Origin: an uncultured Prevotellaceae bacterium
Lineage (GTDB): Bacteria > Bacteroidota > Bacteroidia > Bacteroidales > Bacteroidaceae
DNA: 64,000 bases
Assembly (NCBI GenBank): GCA_902778535.1
Contig: CACYYG010000008.1
Coordinates: 62,001 to 126,000 of the forward strand
Direction of reading: 5' to 3'
The stretch's first letter is position 1, and each line of letters opens with the position of its first letter. Position numbers and translations under genes: made by a program. The notes below the pieces were generated by a model, which made no database searches, was not told where the DNA came from, and saw only the letters and a list, made by a program, of their open reading frames with translations. Below, in pieces: positions 1 to 64,000 of this stretch.

Positions 1-129
1 TATTGGGAGAAGCATTTGGGCAAAGGAGAGAATATAGAAAGGGATGCAGCATAATAAGACTATCACACCAGTGCGGAATGACAGCGACTGTAGCCATGTC
101 TTGATCTTGTTGAACAAATGCTTTATCAT
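1..129 (-). CDS. Partial small membrane protein, N-terminus only
   Basis: An open frame starts with ATG at 129 and runs off the left edge; 43 codons are visible. The peptide has a basic amphipathic start (MIKHLFNKIKTWLQ) followed by a hydrophobic segment (VIVLLCCIPFYILSFAQMLL) that should be a membrane helix. It lies 51 bp downstream of the YqiA-like gene on the same strand, so it probably belongs to the same operon. I do not recognise a functional family; the helix points to an inner-membrane protein. The C-terminus is outside the window. Confidence 0.6.
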   Translation of the reverse strand, partial: MIKHLFNKIKTWLQSLSFRTGVIVLLCCIPFYILSFAQMLLPI

Positions 130-180
130 CTTTCGGACGGTCTGCTTCTCTACTCGTACTGCTGCTGAACGATAAACTCA

Positions 181-774
181 TCATGCAACCGATTTCAATA
201 GATTCTTAGCCAAAGGCACATACCAAGTACGGACTTCCTCTGCTGTAGGAGTGTGGCCTCCTGGGAAATGGAACGACTTGCTGTAATACTTCAAGAAGGT
301 TGGTTCAAAGTGTGCTAATGTGTCCTTTTCGCCGAACAATCCCCAAATTCGGTCTTTGAAGTCGGAATCGCTGTTATTAAATTGAACAGCCTCCATTTCT
401 GCAAACTCTTCAATCAAGGTCTCATCAATGACAAAAGTCTGCTTGCCGTCCTTCCGGGGTGACTTGTACTGATGCTCGCCAATACGCTGTTTCAGAAACT
501 CCGTCATCTGGAAGTGAGGATTGCCGAGCAAGGCAGGAATGCCCACAACAGGAGCCACCATCTGAGCATAGAAGGAACCACAGCTATTGCCAATCAAGAG
601 GTCAGGCTTCTCACTGTTAATCAGTCTGCGAATAAAACTGACAGCCTCTTTCGGGTGTATCGGCAAATCAGGCGTGATGACATCTGCTTCACCCTCGAAA
701 GCCTCTTTCAATGCAACGGCTGGTACGCACTGACCACTGGCATAGAAACCGTGAAGGAACAGAATCTTCTTCAT
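181..774 (-). CDS. YqiA/YcfP-family alpha/beta-fold esterase
   Basis: A 197-residue cytosolic protein with the alpha/beta-hydrolase plan of the YqiA/YcfP (UPF0227) family. The N-terminal strand ends in FLHGF, the oxyanion loop. The nucleophile elbow GNSCGS places Ser64 as the nucleophile, GEKDT supplies Asp151 and PGGHT supplies His174, completing a triad. Length matches the family, whose E. coli member YqiA is an esterase on short acyl esters; the natural substrate is unknown. The start lies 1 bp after the stop of the gene at 776-1309, so the two are probably co-translated. The family call is firm, the physiological role is not. Confidence 0.8.
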   Translation of the reverse strand: MKKILFLHGFYASGQCVPAVALKEAFEGEADVITPDLPIHPKEAVSFIRRLINSEKPDLLIGNSCGSFYAQMVAPVVGIPALLGNPHFQMTEFLKQRIGEHQYKSPRKDGKQTFVIDETLIEEFAEMEAVQFNNSDSDFKDRIWGLFGEKDTLAHFEPTFLKYYSKSFHFPGGHTPTAEEVRTWYVPLAKNLLKSVA

Positions 775-775
775 C

Positions 776-1309
776 CTAATTCATCTTTGTCATGTGATAG
801 CCCATCCTGTTCAACTGCATAGCGGCTCCAAACAGGTAGAGTTGGTGCAGGCATGAAACGTAGGCATTGAAAGCCTCTTTTGTTCCCGGCTCTATGGTCT
901 GATGACGAAGTGCATTATAGACACGAGAGGCACATTCACCAACCAGTTTCTCTAACACGGTATAGTCGATGCCTCTCAGTAGCAGCACATCTTCACGGAT
1001 ATATTCATCCATGCTGTCGTAGCCCCTCTTGTCTCTCATGTAGGCATAGAGGTCATCAATCTTTGAATAGACACCCCATTCTGCATCCCAAAACTTAGCG
1101 ACGGCCATGCCAATATACATCATCCAACCGAGGGAAACGGAAGGGAAGTCATTGAACTCCCTGATACCGTCGGGAATGTAGGCTTTGGCTATCTGCTCCC
1201 ACTTCTCTTCGACATCGGGACACTCAGGCAGACGGGCATCAATCTCTTTCATTGACTGAAGGAACTGGTGCAAGTCCTGGTGTAATTGCTCTTCAAATTG
1301 CTCTGTCAT
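776..1309 (-). CDS. Conserved hypothetical protein, 177 aa
   Basis: A soluble, mostly helical and acidic protein without signal peptide or membrane helix. It is rich in aromatic residues (for example GWMMYIGMAVAKFWDAEWG near residues 61-79). I do not recognise a domain. It overlaps the upstream flavodoxin gene by 4 bp (ATGA) and ends 1 bp before the YqiA-like gene, so it is translationally coupled in the middle of the operon. The coupling suggests a shared task with the flavoprotein or esterase, but no reaction can be named. Confidence 0.65.
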   Translation of the reverse strand: MTEQFEEQLHQDLHQFLQSMKEIDARLPECPDVEEKWEQIAKAYIPDGIREFNDFPSVSLGWMMYIGMAVAKFWDAEWGVYSKIDDLYAYMRDKRGYDSMDEYIREDVLLLRGIDYTVLEKLVGECASRVYNALRHQTIEPGTKEAFNAYVSCLHQLYLFGAAMQLNRMGYHMTKMN

Positions 1310-1950
1310 GCTAATATGTTTTCCGCCATACGCTTACCAGCATCGTAGGCTTTCTGCAAATCGTTTTCCCAATTGTTATCACGATATTGGCGTTTAGCCT
1401 CTTCGGAAAAGCTTGCCAGTTCAAAGCGGTCGTAGTTCTTCACCTGATAGGTGTTGTAGGCATTGATATGCTCGGGCTGTCCGAGGGCGTTGGCTATGCA
1501 GTATTCCATTGAACCATAACCTTGACTATTGTTCCGGTCGGGAGTACCATTCATGGTTTCCATCAACACAACAGGCATCTTTTTGGGAGCTGTCAGGCTA
1601 TAGTCATTATACGACAACCAGGGGAATGCCAGCCGCTCTAAGAAAGCCTGCAATTGTCCTGTTATCTGGCCGAAGTAGATAGGAGATCCCATCGCCAAAC
1701 CATCTGCTTGGGAGATTTCCTCCAGAATTGGGGTCAGCGAATCCTTGAACTTGCAGACATTAGAGGCTTTGCCCTTTATCTTACAGGCCATACACGACAT
1801 GCAACCCTTGTAGTCCATACCATACAGACGAACCGTTTTTATTTCAATCTCTTTACTCACCGAGCTTGCACCTTCAGCGAATTTCTGTAGCATCGAGGCC
1901 GTATTGAAGTTCTTTCTGGGACCTCCGTCAATGACGACAATCTTTTTCAT
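1306..1950 (-). CDS. Flavodoxin-like NAD(P)H oxidoreductase of iron-sulfur flavoprotein type
   Basis: A 214-residue protein of the multimeric flavodoxin/NADPH-dependent FMN reductase group. The FMN phosphate loop follows strand 1 (VVIDGGPRKNFNTASML). A cysteine cluster CMSCMACK near residues 51-58 with a further Cys shortly after resembles the compact motif of iron-sulfur flavoproteins. GSPIYFGQITGQLQAFLER near residues 89-107 is the second FMN-contact loop. It should be a cytosolic two-electron reductase with unknown acceptor. The ATG at 1950 gives a complete first strand. It overlaps the next gene by 4 bp. An [4Fe-4S] cluster is inferred from cysteine spacing only. Confidence 0.78.
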   Translation of the reverse strand: MKKIVVIDGGPRKNFNTASMLQKFAEGASSVSKEIEIKTVRLYGMDYKGCMSCMACKIKGKASNVCKFKDSLTPILEEISQADGLAMGSPIYFGQITGQLQAFLERLAFPWLSYNDYSLTAPKKMPVVLMETMNGTPDRNNSQGYGSMEYCIANALGQPEHINAYNTYQVKNYDRFELASFSEEAKRQYRDNNWENDLQKAYDAGKRMAENILA

Positions 1951-1969
1951 ATTAGTATTTGTTTCTAGT

Positions 1970-2215
1970 TTATAACATTCTCTCTAATCGTTCTACAGCC
2001 TGTGTTATATCTTCTTGAAACCTTTTATGGTCTCTCAGAAAGTCGGCTCTGTCCTCGGCTAAGCTATCATACAGTTCCTGACTCATGTCATCAACATAGG
2101 AGGCAATGGCATACTCTATGTCGTCCTTCTGCCAGTCGAGGGAAGAATGAATATAGACGTTTCGCTTCTGATGCAGAAAGCTATATGCGGTCTCTATGCT
2201 GTCCTTTGATATCAT
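1970..2215 (-). CDS. Small conserved hypothetical protein, 81 aa
   Basis: An acidic helical protein (MISKDSIETAYSFLHQKRNV...) with no signal or membrane segment and no domain that I recognise. Its ATG overlaps the stop of the DUF4250 gene by 4 bp, so the two are translationally coupled. It ends about 20 bp before the flavodoxin start, consistent with one transcript from about 2435 leftwards. Confidence 0.6.
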   Translation of the reverse strand: MISKDSIETAYSFLHQKRNVYIHSSLDWQKDDIEYAIASYVDDMSQELYDSLAEDRADFLRDHKRFQEDITQAVERLERML

Positions 2216-2412
2216 GCGTCGTAGCCTATTGGCCTGAATTGTTTCTGACAGTCACTCCAGACAAAACCTTTTCCCAACAGGTAGTCCTTCATCTCATTGG
2301 GATTTCTGCTGAAGGCATAGCACAATGATTCGAGGCTGTCAAACTCTTCATCCCTCAGAAGCATGTTGACGCTCGAAACCAGTATTGCAGGGTCTTTCGG
2401 TAGGTAGTCCAT
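2212..2412 (-). CDS. DUF4250 domain protein, 66 aa
   Basis: A small protein matching DUF4250: it opens with LPKDPAILVSSVNMLLRDEE and ends with a short helical hairpin closing in KQFRPIGYDA. The family is widespread in Bacteroidales and Firmicutes and has no known function. It is the first gene of the leftward operon and is coupled by 4 bp to the next gene. A TAATTTTG promoter box lies 28 bp upstream on the same strand (2440-2447). Confidence 0.75.
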   Translation of the reverse strand: MDYLPKDPAILVSSVNMLLRDEEFDSLESLCYAFSRNPNEMKDYLLGKGFVWSDCQKQFRPIGYDA

Positions 2413-2439
2413 CAGTCTTTATTATAATCATTTCGGCTA

Positions 2440-2447
2440 CAAAATTA
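2440..2447 (-). promoter_or_regulatory. Minus-strand -7 box of the DUF4250 operon
   Basis: On the minus strand the sequence reads TAATTTTG, matching the bacteroidal TAnnTTTG element. The DUF4250 start is 28 bp downstream. No clear TTG -33 element is seen at the expected distance. The paired GGTGAGCACC motif at 2471-2501 covers the place where it would lie. Confidence 0.5.
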
Positions 2448-2470
2448 CTCAATTTTCATCAGAAAAAAGT

Positions 2471-2501
2471 GGTGAGCACCGACTTTTAAACGGTGAGCAC
2501 C
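2471..2501. repeat. Two copies of the palindromic 10-mer GGTGAGCACC
   Basis: GGTGAGCACC occurs at 2471-2480 and again at 2492-2501, a 21-bp period or two helical turns. It sits between the divergent promoters of the DUF4250 operon and yjbQ. A third copy stands alone at 61143-61152, beside a truncated toxin gene. It could be an operator for a dimeric regulator or a short dispersed palindrome. Confidence 0.55.
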
Positions 2502-2564
2502 AGTTTTCTTGCCCGAAATAACATACATTCACATGCAAAATGGCAGATTTAAGCCTATTTTTAG

Positions 2565-2572
2565 TAATTTTG
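2565..2572 (+). promoter_or_regulatory. -7 box upstream of the YjbQ gene
   Basis: TAATTTTG fits the bacteroidal TAnnTTTG box and lies 24 bp before the ATG at 2597. No convincing TTG -33 element is visible, so the promoter may be weak or activator dependent. Confidence 0.5.
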
Positions 2573-2596
2573 TGGCGAATTTCTCAGAGATAAGGA

Positions 2597-3010
2597 ATGA
2601 TTCAGCAATTAGAGATAACACTTACTCCCAAGTCGAGAGGCTTCCATCTGGTGACTAGCGAGATATTGCGCCAGTTGCCAAAACTGCCTAAGACTGGTAT
2701 CATCAACATATTCTGCAAGCATACGAGTTGCGGACTGAGCATCAATGAAAATGCTGATCCAGACGTAAGGGTTGATATGGAAACCATCTTCAACCGTCTC
2801 GTTCCAGAAAATCGGCCTGAGTATGAGCATACTTTGGAGGGTGCTGATGATATGCCAGCCCATGCAAAGTCTACTCTGAGTGGTGTAAGCCTGACTATTC
2901 CAATCACCAACGGGCACCTGAATATGGGAACCTGGCAGGGCATCTACTTCTGCGAGTATAGGAATTATGGTGGAGCAAGAGATTTGGTAGTAACTATAAT
3001 TGGAGAATAG
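2597..3010 (+). CDS. YjbQ family protein (secondary thiamine-phosphate synthase type)
   Basis: A 137-residue single-domain protein matching the YjbQ/UPF0047 fold along its whole length. Signatures are the CKHTSCGLSINENADPDV segment near residues 40-57, EHTLEGADDMPAHAKSTL near 77-94, and the closing NMGTWQGIYFCEYR. The conserved His and Glu residues probably bind a metal or phosphate. Some members show weak thiamine-phosphate synthase activity, and the true role is unsettled. It is cytosolic. A 49-codon ORF starts 4 bp after its stop. Confidence 0.85.
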   Translation: MIQQLEITLTPKSRGFHLVTSEILRQLPKLPKTGIINIFCKHTSCGLSINENADPDVRVDMETIFNRLVPENRPEYEHTLEGADDMPAHAKSTLSGVSLTIPITNGHLNMGTWQGIYFCEYRNYGGARDLVVTIIGE

Positions 3011-3014
3011 GAAT

Positions 3015-3164
3015 ATGGCTTATACGGGACGTTTCGGACAATCAGAGGAGTATCGCCGTGAAGAGTTGATACGGATAATAGAGCATTCTGTAGAGAAACT
3101 GACTTTGCAAGAATTGGAAGCACTCTATTATGATATGTCAACGAAGAACTATATAAACGAGTAA
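3015..3164 (+). CDS. Small ORF, 49 aa, coupled to YjbQ gene
   Basis: ATG at 3015 lies 4 bp after the yjbQ stop. The frame codes for MAYTGRFGQSEEYRREELIR followed by an acidic amphipathic helix and ends at 3164. The close spacing and sensible charged helical composition favour a real small gene, possibly a partner of YjbQ. I recognise no family. Confidence 0.5.
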   Translation: MAYTGRFGQSEEYRREELIRIIEHSVEKLTLQELEALYYDMSTKNYINE

Positions 3165-3463
3165 TTTTGGAATGAATAAAGGACCTGTTTAGGATAAGCT
3201 TGTCGCTTATCGGGACTCAATACAGGTTTAACGGCAGTTCGTCGTAGTTCGGCTCTCCGGTAAGTATAGGCAGGGCCTTTTTCTTGCCACGTCGTCTTGA
3301 CGTAATAAGGAGCATGGGCCATTTTGATGTGCAAATTGCGGACATTTATCCCATACGGAAAGGCAAGCTGTAGCGAAACTGGGCTGCAAAGGCCACACAG
3401 GCTGGCTGCAGGAGCGCGATTTTGCCTGCCGGCAGCCTGTCTTCGCAAAATTTTGGTGCAAAG
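3165..3463. other. Intergenic stretch with a nested hairpin and no credible gene
   Basis: About 300 bp hold no convincing gene; open frames on the minus strand have Cys/Arg/Pro-rich composition unlike neighbours. At 3183-3227 a nested inverted repeat is visible: outer ACCTGT/ACAGGT and inner GATAAGC/GCTTATC around a 5-nt loop. It may end the yjbQ transcript, though no T run follows. The rest is GC-richer than the flanks and could be a decayed element. Confidence 0.4.
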
Positions 3464-3496
3464 TTGCTCAGAATAGGGAAATAATCACTAAATTTG
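3464..3496 (+). promoter_or_regulatory. Promoter of the CotH-like gene
   Basis: TTG at 3464-3466 and TAAATTTG at 3489-3496 are separated by 22 bp, close to the bacteroidal -33/-7 arrangement. Transcription would begin near 3503, giving a leader of about 30 nt to the chosen ATG at 3535. Confidence 0.6.
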
Positions 3497-3534
3497 TACC
3501 AAAATTACAATACTTTATGATTTTCGAGACAAGC

Positions 3535-5193
3535 ATGAGCATCCGGAAGACCATTTGCGCCATCGTGGCACTCCTGCTGAGTGCTCCGGCGGCCAGGGCA
3601 CAGTATCAGCAGGTGGACGACATCGCCTGCACGGAGTCGTCAGACCCCTGCGCCAGGGAGCGCTGCAAGCTCGGCGTGTACTATTCCACCGAGCTGAATT
3701 ATCCGCCTGTGGTGAAGGACATTCGCATAGGCGCGACCAACCTGCCCATCATATTCATCAACACGCTGGGACACGAGATAGAAAAGGACAACCGTGTGTC
3801 GGCATGGATGAAGATTATCAACAATGCGGACGGGGTCAACTACGATGACACGATAGCCCACCCCAGTCAGACCGTCGACTACGAGGGTTACATCGGCGTC
3901 AAATATCGCGGAAACTCGTCATTCAACTACTCCCCCAAGAAGCCCTACGGCATCAAGTTGCTGACGGACAGCTACGAGAATGGCGGCACGAAACGCAAGG
4001 CGCCGCTGATGGGCATGGGCAGCGACAATGACTGGGCTCTGATGGCACCCTACAACGACCGCTCGCTGCTGCGCAACAACCTGACCCTGGCGCTGGCTCA
4101 GGGCTATATGGAATATGTGCCAAAGGCTCGCTTCTGCGAACTCATTCTTGATGGCACCTACTATGGCGTGTATAGCCTGACGGAGAAGGTGACGCGAGGC
4201 GACGACCGGCTGGACATCAAGAAAGCAGGCGAGAACGGCGACAAGCTGACGGGCGGCTACATCCTCTGCATAGACCGCAACGACGAGCCGAAGACGCACG
4301 CCAGCAAGTATCACCCGACGAACACGGCGGGCGAGGTGTTTACCGACAAGACCATCTGGGTGCAGCACAAGGAACCGGAGTCCGACGAGATCACCGAAGA
4401 GCAGCTGGCGTACATCGACGGACGGTTTGACGCCTTCGAGGATGCACTCGCTGCCGATAACTTCAAGGATGCCAGCGAGGGCTACCGACAGCACATCGAC
4501 GTGACCTCGTTCGTCGACTATCAGTTGGCCACCGAGATTGCCAACAACATCGACGGCTACCGGCTGAGCACCTATCTCTACAAGCATCGCGACAGCGTGG
4601 ACCCCCGTTTCAAGATGACGCTGTGGGACTTTGACCTGGCATGGGGGCTGCCCGACTTCGAGAATATCCACACGGGCTACATGACCGACGTCTGGACCTA
4701 CAAAAACAACGATGCCGGACTGGGCACGAAGATGCCTTTCTGGTTCGACCGCCTCATGGCAGACCCCACGTATGTCGCAGAGCTGAAAGCCCGCTATGCC
4801 GAATACCGCAACGGCCGCTATGCCGACGTGCCGGCTGTCGTCGACTCGCTGTCCACGCTGCTGACGGTCTGCGGCGCTGCTGACCGCGACCATCGGGCAT
4901 GGCCCCGCTGGGGAGAGGTCATCTATCAGAACCATTACCTTGATGCCACCACATACGCAGAGGAGGTGGCCTACGTCAGGAACTTCGCTGCAGCGCGCAT
5001 CGCCTGGCTCGACGAGCAGTTAGGCTACCATCCGACGGCCATCAGCAGCACGAAGGCAGAAGGGCCTTCACTTCCTCAATCCATTTATTCGCCTGACGGC
5101 ATCCGCCTGGGCGGCCTGCAGCCAGGCTTGAACATCATCCGCTATAGCGACGGAAGCAGCAAGAAAATATGGAAGAAAGCAAACATTCGCTAA
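3535..5193 (+). CDS. Secreted CotH kinase-family protein
   Basis: A 552-residue exported protein. The start at 3535 gives a clean signal peptide (MSIRKTICAIVALLL, cleavage after ARA); an upstream ATG at 3517 is possible. The CotH core carries VKYRGNSSFNYSPKKPYGIK near residues 122-141 and the acidic motif LWDFDLAWG near 363-371, which in CotH proteins binds Mg-ATP. Family members are atypical protein kinases or envelope proteins. The C-terminus (IYSPDGIRLGGLQPGLNIIR, then a Lys-rich end) resembles the short tail seen on other secreted proteins in this window, so it is probably exported to the periplasm or surface. It has its own promoter. The substrate is unknown. Confidence 0.82.
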   Translation: MSIRKTICAIVALLLSAPAARAQYQQVDDIACTESSDPCARERCKLGVYYSTELNYPPVVKDIRIGATNLPIIFINTLGHEIEKDNRVSAWMKIINNADGVNYDDTIAHPSQTVDYEGYIGVKYRGNSSFNYSPKKPYGIKLLTDSYENGGTKRKAPLMGMGSDNDWALMAPYNDRSLLRNNLTLALAQGYMEYVPKARFCELILDGTYYGVYSLTEKVTRGDDRLDIKKAGENGDKLTGGYILCIDRNDEPKTHASKYHPTNTAGEVFTDKTIWVQHKEPESDEITEEQLAYIDGRFDAFEDALAADNFKDASEGYRQHIDVTSFVDYQLATEIANNIDGYRLSTYLYKHRDSVDPRFKMTLWDFDLAWGLPDFENIHTGYMTDVWTYKNNDAGLGTKMPFWFDRLMADPTYVAELKARYAEYRNGRYADVPAVVDSLSTLLTVCGAADRDHRAWPRWGEVIYQNHYLDATTYAEEVAYVRNFAAARIAWLDEQLGYHPTAISSTKAEGPSLPQSIYSPDGIRLGGLQPGLNIIRYSDGSSKKIWKKANIR

Positions 5194-5316
5194 CATACTA
5201 TGCCTGAATAATCAGCACCCTTCTCGACTGACGCTTGAAGGCTGCATTGTCGTTAGTGTCGGGCTATTCGGACATTCGGGTGATGAAGAGGTGTGGAACC
5301 CCGGTACAAAGGAACT

Positions 5317-5625
5317 ATGACACTACCAAAATTCATAATCACAATGGACGGCTACTTCCGCCTTGGCATGGTGAATCAGCATAAGGACTTGCTCAAGCCA
5401 AGCGACCAGTGCATAGGTGGGGGCTACTATCACTTTGACTATACGTCAAACCGCATTATCCTTGACCGTTCTTCATACGACTTCGGTAAACCAAAGTGGC
5501 ATCTGTTGGAAGTTCTGAAGGTTCCATCGGTTTATAGGGGGTTGCGGTTGGTCTATAAGTACGATGATAACTTCCACGATGACTTCAATGTTAGCGAGGA
5601 ACTGATGATTGAATATTATGACTGA
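5317..5625 (+). CDS. Small hypothetical protein, 102 aa
   Basis: A soluble protein with aromatic-rich strands (GGGYYHFDYTSNRIILDRSS near residues 36-55). The ATG at 5317 (MTLPKFIITMDGYFRLGM) is preferred over a GTG 24 bp upstream. The style resembles small proteins near polymorphic toxin or immunity loci, but I cannot name a family. The next gene starts 8 bp before its stop, so translation is coupled. Confidence 0.5.
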   Translation: MTLPKFIITMDGYFRLGMVNQHKDLLKPSDQCIGGGYYHFDYTSNRIILDRSSYDFGKPKWHLLEVLKVPSVYRGLRLVYKYDDNFHDDFNVSEELMIEYYD

Positions 5626-5854
5626 CTTCGACACTATATGGCGACAACAGGACGAGATTAGGACAGTGGTTAATGCTGTTCTTGGTGAATGTATCTGGAA
5701 CCTGGGATATAGTGAGAGCCGGATGGCCATTGAACTTGAACTGACTCTACACCTTGACGATGAAGCAGTCTGTGAACTCTGCAGCCAGTTCCCTCTATCC
5801 TGTGACTATGATGGAGAAGGAGCGAGAGGGACAAAATTTTTGTTTGGAACGTAA
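5618..5854 (+). CDS. Small hypothetical protein, 78 aa
   Basis: ATG at 5618 overlaps the stop of the preceding gene by 8 bp. The product is acidic and helical (MTDFDTIWRQQDEIRTVVNA) and ends in a Gly-rich tail (YDGEGARGTKFLFGT). There is no signal peptide and no domain I recognise. The abrupt end just before repeat-rich DNA leaves open that the original gene was longer. Confidence 0.5.
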   Translation: MTDFDTIWRQQDEIRTVVNAVLGECIWNLGYSESRMAIELELTLHLDDEAVCELCSQFPLSCDYDGEGARGTKFLFGT

Positions 5855-5925
5855 AAACAAAGAGAGAAGTTGCAAAATTCATAATTATAATCATATCTCC
5901 AAAGGAAAGCATATTTTGTCGGTTA

Positions 5926-5955
5926 AGTAACTCAACTTTCTCAAGTTGAGTAAGG
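5926..5955. repeat. R1-end fragment forming a perfect hairpin
   Basis: CTCAACTT-TCTC-AAGTTGAG at 5930-5949 is a perfect 8-bp stem with a 4-nt loop. The same end sequence, with one stem mismatch, bounds the R1 repeat copies at 23590, 59594 and 62728. It is a solo end of the R1 family; the body is absent here. Confidence 0.55.
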
Positions 5956-6023
5956 AGTTCTTCGCAGAGTGAAGCGGCTATTGTTCCAAGTTTTTTTACA
6001 ATTGCTTAGGTTGAAATTTTTTT

Positions 6024-6447
6024 TACAAAATAGGAGAAAAAACAGGGTTTAACTATGCTGAGAATGGCGCCGTGGTGAAGAAATGATCCTTCGCTTGAAA
6101 AAACGCGAAAATGAGAGGGGTTGGCTATCCTTTTGATTAGTAGTCAGTTAGGTGATTTTTCTGCTCTGTGGCGAGCATCCTGGAATAAAAAAGGTATATC
6201 CCTATGAAAAAAACTCAATGACTTTTTTTCGTGCGGAGCATCTTTTTAAACAAAAACATGCCTTTCTGGAGCAAATAAAGGCCCTTTCAGAGGTTAAAAA
6301 GCTGCACAAAACCAATGCGTGTGTGCAGTTTTAGTGCCTCGCTCATGTTCGTCTGATGAATGACAAGTGGTAAAAACCTGACATTCCGCTTCTATTTCAC
6401 GAATTTCATTTGTAAAAAAAACGGAATAAAATTTCTTTACATTTGTC
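6024..6447 (+). repeat. Dispersed repeat R2, copy a
   Basis: About 420 bp that align, in opposite orientation, with 61222-61642. Shared blocks include GCTGAGAATGGC, AATGAGAGGGGTT, AAAAAAGGTATATCCC, GGAGCATCTT and AAAAGCTGCACAAA, in the same order. Overall similarity is roughly two thirds by eye. A 60-codon frame inside is not kept in the other copy, so it is treated as non-coding. The repeat fills most of the gap between the small gene at 5618 and the regulator. Confidence 0.7.
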
Positions 6448-6490
6448 TTCTTTTCAACACCCGTTTTCCTCTTGGGTCAGCTGGGGAATA

Positions 6491-7666
6491 TCACTGCCTT
6501 AGTTTCTGCTCCATATATTCGGTTGGAGTCAGGCCGTAGCTGTTTTTGAAGGTGGTGGAGAACGATGCCGCATTGGAGAAGCCGCAGGTGTAGGCCACCT
6601 CTGAGATATTCATCTCTCCGGTTGCCAATAGGCGGGCGGCCTGCTCCAGGCGCAGCTGCCGGATGAAATCATGCGGTGACTGTCCGATAATCTCTTTCAT
6701 CTTGCGGTGAAGGTGTACGCGGCTCATGCCCACTTCTTCGGCAATCATATCAACGCTGAGGCTTGAGTCTTTCAGGTGAGTGTGGATAGCGGTCATGACG
6801 CGTTCCATCAGTTTCTCGTTGGCCGACTTTTTCTTTTGTGTCGGCTCTTCGAGCTGTTTCGTCCTGCGATGCTGCTCGTAGTTGAGCTGCAACTGCCGGC
6901 GTACATTCAGCAGGTTGTTCACGCTGCACTTGATGATTTCGTCCTCGATGGTCGACTCCAGGCAAATGTCGGCACCGCCCTGCAGGGCTTGCATGCGCTG
7001 CTCGTTGTTGTCGGCCAGGAGGATGACGGGAATGAGGCAGGTTTGCGGATTGCTTCTCAGGCGACTGCACATCGTCAGGCCGTCTGTGTTTCCCATGCCG
7101 GTCTTGGCTATGATGAGGTCAGCTCCCCTGCGATATACTTCGGCCAGCGCCTGCCAGCCATTGCGACATTTGTGAACTTCATAGTCTTTGTCAAGCACAG
7201 CCTTCAAACTCCGTCCTCTTTCTTCGTCGTCTGTTGCCAGCAGGATGACGGGAGTTTGTTTTGCCGAGAGTGGTAATCCGATTGTATTCCCGTTGTCTTC
7301 TTTTTTGCAAAAATCGGCGGTTTCATCGGTGTTTAGCTGCTGAATCAGGGTAGTCAAATGCTCCATCGTGTCTCTCAAATTGCTGCATAGATCTTGCGTG
7401 TCAGCCTGCTCGTTTTGGCTGGTTGCTGTTTTCAGCGTTGCAAGGATGCGTGAGGCAATGGCCTCAGCCTGTTGGCTGACGCTTGAGAGATAGGCCAGCT
7501 TGTCTGCTCGCTCGTCTGCTATACGGCTGTATTCCTGCAACAGTTGTTGAAGTTCTTCTTTCTTGGCCTGTTGCTGGTGAGCGTTGCGATTTCCGAACAA
7601 TCCGTCTAAGATTCTTCGTCCTGCCGATTTAACTTTTGTAATGTTCTTTTCTTGTTGTGATGACAT
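6491..7666 (-). CDS. AraC-family regulator with degenerate receiver domain
   Basis: A 391-residue cytosolic protein. Residues 1-115 are Gln/Glu/Ala-rich with coiled-coil character; about 138-260 form a response-regulator receiver fold; about 285-391 form an AraC double helix-turn-helix (SVDMIAEEVGMSRVHLHRKM and ISEVAYTCGFSNAASFSTTF). The order receiver-AraC is that of the C-terminal half of hybrid two-component regulators, but sensor, membrane helices and kinase are missing. The acidic pair D146/D147 is kept. The phospho-acceptor Asp is replaced by Lys188 (LIIAKTGMGNTDG), and the conserved C-terminal Lys is also lost, so phosphorylation control is unlikely. It diverges from the first glycan-uptake operon and probably regulates it. 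Confidence 0.85.
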   Translation of the reverse strand: MSSQQEKNITKVKSAGRRILDGLFGNRNAHQQQAKKEELQQLLQEYSRIADERADKLAYLSSVSQQAEAIASRILATLKTATSQNEQADTQDLCSNLRDTMEHLTTLIQQLNTDETADFCKKEDNGNTIGLPLSAKQTPVILLATDDEERGRSLKAVLDKDYEVHKCRNGWQALAEVYRRGADLIIAKTGMGNTDGLTMCSRLRSNPQTCLIPVILLADNNEQRMQALQGGADICLESTIEDEIIKCSVNNLLNVRRQLQLNYEQHRRTKQLEEPTQKKKSANEKLMERVMTAIHTHLKDSSLSVDMIAEEVGMSRVHLHRKMKEIIGQSPHDFIRQLRLEQAARLLATGEMNISEVAYTCGFSNAASFSTTFKNSYGLTPTEYMEQKLRQ

Positions 7667-7674
7667 TTCGCCTG

Positions 7675-7682
7675 CAAAGATA
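7675..7682 (-). promoter_or_regulatory. -7 box of the AraC-type regulator gene
   Basis: On the minus strand the sequence reads TATCTTTG, a perfect TAnnTTTG box, ending 8 bp before the ATG at 7666. The leader would be almost absent. No clear TTG -33 element is visible. Confidence 0.55.
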
Positions 7683-7730
7683 TATATTATTTTTGTATCT
7701 TTTTGTTATTTTGTGGTCTTTTTTTGAAAA

Positions 7731-7798
7731 AATGTTACATTGCAAAAAGCGTGAGATACAAATGGTGCTATGTTATATAAATAATGTTTATATCTTTG
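7731..7798 (+). promoter_or_regulatory. Operator-like element and promoter of the first uptake operon
   Basis: A 32-bp element at 7731-7762 (AATGTTACAT, then TGCAAAAAG and TGAGATACAAA) is repeated almost unchanged at 24092-24123 before the second operon. In both places it ends exactly 28 bp before the -7 box (TATCTTTG here, 7791-7798). Two TACA cores about 21 bp apart could be direct half-sites for a dimeric AraC-type activator. The regulator is inferred; the element and spacing are seen directly. Confidence 0.7.
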
Positions 7799-7804
7799 CA
7801 AATG

Positions 7805-7887
7805 TTTTTCAGGTTAGTTACAGATAGTTAGTAGTTCGTTTTAGCGGCATCGCTTGTTTTGAGCGCAAAAGGGCGATGCCGTTTTTA
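7805..7887 (+). ncRNA. Conserved leader RNA with terminator-like hairpin, copy 1
   Basis: From the predicted start to the hairpin (48 bp after the -7 box) the sequence is nearly identical to 24166-24247. GGCATCGC (7846-7853) pairs with GCGATGCC (7873-7880), followed by GTTTTTA. An inner stem TTTTG-AGCG-CAAAA corresponds to TGTTG-AGCG-CAACA in the other copy, a compensatory T:A to G:C change that supports a real RNA structure. It looks like an intrinsic terminator 130-175 nt before the susC start, so it may attenuate the operon or release a short RNA. Confidence 0.72.
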
Positions 7888-8062
7888 CTCAACAAAAGTC
7901 TGTGCTATGCCCGAAAAATTCTGAAAAACGATTTTAATTACAACACACAACGACTGAATTTTACGAGGCTAAATAAAACAAGGAACTAAAAAATCGATGT
8001 AAAGTTGACAAGAAAGAATGTATATAACTAATAAAAATTTTTATGAATCAAAATCGGAAAAG

Positions 8063-11000
8063 ATGAAACAGCTAACAAGTCTCTTGAAACGAGCTGTGCC
8101 TTTCTTGCTTCTAATGATGCTCCCGCTGGCTTCGCTGGCGCAGGGCACCATTGACGTATCTGGTACAGTTCTAGACGGTGCGGGTGAACCTCTCATCGGC
8201 GCCTCGGTTGTTTTGAAAGGCAATACTTCTCAGGGCGTGGTGACCGACTTCGACGGTAACTTCCGGCTGAAGGTGCCTTCTGAGCAGTCAGTGCTGGTGA
8301 TTTCCTATATTGGCACAACCCCGAAGGAAATCAAAGTCGGCAGTCAGCGCAATTTTAAGGTGACGCTGCAGGAAGACACCCAGTTGGAGGAAGTCGTGGT
8401 TGTGGGTTATGGCCAGCAGAAGAAAGCCTCTGTGGTGGGTGCCATTTCTCAGACTACCGGCGAAGTCCTTGAACGTGCCGCAGGTATTGGTAGCGTCAGC
8501 GCAGCTCTTACCGGTAACCTTCCGGGTGTTGCAACAATCGCTTCAACGGGTCAGCCTGGTGAAGAAGATCCGCGAATCTATATTCGTGGTGCAGCAGCAT
8601 GGAACCAGGATGCCCAGCCGCTTATCCTCGTTGATGGTGTCAAGCGTGAAATCAAGTCTGTTGACATTTCGTCCGTGGCTACCGTCTCCGTGCTGAAGGA
8701 CGCATCGGCCACCGCCGTTTACGGTGTGGAAGGTGCTAACGGTGTTATCCTGATTACCACAAAGCGTGGTGTGGAAGGTAAGGCAAGAATTGATGTCGGT
8801 TTCACCGCTACTTTGAAGGCTGTGTCAAAGCTTCCGCGCAAATACGACTCTTACGACGGCTATATGCTTCGCAACCAGGTGCTTGAGCATGAGTTGGCCT
8901 TGGGCGGTGATGCTTCTTGGGAATACTATCGTCCGCAGACGTTCATCAATAATTTCCGCAATCAGGACTATACTGTGAAGCCGAACTACAGTGCTTCTGG
9001 CAGCTACCTTGGTGACTACAGTCAGGCAGAGCGCTATCCTAACATTGACTGGCAGGACGAGATGTTCAGAAGTACCGCCCTGTCATATAACACCAACCTC
9101 AATTTCTCAGGTGGTACGAAGTTTGTGAAGTATTTCGTAGCCTTCGACTTCCAGAATGAGGGTGATATGACAAGGATATGGGACAACAACCTGGGCTTTG
9201 AAGGCGGTTATTCATACAATCGTTTGAATGTTCGTTCAAATCTTGACTTCCAGATTACGAAGACCACACAGTTCAAGGTCAATCTGGCTGGTTCCAATGC
9301 GCAGCAGAAGAATCCGCGTTATTATTATAGCAATAGCGGCGAGTGGTTCCAGCAGCAGAACTGGGCTGGTGCCTATCGTATGCCGCCAAACGTTTACCCC
9401 GTAAAGTTCTCAAATGGTGCGTGGGGATATTCCAGACTGGCTGCCTCAAATATGGCAAATTCTCCAATGAACATTGCAACCTCTGGTTATACGTTGGGTA
9501 CCATTACACGTGTATTTACAGACTTTGCACTTGAGCAGAATCTTGATTTCGTCACAAAGGGTCTTGTCGCACGTGGAACGATTTCGTGGGACAACCAATT
9601 TGAAGAGAGTACCGATCCCAATAGAGACGATGCACGTGGTATTACTGCTGCCGGTCACGTAAATAATACTGCCTATATACTCCCTGAAGATGGTCAGCTT
9701 CTTTTCGAGAATGATATTTTTCCAAAAACCGGCTTCGATTTCTATGAAAAGCGCGACTGGGCCACGCGGGCAGGTGCCGTCAACCGTACAAGTCGTGCAA
9801 CGGAAATGTCAGTCCAGCTGTTCTGGGGACGTCAGTTCGGCGACCATAACGTGACCGCTATGGGCAACTGGAAGCGCCGTATCAGTGCAAGTAATGCCGA
9901 ACTCGAGAATCGTCGTGAGGACTGGGTGTTCCGTACAACCTATGACTATATGAGCAAGTATTTCGCCGAGTTCAACGGCGCTTACAACGGCTCGCAGAAG
10001 TTCTCTCCCGACAACCGCTTCGCATTCTTCTGTTCGGGTGCCATAGGCTGGATGCTTTCAGAAGAGAAGTTCATGAAATGGCTGAAGGACAAGAAGATTA
10101 TTGACATGTTCAAGATTCGTGGCTCCTACGGTGAAATCGGTGACGACAGCGCAAACCCGACTTCTAAATATCCATACATGACAACCTGGGAAGTCAATGG
10201 TCCCTTCGCAATGGGTCTCGACCACTCCAACAGCCCCTTCACCGGCTACAAGGAGGCGGGCATTGCCAACCCCGATCTTCGCTGGGCAACTGTAAGGAAG
10301 CAGAACATCGGTTTCGACTATGCATTCCTCGGCGGTATGTTCGCAGGCAGCTTCGACTGGTTCCGCGACGACCGTTATGACATCTTTATATATGGTTCCG
10401 ACCGCTCAGTGCCTTCCTACTATGGCGCAGCCCAAACCCCTGACATCAACAAGGGTAAAATCAAGAACTCAGGTTTCGAGATTGAGGTTCGCTTTAACAA
10501 GGTCTTGAAGAATGGTATGCGTTTCTGGACAAATGCCAACTACACATTCGCCCATAACACCATCAAGTTGAAGGATGACCCCGCACTGATTCCAAGCTAC
10601 CGTAAGTCACAAGGCTATTCTCAGGGACAATACGTCTCTTATATTGATAATGGTTATATCGGCACCTACGATGAACTCTATAGTGCTCCGGCATTCCAGA
10701 GTAACGACAATCAGGTGCTCATCGGCGACCATTACATCGTTGACTTCAATGGCGACGGTGTCGTCGACGTGACAAACGACCAGGCTCCTTACGGCTACAC
10801 AGGAACCCCGGAGCACACTTACAATGCTACTATCGGTTGGGAGTGGAAAGGATGGAGCTGTTTTGCCCAGCTCTATGGCGTAACGGGTGTTACGCGTGAC
10901 GTCACGCTCACTTCTTTCCCAGATCAGCTGCTCACAGTGTATGACACCGGTACTTGGTGGAATCCTGTAAGTGGAACAGGCGAGGTCGTCGTGCCGCGCT

Positions 11001-11275
11001 TTAACACTCAGGCAGCCCCGGGCAACAACGGTACGCAGTTCCTCTTCGACGGTTCTTATTTCCGCCTGAAGAATGTGGAAGTCGCTTATACATGGACAAA
11101 GGGCTGGATCAAGAGGCTTGGCTTTACAAGTCTGAAGGTTTACCTGAACGGCAACAACCTCTTCCTGATCACAAAGATGCCTGACGACCGCGAGAGTAAC
11201 TACGGATGGAGCGGTAGCGGCGGCGCTTACCCAACGGTCAGACGTTATAACTTCGGATTTAAGCTTTACATTTAA
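8063..11275 (+). CDS. SusC-like TonB-dependent outer-membrane transporter (XusA-like)
   Basis: A 1070-residue protein; the start at 8063 gives a standard signal peptide (MKQLTSLLKRAVPFLLLMML, cleavage after SLA). An in-frame ATG at 8018 would add 15 residues before the hydrophobic core. Residues about 28-107 form a carboxypeptidase-D-like regulatory domain. The TonB-box/plug entry is EEVVVVGYGQQKKASVVGA near 113-131, and the plug contains YIRGAAAW and ANGVILITTKRG. The remainder is the 22-strand barrel. With the SusD partner immediately downstream it imports oligosaccharides. The cluster order matches the xylan utilisation system, hence XusA-like, but substrate is inferred. Confidence 0.9.
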   Translation: MKQLTSLLKRAVPFLLLMMLPLASLAQGTIDVSGTVLDGAGEPLIGASVVLKGNTSQGVVTDFDGNFRLKVPSEQSVLVISYIGTTPKEIKVGSQRNFKVTLQEDTQLEEVVVVGYGQQKKASVVGAISQTTGEVLERAAGIGSVSAALTGNLPGVATIASTGQPGEEDPRIYIRGAAAWNQDAQPLILVDGVKREIKSVDISSVATVSVLKDASATAVYGVEGANGVILITTKRGVEGKARIDVGFTATLKAVSKLPRKYDSYDGYMLRNQVLEHELALGGDASWEYYRPQTFINNFRNQDYTVKPNYSASGSYLGDYSQAERYPNIDWQDEMFRSTALSYNTNLNFSGGTKFVKYFVAFDFQNEGDMTRIWDNNLGFEGGYSYNRLNVRSNLDFQITKTTQFKVNLAGSNAQQKNPRYYYSNSGEWFQQQNWAGAYRMPPNVYPVKFSNGAWGYSRLAASNMANSPMNIATSGYTLGTITRVFTDFALEQNLDFVTKGLVARGTISWDNQFEESTDPNRDDARGITAAGHVNNTAYILPEDGQLLFENDIFPKTGFDFYEKRDWATRAGAVNRTSRATEMSVQLFWGRQFGDHNVTAMGNWKRRISASNAELENRREDWVFRTTYDYMSKYFAEFNGAYNGSQKFSPDNRFAFFCSGAIGWMLSEEKFMKWLKDKKIIDMFKIRGSYGEIGDDSANPTSKYPYMTTWEVNGPFAMGLDHSNSPFTGYKEAGIANPDLRWATVRKQNIGFDYAFLGGMFAGSFDWFRDDRYDIFIYGSDRSVPSYYGAAQTPDINKGKIKNSGFEIEVRFNKVLKNGMRFWTNANYTFAHNTIKLKDDPALIPSYRKSQGYSQGQYVSYIDNGYIGTYDELYSAPAFQSNDNQVLIGDHYIVDFNGDGVVDVTNDQAPYGYTGTPEHTYNATIGWEWKGWSCFAQLYGVTGVTRDVTLTSFPDQLLTVYDTGTWWNPVSGTGEVVVPRFNTQAAPGNNGTQFLFDGSYFRLKNVEVAYTWTKGWIKRLGFTSLKVYLNGNNLFLITKMPDDRESNYGWSGSGGAYPTVRRYNFGFKLYI

Positions 11276-11290
11276 TTGCGTATATATATT

Positions 11291-13411
11291 ATGAAATATT
11301 ATAATAATGTAAAAACCCTTCTGTGTGGTTCGATGCTTCTTTTGGCTGGCGGTGCTTCCCTGACATCTTGCACCGACTGGCTCGACAGGGATCCGGAGTC
11401 TATCGTGGCAGAGGATGAAGCATTCAAGAACTATCGCAATTTCCAGGGATATATTGAAGAAATCTACAGCCTGGTTCCAGACAAGGAGAAGGTCAACTAT
11501 TGTACTGCATGGAACTTTGGCGACGACGCTGTTCACAACACCGAAGGCTATGCACACATGGACCACCAGGTGGATCTTGGCAACTATCGCGACTGGTATA
11601 ACAACACCCAGTGCTGGCTGAATGGCGACAGACAGTCGCTCTGGAGAAGCGCATGGTATTGCATACGCAAGTGCAACATGGGCATTGAGAATATTAAGTC
11701 GCTCGTTGGAACAGATGAAGAGCGTGACTTGTTGCTCGGACAGATGTATTTCTTCCGCGCATGGTGGCATTTTGAGCTGATGTGCTACTTCGGTGGCCTT
11801 CCCTATATTGACCAGGCTTTTGAGGCTACCTCCATTCCTGAGCTTCCCCGCCTTTCATTCCAGGAATGTGCAAATCGTTGTGCAGAAGATTTTGAACGCG
11901 CCTACGATCTTCTTCCTATGGACTCGCAGGGTTGGGACGAAACTCTCGCCGGTATGCAGACTTCGGGAAAGAATGACCTGCGTATCAACAAGTTCATGGC
12001 ACTCTGCTATCTCGGCAAGTGCTATCTTTGGGCAGGCTCTCCGCTTATGAAAGAATTTGAGAAGACCAAGAATGGCGGCGTTGCCCAGCTCCTTGGCGCA
12101 AGTGCCAATGGCAAGACCTATGATTATGATGTTGAATACTGCAAGAAGGCTGCAGAGGCTTTGGGAAAGGCCCTTGACTTGGTAAACAGAGGACAGGTAA
12201 ACTACCATCTGGCACAGTACAAGTATTCTATCATGTACGACCAAGTGAGTGATGTAAATGCAGAGACTTGCTATTCAGACATCTTCTGGACTGAGAAACA
12301 GAGCTGGTTGACGCCAGGTTCAACAGAAGCCATCTTCCGTGGTGTCAATTCAGGTTTAAACACTGCCAACTGGAACTGTGCAAAGATTTTTGGTCCTAAG
12401 GTTCAAGGTCTTGTCGCTCATGACAAAATCATTCACCATCCCACTGCAAACCTCGTTGACCAGTACGGTATGGCCAACGGACAGCCCATCTATCTTGTAC
12501 AGAACGGACAGTATGTGCTGAACCCGGAATCCGGATGGGATCCTGAGCATCCGTTCAAAAACCGTGATCCCCGATTCTATCACGATTTCGTGTTCGACGG
12601 TTTCCACTATGTGCTCAGTACAGACGCCTTAAATGCTGACCAGAAAAAGCTTGAGTATTGCGACCTTTATACAGGCGGTGCCATGCGTGGCGTTGCCGAT
12701 GGAAGCAGCACGGGCTATTTCATTCAGAAGCTGGTGCCTCACCAGTGTAACGAAGGAGACAGATGGTATGACTGGGATTATAACTTCGAATGTTATCTCC
12801 CTTACATGCGACTGGCTGACATCTATCTGATGTATGCAGAGGCTATGGCAGCCATTGCCTGTGCAAATAATAATGTTAACGACTTCAAGAGTAATAAGAA
12901 TTATTGCACGTCACTGACTGCCGTTGACGCCATCAACGCACTCCGCGACCGCGTTAATTCTGACGACTATCCAATGGAACACATACCGGCTAACCTTCTC
13001 ACCACCACAAAGAGCTTCATGGACGAAGTGCGCCGTGAACGCACTGTGGAACTTTCCTTCGAGGGCTTCCGCTGGTGCGACCTTCAGCGTTGGCTTCTTC
13101 TGACAGAGGCTCCCTACACAGTGAAATATTCTCATGAGTTCGAGCGTCTGGAGTGGGGCAAGTATGACCCGAGTAAGACATTCGAGGAGAACAATACTGA
13201 TCCGAAGACAGGAAAACCGATAACAGATGCAAGTAAATTGGTTTATCCCTGGGATTGGTTCAAGACCCACGACCCCAAGGATGCCAAGGTTGGCAACTTC
13301 CACAAGGCAGAACTGATAACTCGCCGTTTGGAGTCAAAGCACTACTGGTTCCCGCTTCCTGACAAGGATATCTATCTTTACGAAGGATTTGCCCAGAATC
13401 CAGGATGGTAG
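11291..13411 (+). CDS. SusD/RagB-like surface glycan-binding lipoprotein (XusB-like)
   Basis: A 706-residue lipoprotein. The ATG at 11291 gives MKYYNNVKTLLCGSMLLLAG and a lipobox ending in LTSC, with the lipid Cys followed by TDWLDRDPES, the usual SusD start. TPR-type helices dominate, with the common signature of helix residues RAWWHFELMCYFGGLPYID near 155-173. The C-terminal region contains LMYAEAMAAIACANN and the closing NPGW. It should cap the SusC barrel encoded 15 bp upstream and deliver glycan to it. It is longer than a typical SusD (500-600), so loops may extend the binding surface. Confidence 0.9.
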   Translation: MKYYNNVKTLLCGSMLLLAGGASLTSCTDWLDRDPESIVAEDEAFKNYRNFQGYIEEIYSLVPDKEKVNYCTAWNFGDDAVHNTEGYAHMDHQVDLGNYRDWYNNTQCWLNGDRQSLWRSAWYCIRKCNMGIENIKSLVGTDEERDLLLGQMYFFRAWWHFELMCYFGGLPYIDQAFEATSIPELPRLSFQECANRCAEDFERAYDLLPMDSQGWDETLAGMQTSGKNDLRINKFMALCYLGKCYLWAGSPLMKEFEKTKNGGVAQLLGASANGKTYDYDVEYCKKAAEALGKALDLVNRGQVNYHLAQYKYSIMYDQVSDVNAETCYSDIFWTEKQSWLTPGSTEAIFRGVNSGLNTANWNCAKIFGPKVQGLVAHDKIIHHPTANLVDQYGMANGQPIYLVQNGQYVLNPESGWDPEHPFKNRDPRFYHDFVFDGFHYVLSTDALNADQKKLEYCDLYTGGAMRGVADGSSTGYFIQKLVPHQCNEGDRWYDWDYNFECYLPYMRLADIYLMYAEAMAAIACANNNVNDFKSNKNYCTSLTAVDAINALRDRVNSDDYPMEHIPANLLTTTKSFMDEVRRERTVELSFEGFRWCDLQRWLLLTEAPYTVKYSHEFERLEWGKYDPSKTFEENNTDPKTGKPITDASKLVYPWDWFKTHDPKDAKVGNFHKAELITRRLESKHYWFPLPDKDIYLYEGFAQNPGW

Positions 13412-13412
13412 A

Positions 13413-13445
13413 ACATTGAAGATTGAACATTGAACAATGAACATT
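13413..13445 (+). repeat. Heptad direct repeats before susC2
   Basis: ATTGAAG, ATTGAAC, ATTGAAC and AATGAAC follow one another with a 7-bp period directly upstream of the next start codon. Equivalent tracts occur at 16426, 18281, 27577, 42630 and 47573. They leave the ribosome-binding region A/T-rich and unstructured. Confidence 0.6.
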
Positions 13446-16424
13446 ATGAAAAATATAAAGACAAACATATTTCTCTTTGCCATGCTTACAGCATCGCCAC
13501 TGGTGGCCAATGCGCAGACTGCTGACGACGCTGATACTACCGTGGTAAAAAAGAAAGTCCACGTTGCATTCCGCGACAAGGATGCCGACCAGCTTCTCGG
13601 TGGTGTCTCCTATGTTGACATGGAAGAGCTGTCGAAGAAGGATTACACGATGAGTAGCCTTGAAGACATGTATGCTCTTGTTGGCGGATGGAATGGCAAC
13701 AACCTTTGGGGCATGGATAACGAGCGTCTTGACAACAACGACAACGGCAACCTGCCTCTTGTTATCATCGATGGCGTGAAGCGTCCGTCCAACAATGTGC
13801 TCCCCTCAGAAATTGAGCAGATTACCTTCCTCAAGGGTGCACAGGCAGTAGTGCTCTATGGTCCTAAAGGCGCCAAGGGGGCTATCGTCATTACCACCAA
13901 GCGTGGCAAGGTTGATGGGCTGCAGATTGAAGCCAATGCCAACACTGGCTGGCATTTCGCTAAGGAATTCCCTGAGTATCTGGGGTCTGCAGAGTATATG
14001 ACGCTCTATAATGAAGCCCGTACCAACGACGGAGACGACCTGAGATACTCTCAGATGGATATCTACAATCACGCTTTAGGCCTTAATCCTTACCGTTATC
14101 CCAACGTCAACTACTATTCAGACGAGTATGTTCGCAAAGCATACAACCGTTCTGAAGGCACATTGGAGATACAAGGTGGCGGTACTCGCGCTCACTTCTA
14201 CACGAACATCAACTACTATCGCCTGGAAGACCTCATCAACTTCGGTCCAGCAAAGGATAACTACACCGACCGTTTCAGTGTACGTGGTAATGTGGATCTC
14301 GTAATCAACAAACTCGTCAAGGGTTGGGCTAACGTAAGCGCAACATTCTACAATGCCAACAGCAACAAGGGAGACTTCTGGAGCGATGCAGCCTCTATGC
14401 GTCCCAACTTCCCTGAGAACGCTGCCCCGCTGATTGACATCAATATGGTTGACCCGAACGCTTCCAAGGCATTGGCTATCCTCGGTAAGTCCCTCAATCT
14501 GCTTGACGGTAGATATTTCCCCGGTGGTACGAAAAACACCCAGACCAATGCTATTGCCGACTGCTACTTCGGCGGTAAGACAAAAGGCGTCAGCCGTCAG
14601 TTCCAGTTTGATGCAGGCATTGACTATGACATGAACAAGTTTGTGAAGGGTTTGACATTCAGGACTTTGTTCTCTATCGACTATGCTGCAAAGTACGACC
14701 TCTCATATAACAACAAGTATGCTGTGTTCATCCCCACGTGGAGTAATTATAACTCAGGTGATGCCATTGTGGCCCTTACTCAGCAGAACGATGAAATCGT
14801 GACAGGCCACATGTCAATGGGAAACACTGCCTATCGCCAGACCATCAGCTGGAATGGTCATTTCGACTACGACCGCACCTTTGCCGACAAGCATCATGTT
14901 ACCGGTATTCTGCTTGCAAATATGTACACCACGACATCCAGTGGTCAGTACCATCGCTATGCCAATGCCAACATCGGTCTTGAGGCCGGTTATGACTACA
15001 TGGGACGTTATTTCGCTGATGTAGCATTAGCTGGTGTACATTCTGCCCGTCTTCCTGAAGGCAATCGTGCAGCCATTTCGCCTTCTTTCACACTTGGCTG
15101 GAACATTGCCAAGGAGCCTTTCATGGAAGGAAGCTTCGTTGACGACCTGTTGATCAGCGCATCCTACAGTAATCTGAATGAGGATATTGATATCTATGAC
15201 GCTAATAACAACAGTAAGCTTTTCTACCTTTACGATGCTTCGTGGGCAACAACCGGCGGCAGCTTCACATGGAATGAAGGAGTGAGCACAGACATCACTT
15301 ATTCCGAAATGGGTGCCAACCCTGCCCTCGATTTCATTCATCGCAAGGAATGGTCGGTCAGCCTGCGTGGCTCGTTCTTTGATAAGCTGATAACCACTAA
15401 CCTCACGTTCTTCAATACGGACATGGATGGTTATCTTATCAAAAGCCCGACCACTTTCCCCTCACACCTACAGAATGGTCTTTCCTCAGGAAAATTCTCA
15501 CCGGCCATCAATAATAACATCCAGAACCGTAAGGGTGTTGACTTCAGCGTAACAGCCCAGAAACAGTTCGGTAAGGTTCATGCTCAGCTGGGCGTTGTAG
15601 GTACCTATTTCACGACCAAGTGGAAGAAGTTTGACGAAATCATAGACGAAGCAGCTCCCAACAAATACACCGAGGGCCAAGCCCTTGATGCCCTTTGGGG
15701 ATACAAGTGCTTAGGTTTCTACACAGCAGACGACTTTGACATCACCACTACTGAGGATGGTAAAACCAAGTATGCCCTAAAGGCTGGCTTACCCAAATCT
15801 TCACTTTCTGGTAATACCAACCTGAGGCCTGGTGACCTGAAGTACGAGGATGTGAATGGTGACGGCACCATCAACAACCAGGATTTGGTTGTCCTTGGCA
15901 AGTCGGGTAACATTGTTGCTTTGGACAGCAAGTACAATCCGGACGGCACCGGTTTAGGCAGCATTGGTACGCCTTGGGCTGTTGGCATGAACCTTACGCT
16001 GAAATACAAGAACTGGACACTCTTCATGTTGGGTAACGGACAGTTCGGTGCCAAGGCGATGATGAACGGTTCTTACTACTTTATGAGCGGTGAAAACAAG
16101 TATTCTGTCAACGTCCGTGGCCGTTGGACTCCTGAGACAGCAGCCACTGCTACTCATCCACGTCTGACGACACAGACTACTTCTAACGGCGAGGCATCTA
16201 CCTTCTGGCTCTACAGCACAGACCGTATCAACCTTCGCAAGGTACAGCTAACCTATGACTTCCCGAAGGAAATGTTTGACGGAAAGGTTGTGAAGGCTCT
16301 TTCAATTTATTTGAATGGAAACGATCTTCTTACCATCTCAAAGCATCGCAAGATGATGGAGACAAGCGTTGGCTATGCACCACAGACCCGTTTCTATAAC
16401 CTTGGTGTGAAGGTAACCCTCTAA
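13446..16424 (+). CDS. SusC-like transporter without N-terminal regulatory domain (XusC-like)
   Basis: A 992-residue TonB-dependent receptor. ATG at 13446 (MKNIKTNIFLFAMLTASPLV) gives a signal peptide cleaved after NAQ or nearby; an ATG 9 bp upstream is in frame. It lacks the carboxypeptidase-D-like domain of the other two SusC proteins here and goes directly to a plug (PLVIIDGVKRPSNNVLPSEI, then KGAIVITTKRGK near residues 145-156) and the barrel. It is paired with the SusD-like gene 37 bp downstream. Two unlike SusC/SusD pairs in one operon are the hallmark of xylan utilisation loci in Prevotella and Bacteroides. Confidence 0.88.
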   Translation: MKNIKTNIFLFAMLTASPLVANAQTADDADTTVVKKKVHVAFRDKDADQLLGGVSYVDMEELSKKDYTMSSLEDMYALVGGWNGNNLWGMDNERLDNNDNGNLPLVIIDGVKRPSNNVLPSEIEQITFLKGAQAVVLYGPKGAKGAIVITTKRGKVDGLQIEANANTGWHFAKEFPEYLGSAEYMTLYNEARTNDGDDLRYSQMDIYNHALGLNPYRYPNVNYYSDEYVRKAYNRSEGTLEIQGGGTRAHFYTNINYYRLEDLINFGPAKDNYTDRFSVRGNVDLVINKLVKGWANVSATFYNANSNKGDFWSDAASMRPNFPENAAPLIDINMVDPNASKALAILGKSLNLLDGRYFPGGTKNTQTNAIADCYFGGKTKGVSRQFQFDAGIDYDMNKFVKGLTFRTLFSIDYAAKYDLSYNNKYAVFIPTWSNYNSGDAIVALTQQNDEIVTGHMSMGNTAYRQTISWNGHFDYDRTFADKHHVTGILLANMYTTTSSGQYHRYANANIGLEAGYDYMGRYFADVALAGVHSARLPEGNRAAISPSFTLGWNIAKEPFMEGSFVDDLLISASYSNLNEDIDIYDANNNSKLFYLYDASWATTGGSFTWNEGVSTDITYSEMGANPALDFIHRKEWSVSLRGSFFDKLITTNLTFFNTDMDGYLIKSPTTFPSHLQNGLSSGKFSPAINNNIQNRKGVDFSVTAQKQFGKVHAQLGVVGTYFTTKWKKFDEIIDEAAPNKYTEGQALDALWGYKCLGFYTADDFDITTTEDGKTKYALKAGLPKSSLSGNTNLRPGDLKYEDVNGDGTINNQDLVVLGKSGNIVALDSKYNPDGTGLGSIGTPWAVGMNLTLKYKNWTLFMLGNGQFGAKAMMNGSYYFMSGENKYSVNVRGRWTPETAATATHPRLTTQTTSNGEASTFWLYSTDRINLRKVQLTYDFPKEMFDGKVVKALSIYLNGNDLLTISKHRKMMETSVGYAPQTRFYNLGVKVTL

Positions 16425-16425
16425 T

Positions 16426-16461
16426 TGAAGATTGACAATTGATAATTGAAAATTGAAGAAA
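16426..16461 (+). repeat. Heptad direct repeats before susD2
   Basis: Five consecutive 7-mers (ATTGAAG, ATTGACA, ATTGATA, ATTGAAA, ATTGAAG) fill the gap up to the ATG at 16462. This is the clearest case of the heptad tract in the window. Confidence 0.65.
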
Positions 16462-18279
16462 ATGAAGACAAGAAATATTTTATTGTATGTCATCGGTCTA
16501 CTCGCTATCACTTCATGCGGTGATATGTTCGAGCCGTTAGACGAGAACACTCGACAGGAGGATGCCATGTACGAGGAGTCTGCCTATGCACATGGCCTGT
16601 TGATGTACGCATACGATCGTCTGCCCTATATTACGACCACGACAACCGACATTGCTACAGATGATGCTGTGACCAACAATCTTAACAGCCCCTATCTGCT
16701 CATGGCAACAGGCTCATGGCAAGCAGACAACAACCCGATGTCCGTATGGGACAATTGTAAGGATGGTATCCAGTATGTCAACAAGTTCTTTACAATAGTA
16801 GATAAGGTGAAATGGGCTCCCAGTGCAGTCTCCAAGCAGCAGATGTTCATTGACCGTCTGAAAGGTGAGGCTTACGGCCTTCGTGCGCTCTTCTATTATT
16901 ATCTGCTTCAGGCCCATTCAGGCTATGCCGACGATGGCATCCTCTATGGTGTGCCTTTGCTGACTACCCCTGAAGACGGCAGCTCCGACTTCAACCAGCC
17001 TCGTGCCACTTTTGCTGACTGCGTGAAGCAATGTTTTGCTGACTGCGACAGTGCAATGGCATATCTTCCTTTCGATTATGTTGATATTACCCATGAGGCC
17101 GATATTCCTGCAAAGTATGTGGCTCTTGGTGCAAACACCTCTAATTACAACCTCGTGTTTGGCCTAAAGGCCAGCAATCTCATGTCGGGTAAGTGTGCCG
17201 AGGCTATCAAGGCTCAGATTGCCCTTCTTGCTGCCAGTCCTGCCTTCCGCGAGCAGAGCGGTGTGACTTCTGCCGAGGCTGCTACGTATTGCGCTAACGT
17301 TCTCAAACGTATTGGCGGAATGGAAGGCTTTGATCCTACAGGTAACATCTGGTACAAGAATAAGTTGAAGCTGGAACCCAATGCATCGGAAATGCCGGAA
17401 ATTCTCTGGCGTGAAGACCGTGTGAAGAACGCATCTCAGGAAAGCGAAAACTTCCCGCCGTCGCTCTTTGGCAGCGGTCGTGTCAACCCGTCACAGAATC
17501 TCGTCGATGCTTTCCCCATGCGTAGCGGTCTTCCTATCACAGATCCTAATTCCGGTTACGACCCGCAGAATCCCTACGTCAACCGTGACCCGCGTTTAGC
17601 AGACGACATCCTCTATAATGGCGTTACGTTAAGAAGAAATGAAATCATCACGGGCAAATATCCGAATGCCAATGGCGAGACGAATGACAACTATAAGCAG
17701 CTTCCTACTTCTACTCGCACTGGCTATTACCTGCTGAAGCTTCTCCGTGACGATGTCAGTCCTCTGTCAAGTTCTCTCATTGAGCAGTATCATATCTATC
17801 CGCGCATCCGTTACACAGAAATCTTCCTGGCTTATGCAGAAGCTGCCAACGATGCATGGGGACCCAAGGGCGATCAGGCTGGTGCAGGCTTTACTGCCTA
17901 CGACGTCATCAAGGCCATCCGTGAGCGTGCAGGACTTGCAACTAATGAGATTGGAATGCCGCTTCCACAAGGTGATGTCTATCTTGAAGAGTGTGCAGCC
18001 GACCAGGCCAAGATGACCAATCTGATTCGTAACGAGCGTCGTATTGAGCTCTGCTTCGAGAACAAGCGCTTCTGGGATATGCGTCGTTGGATGTTGCCGC
18101 TTAATGAACCTGTCAAGGGCGTTGAGATTGACCGCAACGATGATACAAAAGAACTCACCTACAACTACGTAGAAGTTGAGAAGCGAGAGTATGACAACTC
18201 TTATCAGTTGTACGGCCCCATTCCGAAGGATGAAGTGCTCAAATGGAGCAACCTCAAGCAGAACAAGGGATGGAAATAA
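16462..18279 (+). CDS. SusD/RagB-like lipoprotein (XusD-like)
   Basis: A 605-residue lipoprotein: MKTRNILLYVIGLLAITSC gives the lipobox with the lipid Cys followed by GDMFEPLDENTRQ. TPR-like helices follow; KGEAYGLRALFYYYLLQAHSG near residues 134-154 is the family helix. YAEAANDAWGPKGD, then RNERRIELCFENKRFWDMRRW near 522-542, are standard SusD C-terminal signatures. It partners the SusC protein just upstream. An in-frame TTG 9 bp upstream is less likely as the start because the ATG leaves the signal peptide intact. Confidence 0.88.
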   Translation: MKTRNILLYVIGLLAITSCGDMFEPLDENTRQEDAMYEESAYAHGLLMYAYDRLPYITTTTTDIATDDAVTNNLNSPYLLMATGSWQADNNPMSVWDNCKDGIQYVNKFFTIVDKVKWAPSAVSKQQMFIDRLKGEAYGLRALFYYYLLQAHSGYADDGILYGVPLLTTPEDGSSDFNQPRATFADCVKQCFADCDSAMAYLPFDYVDITHEADIPAKYVALGANTSNYNLVFGLKASNLMSGKCAEAIKAQIALLAASPAFREQSGVTSAEAATYCANVLKRIGGMEGFDPTGNIWYKNKLKLEPNASEMPEILWREDRVKNASQESENFPPSLFGSGRVNPSQNLVDAFPMRSGLPITDPNSGYDPQNPYVNRDPRLADDILYNGVTLRRNEIITGKYPNANGETNDNYKQLPTSTRTGYYLLKLLRDDVSPLSSSLIEQYHIYPRIRYTEIFLAYAEAANDAWGPKGDQAGAGFTAYDVIKAIRERAGLATNEIGMPLPQGDVYLEECAADQAKMTNLIRNERRIELCFENKRFWDMRRWMLPLNEPVKGVEIDRNDDTKELTYNYVEVEKREYDNSYQLYGPIPKDEVLKWSNLKQNKGWK

Positions 18280-18280
18280 G

Positions 18281-18322
18281 TGAAAGTTGATAATTGAAGG
18301 TTGAAAATTGAATATTACAATT
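18281..18322 (+). repeat. Heptad direct repeats before the DUF1735 gene
   Basis: GTTGATA, ATTGAAG, GTTGAAA and ATTGAAT run head to tail before the ATG at 18323. Confidence 0.55.
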
Positions 18323-19453
18323 ATGAAACTCAAGAAATACATATACGGCGTAGCCTTGGGAGCACTTTCTCTCTCATTTGCTTCTTGCTATAATGCAGAC
18401 AAAGACTTCCCGGACTTTGAAGGAGGCACAACGGCCTACTTCGCCTATCAGTATCCGGTACGTACACTCGTACTTGGTAACGACATCTACGACAACACGA
18501 TTGACAACGCTCACAAGTGCCAGATTTGGTCGACGATGGGCGGAGCCTATAACGGGCGCAACGCTTACGTGGACATTGTCGTTGACGAAACACTCTGCAA
18601 CAACCTCTATTTCACCGATGAAGGCGGTAACCCGGCAGAGCCTGTGAAGCCCATGCCGACGTCATACTACAACCTTTCATCCAACCAGATTGCTTACAAT
18701 GGCGATTCTCGCGGTTATGTAGAGGTGCAGTTTACGGATGCTTTCTTCAACGACCCGAAGGCAATCGACAACACCTATGTCATTCCCCTGCTGATGACCA
18801 ACGTCAAGGGCATTGACCACATCCTCACTGGCAAGCCGCGTGAAGGTCTCACTCCCTCGCGCACGAACACGGAAGATTGGGAAATTCTGGCAAAGGACTA
18901 TGTGCTCTACTGTGTGAAGTACATGAATCCCTGGCAGGGAAAGTATATTCGCCGCGGCGTTGACAATATAACGGAAAAAGGAGCTACCTCAACGGTGGTC
19001 CGCAAGGATTTCTCGCTCGTCAACACCGACCTTGAGCACTACAAGGAGAATCCTGTCAACCAGAACGATGAAATCTGTGGCATCAAGACCAAGAACATGA
19101 CGCAGGCCATCTTCCCCGTCTCATTCAAACGCAGTGGTGGCGCAGCTTCCATCCCCTGCAACCTCATCCTTACGTTCAACGGCAATCAGTGCACCATCTC
19201 CACCGACGATGAGGGCGTGACAGCCACAGGCTCAGGCGAATACATCGTCAAGGGAACTGAGAAGCCCGAATACAAGGACTATCAGTGGGGAAGCATGAAC
19301 GGACAGCCCGTCCAGCGCGACATTCTCCGCTTGGCCTATGAGGTTAACTTCCAAAATGAAGACATTCAGGTTTCCACAACCGATACGCTTGTTGTTCAGA
19401 CCCGTGAGTCAAACAAGAAAGTGTTCTTCTCACCAAAATATGTAAATCAATAA
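18323..19453 (+). CDS. DUF1735/DUF5627-type surface lipoprotein (XusE position)
   Basis: A 376-residue lipoprotein. MKLKKYIYGVALGALSLSF leads to the lipobox FASC. The N-terminal half has the beta-sandwich style of the BT_3987/DUF1735 domain (DIVVDETLCNNLYF and SYYNLSSNQIAYNGDSRGYV). The C-terminal half resembles DUF5627 (AIFPVSFKRSGG, then CNLILTFNGNQCTIS). Proteins of this kind are surface glycan-binding proteins encoded after susCD. Its place between susD2 and the GH10-like gene equals that of xusE in xylan loci. Ligand specificity cannot be read from sequence. Confidence 0.75.
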   Translation: MKLKKYIYGVALGALSLSFASCYNADKDFPDFEGGTTAYFAYQYPVRTLVLGNDIYDNTIDNAHKCQIWSTMGGAYNGRNAYVDIVVDETLCNNLYFTDEGGNPAEPVKPMPTSYYNLSSNQIAYNGDSRGYVEVQFTDAFFNDPKAIDNTYVIPLLMTNVKGIDHILTGKPREGLTPSRTNTEDWEILAKDYVLYCVKYMNPWQGKYIRRGVDNITEKGATSTVVRKDFSLVNTDLEHYKENPVNQNDEICGIKTKNMTQAIFPVSFKRSGGAASIPCNLILTFNGNQCTISTDDEGVTATGSGEYIVKGTEKPEYKDYQWGSMNGQPVQRDILRLAYEVNFQNEDIQVSTTDTLVVQTRESNKKVFFSPKYVNQ

Positions 19454-19468
19454 AAGGAGGCTAAGAAT

Positions 19469-21133
19469 ATGAACAGAATTTTTAGAAACGCCCTCTTTGT
19501 GTTGGCAGCAGGTGCATTGGCAGCTTCCTGTGCCGACTATAACGAGACAGACGGTTTCGCTGCTCAACCCGATCCGACCTTTGCCGAGCCGTACAAGGAC
19601 CTGGCTCCTGTCAAGTCATACATCGACAGAAACCAGTATCCCAACATGACGCTTGGAGCAATGCTGAAGGTGTCGGAATTCAACAAGCAGGAGCTGGCAC
19701 ATGCTGCAGCTGTCACCAACTTCGACAATGTCGCATTCGGTACCACCCTGATGTCGGGCACCATTGTCAATGCTAAAGGTGTGATGAACTTCCTCGACAT
19801 GAGCGATCTGCTTACCCATGTAGAGGAAATAGGCTATGAGGTGTACGGCAGTCCCATCGTTGCCAATGCCAACCAGGCTGAAGAATGGCTGGCCACACTC
19901 ACAGCTCCTATTGAGATTGCGGTTGACTACGTAGAAGGAAAGACAATTGACTTCAGTACCATGACCAAGTTTGATGGCACTGTTGAGAAAGGTGACAAAA
20001 GTAAAGCTTCTATCGTCAGTTATGAAGGTCAGAACGTGCTTCAAGTAGGCACCAGAGCTAATGTTCGCATCGTTGAAGATTTCGACGTTGATCCTAAGGC
20101 TACATATACCACTACATTCTGGGCAAGAGCTCAGACTGGCAAGGAGTCTGTTTCTTTTACAGTAAACTTCTCCGGCAATCAGATTGCAGGACCTGCTTCT
20201 GAAGGAAAGTGGACAGTCAAGCCAGACAAGTGGTACAAGATTGTTGTGGAGGGTCAAAGCGCACCTGACGCCACTGAAGGCTTCTTCAGGATAGATAATG
20301 GTCCAAACGGTGTTATCTATATTCAGAAGGTACAGGTTGGCTACTATCCTGACAACCACCGCGATCAGACCCAGCAGGAACTGACTGATACCATCAAGTA
20401 TGCACTCAACACCTGGTGCGACGGTCTGATGAAGATCAACGCCGGCCGTATCCAGATGTTCGATCTCATTGACGAACCTATCGAAACCGGTGCTGAGCTG
20501 GAGAACGGCATGTATGACCTCAAGCACTCTACCGAAAAGATATTCTGGCAAGACATCCTTGGCAGTGAAAACTATGCTCCGGCTGTTGCAAAGGCAGCAC
20601 GCGATGCCTACCAGAGGTACGAGGGCGATCCTGCTGAGCTGAAGTTCTTCATCAGTGAGTCTGGTCTTGACGACGCCAAGAAAATGCAGAGCCTTAAGTA
20701 CTGGATTGGCATCTGGGATGCAAATGGTGCAAAGATTGACGGTATCAATGCAAAGCTGAATCTCAGCTACAGTGAGGATGCAGCAACGCAGGAAGCTAAT
20801 AAGGCCACACTCGACAATCTTCTTACCAGTCTTGCTGCAACGGGTAAACTGATTCGTCTCTCTAATTTCGACATCAAGTATCTGGATGTCGACGGCGTGT
20901 CAGTTTCGGCAGATAAGATATCGGAAGCCCAGCGTCAGAAGCTGGCCGATTATTACGGCTACGTCATCAAGAGCTACATGAGCAAGATTCCTCATGAGAT
21001 GCAGGCTGGCATTTGCAAGGGCAATCTGGCTGATACAACTGATCCTGTGGGTCTTTGGTCTGTTAACAAGAGCAAGGACTGGGTGCGCACTGCTACTTAC
21101 AAGGCATTCTGCGACGCACTTAGCGGTAAGTAA
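19469..21133 (+). CDS. GH10-like lipoprotein, probably catalytically dead
   Basis: A 554-residue lipoprotein (MNRIFRNALFVLAAGALAAS, lipid Cys21). It has the split GH10 plan of Prevotella Xyn10C: an N-terminal barrel part (about 45-150), an inserted CBM4-like module (about 155-295), then the barrel remainder. The acid/base loop is kept as FDLIDEP with Glu336. The nucleophile loop normally reading ITELD is LSNFD, with Asn466 in place of Glu. The substrate motif ENxMKW and the GHTLxWH loop are also lost (FGTTLMS near 91-97; YGSPIVANAN near 126-135). It is therefore more likely a surface xylan-binding protein than an enzyme. A strong AAAGGAGG Shine-Dalgarno precedes its ATG, unusual for this genome. 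Confidence 0.82.
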   Translation: MNRIFRNALFVLAAGALAASCADYNETDGFAAQPDPTFAEPYKDLAPVKSYIDRNQYPNMTLGAMLKVSEFNKQELAHAAAVTNFDNVAFGTTLMSGTIVNAKGVMNFLDMSDLLTHVEEIGYEVYGSPIVANANQAEEWLATLTAPIEIAVDYVEGKTIDFSTMTKFDGTVEKGDKSKASIVSYEGQNVLQVGTRANVRIVEDFDVDPKATYTTTFWARAQTGKESVSFTVNFSGNQIAGPASEGKWTVKPDKWYKIVVEGQSAPDATEGFFRIDNGPNGVIYIQKVQVGYYPDNHRDQTQQELTDTIKYALNTWCDGLMKINAGRIQMFDLIDEPIETGAELENGMYDLKHSTEKIFWQDILGSENYAPAVAKAARDAYQRYEGDPAELKFFISESGLDDAKKMQSLKYWIGIWDANGAKIDGINAKLNLSYSEDAATQEANKATLDNLLTSLAATGKLIRLSNFDIKYLDVDGVSVSADKISEAQRQKLADYYGYVIKSYMSKIPHEMQAGICKGNLADTTDPVGLWSVNKSKDWVRTATYKAFCDALSGK

Positions 21134-21140
21134 GCAACAC

Positions 21141-21175
21141 AAGGCATGGGGGCTCGCATGCAGTCCCCATCCCTT
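21141..21175 (+). terminator. Hairpin after the GH10-like gene
   Basis: AAGG-c-ATGGGG (21141-21151) pairs with CCCCAT-c-CCTT (21165-21175). No T run follows, so it may be an RNA-processing or mRNA-stabilising hairpin more than a full terminator. It separates the first six genes from the next one. Confidence 0.45.
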
Positions 21176-21210
21176 GCTAAACTTGTAAAGAATCCCCCTA
21201 AAGGAGGAAA

Positions 21211-21246
21211 ATGACAGAGAAAAACAAAATGATAGGATATTCCTAA
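21211..21246 (+). CDS. Possible 11-codon leader peptide
   Basis: ATG at 21211 opens MTEKNKMIGYS and stops at 21246. It has an ideal AAAGGAGG at 21200-21207, rare in this window. It lies 54 bp before the start of the CBM-repeat protein. It could be a regulatory leader peptide or chance. Confidence 0.3.
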   Translation: MTEKNKMIGYS

Positions 21247-21300
21247 AGAATCAACATTTTTTTTTTATTCATCTTTTATTATTAACTAAACTTTTCTATT

Positions 21301-23472
21301 ATGAAAAAATTATTTACTCTTTTTGCTTTCCTGGCAATAGTTATGGGAGCAAAAGCTGACTGGGTAGAAGATTACAAGATCGACTACTCCAAAAACACTG
21401 GGTTCCCCTTCTACGTGATGGGTTACGTTCCTGAGTGGGTTGACGGCGTCATGACCGACTATGGTGCAATGTTCAAGTATGTTGAGGTGAAGGATGATGC
21501 TGAGGAGACCAGCGACGTCATCGTGAAGACACAAGGCGGTGTCGAGTACTACAAAATTGAATTGGCTGAGCCCGGATGGCACCAGTATTTCATTGCCGAT
21601 GGCATTCCCACCGAGCTTGACGGTTCTTACACTGCTAAGGCATTGGTTAAAGCTTCAGAGGCTTGCACCATCAACATCAACATGGGTTGGGGTTGGAATG
21701 AAGGCCAGCAGAAAGGCACATCCGTAAATATTCCCGCAGAATGGACAGAGATTGAATGGGAGTACAGTGGCATTGGTGGTACTTCTTGCAACCTCGTTGC
21801 ACAGCCTGGTACTGTTACTGCTACCATCGAGTGGAAGTGGGTTACCGTTTCTCACAACGCAAAAGAGTCTCGTCCGGTTGTATGGCAGGAGTGGCTTACC
21901 AATGATGGCCAGTCTATCATCCCCGATGTCGCTCACGAAAACAAGTGGATGGGTGACGCCGAAACTCCTTGGGCTGATCCTGAAACAAAATGGAACGATC
22001 AGGAAAAGAACTATCTCATTTGTGCATGGGGTAAGGAGCGTGAGGTCAACATGAATGAAGACGGTGGCTGGGATCCCTTCCCCGCTACGATTGAACAGGA
22101 AGCCGACGGTAATCACTATTTCGTCGTTCATGGTAAGCCCGCAACCACAGAGGGTGATGCTTCAGCATGGGACAACCAGTTCTGGATTCAGAGCCCGAAG
22201 GAGTGGAAGTCTGGTGATCAGCTTAAGATTCATTTCCGCTACAAGGCTTCAAAGGCTGTTACTGTAGCTACTCAGTGCCACAAGCAGAATCCGTCAGACT
22301 ACCTCATCTGGCATGCTATTGGTGACATCGCCTTCACTGAAGAGTGGCAGGACTTTGACGGCACTATGTCAATTGCTGATGATATGGCAGGTACTTGGTC
22401 AATCGCTTTCCAGCTGAACCAGAATGATAAGGATGCTATTGATTTCTACTTTGACGACCTCTCATGGCAGAGCATGAAGCTTGACGAAGGTTACTTCGTG
22501 GCAGGCAGCAACCCCAATACGGGTCTTGAGTATGACTTCGACAACGCTGTTGAGTTCGTTTATGACGAGGAAGCAGAAGTGAAGACTGCTACTATCGGCG
22601 AAAAGGACGCATACGTCTCTCAGATAATGATTTCTACCGTACGCGGCAACGATGCTGCATTCAAGGGCAATACTTTGAAGCCTTCTGGCGCAATCACTAA
22701 CGATCCTGACAACTGGCTCGACTACGCTCCCTCAAGTCTTGCTAAGCTGAACCTCCCGGGTGAGGGTATCTGGAGAATCTACCTTGACGAGGACTATAAG
22801 GCAATGGCATTCGAGATGCTCGAAGGAACTGAAATTGCTCCTAAGGACATCAAGGCCAACCCGACAGTTGTTACCATCAATGCTCTCGAGAGAGACTATC
22901 TCACAGCTGATAGCAATGGAAATGCACGAGAAGCAGAAATTGGCACAGGTGAGCCTTGGGACAACCAGTTCTGGATTGTTGCTAACCGCACACTGAGCAC
23001 TGGTGAGGTAACTGTTGTTCAGTTCTCATATAGAGCAAATACTCCTGCCAAAGCCTCTACACAGGATCACGCCGATCCGGGCAGTTACCTGCACTGGGCT
23101 GCTATCGGTGATGTGAATTTCGCTGAAGAGTGGCAGGACTTCGAAACCACCTTCACTGTTCCCTCTGAGGCAAACGGCATGAAGTCAATCGCATTCAACC
23201 TGTCTGAAATCAAGGAGGCCAACACCTATGAGTTGAAGGACTTCATCTGGAAGCTTGAAGACAACACAGAGACTCTGATCAATGAGACTGGTGGCACCAA
23301 TTTCTACGTGAAGATACTTGGTGGCAATCCCGAGCCTGTTGAGTCTGGCATCACCAGCGTTGTGAACAACAAGAAGGCTACTACCGTTACATACAACCTT
23401 GCCGGCCAGCGCGTATCCAAGAGCTACAAGGGCATCGTCGTCAAGAACGGAAGAAAGCTAGTTACGAAGTAA
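21301..23472 (+). CDS. Secreted protein with three carbohydrate-binding-type modules
   Basis: A 723-residue exported protein; MKKLFTLFAFLAIVMGAKA is a signal peptide without lipobox. Three related beta-sandwich modules of CBM4/9-like style follow (about 25-190, 240-395 and 525-680). The last two share WDNQFWI, a Gly-Asp-Ile/Val strand (HAIGDIAFTEEWQDF versus AAIGDVNFAEEWQDF) and a closing Ser-Ile-Ala-Phe strand. The C-terminus ends in YNLAGQRVSKSYKGIVVKNG plus a Lys-rich end, the short tail typical of secreted Prevotella proteins. No catalytic domain is visible. It probably binds polysaccharide at the surface. A weak hairpin lies upstream and a strong terminator downstream. Confidence 0.7.
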   Translation: MKKLFTLFAFLAIVMGAKADWVEDYKIDYSKNTGFPFYVMGYVPEWVDGVMTDYGAMFKYVEVKDDAEETSDVIVKTQGGVEYYKIELAEPGWHQYFIADGIPTELDGSYTAKALVKASEACTININMGWGWNEGQQKGTSVNIPAEWTEIEWEYSGIGGTSCNLVAQPGTVTATIEWKWVTVSHNAKESRPVVWQEWLTNDGQSIIPDVAHENKWMGDAETPWADPETKWNDQEKNYLICAWGKEREVNMNEDGGWDPFPATIEQEADGNHYFVVHGKPATTEGDASAWDNQFWIQSPKEWKSGDQLKIHFRYKASKAVTVATQCHKQNPSDYLIWHAIGDIAFTEEWQDFDGTMSIADDMAGTWSIAFQLNQNDKDAIDFYFDDLSWQSMKLDEGYFVAGSNPNTGLEYDFDNAVEFVYDEEAEVKTATIGEKDAYVSQIMISTVRGNDAAFKGNTLKPSGAITNDPDNWLDYAPSSLAKLNLPGEGIWRIYLDEDYKAMAFEMLEGTEIAPKDIKANPTVVTINALERDYLTADSNGNAREAEIGTGEPWDNQFWIVANRTLSTGEVTVVQFSYRANTPAKASTQDHADPGSYLHWAAIGDVNFAEEWQDFETTFTVPSEANGMKSIAFNLSEIKEANTYELKDFIWKLEDNTETLINETGGTNFYVKILGGNPEPVESGITSVVNNKKATTVTYNLAGQRVSKSYKGIVVKNGRKLVTK

Positions 23473-23488
23473 GTATAAAGCCGAAGCT

Positions 23489-23512
23489 CGCTCATGCTTG
23501 CGTGCATGAGCG
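23489..23512 (+). other. Perfect 9-bp stem-loop after the CBM-repeat gene
   Basis: CGCTCATGC (23489-23497) pairs with GCATGAGCG (23504-23512) around a 6-nt loop. It lies before the T-tailed terminator and may protect the 3-prime end of the mRNA. Confidence 0.45.
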
Positions 23513-23534
23513 CGCCAGAGCTTTAGTTCTAACA

Positions 23535-23581
23535 ACAGCAGCAGCTGCATCTCATTGAGGTGTGGCTGCTGTCTTTTTTTT
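23535..23581 (+). terminator. Rho-independent terminator of the first uptake operon
   Basis: ACAGCAGC (23535-23542) pairs with GCTGCTGT (23565-23572), followed by CTTTTTTTT. This is the clearest stop signal for the operon that starts near 7805. Confidence 0.8.
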
Positions 23582-23589
23582 ATGATTCA

Positions 23590-23775
23590 TTCAACTTTCT
23601 CAAGTGGAGTAGTAAGAAGTAGTAAAAGGAAGTTATGGGAAGTTATGGGTCAATAGTTGCTTCACTGATGGCTACGCAAAAACTCCTTCATAGACCATAA
23701 CAAATGACCTATACTTCCAAGGCCGAAGGCCGATAAATTCTTCTAACTACCTCTAACTACCGAAGTTAAGCGTAT
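23590..23775 (+). repeat. Dispersed repeat R1, copy a
   Basis: About 185 bp from TCAACTTTCTCAAGTGGAG to CGAAGTTAAGCG. Reverse-complement copies lie at 59242-59412 and 59413-59595, and an internally deleted direct copy at 62728-62860. Inside are GGCCGAAGGCC and a doubled CTAACTAC. Similarity between copies is very high (only a few differences over 180 bp by eye). No open frame is conserved as a gene. Confidence 0.8.
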
Positions 23776-23852
23776 ACAACCGACAGTTGAGTGATTATCC
23801 GCAATCACATCCCCAGAATGTAAGAAGTCAACGTTCATCATCGTGAATGTGT

Positions 23853-23957
23853 CAGAACCCTCGGTAACATCGCGGGTTACTGACAGTAACCACGTGGGTT
23901 ACTAACAGTAACCACGCGAGTTACTGACAGTAACCCACATGGTTACTAAATTGTCAC
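23853..23957. repeat. 22-bp-period palindrome array 1
   Basis: Three units of GGTTACT-NNN-AGTAACC (first base A in the third unit) start at 23875, 23897 and 23919, with a half unit at 23941 and a degenerate unit before. Each palindrome is 7+3+7 bp and units are separated by exactly 5 bp (ACGTG, ACGCG, CACAT). The centre triplets differ (GAC, AAC, GAC). It lies about 200 bp upstream of the second uptake promoter. Spacers are far too short for CRISPR. Confidence 0.75.
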
Positions 23958-24091
23958 AGGTGTTGGTTCTTGTCTGAGAACTCCCGTTTCTTCAATAAAC
24001 AGAATTTATCAAGTTGTTCACCACGTTTTCAAATCATAAAAAATGTGTTATAATTGTTTCTATTTGTTGTGAAAATGTGTTTTTTGACATA

Positions 24092-24159
24092 AATGTTACA
24101 TAGCAAAAAGGTTGAGATACAAACGACAATGATACGTGTTAATAATATATGTAATTTTG
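24092..24159 (+). promoter_or_regulatory. Operator-like element and promoter of the second uptake operon
   Basis: The 32-bp element AATGTTACAT, AGCAAAAAG, TTGAGATACAAA at 24092-24123 repeats that at 7731-7762. It again ends 28 bp before the -7 box, here TAATTTTG at 24152-24159. Identical spacing argues for one activator acting on both operons. Confidence 0.7.
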
Positions 24160-24165
24160 CAACAG

Positions 24166-24247
24166 TTTTTCAGGTTAGTTAGAGATAGTTAGTAGTTCGT
24201 TTTGGCGGCATCGCTCATGTTGAGCGCAACAGGCGATGCCGCTTTTT
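24166..24247 (+). ncRNA. Conserved leader RNA with terminator-like hairpin, copy 2
   Basis: The 48 bp between the -7 box and the stem match copy 1 apart from about four bases (shared TTTTTCAGGTTAGTTA and GATAGTTAGTAGTTCG). GGCATCGC (24207-24214) pairs with GCGATGCC (24233-24240), with inner TGTTG-AGCG-CAACA, then GCTTTTT. The susC start follows about 92 nt later. Conserved sequence, loop and a compensatory pair change mark a functional RNA. Confidence 0.72.
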
Positions 24248-24338
24248 AATGACAAAAGCTGTCTGGCTGCCTTTGAAGAGCTGAGAAAACTATAGAGAAT
24301 GTATAACTAACTTTTTATTAACTCCAAAATTAACAATT

Positions 24339-27300
24339 ATGTGGAAAATTAAATCACTGGAAAAGCCGTTAATGTTGCTGTTCCTGCTCTGTTTGTTCCC
24401 ACTAGGAGCATTGGCTCAGAGCCTCGTACGAGGAACAGTTAACGATGAGGCTGGCGAACCTGTCATCGGTGCTACCGTTAAAGTGCTGGGTACCAATGAA
24501 GGTGCAATTACCGATTTTAACGGTAATTTTAGCGTCAAGGCTGCTTCTAATGCCACACTGAGCATTTCCTACGTGGGTTATGAAACCCAGGAGGTACGCG
24601 TTGGAGGCAGAAGCAACATCGCTATTACTTTGGTAGAGGATGCCAACACGTTGGAAGACGTGGTTGTCATCGGTTACGGTACCCAGAAGAAAAAGCTGGT
24701 GACCGGTGCTACTGTTCAGGTGAAAGGTGAAGAACTGGCCAAGGTGAACACCACCAACGCACTCGAGGCTATGCAGAGCCATACGCCTGGTGTACAGATT
24801 ACCCAGAGCTCTACTCAGCCTGGTAAGGGTTACAAGGTTTACATCCGTGGTATCGGTACCACCGGTAACTCTGCACCTCTTTATGTAATCGACGGTGTGG
24901 CAGGTGGCAACCTCGACGGTATTAACCCCGCTGATATTGAGAGCATCGACGTGCTGAAGGACGCTGCATCGGCTGCCATCTATGGTGCCCGTGCTGCTAA
25001 CGGCGTTATCCTGGTTACTACCAAGCAGGGTAAGGCTGGCAAGATTGAGCTCAGCTACAATGGCGCTATGGGCTGGTCGAACGCCTACAAGCGTCCGCAG
25101 CTGCTCAACGCCCAGCAGTACATGACCATCATTGATGAGTACACCTTCAATACTTCTGGTCAGAAGATGGATTGGCCCGGCTTCGTTCCGCAGAACATCC
25201 TCGACAAGGTTGCAGGTGGCTGGGATGGCACCGACTGGTGGGGAGCATTCGAGAATGAGAACGCCGTACAGCAGAACCACTCCGTGACGCTGACTGGCGG
25301 CACCGACCGCTCAAAGTTCGCCATGTCCTACACCTATACAGGCAACGAAGGTATTATGGGCGCTGATGTGGCTTCTAACTACAAGCGTCATACCATCCGC
25401 CTCAACAGCGACCACGTGCTGCTGAAGGCTAAGGACTTTGATGTGATCACCATCGGTGAGAACTTCTCCTTAGGCTATACCAAGAGCCACGACTTGGCTG
25501 AGGACGGCATGTACTGGAGCTATATCCACAGCCTGCTGCAGACCTGCCCGCTCGTTCCTCAGTTTGCTGACAATGGCGACATCTATTATTATCAGGACTT
25601 CGACGGTACCGTCAAGTACGGTCAGGGCTGGAACGCTTCTCTGTTCAGCAACCCCTGGGAGAACCTCATCAAGGGTGGTTTCAACTCTATGGCTGAAAGC
25701 CGCAGCATCAATGCCAGCGCTACAGCATTCGCAGTTATCCAGCCCATTAAGGGTCTGAGATTCCGTTCTCAGTTCAACTACAACTGGGGTTCTGGTGCCT
25801 ATCGCAACTATGGCGAGCCTCGTTCATCTGGTTATGGCAATGCCACATCACCTGTTTACAGCGTCAATCAGAGCGCTTGGTTGAATACTTCATGGTCTGT
25901 TGAGAATACCCTTACCTACGATCTTCCCATCATCAATGGTCACAAGATTAGCGCTATGGTAGGTCAGTCCTTCCAGAGCACCGCTTGGAGCACCAACATT
26001 GGCGGATCCAACAAGGTTAACTATGGCGATCAGCTTGCTACTTTGAAGGGTTGGGATTCTGCTTGGCTGTCGAACGTGAAGCTGGTAAATGCTACCGACG
26101 CAACGCTCACCGGTTCTCCTAATGACGAAGAGTATCTCGCTTCTTGGTTCGGTCGTTTAACTTGGGACTGGAATGAGACCTATATGGCTACCGCTACCCT
26201 CCGTTATGATGGCTCGAGCATCTTCACCGATGGCAAGCGCTGGGGCGTCTTCCCATCTGTATCTGCAGGTTGGGTAGTTAGCAATGAGAAATTCATGGAA
26301 GGCACCAAGAGCTGGATGGACTTCTTCAAGATTCGTGCAAGCTGGGGTCAGAACGGTAATAAGGATATCTCCAAGTACCAGTATCTGGCTACCATCGCTC
26401 TGTCGGGCGAGGCCGGCGACGCTGGCTACAAGTTCGGCTCTGATATGGCTACTTCCGTTGCCGGCACTCCTAACGTCGGTGCCTACGCTGACATCGTTCC
26501 TAACCCCGACCTGACTTGGGAGACTTCTGAGCAGCTTGACTTCGGTTTCGATGCACGCTTCTTCAACAGCCGTCTGGGCTTGAACTTCGACTGGTATAAG
26601 AAGACCACTAAGGACTGGCTGATTGGCGGTAATCTGCTTGCCATCTATGGTACGAATCCTGCTGCCATTAATGGTGGTGACGTGGAGAACACCGGTATTG
26701 AGGTCGCTCTCACTTGGAACGACAATATTAATAAGGACTTCAGCTACAACATCGGTTTGAACTTCGCTACCAACAAGAACAAGGTAACCCGTATTGCTAA
26801 CGAAAACCACTACCTCAATGGTCCTGGTGGCGTTCTCTCACAGGGTACTGAGTACATCTACCGTGCTGAGGAAGGCAAGCCCATCGGTTACTTCTACGGT
26901 ATGTCCTACAGCGGCATCTGGCAGAACCAGGCCCAGATTGATGCAGCACGTAACGCAGGCAAGGCCGTTCTCGACGGTGCACAGCCCGGTGACTGCATCT
27001 GGGACGACTGGAACGGCGATGGCGTGATTACCTATGCTGAAGGTGATAACTGCGACCGTCATGAGATTGGTAATCCTAACCCCGACCTGATGGTTGGCCT
27101 CAACCTCGGTTTGAACTACAAGGGCTTTGATTTCGCTGTCAACGGTGCTGGCGCATTTGGCATGCAGATCATGCGTTCTTACCGTTCATTCAGTGATGCT
27201 CCTTACCAGAACTACGACACCTCTATCCTGAATCGTTGGGTGGGTGAAGGTTCTACAAACGAGCAGCCCCGTATCTCTGCTACCGGTCACCCCAATACCA

Positions 27301-27575
27301 ACTACGTATCCACACGCTACATGGAGGATGCTGACTACTTCAAGATCAAGACTGTGACGCTTGGTTATGACTTCAAGCATATCTGGAAGTCCTGCCCGTT
27401 CCAGCAGCTCCGCTTCTATGTGCAGGCTCAGAACCTCTACACCTTCACCGGTTATACCGGCCTCGATCCTGAGGTAGGTAACTCTGCAGGTGGCAATGGC
27501 TGGGCTTCAGGTGTTGACCTGGGTCTCTATCCGCCCTCTCGTACTTATCTGGTAGGTGCTAGCATCAAATTCTAA
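24339..27575 (+). CDS. SusC-like TonB-dependent outer-membrane transporter
   Basis: A 1078-residue receptor, first gene of the second uptake operon. MWKIKSLEKPLMLLFLLCLF is the signal peptide start, cleaved after ALA. A carboxypeptidase-D-like domain spans about 28-108 (VRGTVNDEAGEPVIGATVKV). The plug entry is DVVVIGYGTQKKKLVTGATV near 108-127; YIRGIGTTGNSAPLYVIDGV near 167-186 is the plug core. The rest is the barrel. It shares its leader and operator with the first operon, so it probably serves the same or a related glycan. The SusD partner starts 46 bp downstream. Confidence 0.9.
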   Translation: MWKIKSLEKPLMLLFLLCLFPLGALAQSLVRGTVNDEAGEPVIGATVKVLGTNEGAITDFNGNFSVKAASNATLSISYVGYETQEVRVGGRSNIAITLVEDANTLEDVVVIGYGTQKKKLVTGATVQVKGEELAKVNTTNALEAMQSHTPGVQITQSSTQPGKGYKVYIRGIGTTGNSAPLYVIDGVAGGNLDGINPADIESIDVLKDAASAAIYGARAANGVILVTTKQGKAGKIELSYNGAMGWSNAYKRPQLLNAQQYMTIIDEYTFNTSGQKMDWPGFVPQNILDKVAGGWDGTDWWGAFENENAVQQNHSVTLTGGTDRSKFAMSYTYTGNEGIMGADVASNYKRHTIRLNSDHVLLKAKDFDVITIGENFSLGYTKSHDLAEDGMYWSYIHSLLQTCPLVPQFADNGDIYYYQDFDGTVKYGQGWNASLFSNPWENLIKGGFNSMAESRSINASATAFAVIQPIKGLRFRSQFNYNWGSGAYRNYGEPRSSGYGNATSPVYSVNQSAWLNTSWSVENTLTYDLPIINGHKISAMVGQSFQSTAWSTNIGGSNKVNYGDQLATLKGWDSAWLSNVKLVNATDATLTGSPNDEEYLASWFGRLTWDWNETYMATATLRYDGSSIFTDGKRWGVFPSVSAGWVVSNEKFMEGTKSWMDFFKIRASWGQNGNKDISKYQYLATIALSGEAGDAGYKFGSDMATSVAGTPNVGAYADIVPNPDLTWETSEQLDFGFDARFFNSRLGLNFDWYKKTTKDWLIGGNLLAIYGTNPAAINGGDVENTGIEVALTWNDNINKDFSYNIGLNFATNKNKVTRIANENHYLNGPGGVLSQGTEYIYRAEEGKPIGYFYGMSYSGIWQNQAQIDAARNAGKAVLDGAQPGDCIWDDWNGDGVITYAEGDNCDRHEIGNPNPDLMVGLNLGLNYKGFDFAVNGAGAFGMQIMRSYRSFSDAPYQNYDTSILNRWVGEGSTNEQPRISATGHPNTNYVSTRYMEDADYFKIKTVTLGYDFKHIWKSCPFQQLRFYVQAQNLYTFTGYTGLDPEVGNSAGGNGWASGVDLGLYPPSRTYLVGASIKF

Positions 27576-27576
27576 A

Positions 27577-27621
27577 ATTGAAAAATTGAAGAATTGAAAA
27601 ATCGAAAAAGAATTGAAGATT
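27577..27621 (+). repeat. 8-bp direct repeats before susD3
   Basis: AATTGAAA, AATTGAAG, AATTGAAA and AATCGAAA are followed by another AATTGAAG just before the ATG at 27622. The unit is 8 bp here instead of 7, but the core ATTGAA is the same. Confidence 0.55.
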
Positions 27622-29553
27622 ATGAAGAAATATATTTTATCAGCATTAGCTGTTGTTTCAGCAGCAACTGTGTTTACCTCCTGTAACGACATGCTGGACA
27701 CTGATCCGCGTGTTACACAGTTGAGCGCAGCTACATTCCCGGGTAAGCCCGCAGATGTGGAGGCATTGAATGCAGCTACCTATAGTATCATGAATACTCT
27801 GGGTGGCGGCGACCAAAGCGGTATCCTGAATAATCCTTTCTACTGGTGGTCATTGATGTCTGACGACTGCTACGGCAGTGGCGGTCTGCAGGACAATGTG
27901 GCAAAGTCGCTGCATCACTTCACAACGGCAAGCGCCAATCAGTACGAGCAGGACTTTATCCTTCTGTATGGTGGTATCTCACGTGCCAACAACCAGATTG
28001 AGACGATTGACAACGTAGCTTGGACTGAGGATCAGAAGGCTCAGCGTAACCAGCTGCTTGGCGAAGCCTACTTCATGCGTGGCTTCTATACGCTCCTCCT
28101 TACCCAGATGTATGGCGATGTGCCCCTGATCACTTCTACCGTTATTACGGAAGAGATGCAGTTTCAGGTGAGCGCTGAGGAAGTTATCTATCCTCAGATT
28201 CTCTCCGACTTCACTTCTGCCAAGAGTCTCATGAAGGCTGAGAGAGCCAATGGCTCAGGTCATGCTGACAAGTACTGTGCAGAGGCATTTATTGCACGTG
28301 CATGGATGTTCTGGGCTGGCTTCTATAAGGGAGTTGGTGAGCTTGCCAATGGCGATGCCCCCATCACTCTTGTAGAGCAGGAAGGCTGCTCCGGTGGTAC
28401 GCTTGCAAAGGCTGATGTCGTTGCTGGTCTTCAGGACATCATTAGCAATGGCGGTTACGAACTTCTTCCAGACTTCCGCTCACTCTGGCAGTACTCCAAC
28501 AGTCTGCTTTGGGATGAGGCACACGATAACGCTGATGGTACTGGCAATGCTGAGGGCACCCACGCATACGCTTTCATCGCAGACATGGATCGTGCAAACT
28601 GCTTCGACCAGCCTGGTATGGGTAACGGTAACAAAGAGGAGCTTTTCCAGATTCAGTTCATGAATGCTTCTAAGTGGGCTATCGGTGGTACATACAACAA
28701 CCCGCGTATGTATTCAAACTACCTCTCTTGCTTCTGGGGCCTTCGTAATGGTGCTACCAATGACAATGGCCGTCGTGACAAAACTTATCCGTTCAATCAG
28801 GGTTGGGGTCAGGGTACTCCTTCTTGCAACATCTGGGACGACTGGACAGATGCTGAGAGAAGCGGTAATTACACCGACATCCGTAAGCTTGGTACACTGA
28901 TTGACCTTGATAATGAGCTCGAGAGCTATACCTATGAGAAGGACGACAACGAAGAGTCTGGTTATGCAGTCAAGAAATATGCTGATGTGAACCTTGACGC
29001 TTGCGCTGCCGACAACGATTCATGGTGGTCAAAGTGTGAGGGTTATTCCAGCAGCTCACTTGACAACAAGCAGCAGGGTGACCACTTCGAGGACTACTAT
29101 CTGATGCGTTATGCTGACGTGCTTCTGATGATGACAGAGCTCACCGGTGATGCTAAGTATATGAACCAGGTTCAGAGGCGTGCAGGTGTTCCTGAGACGG
29201 GATACTCTTTGACGAATGTTCAGAACGAGCGCCGTTGGGAGTTTGCTCTTGAGGGTCTTCGTTTCAACGACATGCGCCGTTGGTCAGGTAAAGACGGTCA
29301 CAGCGAGACCTCCTACGCAGCTAAGGCTCTCCAGGCTCAGAAGGGTAAGCAGATTGTCTGCCTAGGCCAGAAGGCTGCCAAGCGTTCTATGGAGCACATG
29401 ACGTGTTCTTGGGCCAAGCGTTATGCTGACACCAAGGGTTTCCTGCCCAAGCCTCAGGCTCAGATGACCCTGATGAATTTCAAGATGCAGCAGAATCCTG
29501 GATGGGATGACAAAACTCCTGCATCAGAGTGGACATATAAAGTTCTTTATTAA
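27622..29553 (+). CDS. SusD/RagB-like surface glycan-binding lipoprotein
   Basis: A 643-residue lipoprotein: MKKYILSALAVVSAATVFTS then lipid Cys and NDMLDTDPRV. Family helices include GEAYFMRGFYTLLLTQMYGDVPLI near 149-172 and the C-terminal NERRWEFALEGLRFNDMRRW near 534-553, closing in NPGWDDKTPASEW. It caps the SusC barrel encoded upstream. The ATG at 27622 is preferred to an in-frame TTG 9 bp earlier. Confidence 0.9.
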   Translation: MKKYILSALAVVSAATVFTSCNDMLDTDPRVTQLSAATFPGKPADVEALNAATYSIMNTLGGGDQSGILNNPFYWWSLMSDDCYGSGGLQDNVAKSLHHFTTASANQYEQDFILLYGGISRANNQIETIDNVAWTEDQKAQRNQLLGEAYFMRGFYTLLLTQMYGDVPLITSTVITEEMQFQVSAEEVIYPQILSDFTSAKSLMKAERANGSGHADKYCAEAFIARAWMFWAGFYKGVGELANGDAPITLVEQEGCSGGTLAKADVVAGLQDIISNGGYELLPDFRSLWQYSNSLLWDEAHDNADGTGNAEGTHAYAFIADMDRANCFDQPGMGNGNKEELFQIQFMNASKWAIGGTYNNPRMYSNYLSCFWGLRNGATNDNGRRDKTYPFNQGWGQGTPSCNIWDDWTDAERSGNYTDIRKLGTLIDLDNELESYTYEKDDNEESGYAVKKYADVNLDACAADNDSWWSKCEGYSSSSLDNKQQGDHFEDYYLMRYADVLLMMTELTGDAKYMNQVQRRAGVPETGYSLTNVQNERRWEFALEGLRFNDMRRWSGKDGHSETSYAAKALQAQKGKQIVCLGQKAAKRSMEHMTCSWAKRYADTKGFLPKPQAQMTLMNFKMQQNPGWDDKTPASEWTYKVLY

Positions 29554-29571
29554 TATTTAATTGTATTCAAC

Positions 29572-30303
29572 ATGAAAAAGATAATTTTGCTATTTGTCGC
29601 AGTATGCGCTTATGTTGCCTGCGATCCTACTCAGGAGGATTTCAGCAATGGCGGCCACATTACGATTGACGAGCTCAAGGCAAAGACCACTGTTACAGTT
29701 GACAAGGCACCAAGTGGTGCGAATGGTAACTGTATTACCTGTGAGACTTTTGCACCTGTAAATGCTAAGTGGAATATTGGTGGCAAGGAGTTCTATTCCA
29801 ACTATGCATGGAAGAAGATGAAGAAGGGTACGCATAACGTTGTCCTGACAGCTATTTGCCCTGATGGTACTGAACTGACAGCTGAATACTCTGTGAATTG
29901 TGATGAAATCACTGATCCGCTGATTAAATACTACATCTATGGTGATCCTGCAAAGGCAGCCGAGGAACCCCCGTTCGTTCCTGGTGCCTGGGATGCAGCA
30001 GCCATGCGTTTCAGCTCGACTGAGGGTGCACACCTGCCCACCATTTCTGATGATATCTACTTCGGCTTGAAGACTCTGATTTTCGACGTATCAGACGTTT
30101 CTGCAGACTTTGATCTGAAGGTCATGAATGGTTGGTGGAGTAACACCTATTACGATCATGTGAAGTGGCAGAACGGTCTGAACGAACTTCAGATCACCGA
30201 GACATTGGCTAAGGAGTGCGCTAAGGGCGGTGAAGGTCGTGACCTCGACCTCATGCTCTATAGTGGCTCGATGACCCTTAACTCTGTTTACTATGAGGAA
30301 TAA
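29572..30303 (+). CDS. Small SusE/F-position surface lipoprotein
   Basis: A 243-residue lipoprotein (MKKIILLFVAVCAYVAC, lipid Cys17). A short beta-sandwich (about 30-120) is followed by a C-terminal domain (about 145-243) with aromatic-rich strands (LKVMNGWWSNTYYDHVKWQN). Such aromatic patches suit carbohydrate binding. It is the last gene of the second uptake operon, the place of SusE-like glycan-binding proteins. A strong terminator follows 30 bp later. Confidence 0.68.
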   Translation: MKKIILLFVAVCAYVACDPTQEDFSNGGHITIDELKAKTTVTVDKAPSGANGNCITCETFAPVNAKWNIGGKEFYSNYAWKKMKKGTHNVVLTAICPDGTELTAEYSVNCDEITDPLIKYYIYGDPAKAAEEPPFVPGAWDAAAMRFSSTEGAHLPTISDDIYFGLKTLIFDVSDVSADFDLKVMNGWWSNTYYDHVKWQNGLNELQITETLAKECAKGGEGRDLDLMLYSGSMTLNSVYYEE

Positions 30304-30332
30304 TATTTCCTTGTTGGTATAATAATTAATAG

Positions 30333-30364
30333 GGCTGGCTCATTTGATTGAGCCAGCCTTTTAT
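30333..30364 (+). terminator. Terminator of the second uptake operon
   Basis: GGCTGGCTCA (30333-30342) pairs perfectly with TGAGCCAGCC (30349-30358), followed by TTTTATA. The next gene starts only 10 bp after, so it either uses a promoter I cannot see or depends on read-through. Confidence 0.85.
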
Positions 30365-30373
30365 AGCAAAAAA

Positions 30374-32188
30374 ATGACAAAAAAAAGCAAAGTATCTAGT
30401 GTCATTCTCGGTGGAAGTCTTTTGGCTTTCATTGCATTTGTTGTATATATATTATACATCAATCAAGAGGTGCTCTATACGGCCCACGACCGTTCCGAAT
30501 TTATCATTGGAAGCTCCTTCTTCCATACCCTCCTATCGAAGCCCTTTGGCCTGATGCAGTATGTGGGAGCCTGGCTCACACAACTCTTCTGTCATCCTGT
30601 CATGGGGGCCAGTGTGCTGATGACTATCTGGGTGCTTGTCTTCTTTGTGGGAGCCAAGGCATTCCGGCTCCGTGGCAGTGCCACGGCGCTGATGCTCTTG
30701 CCTGTAGCCTGTCTGCTCGTCTCTGTCGTCGATTTGGGATACTGGATCTATATCTCCACCATCAGAGGCTATTGGTTCTCGCAGTCGGTAGGTTATCTCG
30801 TCATGCTGCTGCTCTTATGGGCAGCGCGTAGCACACCCCGCCACTCGAGCTCTGCTCGCTTGCTACCAACGGAAGGCAAGAAATGGAATCTTCTCTGGTA
30901 TCTGTTGGGCGTTTGCCTCTATCCTGTATTAGGCTGGTTTGCTTTGCTTTTCGTTTTATGTTTGATGCTGAGTGGAAAACCCTCTTGGCGTGATCTTATA
31001 GGCATTGCCTTGCTCATCTTCACTGCTGCCATCTGGCATGTCCTGCTTTATTCTAATCTGAAATTCGACGATGTGGTGCTGGCAGGATTACCACGATTTG
31101 AAACACCAAGCGACAGTACCCCCCGTCTTTCCATTCCCTTCTGGGTGCTTGGTGCTGTCTCTGTGCTTATTTCTCTGTGTGGCAAGTATTTGTCGAGACG
31201 GGTCGTTCCTGTGCTGTGTGCAGTTGCAGGCATCATCTTTACCTTGTCGTTCATGTTCCGCGACAAGAACTATGTCGACGAGATGCGAATGGTGCGCTAT
31301 GCTTCTGACGATAATTGGCAGGAGGTTCTTAAAATGGCAGAAGAGAATAAGCGTCCAACCAGTACGATGGTGTTTCTCAAGAATATCGCCCTGATGAACG
31401 AAGGCGGTTTGCTCGACCGTTCATTCAAGTTAGGCAACGATGCTGCCAGTATAAACAATCCCGATTCGCTCCATGTCACCCTTTTGGACATTGCATCGCC
31501 TTTGGTCTATTACAACTATGGCATGATGAATGAAGCCATCCGCTTGAATTTCGAAATGGCTATACAAGGCGGCTTCTCGCCTTTCTACTTGAAGATGCTT
31601 GCCCGCTGTGCCTTAGCTAAAGGAGATAAAAAATTGGTAGAACGCTATACCACCATCCTTCATCATCTTCCGTGCTACGGCGATTGGCAACCGGCACCAG
31701 TTAGTGAAAAGATAAAGGAACTGCAACAATGCTTCCCCGATGAGCTCACCGGCGTTGAGAACAGCGACAGCTATCTGGTCAATGAAATCAGCCTCTGGTA
31801 CGACTCCAATTCCAAAGTGGCTTCAGAACAGGCGCTGTTCTATTCTATGCTCCGTTGCGACTCGCGCCGTTTCTGGGCATCGCTGCGCAACTATGTGGAT
31901 CTGCACCTCAACGAAGAATTCCCATTACATGCAATGGAGGCTTATATCCTGTTTATGGATAAGTCACCGGAAGAAAAACGCATGATGCTACCTGTCGAGC
32001 AGTCTGTTTACGAGCGCTACAAACAGTTTTGGGCATCTTTGGAAAGTAAGGCAAAGCCTGGTATGACACTTGAGACAATTGGTGAAGAGATGCGCAACGA
32101 CTTTGGTGATACTTACTGGTGGTACAACGTCTTCGGAAGAAAACCGATTTATGTACGTGGCAAGATTGGAAACGAAATTCATGCGTAA
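30374..32188 (+). CDS. DUF6057-type membrane protein, copy 1
   Basis: A 604-residue protein; ATG at 30374 (MTKKSKVSSVILGGSLLAFI) is chosen because the earlier in-frame ATG at 30344 lies inside the terminator. The first half holds about eight hydrophobic helices with a conserved extracytoplasmic segment after helix 1 (LYTAHDRSEFIIG). The second half (about 320-604) is a soluble helical, TPR-like domain (YYNYGMMNEAIRLNFEMAIQ). It overlaps the PD40 lipoprotein gene by 8 bp. The paralogue at 33744-35255 has the same layout. I assign it to DUF6057 from memory of layout; function unknown, possibly an envelope assembly or stress role with its lipoprotein partner. Confidence 0.68.
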   Translation: MTKKSKVSSVILGGSLLAFIAFVVYILYINQEVLYTAHDRSEFIIGSSFFHTLLSKPFGLMQYVGAWLTQLFCHPVMGASVLMTIWVLVFFVGAKAFRLRGSATALMLLPVACLLVSVVDLGYWIYISTIRGYWFSQSVGYLVMLLLLWAARSTPRHSSSARLLPTEGKKWNLLWYLLGVCLYPVLGWFALLFVLCLMLSGKPSWRDLIGIALLIFTAAIWHVLLYSNLKFDDVVLAGLPRFETPSDSTPRLSIPFWVLGAVSVLISLCGKYLSRRVVPVLCAVAGIIFTLSFMFRDKNYVDEMRMVRYASDDNWQEVLKMAEENKRPTSTMVFLKNIALMNEGGLLDRSFKLGNDAASINNPDSLHVTLLDIASPLVYYNYGMMNEAIRLNFEMAIQGGFSPFYLKMLARCALAKGDKKLVERYTTILHHLPCYGDWQPAPVSEKIKELQQCFPDELTGVENSDSYLVNEISLWYDSNSKVASEQALFYSMLRCDSRRFWASLRNYVDLHLNEEFPLHAMEAYILFMDKSPEEKRMMLPVEQSVYERYKQFWASLESKAKPGMTLETIGEEMRNDFGDTYWWYNVFGRKPIYVRGKIGNEIHA

Positions 32189-33734
32189 AAAAAGAATGAA
32201 AAGATATTTCTACCCTTATTTCCAGCTTCTGGCTGTTGCCATGCTGCTCATGACATCGTGCGGGCATCATCCCGATGTGCCGTCTGAGGCCTCTGCGTCC
32301 TCTGAGTTGCCGGCCATCTTCCCTGATTATTGCAATGTCACTGTGCCTTACAATATTGCACCACTCAACTTCATGCTCCCTGCTGACCAGTACGAGGAGT
32401 GTGTGGCACGTCTAACCACTCCCGACGGCCAGCAGCAGACTTACGGCGATGGCGTAAAAGTGCAGATTCCCGAGTCGGAATGGCACGACATGCTCAATGC
32501 TTCTAAGGGCAAGAGCATCAAGGTAGAGGTGTGGGGCAAGAAAGAGGGCAAATGGCTGTCGTTCAGTCCGTTTGAAATACATGTAGCTGAACATCCTATC
32601 GACGAATACCTGTCATATCGCCTTATCGAACCGTCGTATGTTGCGTGGACCTACATGGAGATAGACCAGCGCAACCTCACCTCGTTTGAAGAGAAGCAGA
32701 TCTTCAACAACGAGATTACCATGAATGACAGGGCAAAAGGCCAGTGCATCAATTGTCACAGCTATCAGAACTACAAGACCGACAACATGCTCTTTCATGT
32801 GCGTCTCTCTAATGCCGGCACCGTCATTGTGAACGATGGTAAGATATCGAAAGTCAATATGAAGCGCGACTATACCATCTCTGGGGGCGTTTATCCGTCA
32901 TGGCATCCTACTGCCAAGCTGATAGCTTTCTCGACCAACAGGACACGGCAGGCATTTCATACGTTAAATCCAAACAAAATTGAAGTGTACGATGAAGCCA
33001 GTGACCTGATTCTCTATGATGTGGCAACCGACTCAGTGAGTGTCATCAGTGAAGACCCCGATCTGTTGGAGGTGTATCCTACCTGGTCGCCCGATGGCAA
33101 ATACCTCTATTACTGCAAGTCTGTTCCGCTTCCTGAAGAGTTGCGCGACAAGGACATCAGGTCCTTCTATCCGAACATACAATACAACCTCTATCGCCGC
33201 TCGTTTGATGTGGCTTCGCACACCTTCGGTGAAGAGGAACTCGTCTACGATGCGGCCTCGTATGACAAGAGTGCCACCTTGCCGCGCATCAGCCCCGACG
33301 GCCGCTATTTGCTCTTTGCCGAAGGTCAGTATGGCTGTTTCCATATCCGCCACAACGATGGCGACATTGTCTGTATGCCGCTTGACCAGATTCCTGACAC
33401 CTGCCGTGCTGAAGTTTCGGACACCTGTCATGCCAAAGAGCCACCGTTGCGCCTTGATCTTTCGAATCTGAACAGCGAAGGAACTCCTGACAGCTACCCA
33501 AGCTGGTCGAGCAACGGACATTGGATTATGTGTGCCAGCCGCCGCGACGATGGCAACTATTGCCGTGTCTATTTCTCCTATTTCAACAATGGCAAGGTGG
33601 AAAAGGCGTTTATGCTGCCACAGGAAGACCCCGAACAGCATTTCTACCTGTTGAAGAGCTATAACCGTCCCGAGTTTATGGTTGAACCTGTCAAGATCAG
33701 CGTTGCCGAGTTCAGCAAGGTTTTTTCTGACTAA
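32181..33734 (+). CDS. PD40 beta-propeller lipoprotein with CXXCH haem motif, copy 1
   Basis: A 517-residue lipoprotein: lipid Cys27 in LLMTSCG. After an N-terminal beta domain, CINCH at 189-193 is a classic c-type haem attachment motif. WD40-like PD40 blades follow (GVYPSWHPTAKLIAFSTN, then YPTWSPDGKYLYYC). It resembles TolB-like proteins annotated as cytochrome c related. The start at 32181 overlaps the upstream stop by 8 bp, so translation is coupled to the DUF6057 protein. A CcsBA haem-lyase gene lies at 56984 in this window. Haem attachment is inferred from motif only. Confidence 0.75.
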   Translation: MRKKRMKRYFYPYFQLLAVAMLLMTSCGHHPDVPSEASASSELPAIFPDYCNVTVPYNIAPLNFMLPADQYEECVARLTTPDGQQQTYGDGVKVQIPESEWHDMLNASKGKSIKVEVWGKKEGKWLSFSPFEIHVAEHPIDEYLSYRLIEPSYVAWTYMEIDQRNLTSFEEKQIFNNEITMNDRAKGQCINCHSYQNYKTDNMLFHVRLSNAGTVIVNDGKISKVNMKRDYTISGGVYPSWHPTAKLIAFSTNRTRQAFHTLNPNKIEVYDEASDLILYDVATDSVSVISEDPDLLEVYPTWSPDGKYLYYCKSVPLPEELRDKDIRSFYPNIQYNLYRRSFDVASHTFGEEELVYDAASYDKSATLPRISPDGRYLLFAEGQYGCFHIRHNDGDIVCMPLDQIPDTCRAEVSDTCHAKEPPLRLDLSNLNSEGTPDSYPSWSSNGHWIMCASRRDDGNYCRVYFSYFNNGKVEKAFMLPQEDPEQHFYLLKSYNRPEFMVEPVKISVAEFSKVFSD

Positions 33735-33743
33735 TATGTTCAA

Positions 33744-35255
33744 ATGAAGCATCTACGTAGTTTATACACTCTCCTTTTCGGCGTGGCCGTCCTCCTCTTC
33801 TTCGGGCTGGCCTATCCGCACCATCTGCATTATCAGGAACAGTATCAGCTGTTCCTCTTCGACAGCACCTACGTATGGGAGATTGTGAAACTGCCAGGTG
33901 GCGTTGCCGACCTGCTGGGACGCTTCTGCACACAGTTCCTTCTTTTTGCCTGGGTGGGAGCGCTTGTCATTGCACTGCTACTCGTGGCGGTGCATCTCCT
34001 GACGTTCAGTCTCCTCACTCTCTCGCAGAACCAGACATCACAAGTATCCTCCCTTTCAAAGGGTGGGGTAGGGGTGCGGTCATTACTCTATGGCTTAAGC
34101 TTTGTGCCTTCCTTCCTGCTCTGGCTCTTCCTGCTCGACGAGAATGCACTTTTAGGTGGAGTCTGGGCTGTCTTGCTCACGCTGCTCGTAGCTTGGGCCA
34201 TCGTCAAGGTGGCACACGGTTGGTTGCGGTACATCCTGCTTATTGCCGCCATTCCTATACTCTATTTCTTGATAGGCCCCGTTTGCCTCCCTATACCCGT
34301 CGGCAGTCTGTGGTCGGGCATCCATTATTATCGTTACCCGACAGTATTTCCGTGGCTGCTTTGGGCTGCGGCCTTGTCTGTCTTCATCCTCGTTTTCGCT
34401 GGCTGCATCTTCCGCCGTTGTCACCTGTCACTCAAAGTCGTCAGCAAACCTTTTGCTTCTATATTTTTCTATTCTTTGATTTTTGCGACAGGCATATTCT
34501 TCGTATGGAAGAACGCCAATTTCAAGGCCGAGAAAGTGATGCAGTATGACTTTATGGCCCGCTTCCAGCAATGGAATCGCATACTTGAGACTGTCAACAA
34601 AGAAAAGCCCAACAACCAGATTGGAGTGACGGTGCAAAACTTGGCCTTGGCGATGAACGGTATGCTCCTGGAACAAATGTTCAATTATCACCAGAACGGC
34701 CTCGCCGGCCTATTGCCCGATGTGAAGGAAGATGCCACCAGTCCTCTGCCTACAGCCGAGGCTTTCTATCAGTTGGGGATGATCTACGTAGCCCAGCGAA
34801 CAGTATTCGAGGCTCAGGAAGCCATTCTCGACTTCCAGAAAAGTGGCCGGTGCTACAAACGACTGGCAGAGACCAACCTCATCAATGGCAACTACGCCGT
34901 GGCCCGCAAATATCTCATGGCGCTGCAGAAGACACTTTTCTACCGCAAATGGGCTAACGAGACCCTGCCGTTGCTCGGCAATGAAGAGGCGATAGCCCGA
35001 CATCCGGAATACGGACGTCTGCGGCAGTTTGCCTACAAGCAAAGGCTGGACGTTCCTGCCAAGCTTGACGGCACTCGCTTAACCGGAGACTTCTTCTTCA
35101 GCGACCATGTGACGCCCGAGATGCTCGAAAGTCTCTATCTCGGCAATACCGACAATCGCCTGGCCTACCAATATCTGCTGGCCTACTGTCTGTTGACGGG
35201 CGACCGCGATAGATTTAACCTGTATTATTCACAGCGAGCTACTGACCAACAATAG
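33744..35255 (+). CDS. DUF6057-type membrane protein, copy 2
   Basis: A 503-residue paralogue of the protein at 30374-32188. MKHLRSLYTLLFGVAVLLFF opens the first of about seven helices, followed by the periplasmic segment LHYQEQYQLFLFDSTYVWEI. The C-terminal soluble domain (about 260-503) is TPR-like (AEAFYQLGMIYVAQRTVFEAQ). It starts 9 bp after the first PD40 gene and is followed 19 bp later by the second, so all four genes form one operon of two tandem pairs. Confidence 0.65.
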   Translation: MKHLRSLYTLLFGVAVLLFFGLAYPHHLHYQEQYQLFLFDSTYVWEIVKLPGGVADLLGRFCTQFLLFAWVGALVIALLLVAVHLLTFSLLTLSQNQTSQVSSLSKGGVGVRSLLYGLSFVPSFLLWLFLLDENALLGGVWAVLLTLLVAWAIVKVAHGWLRYILLIAAIPILYFLIGPVCLPIPVGSLWSGIHYYRYPTVFPWLLWAAALSVFILVFAGCIFRRCHLSLKVVSKPFASIFFYSLIFATGIFFVWKNANFKAEKVMQYDFMARFQQWNRILETVNKEKPNNQIGVTVQNLALAMNGMLLEQMFNYHQNGLAGLLPDVKEDATSPLPTAEAFYQLGMIYVAQRTVFEAQEAILDFQKSGRCYKRLAETNLINGNYAVARKYLMALQKTLFYRKWANETLPLLGNEEAIARHPEYGRLRQFAYKQRLDVPAKLDGTRLTGDFFFSDHVTPEMLESLYLGNTDNRLAYQYLLAYCLLTGDRDRFNLYYSQRATDQQ

Positions 35256-35274
35256 CATGCTTTTCCGTTAAGCG

Positions 35275-36762
35275 ATGAAAAAGATTCAAAATATTATAAT
35301 GGGGCTGATAGGGCTGTTGTGGCTGATGAGCTGCTCCGAGACGGTCAAGGATGCCAAGCTGGAGGCTGTTCAGCCTCAGATTTATCCCGACTACCTCGGC
35401 GTCACCATACCCGTGAACATTGCTCCGCTCAACTTCTGCATGGCTGACGAGACGGTACAGCGTATTGATGCCGTCATAACAGACAGTCACGGACACGAGC
35501 TGCACAGTCAGGGCGACGAATCGGTAGATTTCGACCTTGACGACTGGCACGAGCTGCTCGCTCATAACCCCGGCGACTCGCTCAGTGTTATCGTTTCGGC
35601 CAAGTATGACGATGGCTGGCACACCTACCGTTCTTTTGCTCTCTACGTCAGTCCCGACAGCATCGACTATGGCATCTGCTACCGATTGATAGCGCCGGGC
35701 TATGAGGTGTGGAGCAAGATGGGCATCTACGAACGAAACCTTTCTACCTTCGACGAGCGTGCGCTGATTGAGAACACACAGTTCGAGGGCTGTGTCAACT
35801 GCCATAGCTTCAACCGTGGCAACCCTGCCGATATGAGCCTGCATATACGTGGACCGCACGGCACCACGCTGTTGTGCCACGACGGTGGCCCCATGGCCGC
35901 CTATAATACCAAGACTGACCAGACGCTCGGCTTCTGCGTCTATCCCTACTGGCATCCTTCGGGCCGCTATATCGCTTATTCTACCAATGCCACGAGCCAG
36001 CTGTTCCACAGCGCTGACCCTAACCGCGTCGAGGTCTTTGACAGCGCTTCCGACCTTCAGGTCTACGATGTCGAGAAGAATGAACTGTTGCTTTCGCCCA
36101 TTCTCAAGCAAGACTCGGTTTATGAGACCTTTCCCGTATTCTCCGCCGACGGCCGCTCGATCTATTTCTGTGCTGCCCGTGCTATTCCGGAAGGCAGCTA
36201 TCAGCTCGACTCCATCCGCTATAATCTCTGCCGCATCGATTTCGACCCGGCAACGGGGGGCTTCGGCAGCCGTATAGACACCATTGTCTATGCCGAGGCT
36301 CAGCGCAAGTCGGTATCCTTCCCCCGGCCTTCGTATGACGGACGCTTTCTCTGTTACACACTTTCCGACTACGGACAGTTCAGCATCTGGCACCATGAGG
36401 CCGACCTCTATCTGCTCGATCTCTCAACAGCGCAGAGCCGTCCTATGGATGAGGTCAACTCTGACGATACAGAATCGTTCCACAACTGGAGCACCAACTC
36501 ACGCTGGCTCGTGCTGAGTTCCCGCCGTGACGACGGGCTCTTCACCCGCCCTTATTTCTGTCACATCGACGCCGACGGCCGTATCACAAAAGCTTTCATG
36601 CTGCCCCAGCGCGATCCCCGCCGTTTCTATGCCGACCGTTTCTTTTCCTTCAATGTGCCCGAGTTCATCATCGGCCCTACTCATTTCGATGGCCATGAGG
36701 CCAGCCGTCTCATCAATGATGAATCGCGTAAGAACATGGGCGTGCGCAAAGCGCTCGACTAG
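35275..36762 (+). CDS. PD40 beta-propeller lipoprotein with CXXCH haem motif, copy 2
   Basis: A 495-residue paralogue of the protein at 32181-33734, with lipid Cys20 (LLWLMSC), haem motif CVNCH at 173-177 and propeller blades (VYPYWHPSGRYIAYSTN, then FPVFSADGRSIYFC). The shared sequence before the haem site (YPDY...VTIPVNIAPLNF) shows the two arose by duplication. The C-terminal part ends in a conserved strand FNVPEFIIGPTHFDG. Both probably sit on the periplasmic or outer face. The partner and reaction are unknown. Confidence 0.75.
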   Translation: MKKIQNIIMGLIGLLWLMSCSETVKDAKLEAVQPQIYPDYLGVTIPVNIAPLNFCMADETVQRIDAVITDSHGHELHSQGDESVDFDLDDWHELLAHNPGDSLSVIVSAKYDDGWHTYRSFALYVSPDSIDYGICYRLIAPGYEVWSKMGIYERNLSTFDERALIENTQFEGCVNCHSFNRGNPADMSLHIRGPHGTTLLCHDGGPMAAYNTKTDQTLGFCVYPYWHPSGRYIAYSTNATSQLFHSADPNRVEVFDSASDLQVYDVEKNELLLSPILKQDSVYETFPVFSADGRSIYFCAARAIPEGSYQLDSIRYNLCRIDFDPATGGFGSRIDTIVYAEAQRKSVSFPRPSYDGRFLCYTLSDYGQFSIWHHEADLYLLDLSTAQSRPMDEVNSDDTESFHNWSTNSRWLVLSSRRDDGLFTRPYFCHIDADGRITKAFMLPQRDPRRFYADRFFSFNVPEFIIGPTHFDGHEASRLINDESRKNMGVRKALD

Positions 36763-36787
36763 CAAGGCCGCTAACTTGTCAAAAAAG

Positions 36788-36915
36788 TGTTTCAATGACC
36801 GTCCGTTGTTGAAACACTTTGTTTTTGGCTTAGAAACACTTTGTTTTCATGCCTGAAACAAAGTGTTTCAGTGCTTGAAACAAAGTGTTTCATTGGTGAA
36901 AAAATTTTGGAACAC
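36788..36915. repeat. 22-bp-period palindrome array 2
   Basis: Units start at 36810, 36832, 36854 and 36876, exactly 22 bp apart. Units 3 and 4 read TGAAACA-AAG-TGTTTCA; units 1 and 2 read (T/A)GAAACA-CTT-TGTTTT(T/C). Degenerate units lie on both sides. Geometry is 7+3+7 with 5-bp spacers (GGCTT, ATGCC, GTGCT, TTGGT), identical to array 1 although the sequence differs. It lies between the PD40 operon and rpsU and could also stop transcription. Confidence 0.75.
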
Positions 36916-37083
36916 TTTTCTCGTTGTGTTACCGATGTCATACATCTTCCTGACATCATCGTTCAAAATGATGATGATCAGCAATCGTATCATCAGGAAG
37001 CTCCGTCCATTATGAAAACTGCACCTAAAGAGTCGTATTAGAGCCGCGTTTTTCCCAGACTACAAAAAAAAGTGGCAAAAACT
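36916..37083. other. Intergenic stretch with an inverted repeat
   Basis: CTTCCTGA and TCAGGAAG, about 45 bp apart, enclose a second pair CATCAT/ATGATG. No gene is visible before the rpsU promoter. Confidence 0.35.
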
Positions 37084-37113
37084 TGGCGGTTTGAACAAAA
37101 AGTAGTAATTTTG
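37084..37113 (+). promoter_or_regulatory. Promoter of rpsU
   Basis: TTG at 37084-37086 and TAATTTTG at 37106-37113 are 19 bp apart, the standard bacteroidal spacing. The leader to the ATG at 37192 is about 70 nt. Confidence 0.65.
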
Positions 37114-37191
37114 CACCCGCATTTCGTGTGCGCTGCACCCGAACCCTGCAACTATGTATAACCCATTAAACATTTAAAGTCAAAAAACAGT

Positions 37192-37386
37192 ATGATTATT
37201 GTACCTGTAAAAGAAGGCGAGAACATTGAGAAGGCCCTTAAGAAGTTTAAGAGAAAGTTTGAGAAGACCGGCGTGGTGAAAGAGCTTCGCCGCCGTCAGC
37301 AGTTCAACAAGCCCTCTGTACTGAAGCGCCTGAAGATGGAGCACGCCATCTATGTACAGCAGCTGCGTACTGCCGAGGAAAACTAA
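37192..37386 (+). CDS. rpsU: 30S ribosomal protein bS21
   Basis: A 64-residue basic protein matching bacteroidal bS21 (MIIVPVKEGENIEKALKKFK, then KTGVVKELRRRQQF). It is part of the small-subunit platform near the anti-Shine-Dalgarno region of 16S rRNA. It starts the block rpsU-xer-hpf-tRNA-tuf, the usual order in Bacteroidales. Confidence 0.95.
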   Translation: MIIVPVKEGENIEKALKKFKRKFEKTGVVKELRRRQQFNKPSVLKRLKMEHAIYVQQLRTAEEN

Positions 37387-37446
37387 AAAAGTTTCCGGAA
37401 AATTTGGTAGAATCAAATAATTTCCGTAAATTCGTAGCCGAAAATC

Positions 37447-38325
37447 GTGATTGACCTCTTTCTCAAGTATCTGCGCTATGAACGGAACCGCAGTGAGCTG
37501 ACCGTTCAGCGATACGAGATGAGCCTTCGCGACTTTGAGGCTTATTTTCAGTCCCTTGAGGCTGGGCTCGACTGGGCATCGGTGGATGCCGACATCATCC
37601 GCGGATGGATGGAGAGCCTGATGGAGCGGGGCAACATTGCTTCCACCGTCAATACGGGCCTTTCGGCACTGCGCTCTTTCTATAGGTTCGCACTGGCCAG
37701 GAAACTGGTCGACCGCGATCCGGCGCACAGCCTGACAGGCCCGAAGAAAGCCAAGCCGCTGCCGCAGTTCGTCCGTGAAAGCGAGATGGACAAGCTGCTC
37801 GATGAGGAGCAGTGGGATGATGATTTTAATAATGTACGCGCACGTACTATTATTATATTATTATACGAGGCGGGACTGAGAAGAGCAGAGCTGATAGGGC
37901 TCAACGATGGCGATGTGGACTTCGCCGCCGGCCAGCTGAAAGTGACCGGCAAGAGAAACAAACAGCGCATCGTGCCCTTCGGAGAGGAGCTGGCCCGACA
38001 GCTGCAGCACTACATCGAGGTGCGCGACAGCAAGGTGGGCTCGACAGAGGGAGCACTCTTCGTGGAAAAGAACGGCAAGCGTATTACCGCCAACCGCGTC
38101 TATGTCACCACAAGGGACAGTCTGGCCAAAGTGACCACGATGAAGAAACGCTCGCCGCATGTGCTCAGACACTCCTTCGCCACGGCCATGCTCAACAACG
38201 GTGCCGGACTGGAAAGCGTCCGCCAGCTGTTGGGGCATGAAAGCTTGGAGACGACCGAGATCTACACGCACACCACCTTCGAACAGCTGAAACGAGTTTA
38301 TAAGGATGCCCATCCAAGGGGCTAA
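37447..38325 (+). CDS. Tyrosine recombinase of XerC/XerD type
   Basis: A 292-residue recombinase starting with GTG at 37447. The N-terminal SAM-like core-binding domain spans about 1-90. The catalytic domain has the full set: Arg145 (GLRRAEL), Lys169 (VTGKRNKQR), His238 and Arg241 (HVLRH), His264 (LGHESLE) and the tyrosine nucleophile Tyr273 (EIYTH). Its fixed place between rpsU and hpf in Bacteroidales indicates the housekeeping chromosome-dimer resolvase, not a mobile-element integrase. I leave C versus D open. Confidence 0.9.
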   Translation: MIDLFLKYLRYERNRSELTVQRYEMSLRDFEAYFQSLEAGLDWASVDADIIRGWMESLMERGNIASTVNTGLSALRSFYRFALARKLVDRDPAHSLTGPKKAKPLPQFVRESEMDKLLDEEQWDDDFNNVRARTIIILLYEAGLRRAELIGLNDGDVDFAAGQLKVTGKRNKQRIVPFGEELARQLQHYIEVRDSKVGSTEGALFVEKNGKRITANRVYVTTRDSLAKVTTMKKRSPHVLRHSFATAMLNNGAGLESVRQLLGHESLETTEIYTHTTFEQLKRVYKDAHPRG

Positions 38326-38361
38326 CCTGATAGTTTAACCTTTTAAAAACAAAAGACAACT

Positions 38362-38664
38362 ATGGAGATTAAGATTCAGTCGATTCATTTCGACGCTACC
38401 GAGAAGTTAGAGGCGTTCATCGAGAAGAAGGTCGCCAAGTTAGAAAAATCCTATGAAGACATACAGAAAGTAGAGGTGCAATTGAAGGTTGTAAAACCCG
38501 CCACGGCCCAGAACAAGGAGACGAGCCTCACGGTGACGATACCCGGTCAGGCCCCCGTCCACGTGGAGAAAGTGAACGACACATTCGAAGAGGGAATCGA
38601 CCTCTGTGTTGACGCATTGAGGGTTCAACTGCAGAAAATTAAGGAAAAAGCAAGGAATTACTAA
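38362..38664 (+). CDS. hpf: Ribosome hibernation promoting factor (HPF/RaiA)
   Basis: A 100-residue short-form HPF/YfiA protein (MEIKIQSIHFDATEKLEAFI, then KVEVQLKVVKP). The beta-alpha-beta-beta-beta-alpha fold binds the decoding centre and stabilises inactive ribosomes in stationary phase. The long-form C-terminal dimerisation domain is absent. It starts 36 bp after the recombinase gene. Confidence 0.9.
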   Translation: MEIKIQSIHFDATEKLEAFIEKKVAKLEKSYEDIQKVEVQLKVVKPATAQNKETSLTVTIPGQAPVHVEKVNDTFEEGIDLCVDALRVQLQKIKEKARNY

Positions 38665-38682
38665 AAAAAGTTCGAAAAAATT

Positions 38683-38712
38683 TTGGTAGTTCAAAAATAA
38701 GTCGTAACTTTG
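38683..38712 (+). promoter_or_regulatory. Promoter of the tRNA-tuf operon
   Basis: TTG at 38683-38685 and TAACTTTG at 38705-38712 are separated by 19 bp. The first tRNA begins about 50 bp downstream. Confidence 0.7.
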
Positions 38713-38764
38713 CAGCCGTTTTCCAACAGGTCGTAAATCTGAAAAGAAAGCGGCTGTTAAAAAA

Positions 38765-38838
38765 GCCTCTTTAGCTCAGTTGGCCAGAGCACGTGATTTG
38801 TAATCTCGGGGTCGTTGGTTCGAATCCGACAAGAGGCT
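38765..38838 (+). tRNA. tRNA-Thr (TGT)
   Basis: Acceptor GCCTCTT (38765-38771) pairs with AAGAGGC (38831-38837). The anticodon loop TTTGTAA gives TGT, and the T-loop TTCGAAT is standard. The CCA end is not encoded. Confidence 0.93.
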
Positions 38839-38885
38839 CGGATTTAAGGAAGGCGCCAAAGGTTAATAGCCGGAGGCAAAACACT

Positions 38886-38968
38886 GGGAGGTTTCCAGAG
38901 CGGTCAAATGGGGCAGACTGTAAATCTGTTGTCTTTCGACTTCGGTGGTTCGAATCCATCACCTCCCA
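38886..38968 (+). tRNA. tRNA-Tyr (GTA)
   Basis: Acceptor GGGAGGT (38886-38892) pairs with ACCTCCC (38961-38967). The anticodon is GTA in CTGTAAA. A long variable arm makes it 83 nt, as expected for a class II tRNA-Tyr. Confidence 0.93.
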
Positions 38969-39052
38969 CACTCAGAACTGTTTTTGCGGAATTGAGAGCA
39001 AGCCGAGCGCAGAAGCTCGCTTTTGCTAAGGCGAAGTCGAGATGCCGTACTT

Positions 39053-39125
39053 GCGGAAATAGCTCAGTTGATAGAGCACTAGCCTTCCAAGCTGGGGGTC
39101 GCGGGTTTGAGCCCCGTTTTCCGCT
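39053..39125 (+). tRNA. tRNA-Gly (TCC)
   Basis: Acceptor GCGGAAA (39053-39059) pairs with TTTCCGC (39118-39124). The anticodon loop CTTCCAA gives TCC. Confidence 0.93.
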
Positions 39126-39137
39126 CTATAAACAAAT

Positions 39138-39209
<72 letters not shown>

Positions 39210-39278
39210 CTCTGAGACATGAAGGAGGAGCAAAAACAATTGTAGTATAATCAATAAAACTAATAAAAACAACAAACA

Positions 39279-40472
39279 ATGGCAAAAGAGACTTTTGTGC
39301 GCACTAAACCGCACGTGAACATTGGCACTATCGGTCACGTTGACCATGGTAAGACCACTTTGACCGCTGCTATCACGCTGGTTCTTTCGAAGCGTGTGGC
39401 CGGTAACGCTGACAAGGTGAAGAGCTTCGACGCTATCGACAACGCCCCTGAGGAGAAGGAGCGTGGTATCACCATTAACACCGCTCACGTTGAGTATGAG
39501 ACCGAGAAGCGTCACTACGCTCACGTTGACTGCCCGGGTCACGCCGACTATGTGAAGAACATGGTTACGGGTGCTGCCCAGATGGACGGTGCTATCCTGG
39601 TGGTTGCCGCTACTGACGGCCCGATGCCCCAGACCCGTGAGCACGTCCTGCTCGCCCGTCAGGTCAACGTTCCCCGTCTGGTCGTGTTCCTGAACAAGTG
39701 CGACATGGTCGACGACGAGGAGATGCTCGAGCTCGTTGAGATGGAGGTTCAGGAAATCCTGGCTCAGTATGAGTTCGAGGACGATACTCCTATCATCCGC
39801 GGTTCTGCTCTTGGCGCCCTGAACGGTGTTCAGAAGTGGGAAGACAAGGTGATGGAGCTGATGAACACCTGCGACGAGTGGATTCAGGAGCCCCCGCGCG
39901 CTACCGACAAGCCCTTCCTGATGCCTGTTGAGGACGTGTTCTCAATCACAGGTCGTGGTACTGTGGCTACTGGCCGTATCGAGACTGGCGTGATTCACGT
40001 GGGTGATGCAGTTGAGCTGCTCGGCCTCGGTGAGGACAAGAACTCTGTGGTTACCGGTGTGGAAATGTTCCGCAAGCTGCTCGATGAGGGCCAGGCTGGT
40101 GACAACGTTGGTCTGCTGCTCCGCGGTATCGACAAGAACGAGATCAAGCGCGGTATGGTGCTCTGCCATCCGGGTCAGATCAAGCCCTTCAAGAAGTTCA
40201 AGGCTTCTATCTATGTCCTGAAGAAGGAAGAGGGCGGCCGTCACACTCCGTTCGGCAACAAGTATCGTCCTCAGTTCTACCTCCGCACCATGGACTGCAC
40301 GGGTGAGATTTCTCTGCCCGAGGGCGTCGAGATGGTGATGCCTGGTGACAACGTCGAGATCACTGTTGAGCTGATCTACGCCGTTGCTCTGAACAAGGGT
40401 CTGCGCTTCGCAATCCGTGAGGGTGGCCGCACCGTCGGCTCGGGCCAGATCACTGAGGTCTACGAGGACTAA
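39279..40472 (+). CDS. tuf: Elongation factor Tu
   Basis: A 397-residue GTPase that delivers aminoacyl-tRNA to the ribosome. G1 [10 protein letters not shown] near residues 18-27, switch region [13 protein letters not shown]3 DCPGHADY and G4 NKCD are all present, followed by the two beta-barrel domains ending in GQITEVYED. It sits between the four-tRNA cluster and tRNA-Trp, so it is expressed from the tRNA promoter near 38700. Confidence 0.97.
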
Positions 40473-40520
40473 TAGTTCGGTAGGCTGCTGTAGAACAGCA
40501 GCAGACATGACGAAAACAAC

Positions 40521-40550
40521 AAGGCCCCCGCTCAGTCGGGCGGGGGCCTT
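40521..40550 (+). terminator. GC-rich hairpin after tuf
   Basis: AAGGCCCCCGC (40521-40531) pairs perfectly with GCGGGGGCCTT (40540-40550). The T run after it is poor (ACTTACGG) and tRNA-Trp begins 5 bp later. It may be a partial terminator or a cleavage guide separating tuf mRNA from the tRNA. Confidence 0.6.
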
Positions 40551-40554
40551 ACTT

Positions 40555-40627
40555 ACGGGAATAGCTCAGTTGGTAGAGCATCGGTCTCCAAAACCGAGGG
40601 TCGTGGGTTCGAGTCCTCCTTCCCGTG
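40555..40627 (+). tRNA. tRNA-Trp (CCA)
   Basis: Acceptor ACGGGAA (40555-40561) pairs with TTCCCGT (40620-40626). The anticodon CCA lies in CTCCAAA. It lies between tuf and secE, as in many bacteria. Confidence 0.93.
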
Positions 40628-40649
40628 CAGAGAAAGAACGAAGAAAGAG

Positions 40650-40847
40650 ATGAATATTATTAAGAAGTTCATTAAGTATTGCCAGACCTGCTATGATGAG
40701 TTAGCTCACAAGGTAACATGGCCTACGTACAAGGAGCTGACAGCCAGCGCGATGCTGGTGCTGTCGGCATCGTTGATTATCGCCATCGTCGTTTGGGTGA
40801 TGGATTTAATTTTCAAGTCAGTAATGAGCGTGGTCTATCCAGGCTAA
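40650..40847 (+). CDS. secE: Preprotein translocase subunit SecE
   Basis: A 65-residue protein with the amphipathic helix and single membrane segment of short SecE. The motif ELAHKVTWPTYKEL near 17-30 is the family signature, then the helix LVLSASLIIAIVVWVMDLIF. It is an essential part of the SecYEG channel. It is 15 bp before nusG. Confidence 0.95.
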   Translation: MNIIKKFIKYCQTCYDELAHKVTWPTYKELTASAMLVLSASLIIAIVVWVMDLIFKSVMSVVYPG

Positions 40848-40862
40848 GGTTTAACATTAACA

Positions 40863-41408
40863 ATGGCTGAGACTGGTAAGAAGTGGTACGTACTGAAAGC
40901 CGTAAGCGGTAAAGAAGCAAAGGTAAAGGAGTACTTGGAGGCACTGATGAGAAATAATCCTACGCTGGCTGACAGCGTAGGACAAATTCTGCTTCCTACT
41001 GAGAAGTATGCCCAGCTCCGCAATGGCAAGCGTGTGGTCAAGGAGAAACTTTTCCTCCCTGGCTATGTACTCGTTGAGGCCCGTCTCGATGGAGAGATTA
41101 CCCACACACTCAGATATATACCTAATGTGTTGGGCTTCCTAGGCGGCATGGATAATCCCAGCCCCGTGCGTCAGGCCGACATTAACCGCATTCTCGGAAC
41201 GGTGGAGGATACTGCCATCCGTACTGAAGAGGTAGAGGTGCCCTTCATCCTCGACGAGGCCGTGAAGGTGGTTGACGGACCGTTCAGCGGCTTCAGCGGA
41301 GTCATCGAAGAGGTGAATGCTGAGAAGCGGAAGCTGAAGGTAATGGTGAAAATCTTTGGACGCAAGACACCGCTCGAACTGGGATTCAATCAAGTAGAGA
41401 AAGAATAG
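40863..41408 (+). CDS. nusG: Transcription termination/antitermination factor NusG
   Basis: A 181-residue protein: N-terminal NGN domain ([20 protein letters not shown], then [11 protein letters not shown]) that binds RNA polymerase, and C-terminal KOW domain ([20 protein letters not shown]) that binds Rho or ribosomal S10. Its place before rplK marks it as the housekeeping copy and not an UpxY-type paralogue. Confidence 0.95.
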
Positions 41409-41409
41409 G

Positions 41410-41465
41410 GCGCAAGTTACGGTGCGCCGATTCTAATATACGGCTCGGGTGGCTTCCACTCCCGT
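41410..41465 (+). promoter_or_regulatory. Two hairpins in the rplK leader
   Basis: GGCGCA/TGCGCC (41410-41429) and a second stem, CGGGTGG-CTT-CCACTCCCG, at 41447-41465 lie in the 91-bp gap before rplK. They could form the L1-responsive leader known before L11-L1 genes, but I do not see an unambiguous L1 site. Confidence 0.35.
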
Positions 41466-41499
41466 GCTTATATGACAATAATAATTATTACAAACAGAA

Positions 41500-41940
41500 A
41501 TGGCTAAAGAAGTTGCTGGATTAATCAAATTACAGATTAAAGGTGGCGCTGCAAATCCCTCGCCTCCCGTAGGACCTGCACTGGGTTCCAAGGGTATCAA
41601 TATCATGGGATTCTGCAAAGAGTTCAACGCCAGAACCCAGGATAAGGCAGGCAAGATTCTTCCTGTCGTTATCACTTACTATGCCGACAAGTCATTCAGC
41701 TTCGTCATCAAGACTCCTCCCGCAGCTGTTCAGCTGCTTGAGGCTGCCAAGGTGAAGAGCGGTTCATCAGAGCCCAACCGTAAGAAGGTGGCCAGCGTGA
41801 CCTGGGATCAGGTGCGTGCCATCGCCGAGGACAAGCTTCAGGATTTGAACTGCTTCACCGTTGAGTCTGCCATGAAGGTGGTGGCCGGTACGGCTCGTAG
41901 CATGGGTATCACTGTACAAGGGGAGTTCCCTGGTAAATAA
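41500..41940 (+). CDS. rplK: 50S ribosomal protein uL11
   Basis: A 146-residue protein with the N-terminal signature ([20 protein letters not shown]) and the C-terminal rRNA-binding domain ([14 protein letters not shown]). It forms the stalk base with 23S rRNA. It is first of rplKAJL. Confidence 0.96.
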
Positions 41941-41964
41941 CAATAACTTCAATTTTAAAAGACA

Positions 41965-42624
41965 ATGAGTAAACTGACAAAAAATCAAAAGTTGGTAGCT
42001 GATAAGGTTGAAGCAGTGGTCAAGGAAATCACCACGACCAAGTTTGAGGCATCCGTTGATATCGATGTGCGTCTGGGCGTTGACCCGCGTAAGGCTAACC
42101 AGATGGTGCGTGGCGTTGTGTCGCTGCCCAATGGTACTGGTAAGGTCACACGCGTGCTCGCTCTCTGTACTCCTGATCAGGAGGCTGCCGCCAAGGAGGC
42201 TGGTGCCGACTATGTTGGTCTTGACGAGTATATCGACAAGATCAAGGGTGGCTGGACCGATGTTGATGTTATCATCACCATGCCCTCGTGCATGGGTAAG
42301 CTGGGTCCCTTGGGCCGCATCCTCGGTCCCCGCGGACTGATGCCTAACCCCAAGAGTGGCACTGTTACTATGGACGTTGCTAAGGCTGTTAAGGAAGTGA
42401 AGCAGGGTAAGATTGACTTCAAGGTGGACAAGACAGGTATCGTGCATACCTCTATCGGCAAGGTGACCTTCACCGCTGATCAGATTTTCGAGAACGCTAA
42501 GGAGTTCATCGCTACCATCATCAAGCTGAAGCCCGCTGCAGCCAAAGGTACATACATGAAGAGTATCTTCCTGTCGAGCACGATGAGTAAGGGTATCAAG
42601 GTAGATCCTAAATCAGTTGAATAA
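41965..42624 (+). CDS. rplA: 50S ribosomal protein uL1
   Basis: A 219-residue protein with the L1 signature ([20 protein letters not shown] near residues 112-131). It builds the L1 stalk and in many bacteria represses its own operon. It is slightly shorter than the 230-residue norm, at the termini only. Confidence 0.96.
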
Positions 42625-42629
42625 CCCGG

Positions 42630-42663
42630 AAAAATTGAAAATTGAAAAATTGAAAGGTTAAAG
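42630..42663 (+). repeat. ATTGAAA direct repeats before rplJ
   Basis: AATTGAAA, ATTGAAA and AATTGAAA followed by GGTTAAAG precede the rplJ ATG. This is the same heptad/octad motif as in the susCD operon. Confidence 0.5.
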
Positions 42664-43185
42664 ATGAAAAAGGAATTAAAAGATACTATCATCGTAGAAC
42701 TCGGTGAGAAATTGAAGGAATTTCCTCATTTCTATCTGGTCGACCTGACCGGACTGAACGCCGAGAAGACAAGCGAGCTGCGCCGCAACTGCTTCAAGAA
42801 CGAGATTCAACTGCTCGTCGTGAAGAACAAGCTGCTGCACAAGGCTTTCGAAAATGCTGAGGTTGACTACACTGCACTGTATGACTGCCTGAAAGGCAAT
42901 ACGGCACTGATGTTCACCAATGTGGCTAATGCTCCCGCTAAGCTGCTGAAGGACTATAAGACCAAGAAACAGGAAATCCCCGCACTGAAAGGTGCTTATG
43001 CTGAGGAAAGCTTCTTCGTGGGCGCCGACAAGCTTGAAGAGCTGGTGGCCATCAAGAGCAAGAACGAACTCATCGCCGACGTTGTGGCTCTGCTGCAGTC
43101 GCCGATCAAGAACGTTATTTCTGGCCTCAATGCTGGAGGAAAGATTCATGGTCTGTTGGACGCTATCGCTGAGCGTAACAAATAA
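42664..43185 (+). CDS. rplJ: 50S ribosomal protein uL10
   Basis: A 173-residue protein (ELGEKLKEFPHFYLVDLTGL, then RRNCFKNEIQLLVVKNKLL) that anchors L7/L12 dimers on the stalk. It is adjacent to rplL as usual. Confidence 0.95.
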   Translation: MKKELKDTIIVELGEKLKEFPHFYLVDLTGLNAEKTSELRRNCFKNEIQLLVVKNKLLHKAFENAEVDYTALYDCLKGNTALMFTNVANAPAKLLKDYKTKKQEIPALKGAYAEESFFVGADKLEELVAIKSKNELIADVVALLQSPIKNVISGLNAGGKIHGLLDAIAERNK

Positions 43186-43237
43186 CAAGCGGCATCATAA
43201 CATTAACATTAAAAACAATTAAAACATTTAAATAAAA

Positions 43238-43615
43238 ATGGCAGATATTAAAGCTATTGCTGAGCAGTTGGTCAATCTGACTGTGAAGGAAGTGAACGAG
43301 TTGGCAACAGTCCTGAAGGACGAGTATGGTATTGAGCCCGCCGCTGCAGCTGTTGCAGTGGCTGCTGGCCCCGCAGCTGGACCCGCTGAGGCTGCTGAGG
43401 AGAAGACCTCTTTCGACGTGGTCCTGAAGTCGGCCGGTGCTGCTAAGCTGCAGGTCGTGAAGGCTGTGAAGGAAGCTTGTGGTCTTGGCCTGAAGGAGGC
43501 TAAGGACCTGGTTGACGGTGCTCCCGCTACCATCAAGGAAGGCCTGTCAAAGGACGAGGCTGAGAACCTGAAGAAGACCATTGAGGCCGCTGGCGCCGAG
43601 GTTGAGCTGAAGTAA
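43238..43615 (+). CDS. rplL: 50S ribosomal protein bL12 (L7/L12)
   Basis: A 125-residue acidic protein: N-terminal dimerisation helix, Ala/Pro-rich hinge ([19 protein letters not shown] near residues 36-54) and conserved C-terminal domain ([20 protein letters not shown]). It recruits translational GTPases. Confidence 0.96.
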
Positions 43616-43639
43616 TTCAGAACACTTCTATAACACTAG

Positions 43640-43675
43640 GTTAGGGACTCCCCAGTCGGTGGTCCCTAACTTTTT
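43640..43675 (+). terminator. Terminator or attenuator between rplL and rpoB
   Basis: GTTAGGGAC (43640-43648) pairs with GTCCCTAAC (43662-43670), followed by TTTTT. Because no TAnnTTTG box is visible before rpoB, it probably acts as a partial terminator that sets the ratio of rpoBC to ribosomal transcripts. Confidence 0.75.
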
Positions 43676-43685
43676 CGTCTTTATT

Positions 43686-43739
43686 CTAGTATCACTAGTT
43701 TTTCTAGGTGAACTGGAATATCTAGTAAAACTAGATGTA
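43686..43739. repeat. 18-bp-period palindrome array 3 (CTAG-rich)
   Basis: Three units at 43686, 43704 and 43722: CTAGT-ATC-ACTAG, CTAGG-TGA-ACTGG, CTAGT-AAA-ACTAG. Each is 5+3+5 bp with a 5-bp spacer (TTTTT, AATAT, ATGTA). Five CTAG tetramers within 50 bp are striking because CTAG is usually rare. It fills the gap between the rplL terminator and the rpoB start. Confidence 0.7.
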
Positions 43740-43759
43740 TTGAATCACATTATTATAAT

Positions 43760-46700
43760 ATGGCATCAAAAGTAATAGACAACAGAGTAAACTTTGGCAC
43801 GGTGAAGAACCCCATGCCACTGCCTGACTTCCTTGACGTGCAGCTCAAGTCGTTTCAGGACTTCCTGCAATTAGACACTCCGCCTGAGGAACGCAAGAAC
43901 GACGGCCTGTATAAGGTGTTCTCCGAGAACTTCCCTATCACCGACACACGCAACAATTTCGTCCTTGAGTTCCTGGATTACTATATCGATCCGCCACGCT
44001 ACACCATCGAAGAATGTCTGGAGCGCGGGCTGACCTATAGTGTACCCCTGAAGGCCAAGCTGAAGCTATATTGCACCGATCCTGACCATGAGGACTTCGG
44101 TACTGTCATTCAGGACGTTTTCCTCGGTCCTATTCCCTACATGACGTCCAACGGAACCTTCGTCATCAACGGCGCAGAGCGCGTCGTCGTGTCGCAGCTG
44201 CACCGCTCGCCTGGCGTGTTCTTCGGACAGAGCGTGCATGCCAACGGAACGCTGCTCTATTCTGCTCGCATCATTCCGTTCAAGGGCTCGTGGATTGAGT
44301 TCGCTACGGACATTAATAATGTGATGTATGCCTACATCGACCGTAAGAAGAAGTTGCCTGTTACAACGCTGTTGCGTGCTATCGGCTTCGAGAACGACAA
44401 GGACATCCTCCAGATTTTCGACCTCGCCGAAGAGGTGAAGGTCACCAAGAAAGGCTTGAAGGAAGTCATTGGTTCGAAGCTTGCTGCCCGTGTGCTGAAG
44501 AGCTGGAACGAAGACTTCGTCGATGAGGACACCGGTGAGGTCGTCTCCATCGAGCGTAACGAGGTCATCATGGAGCGCGAGACTGAGATCACCGAGGAGA
44601 ACATGATGGACATCCTCGAGAGCGGTGCTCAGACCATCCTCGTGCATAAGGACGAGGCTGTGGCTCAGGACTACAGCATCATTTTCAACACGCTGGCCAA
44701 AGACCCGTCGAACTCCGAGAAGGAAGCCGTACTCTACATCTATCGTCAGCTGCGCAATGCCGACCCTGCCGACGATGCCTCGGCACGTGAGGTCATTCAG
44801 AACCTGTTCTTCAGTGACAAGCGCTATGACTTGGGCGATGTAGGCCGCTACCGCATCAACAAGAAACTGGGTCTTGAGACCGACATGAACGTCCGTGTGT
44901 TGACTAAGGAGGACATCATTGAGATTATCAAGTACCTCATTCAGCTTATTAACTCGAAGGCCGCCGTCGATGATATCGACCACCTTTCGAACCGCCGTGT
45001 GCGCACTGTGGGTGAGCAGCTGTCAAACCAGTTCTCTATCGGACTGGCCCGCATGAGCCGCACCATCCGTGAGCGCATGAATGTGCGCGATAATGAGGTG
45101 TTTACACCTACAGATCTTATTAACGCGAAGACCATTTCGAGCGTTATTAACTCGTTCTTCGGAACGAACCCGCTGTCGCAGTTCATGGATCAGACGAACC
45201 CGCTGGCTGAAGTGACGCACAAGCGTCGTCTCTCTGCTCTGGGTCCTGGCGGTCTGAGCCGCGAGCGTGCCGGCTTTGAGGTGCGTGACGTTCACTATAC
45301 GCACTACGGACGCCTCTGTCCTATCGAGTCGCCTGAAGGCCCGAACATCGGTCTGATATCGTCGCTCTGCGTCTATGCAAAGATCAACGAGCTGGGCTTT
45401 ATCCAGACACCCTACCGTAAGGTGGAGAACGGCATTGCCAACCTCAACAACGACGAGATTGTCTATCTCACTGCTGAGGACGAGGCCAACTACATCATTG
45501 GCCAGGGCAACGCCCCGCTGAACGATGACGGCACCTTCATCCGCCCTGTGGTGAAGTGCCGTCAGGACGCCGACTTCCCCGTGGTGCCTCCCACAGAGGT
45601 GAACCTTATGGATGTGTCACCGCAGCAGATTGCCTCTATCGCCGCTTCGCTGATTCCCTTCCTGGAGCATGACGATGCCCACCGCGCACTGATGGGTTCT
45701 AACATGATGCGTCAGGCAGTGCCCTTGTTGCACAATGAAGCACCTATCGTTGGCACCGGTATCGAGAAACAGGTGTGTGAGGATAGCCGCACGATGATTA
45801 CCGCCGAGGGCGATGGCACTATCGAGTATGTCGATGCCACTACCATCCGCATCCTTTACGACCGTACTGAGGACGAGGAGTTCGTAAGCTTTGAGCCCGC
45901 CCTCAAGGAATACCGCATTCCCAAGTTCCGTCGCACCAACCAGAACATGACCATCGACTTGCGTCCTATCTGCGACAAGGGCCAGCGTGTGAAGAAGGGC
46001 GACATCCTGACCGAGGGTTATGCCACTGAGAACGGTGAACTGGCTCTGGGCCGCAACCTCCTCGTGGCTTACATGCCTTGGAAGGGTTACAACTATGAGG
46101 ATGCCATCGTACTCAACGAGCGCATCGTACGTGAGGATATCCTCACCAGCGTACACGTTGATGAGTATTCGCTTGACGTGCGTGAGACGAAGCGTGGCGT
46201 TGAAGAGTTCACCTCTGACATTCCCAACGTATCTGAGGAGGCCACTAAGGATCTTGACGAGAACGGTGTCATCCGCGTCGGTGCCCGTGTGGAGCCCGGC
46301 GACATCCTCATCGGTAAGATTTCACCGAAGGGCGAGAGCGATCCTTCGCCTGAGGAGAAGCTGCTACGCGCCATCTTCGGCGACAAGGCCGGCGATGTGA
46401 AGGACTCTTCGCTGAAAGCCAATCCCTCGCTGACAGGTGTCATTATCGACAAGAAACTCTTCGCAAAGGCCATCAAGACCCGCCAGACGAAGCAGCAGGA
46501 CAAGATAACGCTTGCTAAGATCGACGAGGAGTACGAGGCCAAGGTCAACGATCTGAAAGACATTCTTGTTGACAAGCTCTTTGAGCTGACCAAGGGTAAG
46601 GTTTCGCAGGGTGTGAAGGACTACACCGGTGCAGAGATTATCTCTAAGGGTTCGAAGATTACGATGACAGCCCTGAAGAATCTGGAGTACGGCGATGTGC

Positions 46701-47572
46701 AGACCAGCAAGTGGACCAACGACGAGCATAAGAACGAGCTCATTGCCAAGCTCATCATCAATTACATGAAGAAGTATAAGCTGCTCGACGCCGAGATGAA
46801 GCGCCGCAAGTTCGCCATCACCATTGGCGACGAGCTGCCCTCAGGCATCCTGCAGATGGCGAAAGTTTACGTGGCCAAGAAGCGTAAGATCGGCGTTGGC
46901 GACAAGCTCGCCGGTCGTCACGGCAACAAGGGCATCGTGTCGAAGGTGGTGCGCCAAGAGGATATGCCGTTCCTCGAGGACGGCCGTCCCGTCGATTTGG
47001 TGCTCAACCCGCTGGGCGTGCCCTCACGTATGAACCTTGGTCAGATTTTCGAAGCCATCCTCGGTGCTGCCGGCAAGCGCATGGGTGTGAAGTTCGCTAC
47101 GCCAATCTTCGACGGTGCCAAGCTCGACGACCTCGCCGAGTGGACCGACAAGGCCGGTCTGCCGCGTCTCTGCTCCACCCACCTTTACGACGGTGAGACG
47201 GGCGAGAAGTTCGACCAGCCGGCTACAGTGGGCATCACCTACTTCTTGAAGCTGGGTCACATGGTTGAGGACAAGATGCACGCCCGTTCCATTGGTCCGT
47301 ACAGTCTCATCACGCAGCAGCCGCTCGGCGGTAAAGCCCAGTTCGGTGGCCAGCGTTTCGGTGAGATGGAGGTCTGGGCACTGGAGGCCTTCGGTGCCAG
47401 CCATGTGCTTCAGGAGATTCTTACTATCAAGTCTGATGATACCGTGGGCCGCTCGAAGGCTTACGAGGCCATCGTCAAGGGCGAGCCGATGCCCACGCCG
47501 GGCATCCCCGAGTCGCTCAACGTGCTGTTGCACGAGCTGCGTGGTCTTGGCCTGAGCGTCACCCTCGACTAA
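43760..47572 (+). CDS. rpoB: RNA polymerase beta subunit
   Basis: A 1270-residue subunit. The rifampicin-site region reads [20 protein letters not shown] near residues 461-480, then [17 protein letters not shown] near 516-532. The catalytic-centre segment [14 protein letters not shown] and the C-terminal [19 protein letters not shown] that contacts beta-prime are intact. At the rifampicin contact after FMDQ an Asn replaces the common Asn/His context without obvious resistance change. It is co-transcribed with rpoC. Confidence 0.97.
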
Positions 47573-47609
47573 TTAAGCATTAAGCATTAAGAATTAAGCA
47601 TTACGAAAT
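47573..47609 (+). repeat. Heptad direct repeats before rpoC
   Basis: TTAAGCA, TTAAGCA, TTAAGAA, TTAAGCA and TTACGAA follow the rpoB stop directly and lead to the rpoC ATG. The period is 7 bp, as in the susCD tracts, although the unit differs. Confidence 0.6.
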
Positions 47610-51927
<4,318 letters not shown>

Positions 51928-51944
<17 letters not shown>

Positions 51945-51968
51945 TGCTTGTTTTTGGAAGATTTTTTT
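51928..51968 (+). terminator. rpoC terminator overlapping its stop codon
   Basis: CTTCCAAAAACA (51928-51939) pairs with TGTTTTTGGAAG (51949-51960), followed by ATTTTTTT. The left arm lies in the last rpoC codons and the stop TGA is in the loop. Confidence 0.85.
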
Positions 51969-52001
51969 ATGGCTTTCCTTTATCGCTTTTTGGAATAACC
52001 G

Positions 52002-52080
52002 TATCTTTGCCGATGACTCTGAAAGCCAAAAGGGGCTGGAGGGTAAGAGCTTAGTGGAAAAGAACGTTTTATTGCTGAAT
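52002..52080 (+). repeat. Promoter-like repeat E1
   Basis: Begins with a perfect -7 box TATCTTTG at 52002-52009, followed by GCTGAATC-ending sequence that resembles 52900-52995 (shared TGACTCTGA, AGCC, GCTGGAGGGT, AAAA, ACGTTT and GCTGAATC in order). No gene follows on this strand before the minus-strand HEPN gene. It could be a small RNA promoter or an insertion relic. Confidence 0.5.
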
Positions 52081-52467
52081 CAGTATAGTAATAACTGCAA
52101 CTAATTCATGGGCCGGTTCTACAATTGTACGCAATTCCTCTTCACTTACAGAGAAAATGCAGTTATAATCTCCCTTTTCCCGCAATTGTTCCATCCTCGT
52201 CAGAAAGCTACCTAACTTATCCTCTATGATTCCAGTTTTAATGAAATGCAATCCAAACTGGCTCAACATGCCGGAATGTCTTTTACTTGCTAAACCATTA
52301 TGGATAAACAAGGCTTGAACAGCATGGAAACAAGCATAATAGTATCTGTTAGCGGCTAAGTCCCATTGTTTCAGCTCCTGCACCATTTCTGCTTGCTCCA
52401 AGAAGCGGTTGGCCTTTTCCATTTGAAGACCCACCATTGTTTTCCTTTCATCATCGTTCAAGCTCAT
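52069..52467 (-). CDS. HEPN domain protein, toxin of MNT-HEPN pair
   Basis: A 132-residue helical protein of the HEPN superfamily. The RNase-type motif R-x6-H is present as Arg41 to His48 in RYYYACFHAVQAL. It overlaps the nucleotidyltransferase gene by 4 bp. In such modules the HEPN protein is a ribonuclease toxin and the MNT partner inactivates it, usually by adenylylating a Tyr near the motif; the three Tyr at 42-44 are candidates. It should be cytosolic. Confidence 0.82.
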   Translation of the reverse strand: MSLNDDERKTMVGLQMEKANRFLEQAEMVQELKQWDLAANRYYYACFHAVQALFIHNGLASKRHSGMLSQFGLHFIKTGIIEDKLGSFLTRMEQLREKGDYNCIFSVSEEELRTIVEPAHELVAVITILIQQ

Positions 52468-52775
52468 AGGGCAATAGCATCTTTTACTACATTATGATAG
52501 AAAGGGGTGATTCTGCTGGCCTCCCATTCCTTTTTGGTGTACATGATGGGGTTGATTTCCGCACCGAGGTCCCATCCCAACTTTGTAAGGGGATAGGTCA
52601 CAGTATCGTAGTCTTCTGGCATCAATTTTTCCTTGTCAAGAACGATTAAGATGTCCCAGTCTGAATCTTGACGTGCATCACCACGTGCCTGTGAGCCATA
52701 AAGCATGGCTACAGCCTGCTTCGGCAGACTCATGGAAAGCGCCTTTTTGATGCTGTCAAGTACTTGTTTATCCAT
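52464..52775 (-). CDS. MNT-type nucleotidyltransferase, antitoxin of MNT-HEPN pair
   Basis: A 103-residue minimal nucleotidyltransferase. GSQARGD at 27-33 and the metal pair D39/D41 (DSDWDI) are intact. It is the first gene of the pair, with the toxin following by 4-bp overlap. The pair sits between two copies of the rpoC 3-prime end, suggesting insertion as a unit. Confidence 0.85.
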   Translation of the reverse strand: MDKQVLDSIKKALSMSLPKQAVAMLYGSQARGDARQDSDWDILIVLDKEKLMPEDYDTVTYPLTKLGWDLGAEINPIMYTKKEWEASRITPFYHNVVKDAIAL

Positions 52776-52797
52776 AATAAGTTCTTTTTCTTGCGGG

Positions 52798-52827
52798 CAA
52801 AGATAATCATTTTTTGTGAATAAACAA
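52798..52827 (-). promoter_or_regulatory. Promoter of the MNT-HEPN operon
   Basis: On the minus strand TTG (52827-52825) and TATCTTTG (52805-52798) are 19 bp apart. The leader to the ATG at 52775 is only about 15 nt. Confidence 0.7.
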
Positions 52828-52878
52828 TCTTTTTTTCCACTCTTTTTCCTTTCCTACCAAACTTTTCGTGGACTTTCT

Positions 52879-52907
52879 TTGTCGATTCACTTTTTTCCTT
52901 ACTTTTG
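52879..52907 (+). promoter_or_regulatory. Orphan promoter at the start of repeat E2
   Basis: TTG at 52879-52881 and TACTTTTG at 52900-52907, 18 bp apart, form a good bacteroidal promoter. It points into E2 and the second rpoC 3-prime copy, where no start-to-stop gene is visible. Confidence 0.55.
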
Positions 52908-52997
52908 CCGCTGACTCTGATAGCCCGCAGGAGCTGGAGGGTCAGATCTAAGTGAAAAAGGACGTTTACGAACGTTATCTTCTGCTGCTGAATCTCG
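52900..52997 (+). repeat. Promoter-like repeat E2
   Basis: Diverged copy of E1 (52002-52080) with TGACTCTGA, AGCC, GCTGGAGGGT and CTGCTGAATC in the same order. It is followed at once by the 99-bp rpoC copy. Confidence 0.5.
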
Positions 52998-53007
52998 CAC
53001 ATTCAAG

Positions 53008-53152
53008 TTGCGCGAATTCGACAAGCTCATCGTCGGCTCCAAGGAGGAGTACGAGCGCATGCAGGCCAACCGCAAGAACGTGCTCGACTTCGTGCAGGAG
53101 AATGTCCACCGTCTGTCTCTGACAGACATTACATCTATGAAGGAGTTGCGCT
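53008..53152 (+). pseudogene. Detached rpoC 3-prime fragment with alternative C-terminus
   Basis: 53008-53106 repeats rpoC 51828-51926 exactly. The frame then runs on as HRLSLTDITSMKELR to a stop at 53150-53152, and a 19-bp perfect terminator follows. No start codon or rpoC core is attached, so it cannot be expressed as RpoC. It probably is the original end of rpoC, cut off by the 1.1-kb insertion. Confidence 0.7.
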
Positions 53153-53187
53153 GAAATGCGGTAACAGCGCTGGGCACTCTTTCGAAT

Positions 53188-53238
53188 ACAAAGAAAAACC
53201 AGAAAGGCAAACCGTTGCTCTTTCTGGTTTTTCTTTGT
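53188..53238. terminator. Perfect 19-bp bidirectional terminator
   Basis: The arms 53188-53206 and 53220-53238 are fully complementary (ACAAAGAAAAACCAGAAAG and its complement) with A- and T-rich outer ends. It can stop transcripts from both the rpoC remnant and the leftward operon ending at 53289. Confidence 0.8.
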
Positions 53239-53288
53239 ATTGCGTGTTAGTGCGTAACAGCCTAATTAATTAGTCCCAGACACTGCCG

Positions 53289-53474
53289 TCACCAAGTAGT
53301 GTCGTCGGTCTCGTCGTCCCAGTCGTACGCGCCGTTGGATCTCCGGGCACCCAGCCAGTCGTCGTAGTCGGGGATTTCATTTGGAGGGGTGGCGGTTTCG
53401 CTGGCTTGTAGCAGGCAAGTCTTGTGGCGCAGTTCGACCACATTGAACGATGGCTTCAAATACTTCTTTTTCAT
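53289..53474 (-). CDS. Short MKKKY-type peptide, 61 aa
   Basis: A 61-residue acidic peptide (MKKKYLKPSFNVVELRHKTC, then an Asp/Trp-rich tail ending DDETDDTTW). The ATG at 53474 is preferred over 53489 because a GGAGGA Shine-Dalgarno lies 7 nt upstream, rare in this genome. Short peptides with this start are common in Prevotella next to large surface proteins; their role is unknown. Here it follows the GLUG-type protein gene by 15 bp and probably shares its mRNA. Confidence 0.65.
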   Translation of the reverse strand: MKKKYLKPSFNVVELRHKTCLLQASETATPPNEIPDYDDWLGARRSNGAYDWDDETDDTTW

Positions 53475-53489
53475 AGCTATGTCCTCCAT

Positions 53490-56400
53490 TTACTTGATTA
53501 CTATTTTCTTTCCGTTGTTGATATACATACCTTCCTTCGTGGGCTTGCCGTTGAGACGCACCCCGTCGAGCGTGTACCATGCCTCGCTGTCAAAGGTCAC
53601 GTCACCCGTCGTGGTGTCGAGCGTGCCAATGGCGCTAGTCTCGCCATTTGCTCCTACCAGCTTCACGGTGATGCGCTGTGGCAGTTCCTCCGTAGCCGCT
53701 GCGCTGCGGGTCAGGGCACGAGCATTGCTGGGCTCGCTGCCCGTCCACATCAGGTAGCACGACGTGGGGCGAATCTTCGCGCCGCTCTTCACTCTCACGA
53801 AGTCGCCGGCCACGACGATTTGTTCATCCACCTCTTTGGTTGTTCCTGCGAAGCCATACACCTTGCCGATTTCTTCGGAGTGCTCGCTGTTGCTCCAGTA
53901 GCGCGGCTGGTAGGTGCCTTTGAAGTTCCATTTGTTCCAGGAATATGACTCATTGCTGCCGTCATACTCGGTTTCCTTCGTGCCACCATCGTAGCCCTCG
54001 GTGTAGATGTCGAAGCCTTGGTAGTAGTCGTCCCCATTCGTGACGTAGAGGTAGTTCGCGTCCTCGCCAGGCATGAAGAGATACGGCGTGTTGGCCTTCA
54101 TCGTGGTCTCAGTCGTTTCGTTAGAACCTTCCTCGCCCACTTCCCTCATCACGGCAATCCACATGTTAAACGGCACTTCCTCAATGCCTGCAAAAGAATA
54201 GAACTTTCCCTCCAGAATGTTGTCGTATTCACCCCTTCTGAGGTCGTTCTTGCGGAAATCGAACGGCAGCATGATGGTCACGGCCATGTCTCTGGTGAAC
54301 GGGCGGTTGTAGCGCAGGTAATTTGTCCACTGTTTCGTCTTGACATCCTTGATGCCGAGCGGCATGTCATCGTACTCGATGATATAGCTCTTCTCCCCGC
54401 TGTAGCTGTACGTCTCCACTAGGTCACCGTATGTCGGCGTATAGTACTTGCCGTCGAAGACCATGGTGTGGCCATAGACCTTTAGGAAGCCGTGGTCGGT
54501 TGTCGGGTCGCCGAAGTGGGCGAAATTGTCGGGAGCGTCGGCCGATTCCACAGCGGGCGAGCCTTGCTTCAGACCGCGTGTGCCGACGTAGAAGCAGTTG
54601 GTCAGTTTACCCTCACCATAGCCGTTGCTGCGGTGGAAGAAGGTGCTGTTCTTGTCGTTGTCATATCCCCAGTAGAGTTCGCACTTGTTGCCATTGTTGT
54701 CGTACTGGCCGTGCAGGAAGAGGCAGTCTTTCAGTATGGCATATCCGTACTGTGACATGGCACCGATGAATCCGCCGCAGCCATAAGTCTGGTTCCAGGT
54801 GTTCGAGTTGTAGATGAGTCCGTCATAGACGCAGCCCGTGATGTTGCAGTCCACGAGGTTGTTCGTATACTGTACGTAGCCCACGATACCACCGTGCCCT
54901 GCTTCACCGTTGATGGTGCTGCTGATTTGGGTGCTGACGCGACAGTTCTCAATGGTGAGATTACCGCTGGCAGAACCTACCAGACCGCCCATGTTGTGCC
55001 AAATACCGCCTTCAATCTGTCCCGTTGCGTGCAGGTTGCGGATGGTAGCGCCGTTAGTGATGTGGAATGGGGAACAATTAGTCCTGTCAGCGGTGTAGTT
55101 GAAGGTCAGCGTATGGCCGTCACCGTCGAACGTGCCCTTGAACGGATGGTTAGTGCTGCCCGCCATCGTTGTCACGGTGATGTTGCCAGCCAGCACCACG
55201 GTCTTGCCGCTGAAGCCATTCAACTCGCCGTCCACTTCCAGGCGTCGGCAGAAGTAGTTCCAGCCCTCGGCAGTCTTGATGGTGTAGGTGTCGCCGCTCT
55301 GCGTGATGTTGTTCTCATTCAGCGGATATGTGAACGTGGCGCTGAGGTTCACGTTCTCTGCAGGCATATTGAACGTGTAGGTGTTGCCGCTTTGGTTATA
55401 GGCGATGTTATTGCCCGACCTTGCGCCCGTCAGGGTCAGCCCTTCAAGTATCTCGTCCATCTGCTGCGTATAGGTGATGGTTATCTCCTCACCCTCCAAA
55501 CCTGAACTCTTGCTTAGACCGAACTGCGAGTAGTTGTTATTGACCTTATATCCTGCCAAGATGCTGAAGTCCTTGGTCAGCGTGCAGTTATAATTGTAGC
55601 CGTCGCCGATAGTAACGGTAGCAGTTACAGTGTAGTCGCCGATTGCGGCTGGTGCCATGTTGCTTTCCTCGCTGTTTGCCTTGTTCCGATAAACAAAGGA
55701 GGCGGAGATGTCGGTAATGCCCGTCTCATTCATGAATTCCGTTAGGTTGAGCGATGCATTGTGTCTTTGCGAATCAAAAGATGCATCATTAGCAGTCAGC
55801 GTCAGTGTGGACTTACGCTCTGTAAGACCGCAATTGTGGGCGGCGCTGGTGCTGGTACATGTGGCAGTCAGCGTGTTGTCGGTGTTACTAAATGAAAACG
55901 TATGACCAGGGTCTTGTGTTTCTTGCACCTCAATTTCATAGGTAATAACGATGGTGCCGTCACTAAACGCGAAGTTGCCGCCAGTTCCTTCTATGCCAGA
56001 AAACATAATTCTCAGGGGATTGGTTGCGCTGACATCTATACTGCCCTCAAAGGTAGCAGAGTTTGTTGGCTTATTGCTATCATTCGACGGGAAATCGTAA
56101 TCGCTATTGTCTCCATGCAGATGTAGCAAAGTTGAAGTGTTGTTCTTATCAAGACCAATGTACATTTGCATGCCACTATTGTAGAATGAGAAATTAGTGA
56201 GTACCACGCTTTTCACGGTTCCTTCCAGATTGGTAAACTCAATGACTCCCTCACATTGAATAACACTTCTGCGAAAGGCCGTAATCTTTCTACCACCATT
56301 TGTGGTTAGTTGAATTTTATCAAGGTCTGGCGTCTTGTTCGAATAGTGAAGCACCATACCCCCGCTAACCAGTGTATGGTCGTCCTGAAGTGTCGTCCTA

Positions 56401-56531
56401 CCCGACGTGCAACCGTCCATGTAGAACGTCACGGTTCTCGTCTCCGTCACAGCCCACGCCGTCTGCACCATCGTGAGCATCGCGGCGAGTGTAAGGATAA
56501 GATTGAATGATAGTTTTACTCTTGTTTTCAT
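53490..56531 (-). CDS. Large secreted protein with GLUG-type repeats
   Basis: A 1013-residue exported protein. ATG at 56531 gives the signal peptide MKTRVKLSFNLILTLAAMLT with cleavage after AWA; an in-frame ATG at 56585 would add 18 residues. N-terminal beta domains are followed by an SLH-free GLUG region (NMGGLVGSASGNLTIENCRV and GHGGIVGYVQYTNNLVDCNI), a right-handed beta-helix-like adhesin motif. The C-terminus ends in WYTLDGVRLNGKPTKEGMYI plus a Lys-rich end, the short secretion-associated tail also seen at 5193 and 23472. It is probably surface exposed or released. The binding target is unknown. Confidence 0.78.
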   Translation of the reverse strand: MKTRVKLSFNLILTLAAMLTMVQTAWAVTETRTVTFYMDGCTSGRTTLQDDHTLVSGGMVLHYSNKTPDLDKIQLTTNGGRKITAFRRSVIQCEGVIEFTNLEGTVKSVVLTNFSFYNSGMQMYIGLDKNNTSTLLHLHGDNSDYDFPSNDSNKPTNSATFEGSIDVSATNPLRIMFSGIEGTGGNFAFSDGTIVITYEIEVQETQDPGHTFSFSNTDNTLTATCTSTSAAHNCGLTERKSTLTLTANDASFDSQRHNASLNLTEFMNETGITDISASFVYRNKANSEESNMAPAAIGDYTVTATVTIGDGYNYNCTLTKDFSILAGYKVNNNYSQFGLSKSSGLEGEEITITYTQQMDEILEGLTLTGARSGNNIAYNQSGNTYTFNMPAENVNLSATFTYPLNENNITQSGDTYTIKTAEGWNYFCRRLEVDGELNGFSGKTVVLAGNITVTTMAGSTNHPFKGTFDGDGHTLTFNYTADRTNCSPFHITNGATIRNLHATGQIEGGIWHNMGGLVGSASGNLTIENCRVSTQISSTINGEAGHGGIVGYVQYTNNLVDCNITGCVYDGLIYNSNTWNQTYGCGGFIGAMSQYGYAILKDCLFLHGQYDNNGNKCELYWGYDNDKNSTFFHRSNGYGEGKLTNCFYVGTRGLKQGSPAVESADAPDNFAHFGDPTTDHGFLKVYGHTMVFDGKYYTPTYGDLVETYSYSGEKSYIIEYDDMPLGIKDVKTKQWTNYLRYNRPFTRDMAVTIMLPFDFRKNDLRRGEYDNILEGKFYSFAGIEEVPFNMWIAVMREVGEEGSNETTETTMKANTPYLFMPGEDANYLYVTNGDDYYQGFDIYTEGYDGGTKETEYDGSNESYSWNKWNFKGTYQPRYWSNSEHSEEIGKVYGFAGTTKEVDEQIVVAGDFVRVKSGAKIRPTSCYLMWTGSEPSNARALTRSAAATEELPQRITVKLVGANGETSAIGTLDTTTGDVTFDSEAWYTLDGVRLNGKPTKEGMYINNGKKIVIK

Positions 56532-56645
56532 ACTCTCATTTCTTTTTAATTGTTCTTGTTTTATGTTTTTTGTTACTCTCATCAAAGTCTGGTAGGGGGA
56601 ACACTATCGGTATGGGCATAAAGAAAGCGCAGACCCCGTCCCATA

Positions 56646-56766
56646 TTCTCCGACAGGCCCGCGACGGCCCCAAATTCGTTATGGTGGAGTCTGCGCTATG
56701 CGCAGCTCCAATACGAATTTGGTTTTGCTCGTAAAATCTCGTTAGAGGTCGCGGTTCGTCGGAGAA
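56646..56766. repeat. 121-bp multi-helix palindrome in a gene leader
   Basis: Nested inverted repeats: TTCTCCGAC/GTCGGAGAA at the ends, CCGCGAC/GTCGCGG, CCAAATTCGT/ACGAATTTGG, GGAG/CTCC and CTGCGC/GCGCAG at the tip. On the minus strand it lies in the 280-nt leader between the promoter at 56815 and the gene start at 56531. It could be a structured leader RNA or a MITE-like element; no target duplication is obvious. Confidence 0.6.
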
Positions 56767-56814
56767 ATTGAGCAACAAAAAGTCGTGTTCAAGGAACACT
56801 GGTGCAAAGATACG

Positions 56815-56822
56815 AACTTTCC
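56815..56822 (-). promoter_or_regulatory. -7 box upstream of the GLUG-type gene
   Basis: Reads TATCTTTG on the minus strand, 284 bp before the start codon. Just downstream a small hairpin GTGTTC-CTT-GAACAC is followed by GACTTTTT, which could attenuate transcription before the long palindrome. Confidence 0.5.
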
Positions 56823-56856
56823 ATGAAAAGCGGTCACGGAAGATGCTTTTTAACAC

Positions 56857-56983
56857 AAAAAAAGCCTGATTTGAGGTGGCATTCCCAACAACCGCCGTAC
56901 TGTCCTGACAATTTGTGGGGACGATAGCTTATGGGGAGCTTGTATGTTTCACACAGATTTGTGTGACTTCGGATTCTTCGGAA
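56857..56983. other. Gap with two hairpins after the ccs gene
   Basis: TCACACA/TGTGTGA (near 56949-56966) and GATTC-TTCG-GAATC (near 56970-56983) lie just beyond the stop of the CcsBA gene. They may end its transcript; no T run is present. No gene is seen. Confidence 0.4.
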
Positions 56984-59221
56984 TCATGCGTAGGAGTGCA
57001 TGCCGCCGAGGAAGAAATTGACACCGAAATAGGTCATCAGGATGCTGAGGAAGGCCAGTGCCATGTAGAGGTGGTACCAGCGTGGCTTCTGCAGCCATCG
57101 GATGCTCTGTGCGTGCATGGGGATGCTGTAGACAAGCAAGGTGATGAGAGCCCACACCTCCTTGGGGTCCCATCCCCAGTAGCGGCCCCACGACTGGTTG
57201 GCCCAGATGGCGCCGATGAAGATGCCGGCGGCCAGGCAGAATACTGCGGGGTAGAGCATCAGTCGGCTCATGCGCGTCAGCTGTGCCACGGCCTCCTCGT
57301 TTCCCTTGCGTGCCATGAGAATGAGAGCCGTGATGGCATTGAGCAGGATGAAGGCCAGCAGCGAGTAGGCCGCCATGATGACGCAGACGTGCAGGCTGAG
57401 CAGCGGTGAGGCGAGCACGGGCATGAGCAGCGTGATTTGCGGGTTGGCTTCGCCCATCATGGCCACCATCAGCGTCAGGCCCGCCAGCAGCAGACCGAAG
57501 GGCATGAGCAGCATGAAGCGGCGCTGCATGAAGAGGGCGATGAGCAGGCTCACCAAGGCCATGAACTGCATGGTCTCGAAACCGTTTGACAATGGCAGAT
57601 GCTGCGCTACGTAGCCTCTGAGCACGATGATGAACAGCAGATAGGCCAGTGTGGCAATGAGAATGGTGTTCATGGTTGTGCGTAGCCAGCGCGGCAGTGG
57701 CTTTCGCCTGAGCCAGTGCGCCAGATAGATGGCGAAGCTGATAATTCCCAAAGTGGTCAGCAACATGGCCAATGGGCGGGTGAAGTCGGCACCATTGTAC
57801 AGTTTCTCTGCCTTGAACAGCGTGTTGCCGGGCAGCAGGTCTGCTGCTTCTTTCTGCTGGTAGGCCTTTATCTTGTCAATGATGGCATTCATCTGCGCAT
57901 AATCGCCTTTCTTGGCAAGCTCGCCGACATCGTCCATCGTCTTTCGTATGAGTATGCATTTGTCCTCGGCCGTTTCTTGAGGTAACTGGTCGCCTTGTGA
58001 GTACCATTGCAGGTCGCCGCCGTTGCTTCTGTAGGGATAAATCTTCAGCAGCTCGCCATTGAATAGCATCAGCAGGATGTTCACCTTTTCATCGGCATCG
58101 AGGATGGCACGGGCGTCGTCCACTTTCTGCCCGCTGTAGATGGTGTTGAGAACATCATAGAGTTTATAGTCGCTGTCGGCGTGGAAATCCTGATAAGAGG
58201 CATATTTTCCGTCGATGCCTAACCGCTGTGCCACCGCAGCCTTCACCTTGATGATGGGTTGTGTGGTCCACTCGTTAGGATGGAGCATGAAGCCCATCAG
58301 CACCTGCTCGGCACTCATACCCTGATATGCAGGCTTGCCATAGAGTTTTGTGGTGAAGTCCTTCGCCAGCGTCTGCATGGGGCAAATCCGCCCGTTGTAG
58401 CATACGTAGAGGTCGCCGAAGCGGTCGGCGACATCTTTTGGCACCGTTGTCGTTGTGGCGGCAGTCAGGGGTGAGGCGGCCGTCGGAAGGAATAGTAAGG
58501 CAATCAGTAGCAGGCGTCGGAATCCCTCTTTAGGCAGCACCATCATCAGCAGCATGCTCAGGAAGAGCAGGCCGTAGCCGGTGTAGGTGATGCGCAGCCC
58601 CCAGGGGTCGTGGCTCACCATCAGGTGTGTGCCGTTCAGGTCGGGATCGTAACCTGACTGATAGAAGCGGTAGCCGCCATATTCTCCCACATTGTTCATT
58701 GATATCTGCAGCGTGTCAGCCACGGTGCCATTGCTGACAATGCTTACTTTCGACACATAGTCCATGGGTGACTGTGTGCCCGGATAGGTCTGCAGGTTGA
58801 ATTCCTCTAACTGCATCTGGAAGGGCAGCCGCTCCATGCGCTGTTTCTCAGCATTGGCGAAAATGTTGGAACGTTCGCCAGTGCGCAGCCAGACGGTGCC
58901 CTGCTCGCCCCACAGGTGGGTGACGAGAGCGCCGGCGAGGATGCACAGCAGCGACAGGTGAAGCAGCAGCGCTACCGGCCGTCGTATCCTTCCCTTCGCA
59001 GGCTTGCCCTCTCCATCCTTTTGCTTTGCGGTAATGAAGCGCCTGATGATGACGATGAGCGACGTGACGGCCGTCAGTGCCCACAGGACAATCATCCACC
59101 ATGAGGTGTAGATATTGTTAACGGCGGCTTCGTGCCCCTTGGCATGTTCAACGAATGTTGCCGCAGCGAGCATAATGCTCACTATGGCAAGTAATAGGAA
59201 GGGTATGTGTCGGAACTTCAT
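56984..59221 (-). CDS. Cytochrome c biogenesis protein CcsBA (System II fusion)
   Basis: A 745-residue membrane protein joining CcsB (N-terminal helices and a large periplasmic ResB-like part, about 1-260, with an additional soluble insertion to about 470) to CcsA (C-terminal helices). The haem-handling tryptophan motif WGRYWGWDPKE lies at 678-688, and conserved His residues occur in flanking loops (SLHVCV; PMHAQS). System II fusions attach haem to CXXCH cytochromes in the periplasm. The gene stands alone on its strand, but the two CXXCH lipoproteins at 32181 and 35275 are possible clients. Confidence 0.88.
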   Translation of the reverse strand: MKFRHIPFLLLAIVSIMLAAATFVEHAKGHEAAVNNIYTSWWMIVLWALTAVTSLIVIIRRFITAKQKDGEGKPAKGRIRRPVALLLHLSLLCILAGALVTHLWGEQGTVWLRTGERSNIFANAEKQRMERLPFQMQLEEFNLQTYPGTQSPMDYVSKVSIVSNGTVADTLQISMNNVGEYGGYRFYQSGYDPDLNGTHLMVSHDPWGLRITYTGYGLLFLSMLLMMVLPKEGFRRLLLIALLFLPTAASPLTAATTTTVPKDVADRFGDLYVCYNGRICPMQTLAKDFTTKLYGKPAYQGMSAEQVLMGFMLHPNEWTTQPIIKVKAAVAQRLGIDGKYASYQDFHADSDYKLYDVLNTIYSGQKVDDARAILDADEKVNILLMLFNGELLKIYPYRSNGGDLQWYSQGDQLPQETAEDKCILIRKTMDDVGELAKKGDYAQMNAIIDKIKAYQQKEAADLLPGNTLFKAEKLYNGADFTRPLAMLLTTLGIISFAIYLAHWLRRKPLPRWLRTTMNTILIATLAYLLFIIVLRGYVAQHLPLSNGFETMQFMALVSLLIALFMQRRFMLLMPFGLLLAGLTLMVAMMGEANPQITLLMPVLASPLLSLHVCVIMAAYSLLAFILLNAITALILMARKGNEEAVAQLTRMSRLMLYPAVFCLAAGIFIGAIWANQSWGRYWGWDPKEVWALITLLVYSIPMHAQSIRWLQKPRWYHLYMALAFLSILMTYFGVNFFLGGMHSYA

Positions 59222-59241
59222 GCTGTTATATAGAGTTGATT

Positions 59242-59412
59242 TAAGTTTCGCATTCGCTTCACTTTGGTAGTTAGAGGTAGTTAGAAGAATTTATCGGCCT
59301 TCGGCCTTAGAATTATAGGTCATTTGCTATGGTCTATGAAGGAGTTTTTGCGTAGCCATCAGTGAAGCAACTATTGACCCATAACTCCCCATAACTTCCT
59401 TTTACTACTTCT
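59242..59412 (-). repeat. Dispersed repeat R1, copy b
   Basis: Reverse-complement R1 copy, lacking the terminal CACTTGAGAAAGTTGA part. It is followed head to tail by copy c with a 156-bp offset. It lies just upstream of the CcsBA gene start. Confidence 0.78.
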
Positions 59413-59595
59413 CTTAACTTCGGTAGTTAGAGGTAGTTAGAAGAATTTATCGGCCTTCGGCCTTAGAAGTTATAGGTCATTTGTTATTGTCTATGAAGGA
59501 GTTTTTGTGTAGCCATCAGTGAAGCAACTATTGACCCATAACTCCCCATAACTTCCTTTTACTACTTCTTACTACTCCACTTGAGAAAGTTGAAT
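59413..59595 (-). repeat. Dispersed repeat R1, copy c
   Basis: Full-length reverse-complement R1 copy, ending in CTCCACTTGAGAAAGTTGA. Very close in sequence to copy a at 23590-23775. Confidence 0.8.
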
Positions 59596-59598
59596 ATA

Positions 59599-59763
59599 TT
59601 AGAACAAGTCTGAGTGGGTGCCTGTCTGAAGGAAAAGCAACGTCAGTTCCATGTCGTTCTGCTCCCATGTCATCAACCAATCTGGTTCGATGGGCACTCC
59701 CACTGCCTGTCTCTGTCGTTGCATAAACTCTGTCGTTGTCTGGTAAAGTCGTGATGTCGTTTG
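59599..59763 (-). pseudogene. C-terminal remnant of a YafQ/RelE-type toxin
   Basis: The minus-strand frame ending in TAA at 59601-59599 reads VPIEPDWLMTWEQNDMELTL followed by LFLQTGTHSDLF. IEPDWL and the end TGTHSDLF are hallmarks of YafQ-type ribosome-dependent RNase toxins. An in-frame TGA lies just upstream (59766-59764) and the N-terminal half and antitoxin are missing. It directly abuts R1 copy c, which may have arrived with the deletion. Confidence 0.65.
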
Positions 59764-59795
59764 TCATTGGGATGCACAGCATGATGCAGGAGGAA

Positions 59796-60203
59796 TTAGT
59801 CTAATTGTGATGCGAACTCCTTGATGGCAATAACTGTGAGTTTCGGCCAGTCTATCTGCTTGAGGACGTTGAAGTGCGCGTCGTTCGTCACGATGTACTC
59901 GGCATCGGCGGCTACGGCACAGTCAACAAACTTGTTGTCGTCGGCATCGGCCTCTATCAGCCCGAAATGGATATATACCTCCTGAAACTCAGTGGTATGC
60001 AGTCTGGCGATGGCCTCGACCACGTTGTGCGCAATCTCTGTAGTGGTCTTTTGGGCCAGGATTTCCTCGTACTCGTTGAGTATCTCGGTGTTGACACATA
60101 GGCAGATGCGGCCAGCCAGTATTCCGGTCCATATCTTGTGATACGGACTGCGGCTTGGCAGTGCCTGCAGCAAGCAGTTCGTGTCAAGAACGATGCGCCT
60201 CAT
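59796..60203 (-). CDS. PIN-domain toxin of a VapBC-like module
   Basis: A 135-residue PIN-domain ribonuclease. IVLDTNCLLQAL gives the first catalytic Asp near residue 6, NEYEEIL the Glu, and DADDNKFVDCAVAADAEYIV plus TNDAHF the later acidic residues, so the metal site looks complete. ATG at 60203 is chosen so that the first strand starts at the N-terminus. It overlaps the antitoxin gene by 20 bp. It should be held inactive by that partner. Confidence 0.82.
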   Translation of the reverse strand: MRRIVLDTNCLLQALPSRSPYHKIWTGILAGRICLCVNTEILNEYEEILAQKTTTEIAHNVVEAIARLHTTEFQEVYIHFGLIEADADDNKFVDCAVAADAEYIVTNDAHFNVLKQIDWPKLTVIAIKEFASQLD

Positions 60204-60414
60204 AGGTGTAGGGGGTGCGCATGTGCTCTGCGCCCCATTGTTCGATGGTGTCTGCATTGATAACTCCCTCATCCCACAGTGCATCAATGGCTTTCTGAGC
60301 CTTCTGTGCGAAATAGTGGGCCAAAAGGTTCTTGAACTCGTTGAGTTCCGCCTCCGACGTGATGCTGTTCAGGGCGTTCAGCAGTTCCAGTTGTGCCATT
60401 TGTGAATAACTCAT
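60184..60414 (-). CDS. Antitoxin partner of the PIN toxin
   Basis: A 76-residue helical, acidic protein (MSYSQMAQLELLNALNSITS) encoded directly before the PIN toxin and overlapping it by 20 bp. The helical N-terminus and Trp-containing tail (ALWDEGVINADTIEQWGAEH) fit small antitoxins of PIN-family toxins, though no DNA-binding fold is obvious. Confidence 0.72.
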   Translation of the reverse strand: MSYSQMAQLELLNALNSITSEAELNEFKNLLAHYFAQKAQKAIDALWDEGVINADTIEQWGAEHMRTPYTYEAHRS

Positions 60415-60440
60415 ATTGTTCCGTATTTAGAAATATGCTG

Positions 60441-60448
60441 CAAAGATA
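60441..60448 (-). promoter_or_regulatory. -7 box of the PIN toxin-antitoxin operon
   Basis: TATCTTTG on the minus strand, 27 bp before the antitoxin ATG at 60414. Confidence 0.6.
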
Positions 60449-60596
60449 AACAAAAAACAGCAAAGTAATTGCGTTTTGCCGTAAAAAGTGCAGAAAAGAT
60501 GAATGCTGCCCGCGAGGTGCTGAGGATGTGAATGATGTTGTTCATTGCCTGATAAGTTTTTATGTGAATATTAATGTTTAATTCGATAGTTATTTG

Positions 60597-60604
60597 TATA
60601 TTTG
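60597..60604 (+). promoter_or_regulatory. -7 box of the RelE-type module
   Basis: TATATTTG, 27 bp before the ATG at 60632. The two toxin-antitoxin promoters diverge across about 150 bp without a gene. Confidence 0.55.
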
Positions 60605-60631
60605 CAGCCAGAAAACAAACATGTTAGGATT

Positions 60632-60886
60632 ATGACGACAATACAGTTGAACAATCTCTGGACGTATATCCAAGGGATGGCGTTGAAGAAAAAGGATCGC
60701 GAGTGGCTGGCCGGAAAGCTGCTGGAGCCTACCGCTGACGATGCTAAGACCGCCCGGCAGAAGGCGTATGTGAAAGAGTCGTTGTACCGCGCACTCGACG
60801 AGGTGGAAGCCGCCAAGCGGGAAGGACGCAAACTGAAGACGTTGGACGAGTTCCTTGAGGAACTGGAAGAAGAACCTGCGGTATGA
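60632..60886 (+). CDS. Antitoxin of a RelE-type module
   Basis: An 84-residue helical protein (MTTIQLNNLWTYIQGMALKK, ending in an acidic helix EFLEELEEEPAV). The order antitoxin-toxin with a 4-bp ATGA overlap is standard. The central KDREWLAGKL and the following helix resemble small Bacteroidales antitoxins paired with RelE-like toxins. Confidence 0.7.
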   Translation: MTTIQLNNLWTYIQGMALKKKDREWLAGKLLEPTADDAKTARQKAYVKESLYRALDEVEAAKREGRKLKTLDEFLEELEEEPAV

Positions 60887-61131
60887 AAGTGACGATTTCC
60901 ACCACCGACGAGTTTGACAGGCGTGCTCGCCGTCTTGCCAAAAAGTACAAATCGTTGAAGGATGACCTGAGATCCTTTCAGCAAGAGATGATGGAGAACC
61001 CACTCATGGGCACTGACCTCGGCCGTGGCGTGCGCAAGATTCGCATGGCCATCGGTTCGAAAGGCAAGGGTAAGAGCGGTGGAGCCCGTGTGCTGACGCT
61101 GACCGTGCTGGTAAGTGAAGATGCTTTTTGA
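60883..61131 (+). pseudogene. RelE-type toxin truncated at the C-terminus
   Basis: The 82 codons match the first three quarters of a Bacteroidales RelE-like toxin (KYKSLKDDLRSF, then GKGKSGGARVLTLTVLVSED). The frame ends at GATGCTTTTTGA, where relatives continue with a strand like TLLTIYDKSE and a helix of about 30 residues. A GGTGAGCACC palindrome and repeat R2 begin immediately after. Loss of the last strand and helix should destroy or alter activity. Confidence 0.6.
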
Positions 61132-61142
61132 AGGAAAAAGCG

Positions 61143-61152
61143 GTGAGCACCG
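61143..61152. repeat. Solo GGTGAGCACC palindrome
   Basis: Same 10-mer as the pair at 2471-2501, here immediately after the truncated toxin gene and before R2 copy b. Confidence 0.5.
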
Positions 61153-61221
61153 GTTCAATCTGTGTTATAGATACTCACAAGGTCCTCAAACACTTCCATA
61201 AAGAAGTATTCTGGTTAGTGC

Positions 61222-61642
61222 AAATTGTAAAGAAAAACGTTTCCGAATTTTTTACAAACAAAAAAGAGCAATCTAGGAGTGAAATGGTCGTTTTTACGCG
61301 CTTCAGATTCAAGAAAAAGAAGTGGGGAAACAGGAAAAATGCACACTCGTGCATGATTTGTGCAGCTTTTCGGCCTTCTGAAGGACCTATTTTGGCGTAA
61401 AAACGGCTGATTTGTGCTGATGAAGATGCTCCCTGTGAAAAAAAGGCATTGACTTTTTTTCATGGGGATATACCTTTTTTTATGCGGGGAGGCTCGCTGT
61501 AAGCAGCGAAAAGGCGTAAGCTGCTATCAGTCAACGGGATAGCAACCCCTCTCATTTTTCGCTTATTTGCAAGGAAAGAATCCCGGCTTCGTTCCGATGC
61601 CATTCTCAGCCACGTTAAACCCCTCAAAATGCCCTGTTTTGT
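61222..61642 (-). repeat. Dispersed repeat R2, copy b
   Basis: Reverse-complement partner of 6024-6447, with the same order of conserved blocks (for example GAGAATGGC, ATGAGAGGGGTT, AAAAAAAGGTATATCCC, AAAAGCTGCACAAA). The copies differ by small insertions and deletions that break any common reading frame. It fills the gap between the toxin remnant and the AlkZ-like gene. Confidence 0.7.
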
Positions 61643-61662
61643 AAAGATTTTTGATCATTCAT

Positions 61663-62697
61663 TCAGATGCTATAACCAATGTACTTTTGCCAAGCCTCTT
61701 GCAAATCCTCTGAATGGTAGCCGTTTTCAAAAAAGTTCACCTGACAGTCTTCGCGGAAGGGTGACCAGTTGCCACAGATGATGCCGTCGCGGGCGATGAT
61801 GGGCTGGAAGATGCCGCTATTGTTGTGGGCGTGGTGGCGGTGCTCTGGCGGTAGTACGATGTCGCGCGACTTATAGCCGATGAGGTATTCGTCGTAGGGG
61901 GGAATCAGCAGGAACTTGCCTTTTCTGAATCCTCGTGTGCGGCAATTGTCTGTCAGGTAGAATTGCCGTTCTTTGCATCTCTCTATGTGGATGGAGTTGC
62001 CCAAGAGCGCAATGCCCCTGCGGCAGTCGCTGACATTCAGGCCCGACCACCAAACGAAGTCCTCCAGCGTGGCTGGCTGGCGGCTCTGGAAGTATTTGCG
62101 GGTAAAGCGCATCAGCGCTTCGTCCCTGTCTATGCTGTCCGTGCGTTTTACCTTATTCGCGGTCAGTGCGTAGGTGGCTTTCATGGGTTGCAGGTTTCCG
62201 CTACAGAGAACGCCCGACATTTCTGCCATGCGGATGTGGTACGACAGCCGATGGTCGTCCATCTGCATGTTTCTCGTCGCCAACGCCTGAACAAAATCCT
62301 CCTTCGTCACACTCCCCTTGTCGGCTGCCGTCTGGGCTAAGATGTCTCTGACGCGCATGAGTTCATCGTCGGGAATCGAGATTTTGTTGCTGCTCATCCA
62401 TCCTTTGGTGACGCTGATGGCCTTGGGGGCACAGAGGTCGACCATCATCGAATAGTCTTCGGCGGTCACTAGTTGCCAAGTGCCTCTCATCAGGTGAAGA
62501 CGAATAATCCGTCCGCTGTCGAAAGCCTCCTTGAAGGCCTGATGCGAGGGCTTGCGGGTACGCATCTCCACAGCCCACCGCATCATGCGGTATTCCTGTG
62601 CCTGCATGGCACCCATGTGGCCGACCACCTCTTCAGGATTGCTGAACTGAGGTGCCATCAGCTGCTGGTTGAGAAGTCGGATGGCTACGGGATTCAT
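61663..62697 (-). CDS. Winged-helix AlkZ-like (HTH_42) protein
   Basis: A 344-residue cytosolic protein of the winged-helix superfamily that includes the DNA glycosylases AlkZ and YcaQ/AlkX. AMQAQEYRMMRWAVEMR near residues 30-46 carries the paired Gln motif (QAQ) which in AlkZ is catalytic. RLHLMRGTWQLVTAED and the C-terminal FLLIPPYDEYLIGYKSRD are family hallmarks. It may excise alkylated or cross-linked bases; the specific lesion is unknown. R1 copy d lies just upstream of its start. Confidence 0.8.
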   Translation of the reverse strand: MNPVAIRLLNQQLMAPQFSNPEEVVGHMGAMQAQEYRMMRWAVEMRTRKPSHQAFKEAFDSGRIIRLHLMRGTWQLVTAEDYSMMVDLCAPKAISVTKGWMSSNKISIPDDELMRVRDILAQTAADKGSVTKEDFVQALATRNMQMDDHRLSYHIRMAEMSGVLCSGNLQPMKATYALTANKVKRTDSIDRDEALMRFTRKYFQSRQPATLEDFVWWSGLNVSDCRRGIALLGNSIHIERCKERQFYLTDNCRTRGFRKGKFLLIPPYDEYLIGYKSRDIVLPPEHRHHAHNNSGIFQPIIARDGIICGNWSPFREDCQVNFFENGYHSEDLQEAWQKYIGYSI

Positions 62698-62727
62698 GGT
62701 CTTGTTTCTAATGTCTCATTACATCAC

Positions 62728-62860
62728 TCAACTTTCTCAAGTGGAGTAGTAAGAAGTAGTAAAAGGAAGTTATGGGGAGTTATGGGTCAATAGTTGCTTC
62801 ACTGATGGCTACGCAAAAACTCCTTCAACTACAGAAGTTAAGCGAATACGAAACTTAAAT
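62728..62860 (+). repeat. Dispersed repeat R1, copy d (internally deleted)
   Basis: Starts with TCAACTTTCTCAAGTGGAG like copy a and follows it to AACTCCTTCA. It then lacks about 65 bp (including the GGCCGAAGGCC part) and resumes at ACTACAGAAGTTAAGCG. The outer 20 bp (GCGAATACGAAACTTAAAT) are shared with copy b, extending the repeat beyond the end visible in copy a. Confidence 0.75.
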
Positions 62861-62879
62861 TACATCACCTTTACTGCCA

Positions 62880-63791
62880 TCATTTCTTCCAGCGTTTTAA
62901 CATCGGGAAGAAGCCCCGCATCATCTGCTTGTATTCTTCCTTTGTCATAGGCTTGGGCATCTGTTTGTTGACTTCATCTACAAACTGGGCGCAGTGCTCA
63001 ATCATTTCGTCCATCGTGCACTCTTGCAGGAATTTTCCATCCTTATAGCAATATTGGCAATAGTCGAAGTTGGTGCTGCCGTCAGCATTTGTTCCGAAGT
63101 CTTCAATGCGGGTCAGGGGCATGCCGCAACTCTGGCAGAACTGAGGCAGCTGGCCTTCGCGGAAAGCCTTCTCTTTCTTTGTAAATGTTGCATCGTAGGC
63201 CTCGAAAGCCTCCGGGTTGTCGTCGGCGACGAAGTATCCCTTTGGCGGACAATAGGTGGCCTCGGCAATGCCATTCGATGTCAGCCAGCCGGGGATGAGC
63301 TCTTGGGCGAGGAAGTAAGGCACTTCGGCATCCTTCGGCTCGGTGTGATAGTGGATGTTCAGCTTGCTGGCGAGCCCGAAGCCTGCATGACGGTAGAACC
63401 CGATGTTGCCCTCCATGCAGAGGAACCCGATGCCCATGTCGCGGGCTTTCTCCAGTGCATGCTGCAGTAACTTCAGGCCATAGCCCTTGCGCTTGTAGTC
63501 GGGATGAATGCTGATGGGCCCGAATGTCCACGACGGTTTGCGGCTGCCGTCTTCAAGCACCAGTTCTGCCTTTGAGAACATGATGTGGCCGATGATCTTG
63601 CCAGGCGACAGGTGCTCACCATCGCTTTCCTCCATCACGAAGTCCAACTCAGGAATGAAGTCGGGGTTGTTTCTAAACTGGTTGAGCACGTAGTGTTCCG
63701 TGCAGCCTGGGCGATAGACGTTCCAGAATGACTCACGCGTGAGATTCTCTACCTCACGATAATCTTTGGGTTGTTCTAATCTGATATTCAT
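62880..63791 (-). CDS. GNAT acetyltransferase with C-terminal zinc ribbon
   Basis: A 303-residue two-domain protein. Residues 1-195 form a GNAT N-acetyltransferase; ISIHPDYKRKGYGLKLLQHA near 94-113 carries the acetyl-CoA pyrophosphate loop, and GFYRHAGFGLAS the last strands. Residues about 215-303 hold a zinc ribbon with Cys219/Cys222 (CQSCGMPL) and Cys245/Cys248 (CQYC), a domain also found alone in Bacteroidales. ATG at 63791 (MNIRLEQPKDYREV) starts the GNAT strand directly; an upstream in-frame ATG at 63881 is unlikely. It begins 2 bp after the upstream gene on this strand. Confidence 0.85.
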   Translation of the reverse strand: MNIRLEQPKDYREVENLTRESFWNVYRPGCTEHYVLNQFRNNPDFIPELDFVMEESDGEHLSPGKIIGHIMFSKAELVLEDGSRKPSWTFGPISIHPDYKRKGYGLKLLQHALEKARDMGIGFLCMEGNIGFYRHAGFGLASKLNIHYHTEPKDAEVPYFLAQELIPGWLTSNGIAEATYCPPKGYFVADDNPEAFEAYDATFTKKEKAFREGQLPQFCQSCGMPLTRIEDFGTNADGSTNFDYCQYCYKDGKFLQECTMDEMIEHCAQFVDEVNKQMPKPMTKEEYKQMMRGFFPMLKRWKK

Positions 63792-63793
63792 TG

Positions 63794-64000
63794 TTAAGTA
63801 GGTGTTATTGTTGCCCGATTTAGAATAATAGCATAAAGCAGAAAAACGGCTGCCGTAAATGCCAGATAGGCATAACAGCAAGGCAGGGGAATCTCCGGGG
63901 GAGTGCTATCCATGCCAGAGAGCGCAACAACCAAAGCAGGATGGATGCAACCGATTAGGAAAAGCAGGGGAAAAATGATAATCCAGGGCTTATAGCCCGC
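63794..64000 (-). CDS. Partial membrane protein, C-terminus only
   Basis: 69 codons enter from the right edge and end with TAA at 63796-63794. Two hydrophobic helices are visible (PWIIIFPLLFLIGCIHPALV and CYAYLAFTAAVFLLYAIIL). It ends 2 bp before the GNAT start, so both are probably in one operon. No family can be named from this fragment. Confidence 0.6.
   Translation of the reverse strand, partial: AGYKPWIIIFPLLFLIGCIHPALVVALSGMDSTPPEIPLPCCYAYLAFTAAVFLLYAIILNRATITPT

Follow-up and report, generated by a model that had tools for sequence, protein, structure and literature searches.

Two Prevotellaceae susC operons share a leader that may encode a glycan-regulator-driven small RNA

We analysed a window of 64,000 nucleotides from an uncultured Prevotellaceae bacterium, and identified two uptake operons with leaders of one design: an operator, a promoter, a 39-nt unpaired UUAG-rich head, a terminator-type hairpin and then susC, with no second promoter box. 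In the explanation that we favour, with moderate confidence in it as a whole, a single regulatory cassette is present in two copies and produces a small RNA driven by a glycan regulator, with susC made by read-through of the terminator. Transcription from a Bacteroidales-type promoter with an activator site would yield an RNA of ~85 nt, in which the conserved UUAG-rich head is followed by the terminator hairpin. Both promoters would be turned on at a glycan signal by the divergently encoded REC-AraC regulator, or by a kinase that acts through this regulator; RNA polymerase would then stop at the hairpin in part of the rounds, giving the small RNA, and in the rest read through into the mRNA of the susC operon. 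The transcript start, the 3' end and the read-through are deduced from the sequence. The predicted RNA belongs to a Prevotellaceae family, the best-defined members of which adjoin hybrid two-component regulators of glycan loci.

All parts of both leaders lie on the + strand. The operators, defined by sequence, a pattern search and shuffles, occupy 7731..7762 (copy 1) and 24092..24123 (copy 2). The -7 promoter boxes, with the consensus TAnnTTTG, read TATCTTTG at 7791..7798 and TAATTTTG at 24152..24159. An earlier note on this DNA had matched operator, box and hairpin at 7731-7887 and 24092-24247; direct reading confirmed the match, including an operator-to-box spacing of exactly 28 bp in both copies. 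The 48-bp gap that it gave between box and hairpin holds in both copies up to the GCATCGC of the stem, but the outermost stem pair lies 4 bp before this (7843, 24204), so that the whole hairpin begins 44 bp after the box. In a search of the bacterium's own genome, the whole elements were 82% identical over 157 bp (query 6-162, E 1.2e-37) and formed the only strong pair, the next best match having an E-value of 0.0037.

Comparison of both copies with genome G097, the only close relative of the window form among 398 genus genomes, identified the most conserved part of the unit as the 39 unpaired nucleotides preceding the hairpin (7804..7842 and 24165..24203). Identical columns number 37/39 in this head, 32/39 in the hairpin, 25/35 in the operator, 9/13 in the box region, 23/38 in the pre-operator stretch, 11/27 in the spacer and 15/65 downstream. 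A strong hairpin near the start is most simply read as a constitutive promoter-proximal terminator combined with an ordinary AraC-type activator, the leader setting only a fixed read-through ratio, and the predicted fold of the leader, one hairpin preceded by an unpaired head, agrees with this. However, such a terminator gives no reason for a head more conserved than operator or hairpin, or for a 55-nt identity across 8/8 loci of a related group (see below), and we consider it improbable. The head has a direct-repeat character (GGTTAG...GTTAGTAGTT). This might suggest that the head works as DNA, being a downstream operator bound by a repressor, and not as an RNA element; we find this scarcely credible: the distance between head and promoter box varies from 15 to ~90 nt with the head mostly close before the hairpin, and the hairpin covaries in relatives, indicating that at least the hairpin is selected as RNA. 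A leader-peptide attenuator was not supported, for lack of a short open frame before the terminator; the copy 1 head contains no ATG, GTG, TTG or CTG, and that of copy 2 a single TTG, at the stem.

The hairpins with their T runs lie at 7843..7886 (-24.8 kcal/mol, z -4.65) and 24204..24247 (-27.3 kcal/mol, z -6.09). The inner stem changes from TTTTG/CAAAA to TGTTG/CAACA, exactly as the earlier note had claimed, and at the changed position G097, the third sequence of this form, shows a further pair type, U-G. Covariation within the window form is weak, with three sequences only and 168/500 shuffles reaching the same level. The covariation claim gains support from seven loci of a related group, in which 94.8% of cells are paired, compared with 40-58% in slid versions, and three pairs are changed on both sides (14/500 shuffles), with a covariation score reached by 1/500. 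Further homologues were recovered, by the head pattern and by a model, R2, with covariation in the seven loci, so that the outcome which the earlier note would have taken as refutation, a lack of such homologues, did not arise. A generic terminator scan listed neither copy's hairpin, probably because its rule is a single uninterrupted stem; among promoter-bearing hits of the head pattern, 12/15 pass a rule of hairpin plus T run (L137, L143 and L146 fail). We regard the predicted hairpin as a credible intrinsic terminator.

No TAnnTTTG box lies between the hairpin and the susC start in either window copy. With a terminator and no second box before either susC, the operons should need read-through, in which case termination would be partial and an RNA of ~85 nt is expected. 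Among the 34 family members that have a co-directional gene, 20, including both window copies, lack a box in the stretch from hairpin to start codon; this stretch is just 27-44 nt long in eight members. Both observations would suit a pure cis attenuator, in which an antitermination factor (for example of NusG type, or another protein binding RNA or transcribed DNA) lands on the head and so controls whether susC is reached by read-through, the short RNA being waste; so would the occurrence of similar heads before hairpins of unrelated sequence. This reading is opposed by the 14/34 members that carry their own box after the hairpin, and by two genomes, G358 and G167, that keep the unit with an identical head and no adjacent co-directional gene.

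These two genomes belong to the esterase/GH5 group, in which a 55-nt head is identical in 8/8 loci, and the esterase next to it shows 66-90% identity among six of these loci. G358 and G167 retain the RNA at a locus missing the GH5-susC-susD arm that stands behind it in G333, G149 and G162; the genes that follow it there, one for a MaoC-domain protein and one for a glycosyltransferase, are both convergent. An identical head beside a diverged protein, and an RNA kept before a convergent gene, point to an RNA gene there and not to an attenuator alone, although this group is another branch of the family, the head of which shares only the short blocks UUAGGUUAG and UUAGUAGUU with the window copies. 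The persistence of the RNA in this related group favours a free small RNA, and we judge the pure cis attenuator unlikely. The earlier note's attenuator or ~80-nt RNA thus holds as to the credible terminator, the missing second box and the approximate length, but is too narrow, omitting the unpaired head, which is the most conserved part, and the persistence of the RNA without an adjacent co-directional gene. A strongly conserved head, and an RNA outliving the genes behind it in one group, suggest that trans-acting regulation is the most likely role of the small RNA, as for other small RNAs of Bacteroidales glycan loci.

Divergent from copy 1 lies a gene for a 391-aa regulator (6491..7666, - strand) with REC and AraC helix-turn-helix domains (Pfam Response_reg, HTH_18, HTH_AraC), a 'headless' hybrid two-component regulator in which Pfam identified no sensor or kinase domain. 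It is 52% identical to residues 1073-1326 of P0001, a 1329-aa HTCS beside a relative of the leader, and 53% identical to a 419-aa homologue in the same position in G097. An HTCS-type DNA-binding regulator adjoins the operon, in the window as the REC-AraC part only. The operator pattern, at <=3 mismatches, occurs twice in the genome (reversed control pattern, 0) and twice in the window, where 100 shuffles gave none. The earlier note had proposed a single activator for both operons; this is likely, with putative binding, given an operator with no third copy in the genome and an AraC-type regulator divergent from copy 1, and the 6491..7666 product is the presumed activator of both copies.

Operon 1 (+ strand) begins with a susC-like gene at 8018..11275 (TIGR04056, Pfam; possible starts 8018, 8043 and 8063), and continues over 11276..23472 with susD, a susC-like gene, susD, and genes for a BT_3987_N/DUF5627 protein, a GH10 protein and a CBM4_9 protein (Pfam), an order that we take to be of the xylan-uptake type. 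A terminator-like hairpin of 16 pairs follows at 23538..23572 (+, terminator scan), so that operon 2 is probably dependent on a separate promoter. Operon 2 (+ strand) comprises a susC-like gene (24339..27575, TIGR04056) and, over 27613..36762, susD and genes for a 243-aa protein with no Pfam match, two DUF6057 proteins and two PD40 proteins (Pfam); the limits of both operons are inferred. Copying of the whole leader would have placed this second uptake operon under the xylan-type regulator, in shared control with the xylan-type operon.

We investigated possible targets and partners of the RNA. Pairing of the head with its own translation start was rejected as a general mechanism: against 300 dinucleotide shuffles per start region, duplex energies gave p <=0.05 in 2/17 rows, many of them orthologues (L141, p 0.003; copy 1 with the 8043 start, p 0.047). 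Trans pairing with start regions was likewise rejected, the head core and its reversed control each having 8/30 sites in antisense start position (30 of 51 head-core and 30 of 127 reversed-control matches). Across 254 start regions we found one head-core match, against a permutation mean of 1.18, and a comparison of SusC start regions with others (5 vs 236) gave p 0.59, the susC recognised being too few for a verdict. Taken by itself, the head core TTAGTTAGTAGTT shows no enrichment in the genome, with 51 matches at <=2 mismatches and 127 for the reversed control. An RRM (RbpB-like) partner was rejected, the bacterium's own genome giving 0 matches to RRM_1 (PF00076) at E 0.001, with Bacteroides ihuae, one of the controls, positive. 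Musashi-like proteins have a UAG-cluster consensus, and a Musashi-like reading of the head was dropped along with the RRM partner.

Our literature search, in an open-access library, turned up no title on this element, and Rfam, at gathering or relaxed threshold, gave no match near the leader RNA and, in the locus of a relative, a single hit that was weak and unrelated. The promoter-proximal terminator before an operon resembles attenuators of the leader-peptide, riboswitch and TRAP types, from which the leader differs in having no start codon in the copy 1 head, no Rfam match and a predicted single-hairpin fold. The small RNAs FopS and GibS of Bacteroides thetaiotaomicron have been linked to the control of glycan loci; FopS is described as having sigma-ABfr promoters and 12-15 copies per genome, and as associating with the RRM protein RbpB (PMC11697453, PMC7366714), and its family as sharing an R1 seed sequence with GibS (PMC11697453). 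As in these descriptions of the FopS family, the predicted leader RNA has an unpaired 5' part and a Rho-independent terminator. It is set apart from FopS, as described, by copy number, with two copies found by our model R1 on the sense strand and two by R2, and by the absence of an RRM_1 match in its genome; R1 also gave one antisense match of copy 1. The DonS-type RNAs of Bacteroides are reported to be short and antisense to susC (PMC7366714); on that description the RNA found here is similarly short and near susC, but on the same strand and upstream. A Prevotellaceae small RNA, SrcF of Segatella copri (the RNA of El Mouali et al. 2024), is reported to affect nutrient-uptake genes including glycan loci (PMC11814227). 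By that description, the leader RNA resembles SrcF as a Prevotellaceae small RNA tied to glycan uptake, and one group found here could be SrcF or a relative. SrcF is reportedly under the control of fructans.

A broader proposal, which we offer tentatively and hold to be somewhat doubtful, is that every glycan sensor in a group of Prevotellaceae switches on its own small RNA, alongside the operon it controls or in place of it, and that these RNAs have the UUAG-rich head in common but differ in their terminator stems. That head would serve as a shared broadcast signal, operating in the absence of an RRM protein, through which one active glycan locus sets the expression of others in a substrate-preference network, and the RNA would be selected independently of the operon behind it. 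This bears on glycan ranking in Prevotella and on cross-talk among uptake loci, to which a small RNA from a sensor-controlled promoter would provide a direct, testable link; the family, as defined by R1, R2 and the head pattern, gives a concrete query for RNA-seq data already available from rumen and gut Prevotella.

A scan of 84,980 species genomes with the head pattern identified 17 places, 16 of them in Prevotella/Prevotellaceae. TAnnTTTG lies 15-34 nt upstream of the head in 15/17, and a divergent HTCS is present at 14/17 (two cut by the locus end), with G097 having the headless form; propeller, kinase, receiver and AraC domains were identified in 7/7 HTCS scanned. R2, built from seven loci with the window copies excluded, had just two matches at E <=0.1 in the bacterium's own genome, the window copies themselves (E 0.011 and 0.016). 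In the 398 genus genomes it had 36 matches at E <0.001, against ~0.4 to be expected should the rough E-values be right; the six best belong to the model's own loci or a near copy. A match in G299 (E 8e-5), judged from sequence only, shows no promoter box. Some R2 matches, including some in other genera, lie at gene 3' ends and were left out of the argument. A looser pattern matched in 11 of 60 genus genomes, with some control matches too. In viral contigs we found 0 and 2 stretches, the latter two without the promoter arrangement and chance-like in appearance. We additionally rejected the idea that Prevotella terminators generally carry a UUAG head: among 34 terminators found without the motif, from the window and 64 loci, UUAG heptamers occur within 45 nt before the stem in four, all at motif-fetched loci. 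The unit was also rejected as a general feature of HTCS leaders, as 2/46 upstream regions from eight genomes reached a head score of 15 of 20; 11/57 matches had been excluded for being short or broken or for belonging to the window, and opposite-facing units, such as the one that precedes an HTCS in L038, were left out of the scoring. Of the two that passed, we read one (L182) as a relative and the other (L218) as a simple repeat.

We identified a real and well-conserved RNA unit, recognisable by its sequence, spacing, predicted structure, covariation among relatives and adjoining regulator, in two copies that precede susC operons 1 and 2. Direct reading of the sequence placed both where the earlier note had put them (copy 1, 7731-7887; copy 2, 24092-24247), each with an operator, a TAnnTTTG promoter box, a UUAG-rich unpaired head and a terminator-type hairpin. 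In a search of the own genome (3.9 Mb, 55 contigs), the copies matched each other with 82% identity over 157 bp (E 1.2e-37), the next-best match to the element having an E-value of 0.0037; the operator occurred twice at up to 3 mismatches, and a reversed control pattern not at all. The hairpins gave predicted folds with z-scores of -4.65 and -6.09. The fixed spacings reported earlier were recovered, but the hairpin's outermost pair is 4 bp upstream of the position used for that count. Conservation was compared by column between the two copies and the closest relative, from genome G097, which was itself retrieved in a DNA similarity search with the complete element as query. Identical columns made up 37/39 of the unpaired head, 32/39 of the hairpin, 25/35 of the operator, 23/38 of the stretch before the operator, 11/27 of the spacer and 15/65 of the downstream leader.

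The compensatory inner-stem change previously read as covariation is real, and G097 contributes a third pair type at this position, but three sequences are too few for the claim (168 of 500 shuffles reach it). The proposed covariance-model search of other Prevotella genomes found relatives, and the hairpin shows covariation in an alignment of seven head-pattern loci (A5). Here 94.8% of cells are paired, three pairs are changed on both sides, the covariation score is reached by 1 of 500 shuffles, and slid versions were 40-58% paired. Further pair types were no more frequent in A5 than in shuffles.

A covariance model from both copies and G097 (R1), scanned over 398 genus genomes, yielded one strong relative outside the own genome, that of G097, as well as a number of weak matches, many of which share the layout. 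A second model (R2), built from the seven A5 loci alone, matched only the window copies in the own genome at E <=0.1 (E 0.011 and 0.016, these values being rough as the models were short-calibrated). Across the 398 genus genomes it gave 36 matches below E 0.001, the six best of which were loci used to build it or a near copy. In a family-wide draw, 47/399 genomes had a match at E <=0.1, many of them weak and carrying little weight, about 40 chance matches being expected at this threshold in either draw. Some R2 matches, including in other genera, lie near gene 3' ends (L249, L256, L258, L270 and L272, each at about 1501-1580), and combine a UUAG-rich stretch with a terminator whose loop is GUGA-like; these are perhaps 3'-UTR small RNAs.

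Scanning an 84,980-species collection for the head pattern returned 17 places, among which conservation of the head is by construction, and that of promoter, hairpin and adjoining regulator is not. Sixteen were in Prevotella or Prevotellaceae assemblies, of which one carried two places and three have titles naming rumen or omasum; the seventeenth was in Flavobacterium. The promoter box lay 15-34 nt upstream in 15/17, and 12 of these 15 passed the hairpin plus T-run rule. A divergent hybrid two-component regulator (HTCS) started 94-164 nt upstream in 14/17, two being cut by the locus end, and all seven HTCS scanned contained propeller, kinase, receiver and AraC domains (Pfam); G097 has the headless form of regulator. 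The Flavobacterium place and L148 had neither promoter box nor HTCS. Readings of the unit as a general terminator feature, or as a general feature of HTCS loci, were not supported. In L133 and kin (L134, L136, L140, L144, L145), the same head precedes a GH98-type gene; a terminator follows at a distance of about 100 nt, and behind it lies a second promoter box, 15-39 nt from the predicted start. Three further loci (L038, L044, L047) carry a UUAG-rich stretch and a hairpin with the common loop GTATGAGAATATCGG upstream of a same-strand HTCS-like gene and may form a second class, oriented towards the regulator.

In one group, the esterase/GH5 loci (L242 and kin), the RNA persists without adjacent downstream genes. 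Its 55-nt head is identical in 8/8 loci, the adjoining esterase shows 66-90% protein identity between six genomes compared, and the flanking DNA on either side is far less conserved than the head. The plus-strand arm (GH5, susC, susD) is present in G333, G149 and G162 and absent at the RNA locus in G358 and G167, where the next gene is convergent and encodes a MaoC-domain protein or glycosyltransferase; in G037 the contig ends at this place. Judged from gene order, the RNA of G358 and G167 has no adjacent operon to attenuate. Of 36 loci entered (orthologues counted separately; L245 and L247, from G358 and G167, left out), 2 lacked a co-directional gene in reach; among the other 34, a second TAnnTTTG lies between hairpin and start codon in 14 and is absent in 20, including both window copies. 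From the two loci without an adjacent operon (L245 and L247) and this split, the unit seems to be both a free-standing gene and an operon leader. The window copies are operon leaders, with susC reached by predicted read-through.

In the proposed mechanism, the receiver-AraC protein encoded at 6491-7666 would activate the unit, transcription would terminate at the hairpin with some read-through past it, and the RNA would probably act in trans. A leader peptide was not supported, no Rfam family matched the RNA, and no significant general signal of pairing was obtained for start regions, whether its own or others. The unit is of a known general kind, a small RNA with a terminator tail and a link to glycan loci; its tie to HTCS and the duplicate copy joining two operons are unusual. 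In the parts of the literature consulted (PMC11697453, PMC7366714), the FopS/GibS class of Bacteroides is nearest in its working, but the window RNA differs in the RRM partner and paralogue number that define that class, and is therefore not placed in it; an RRM protein was not found in the own genome, Bacteroides ihuae being positive. SrcF of Segatella copri, as described in a review, may be a relative, and the open literature searched yielded no report of the unit.

The 391-aa regulator (6491-7666), divergent and upstream of operon 1, contains only receiver and AraC domains by Pfam, resembling an HTCS without sensor and kinase, as also in G097. Since its sequence shares 52% identity with the C-terminal part of a full HTCS adjoining a relative of the leader, and a 419-aa homologue occupies the same place in G097, we judge it on sequence grounds to be a stable headless regulator and not a fresh wreck. 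Operon 1 encodes susC, susD, susC-like, susD, BT_3987_N/DUF5627, GH10 and CBM4_9 (Pfam), which we take to be the xylan-uptake (xus) order. A terminator-like hairpin of 16 pairs (23538-23572) closes it, and operon 2 is therefore probably dependent on copy 2. The interval separating operon 1 from copy 2 contains three imperfect palindromes GGTTACTRACAGTAACC spaced by 22 bp (23864-23949); allowing 2 mismatches gave 6 strand matches, against 0.02 expected on average by chance. Operon 2 encodes susC, susD, a 243-aa protein without a Pfam match, two DUF6057 proteins and two PD40 propeller proteins, those following the susCD pair (29572-36762) being unusual company for an uptake locus. Directly after it (37447-40627), a phage-type integrase gene adjoins a cluster of five tRNA genes.
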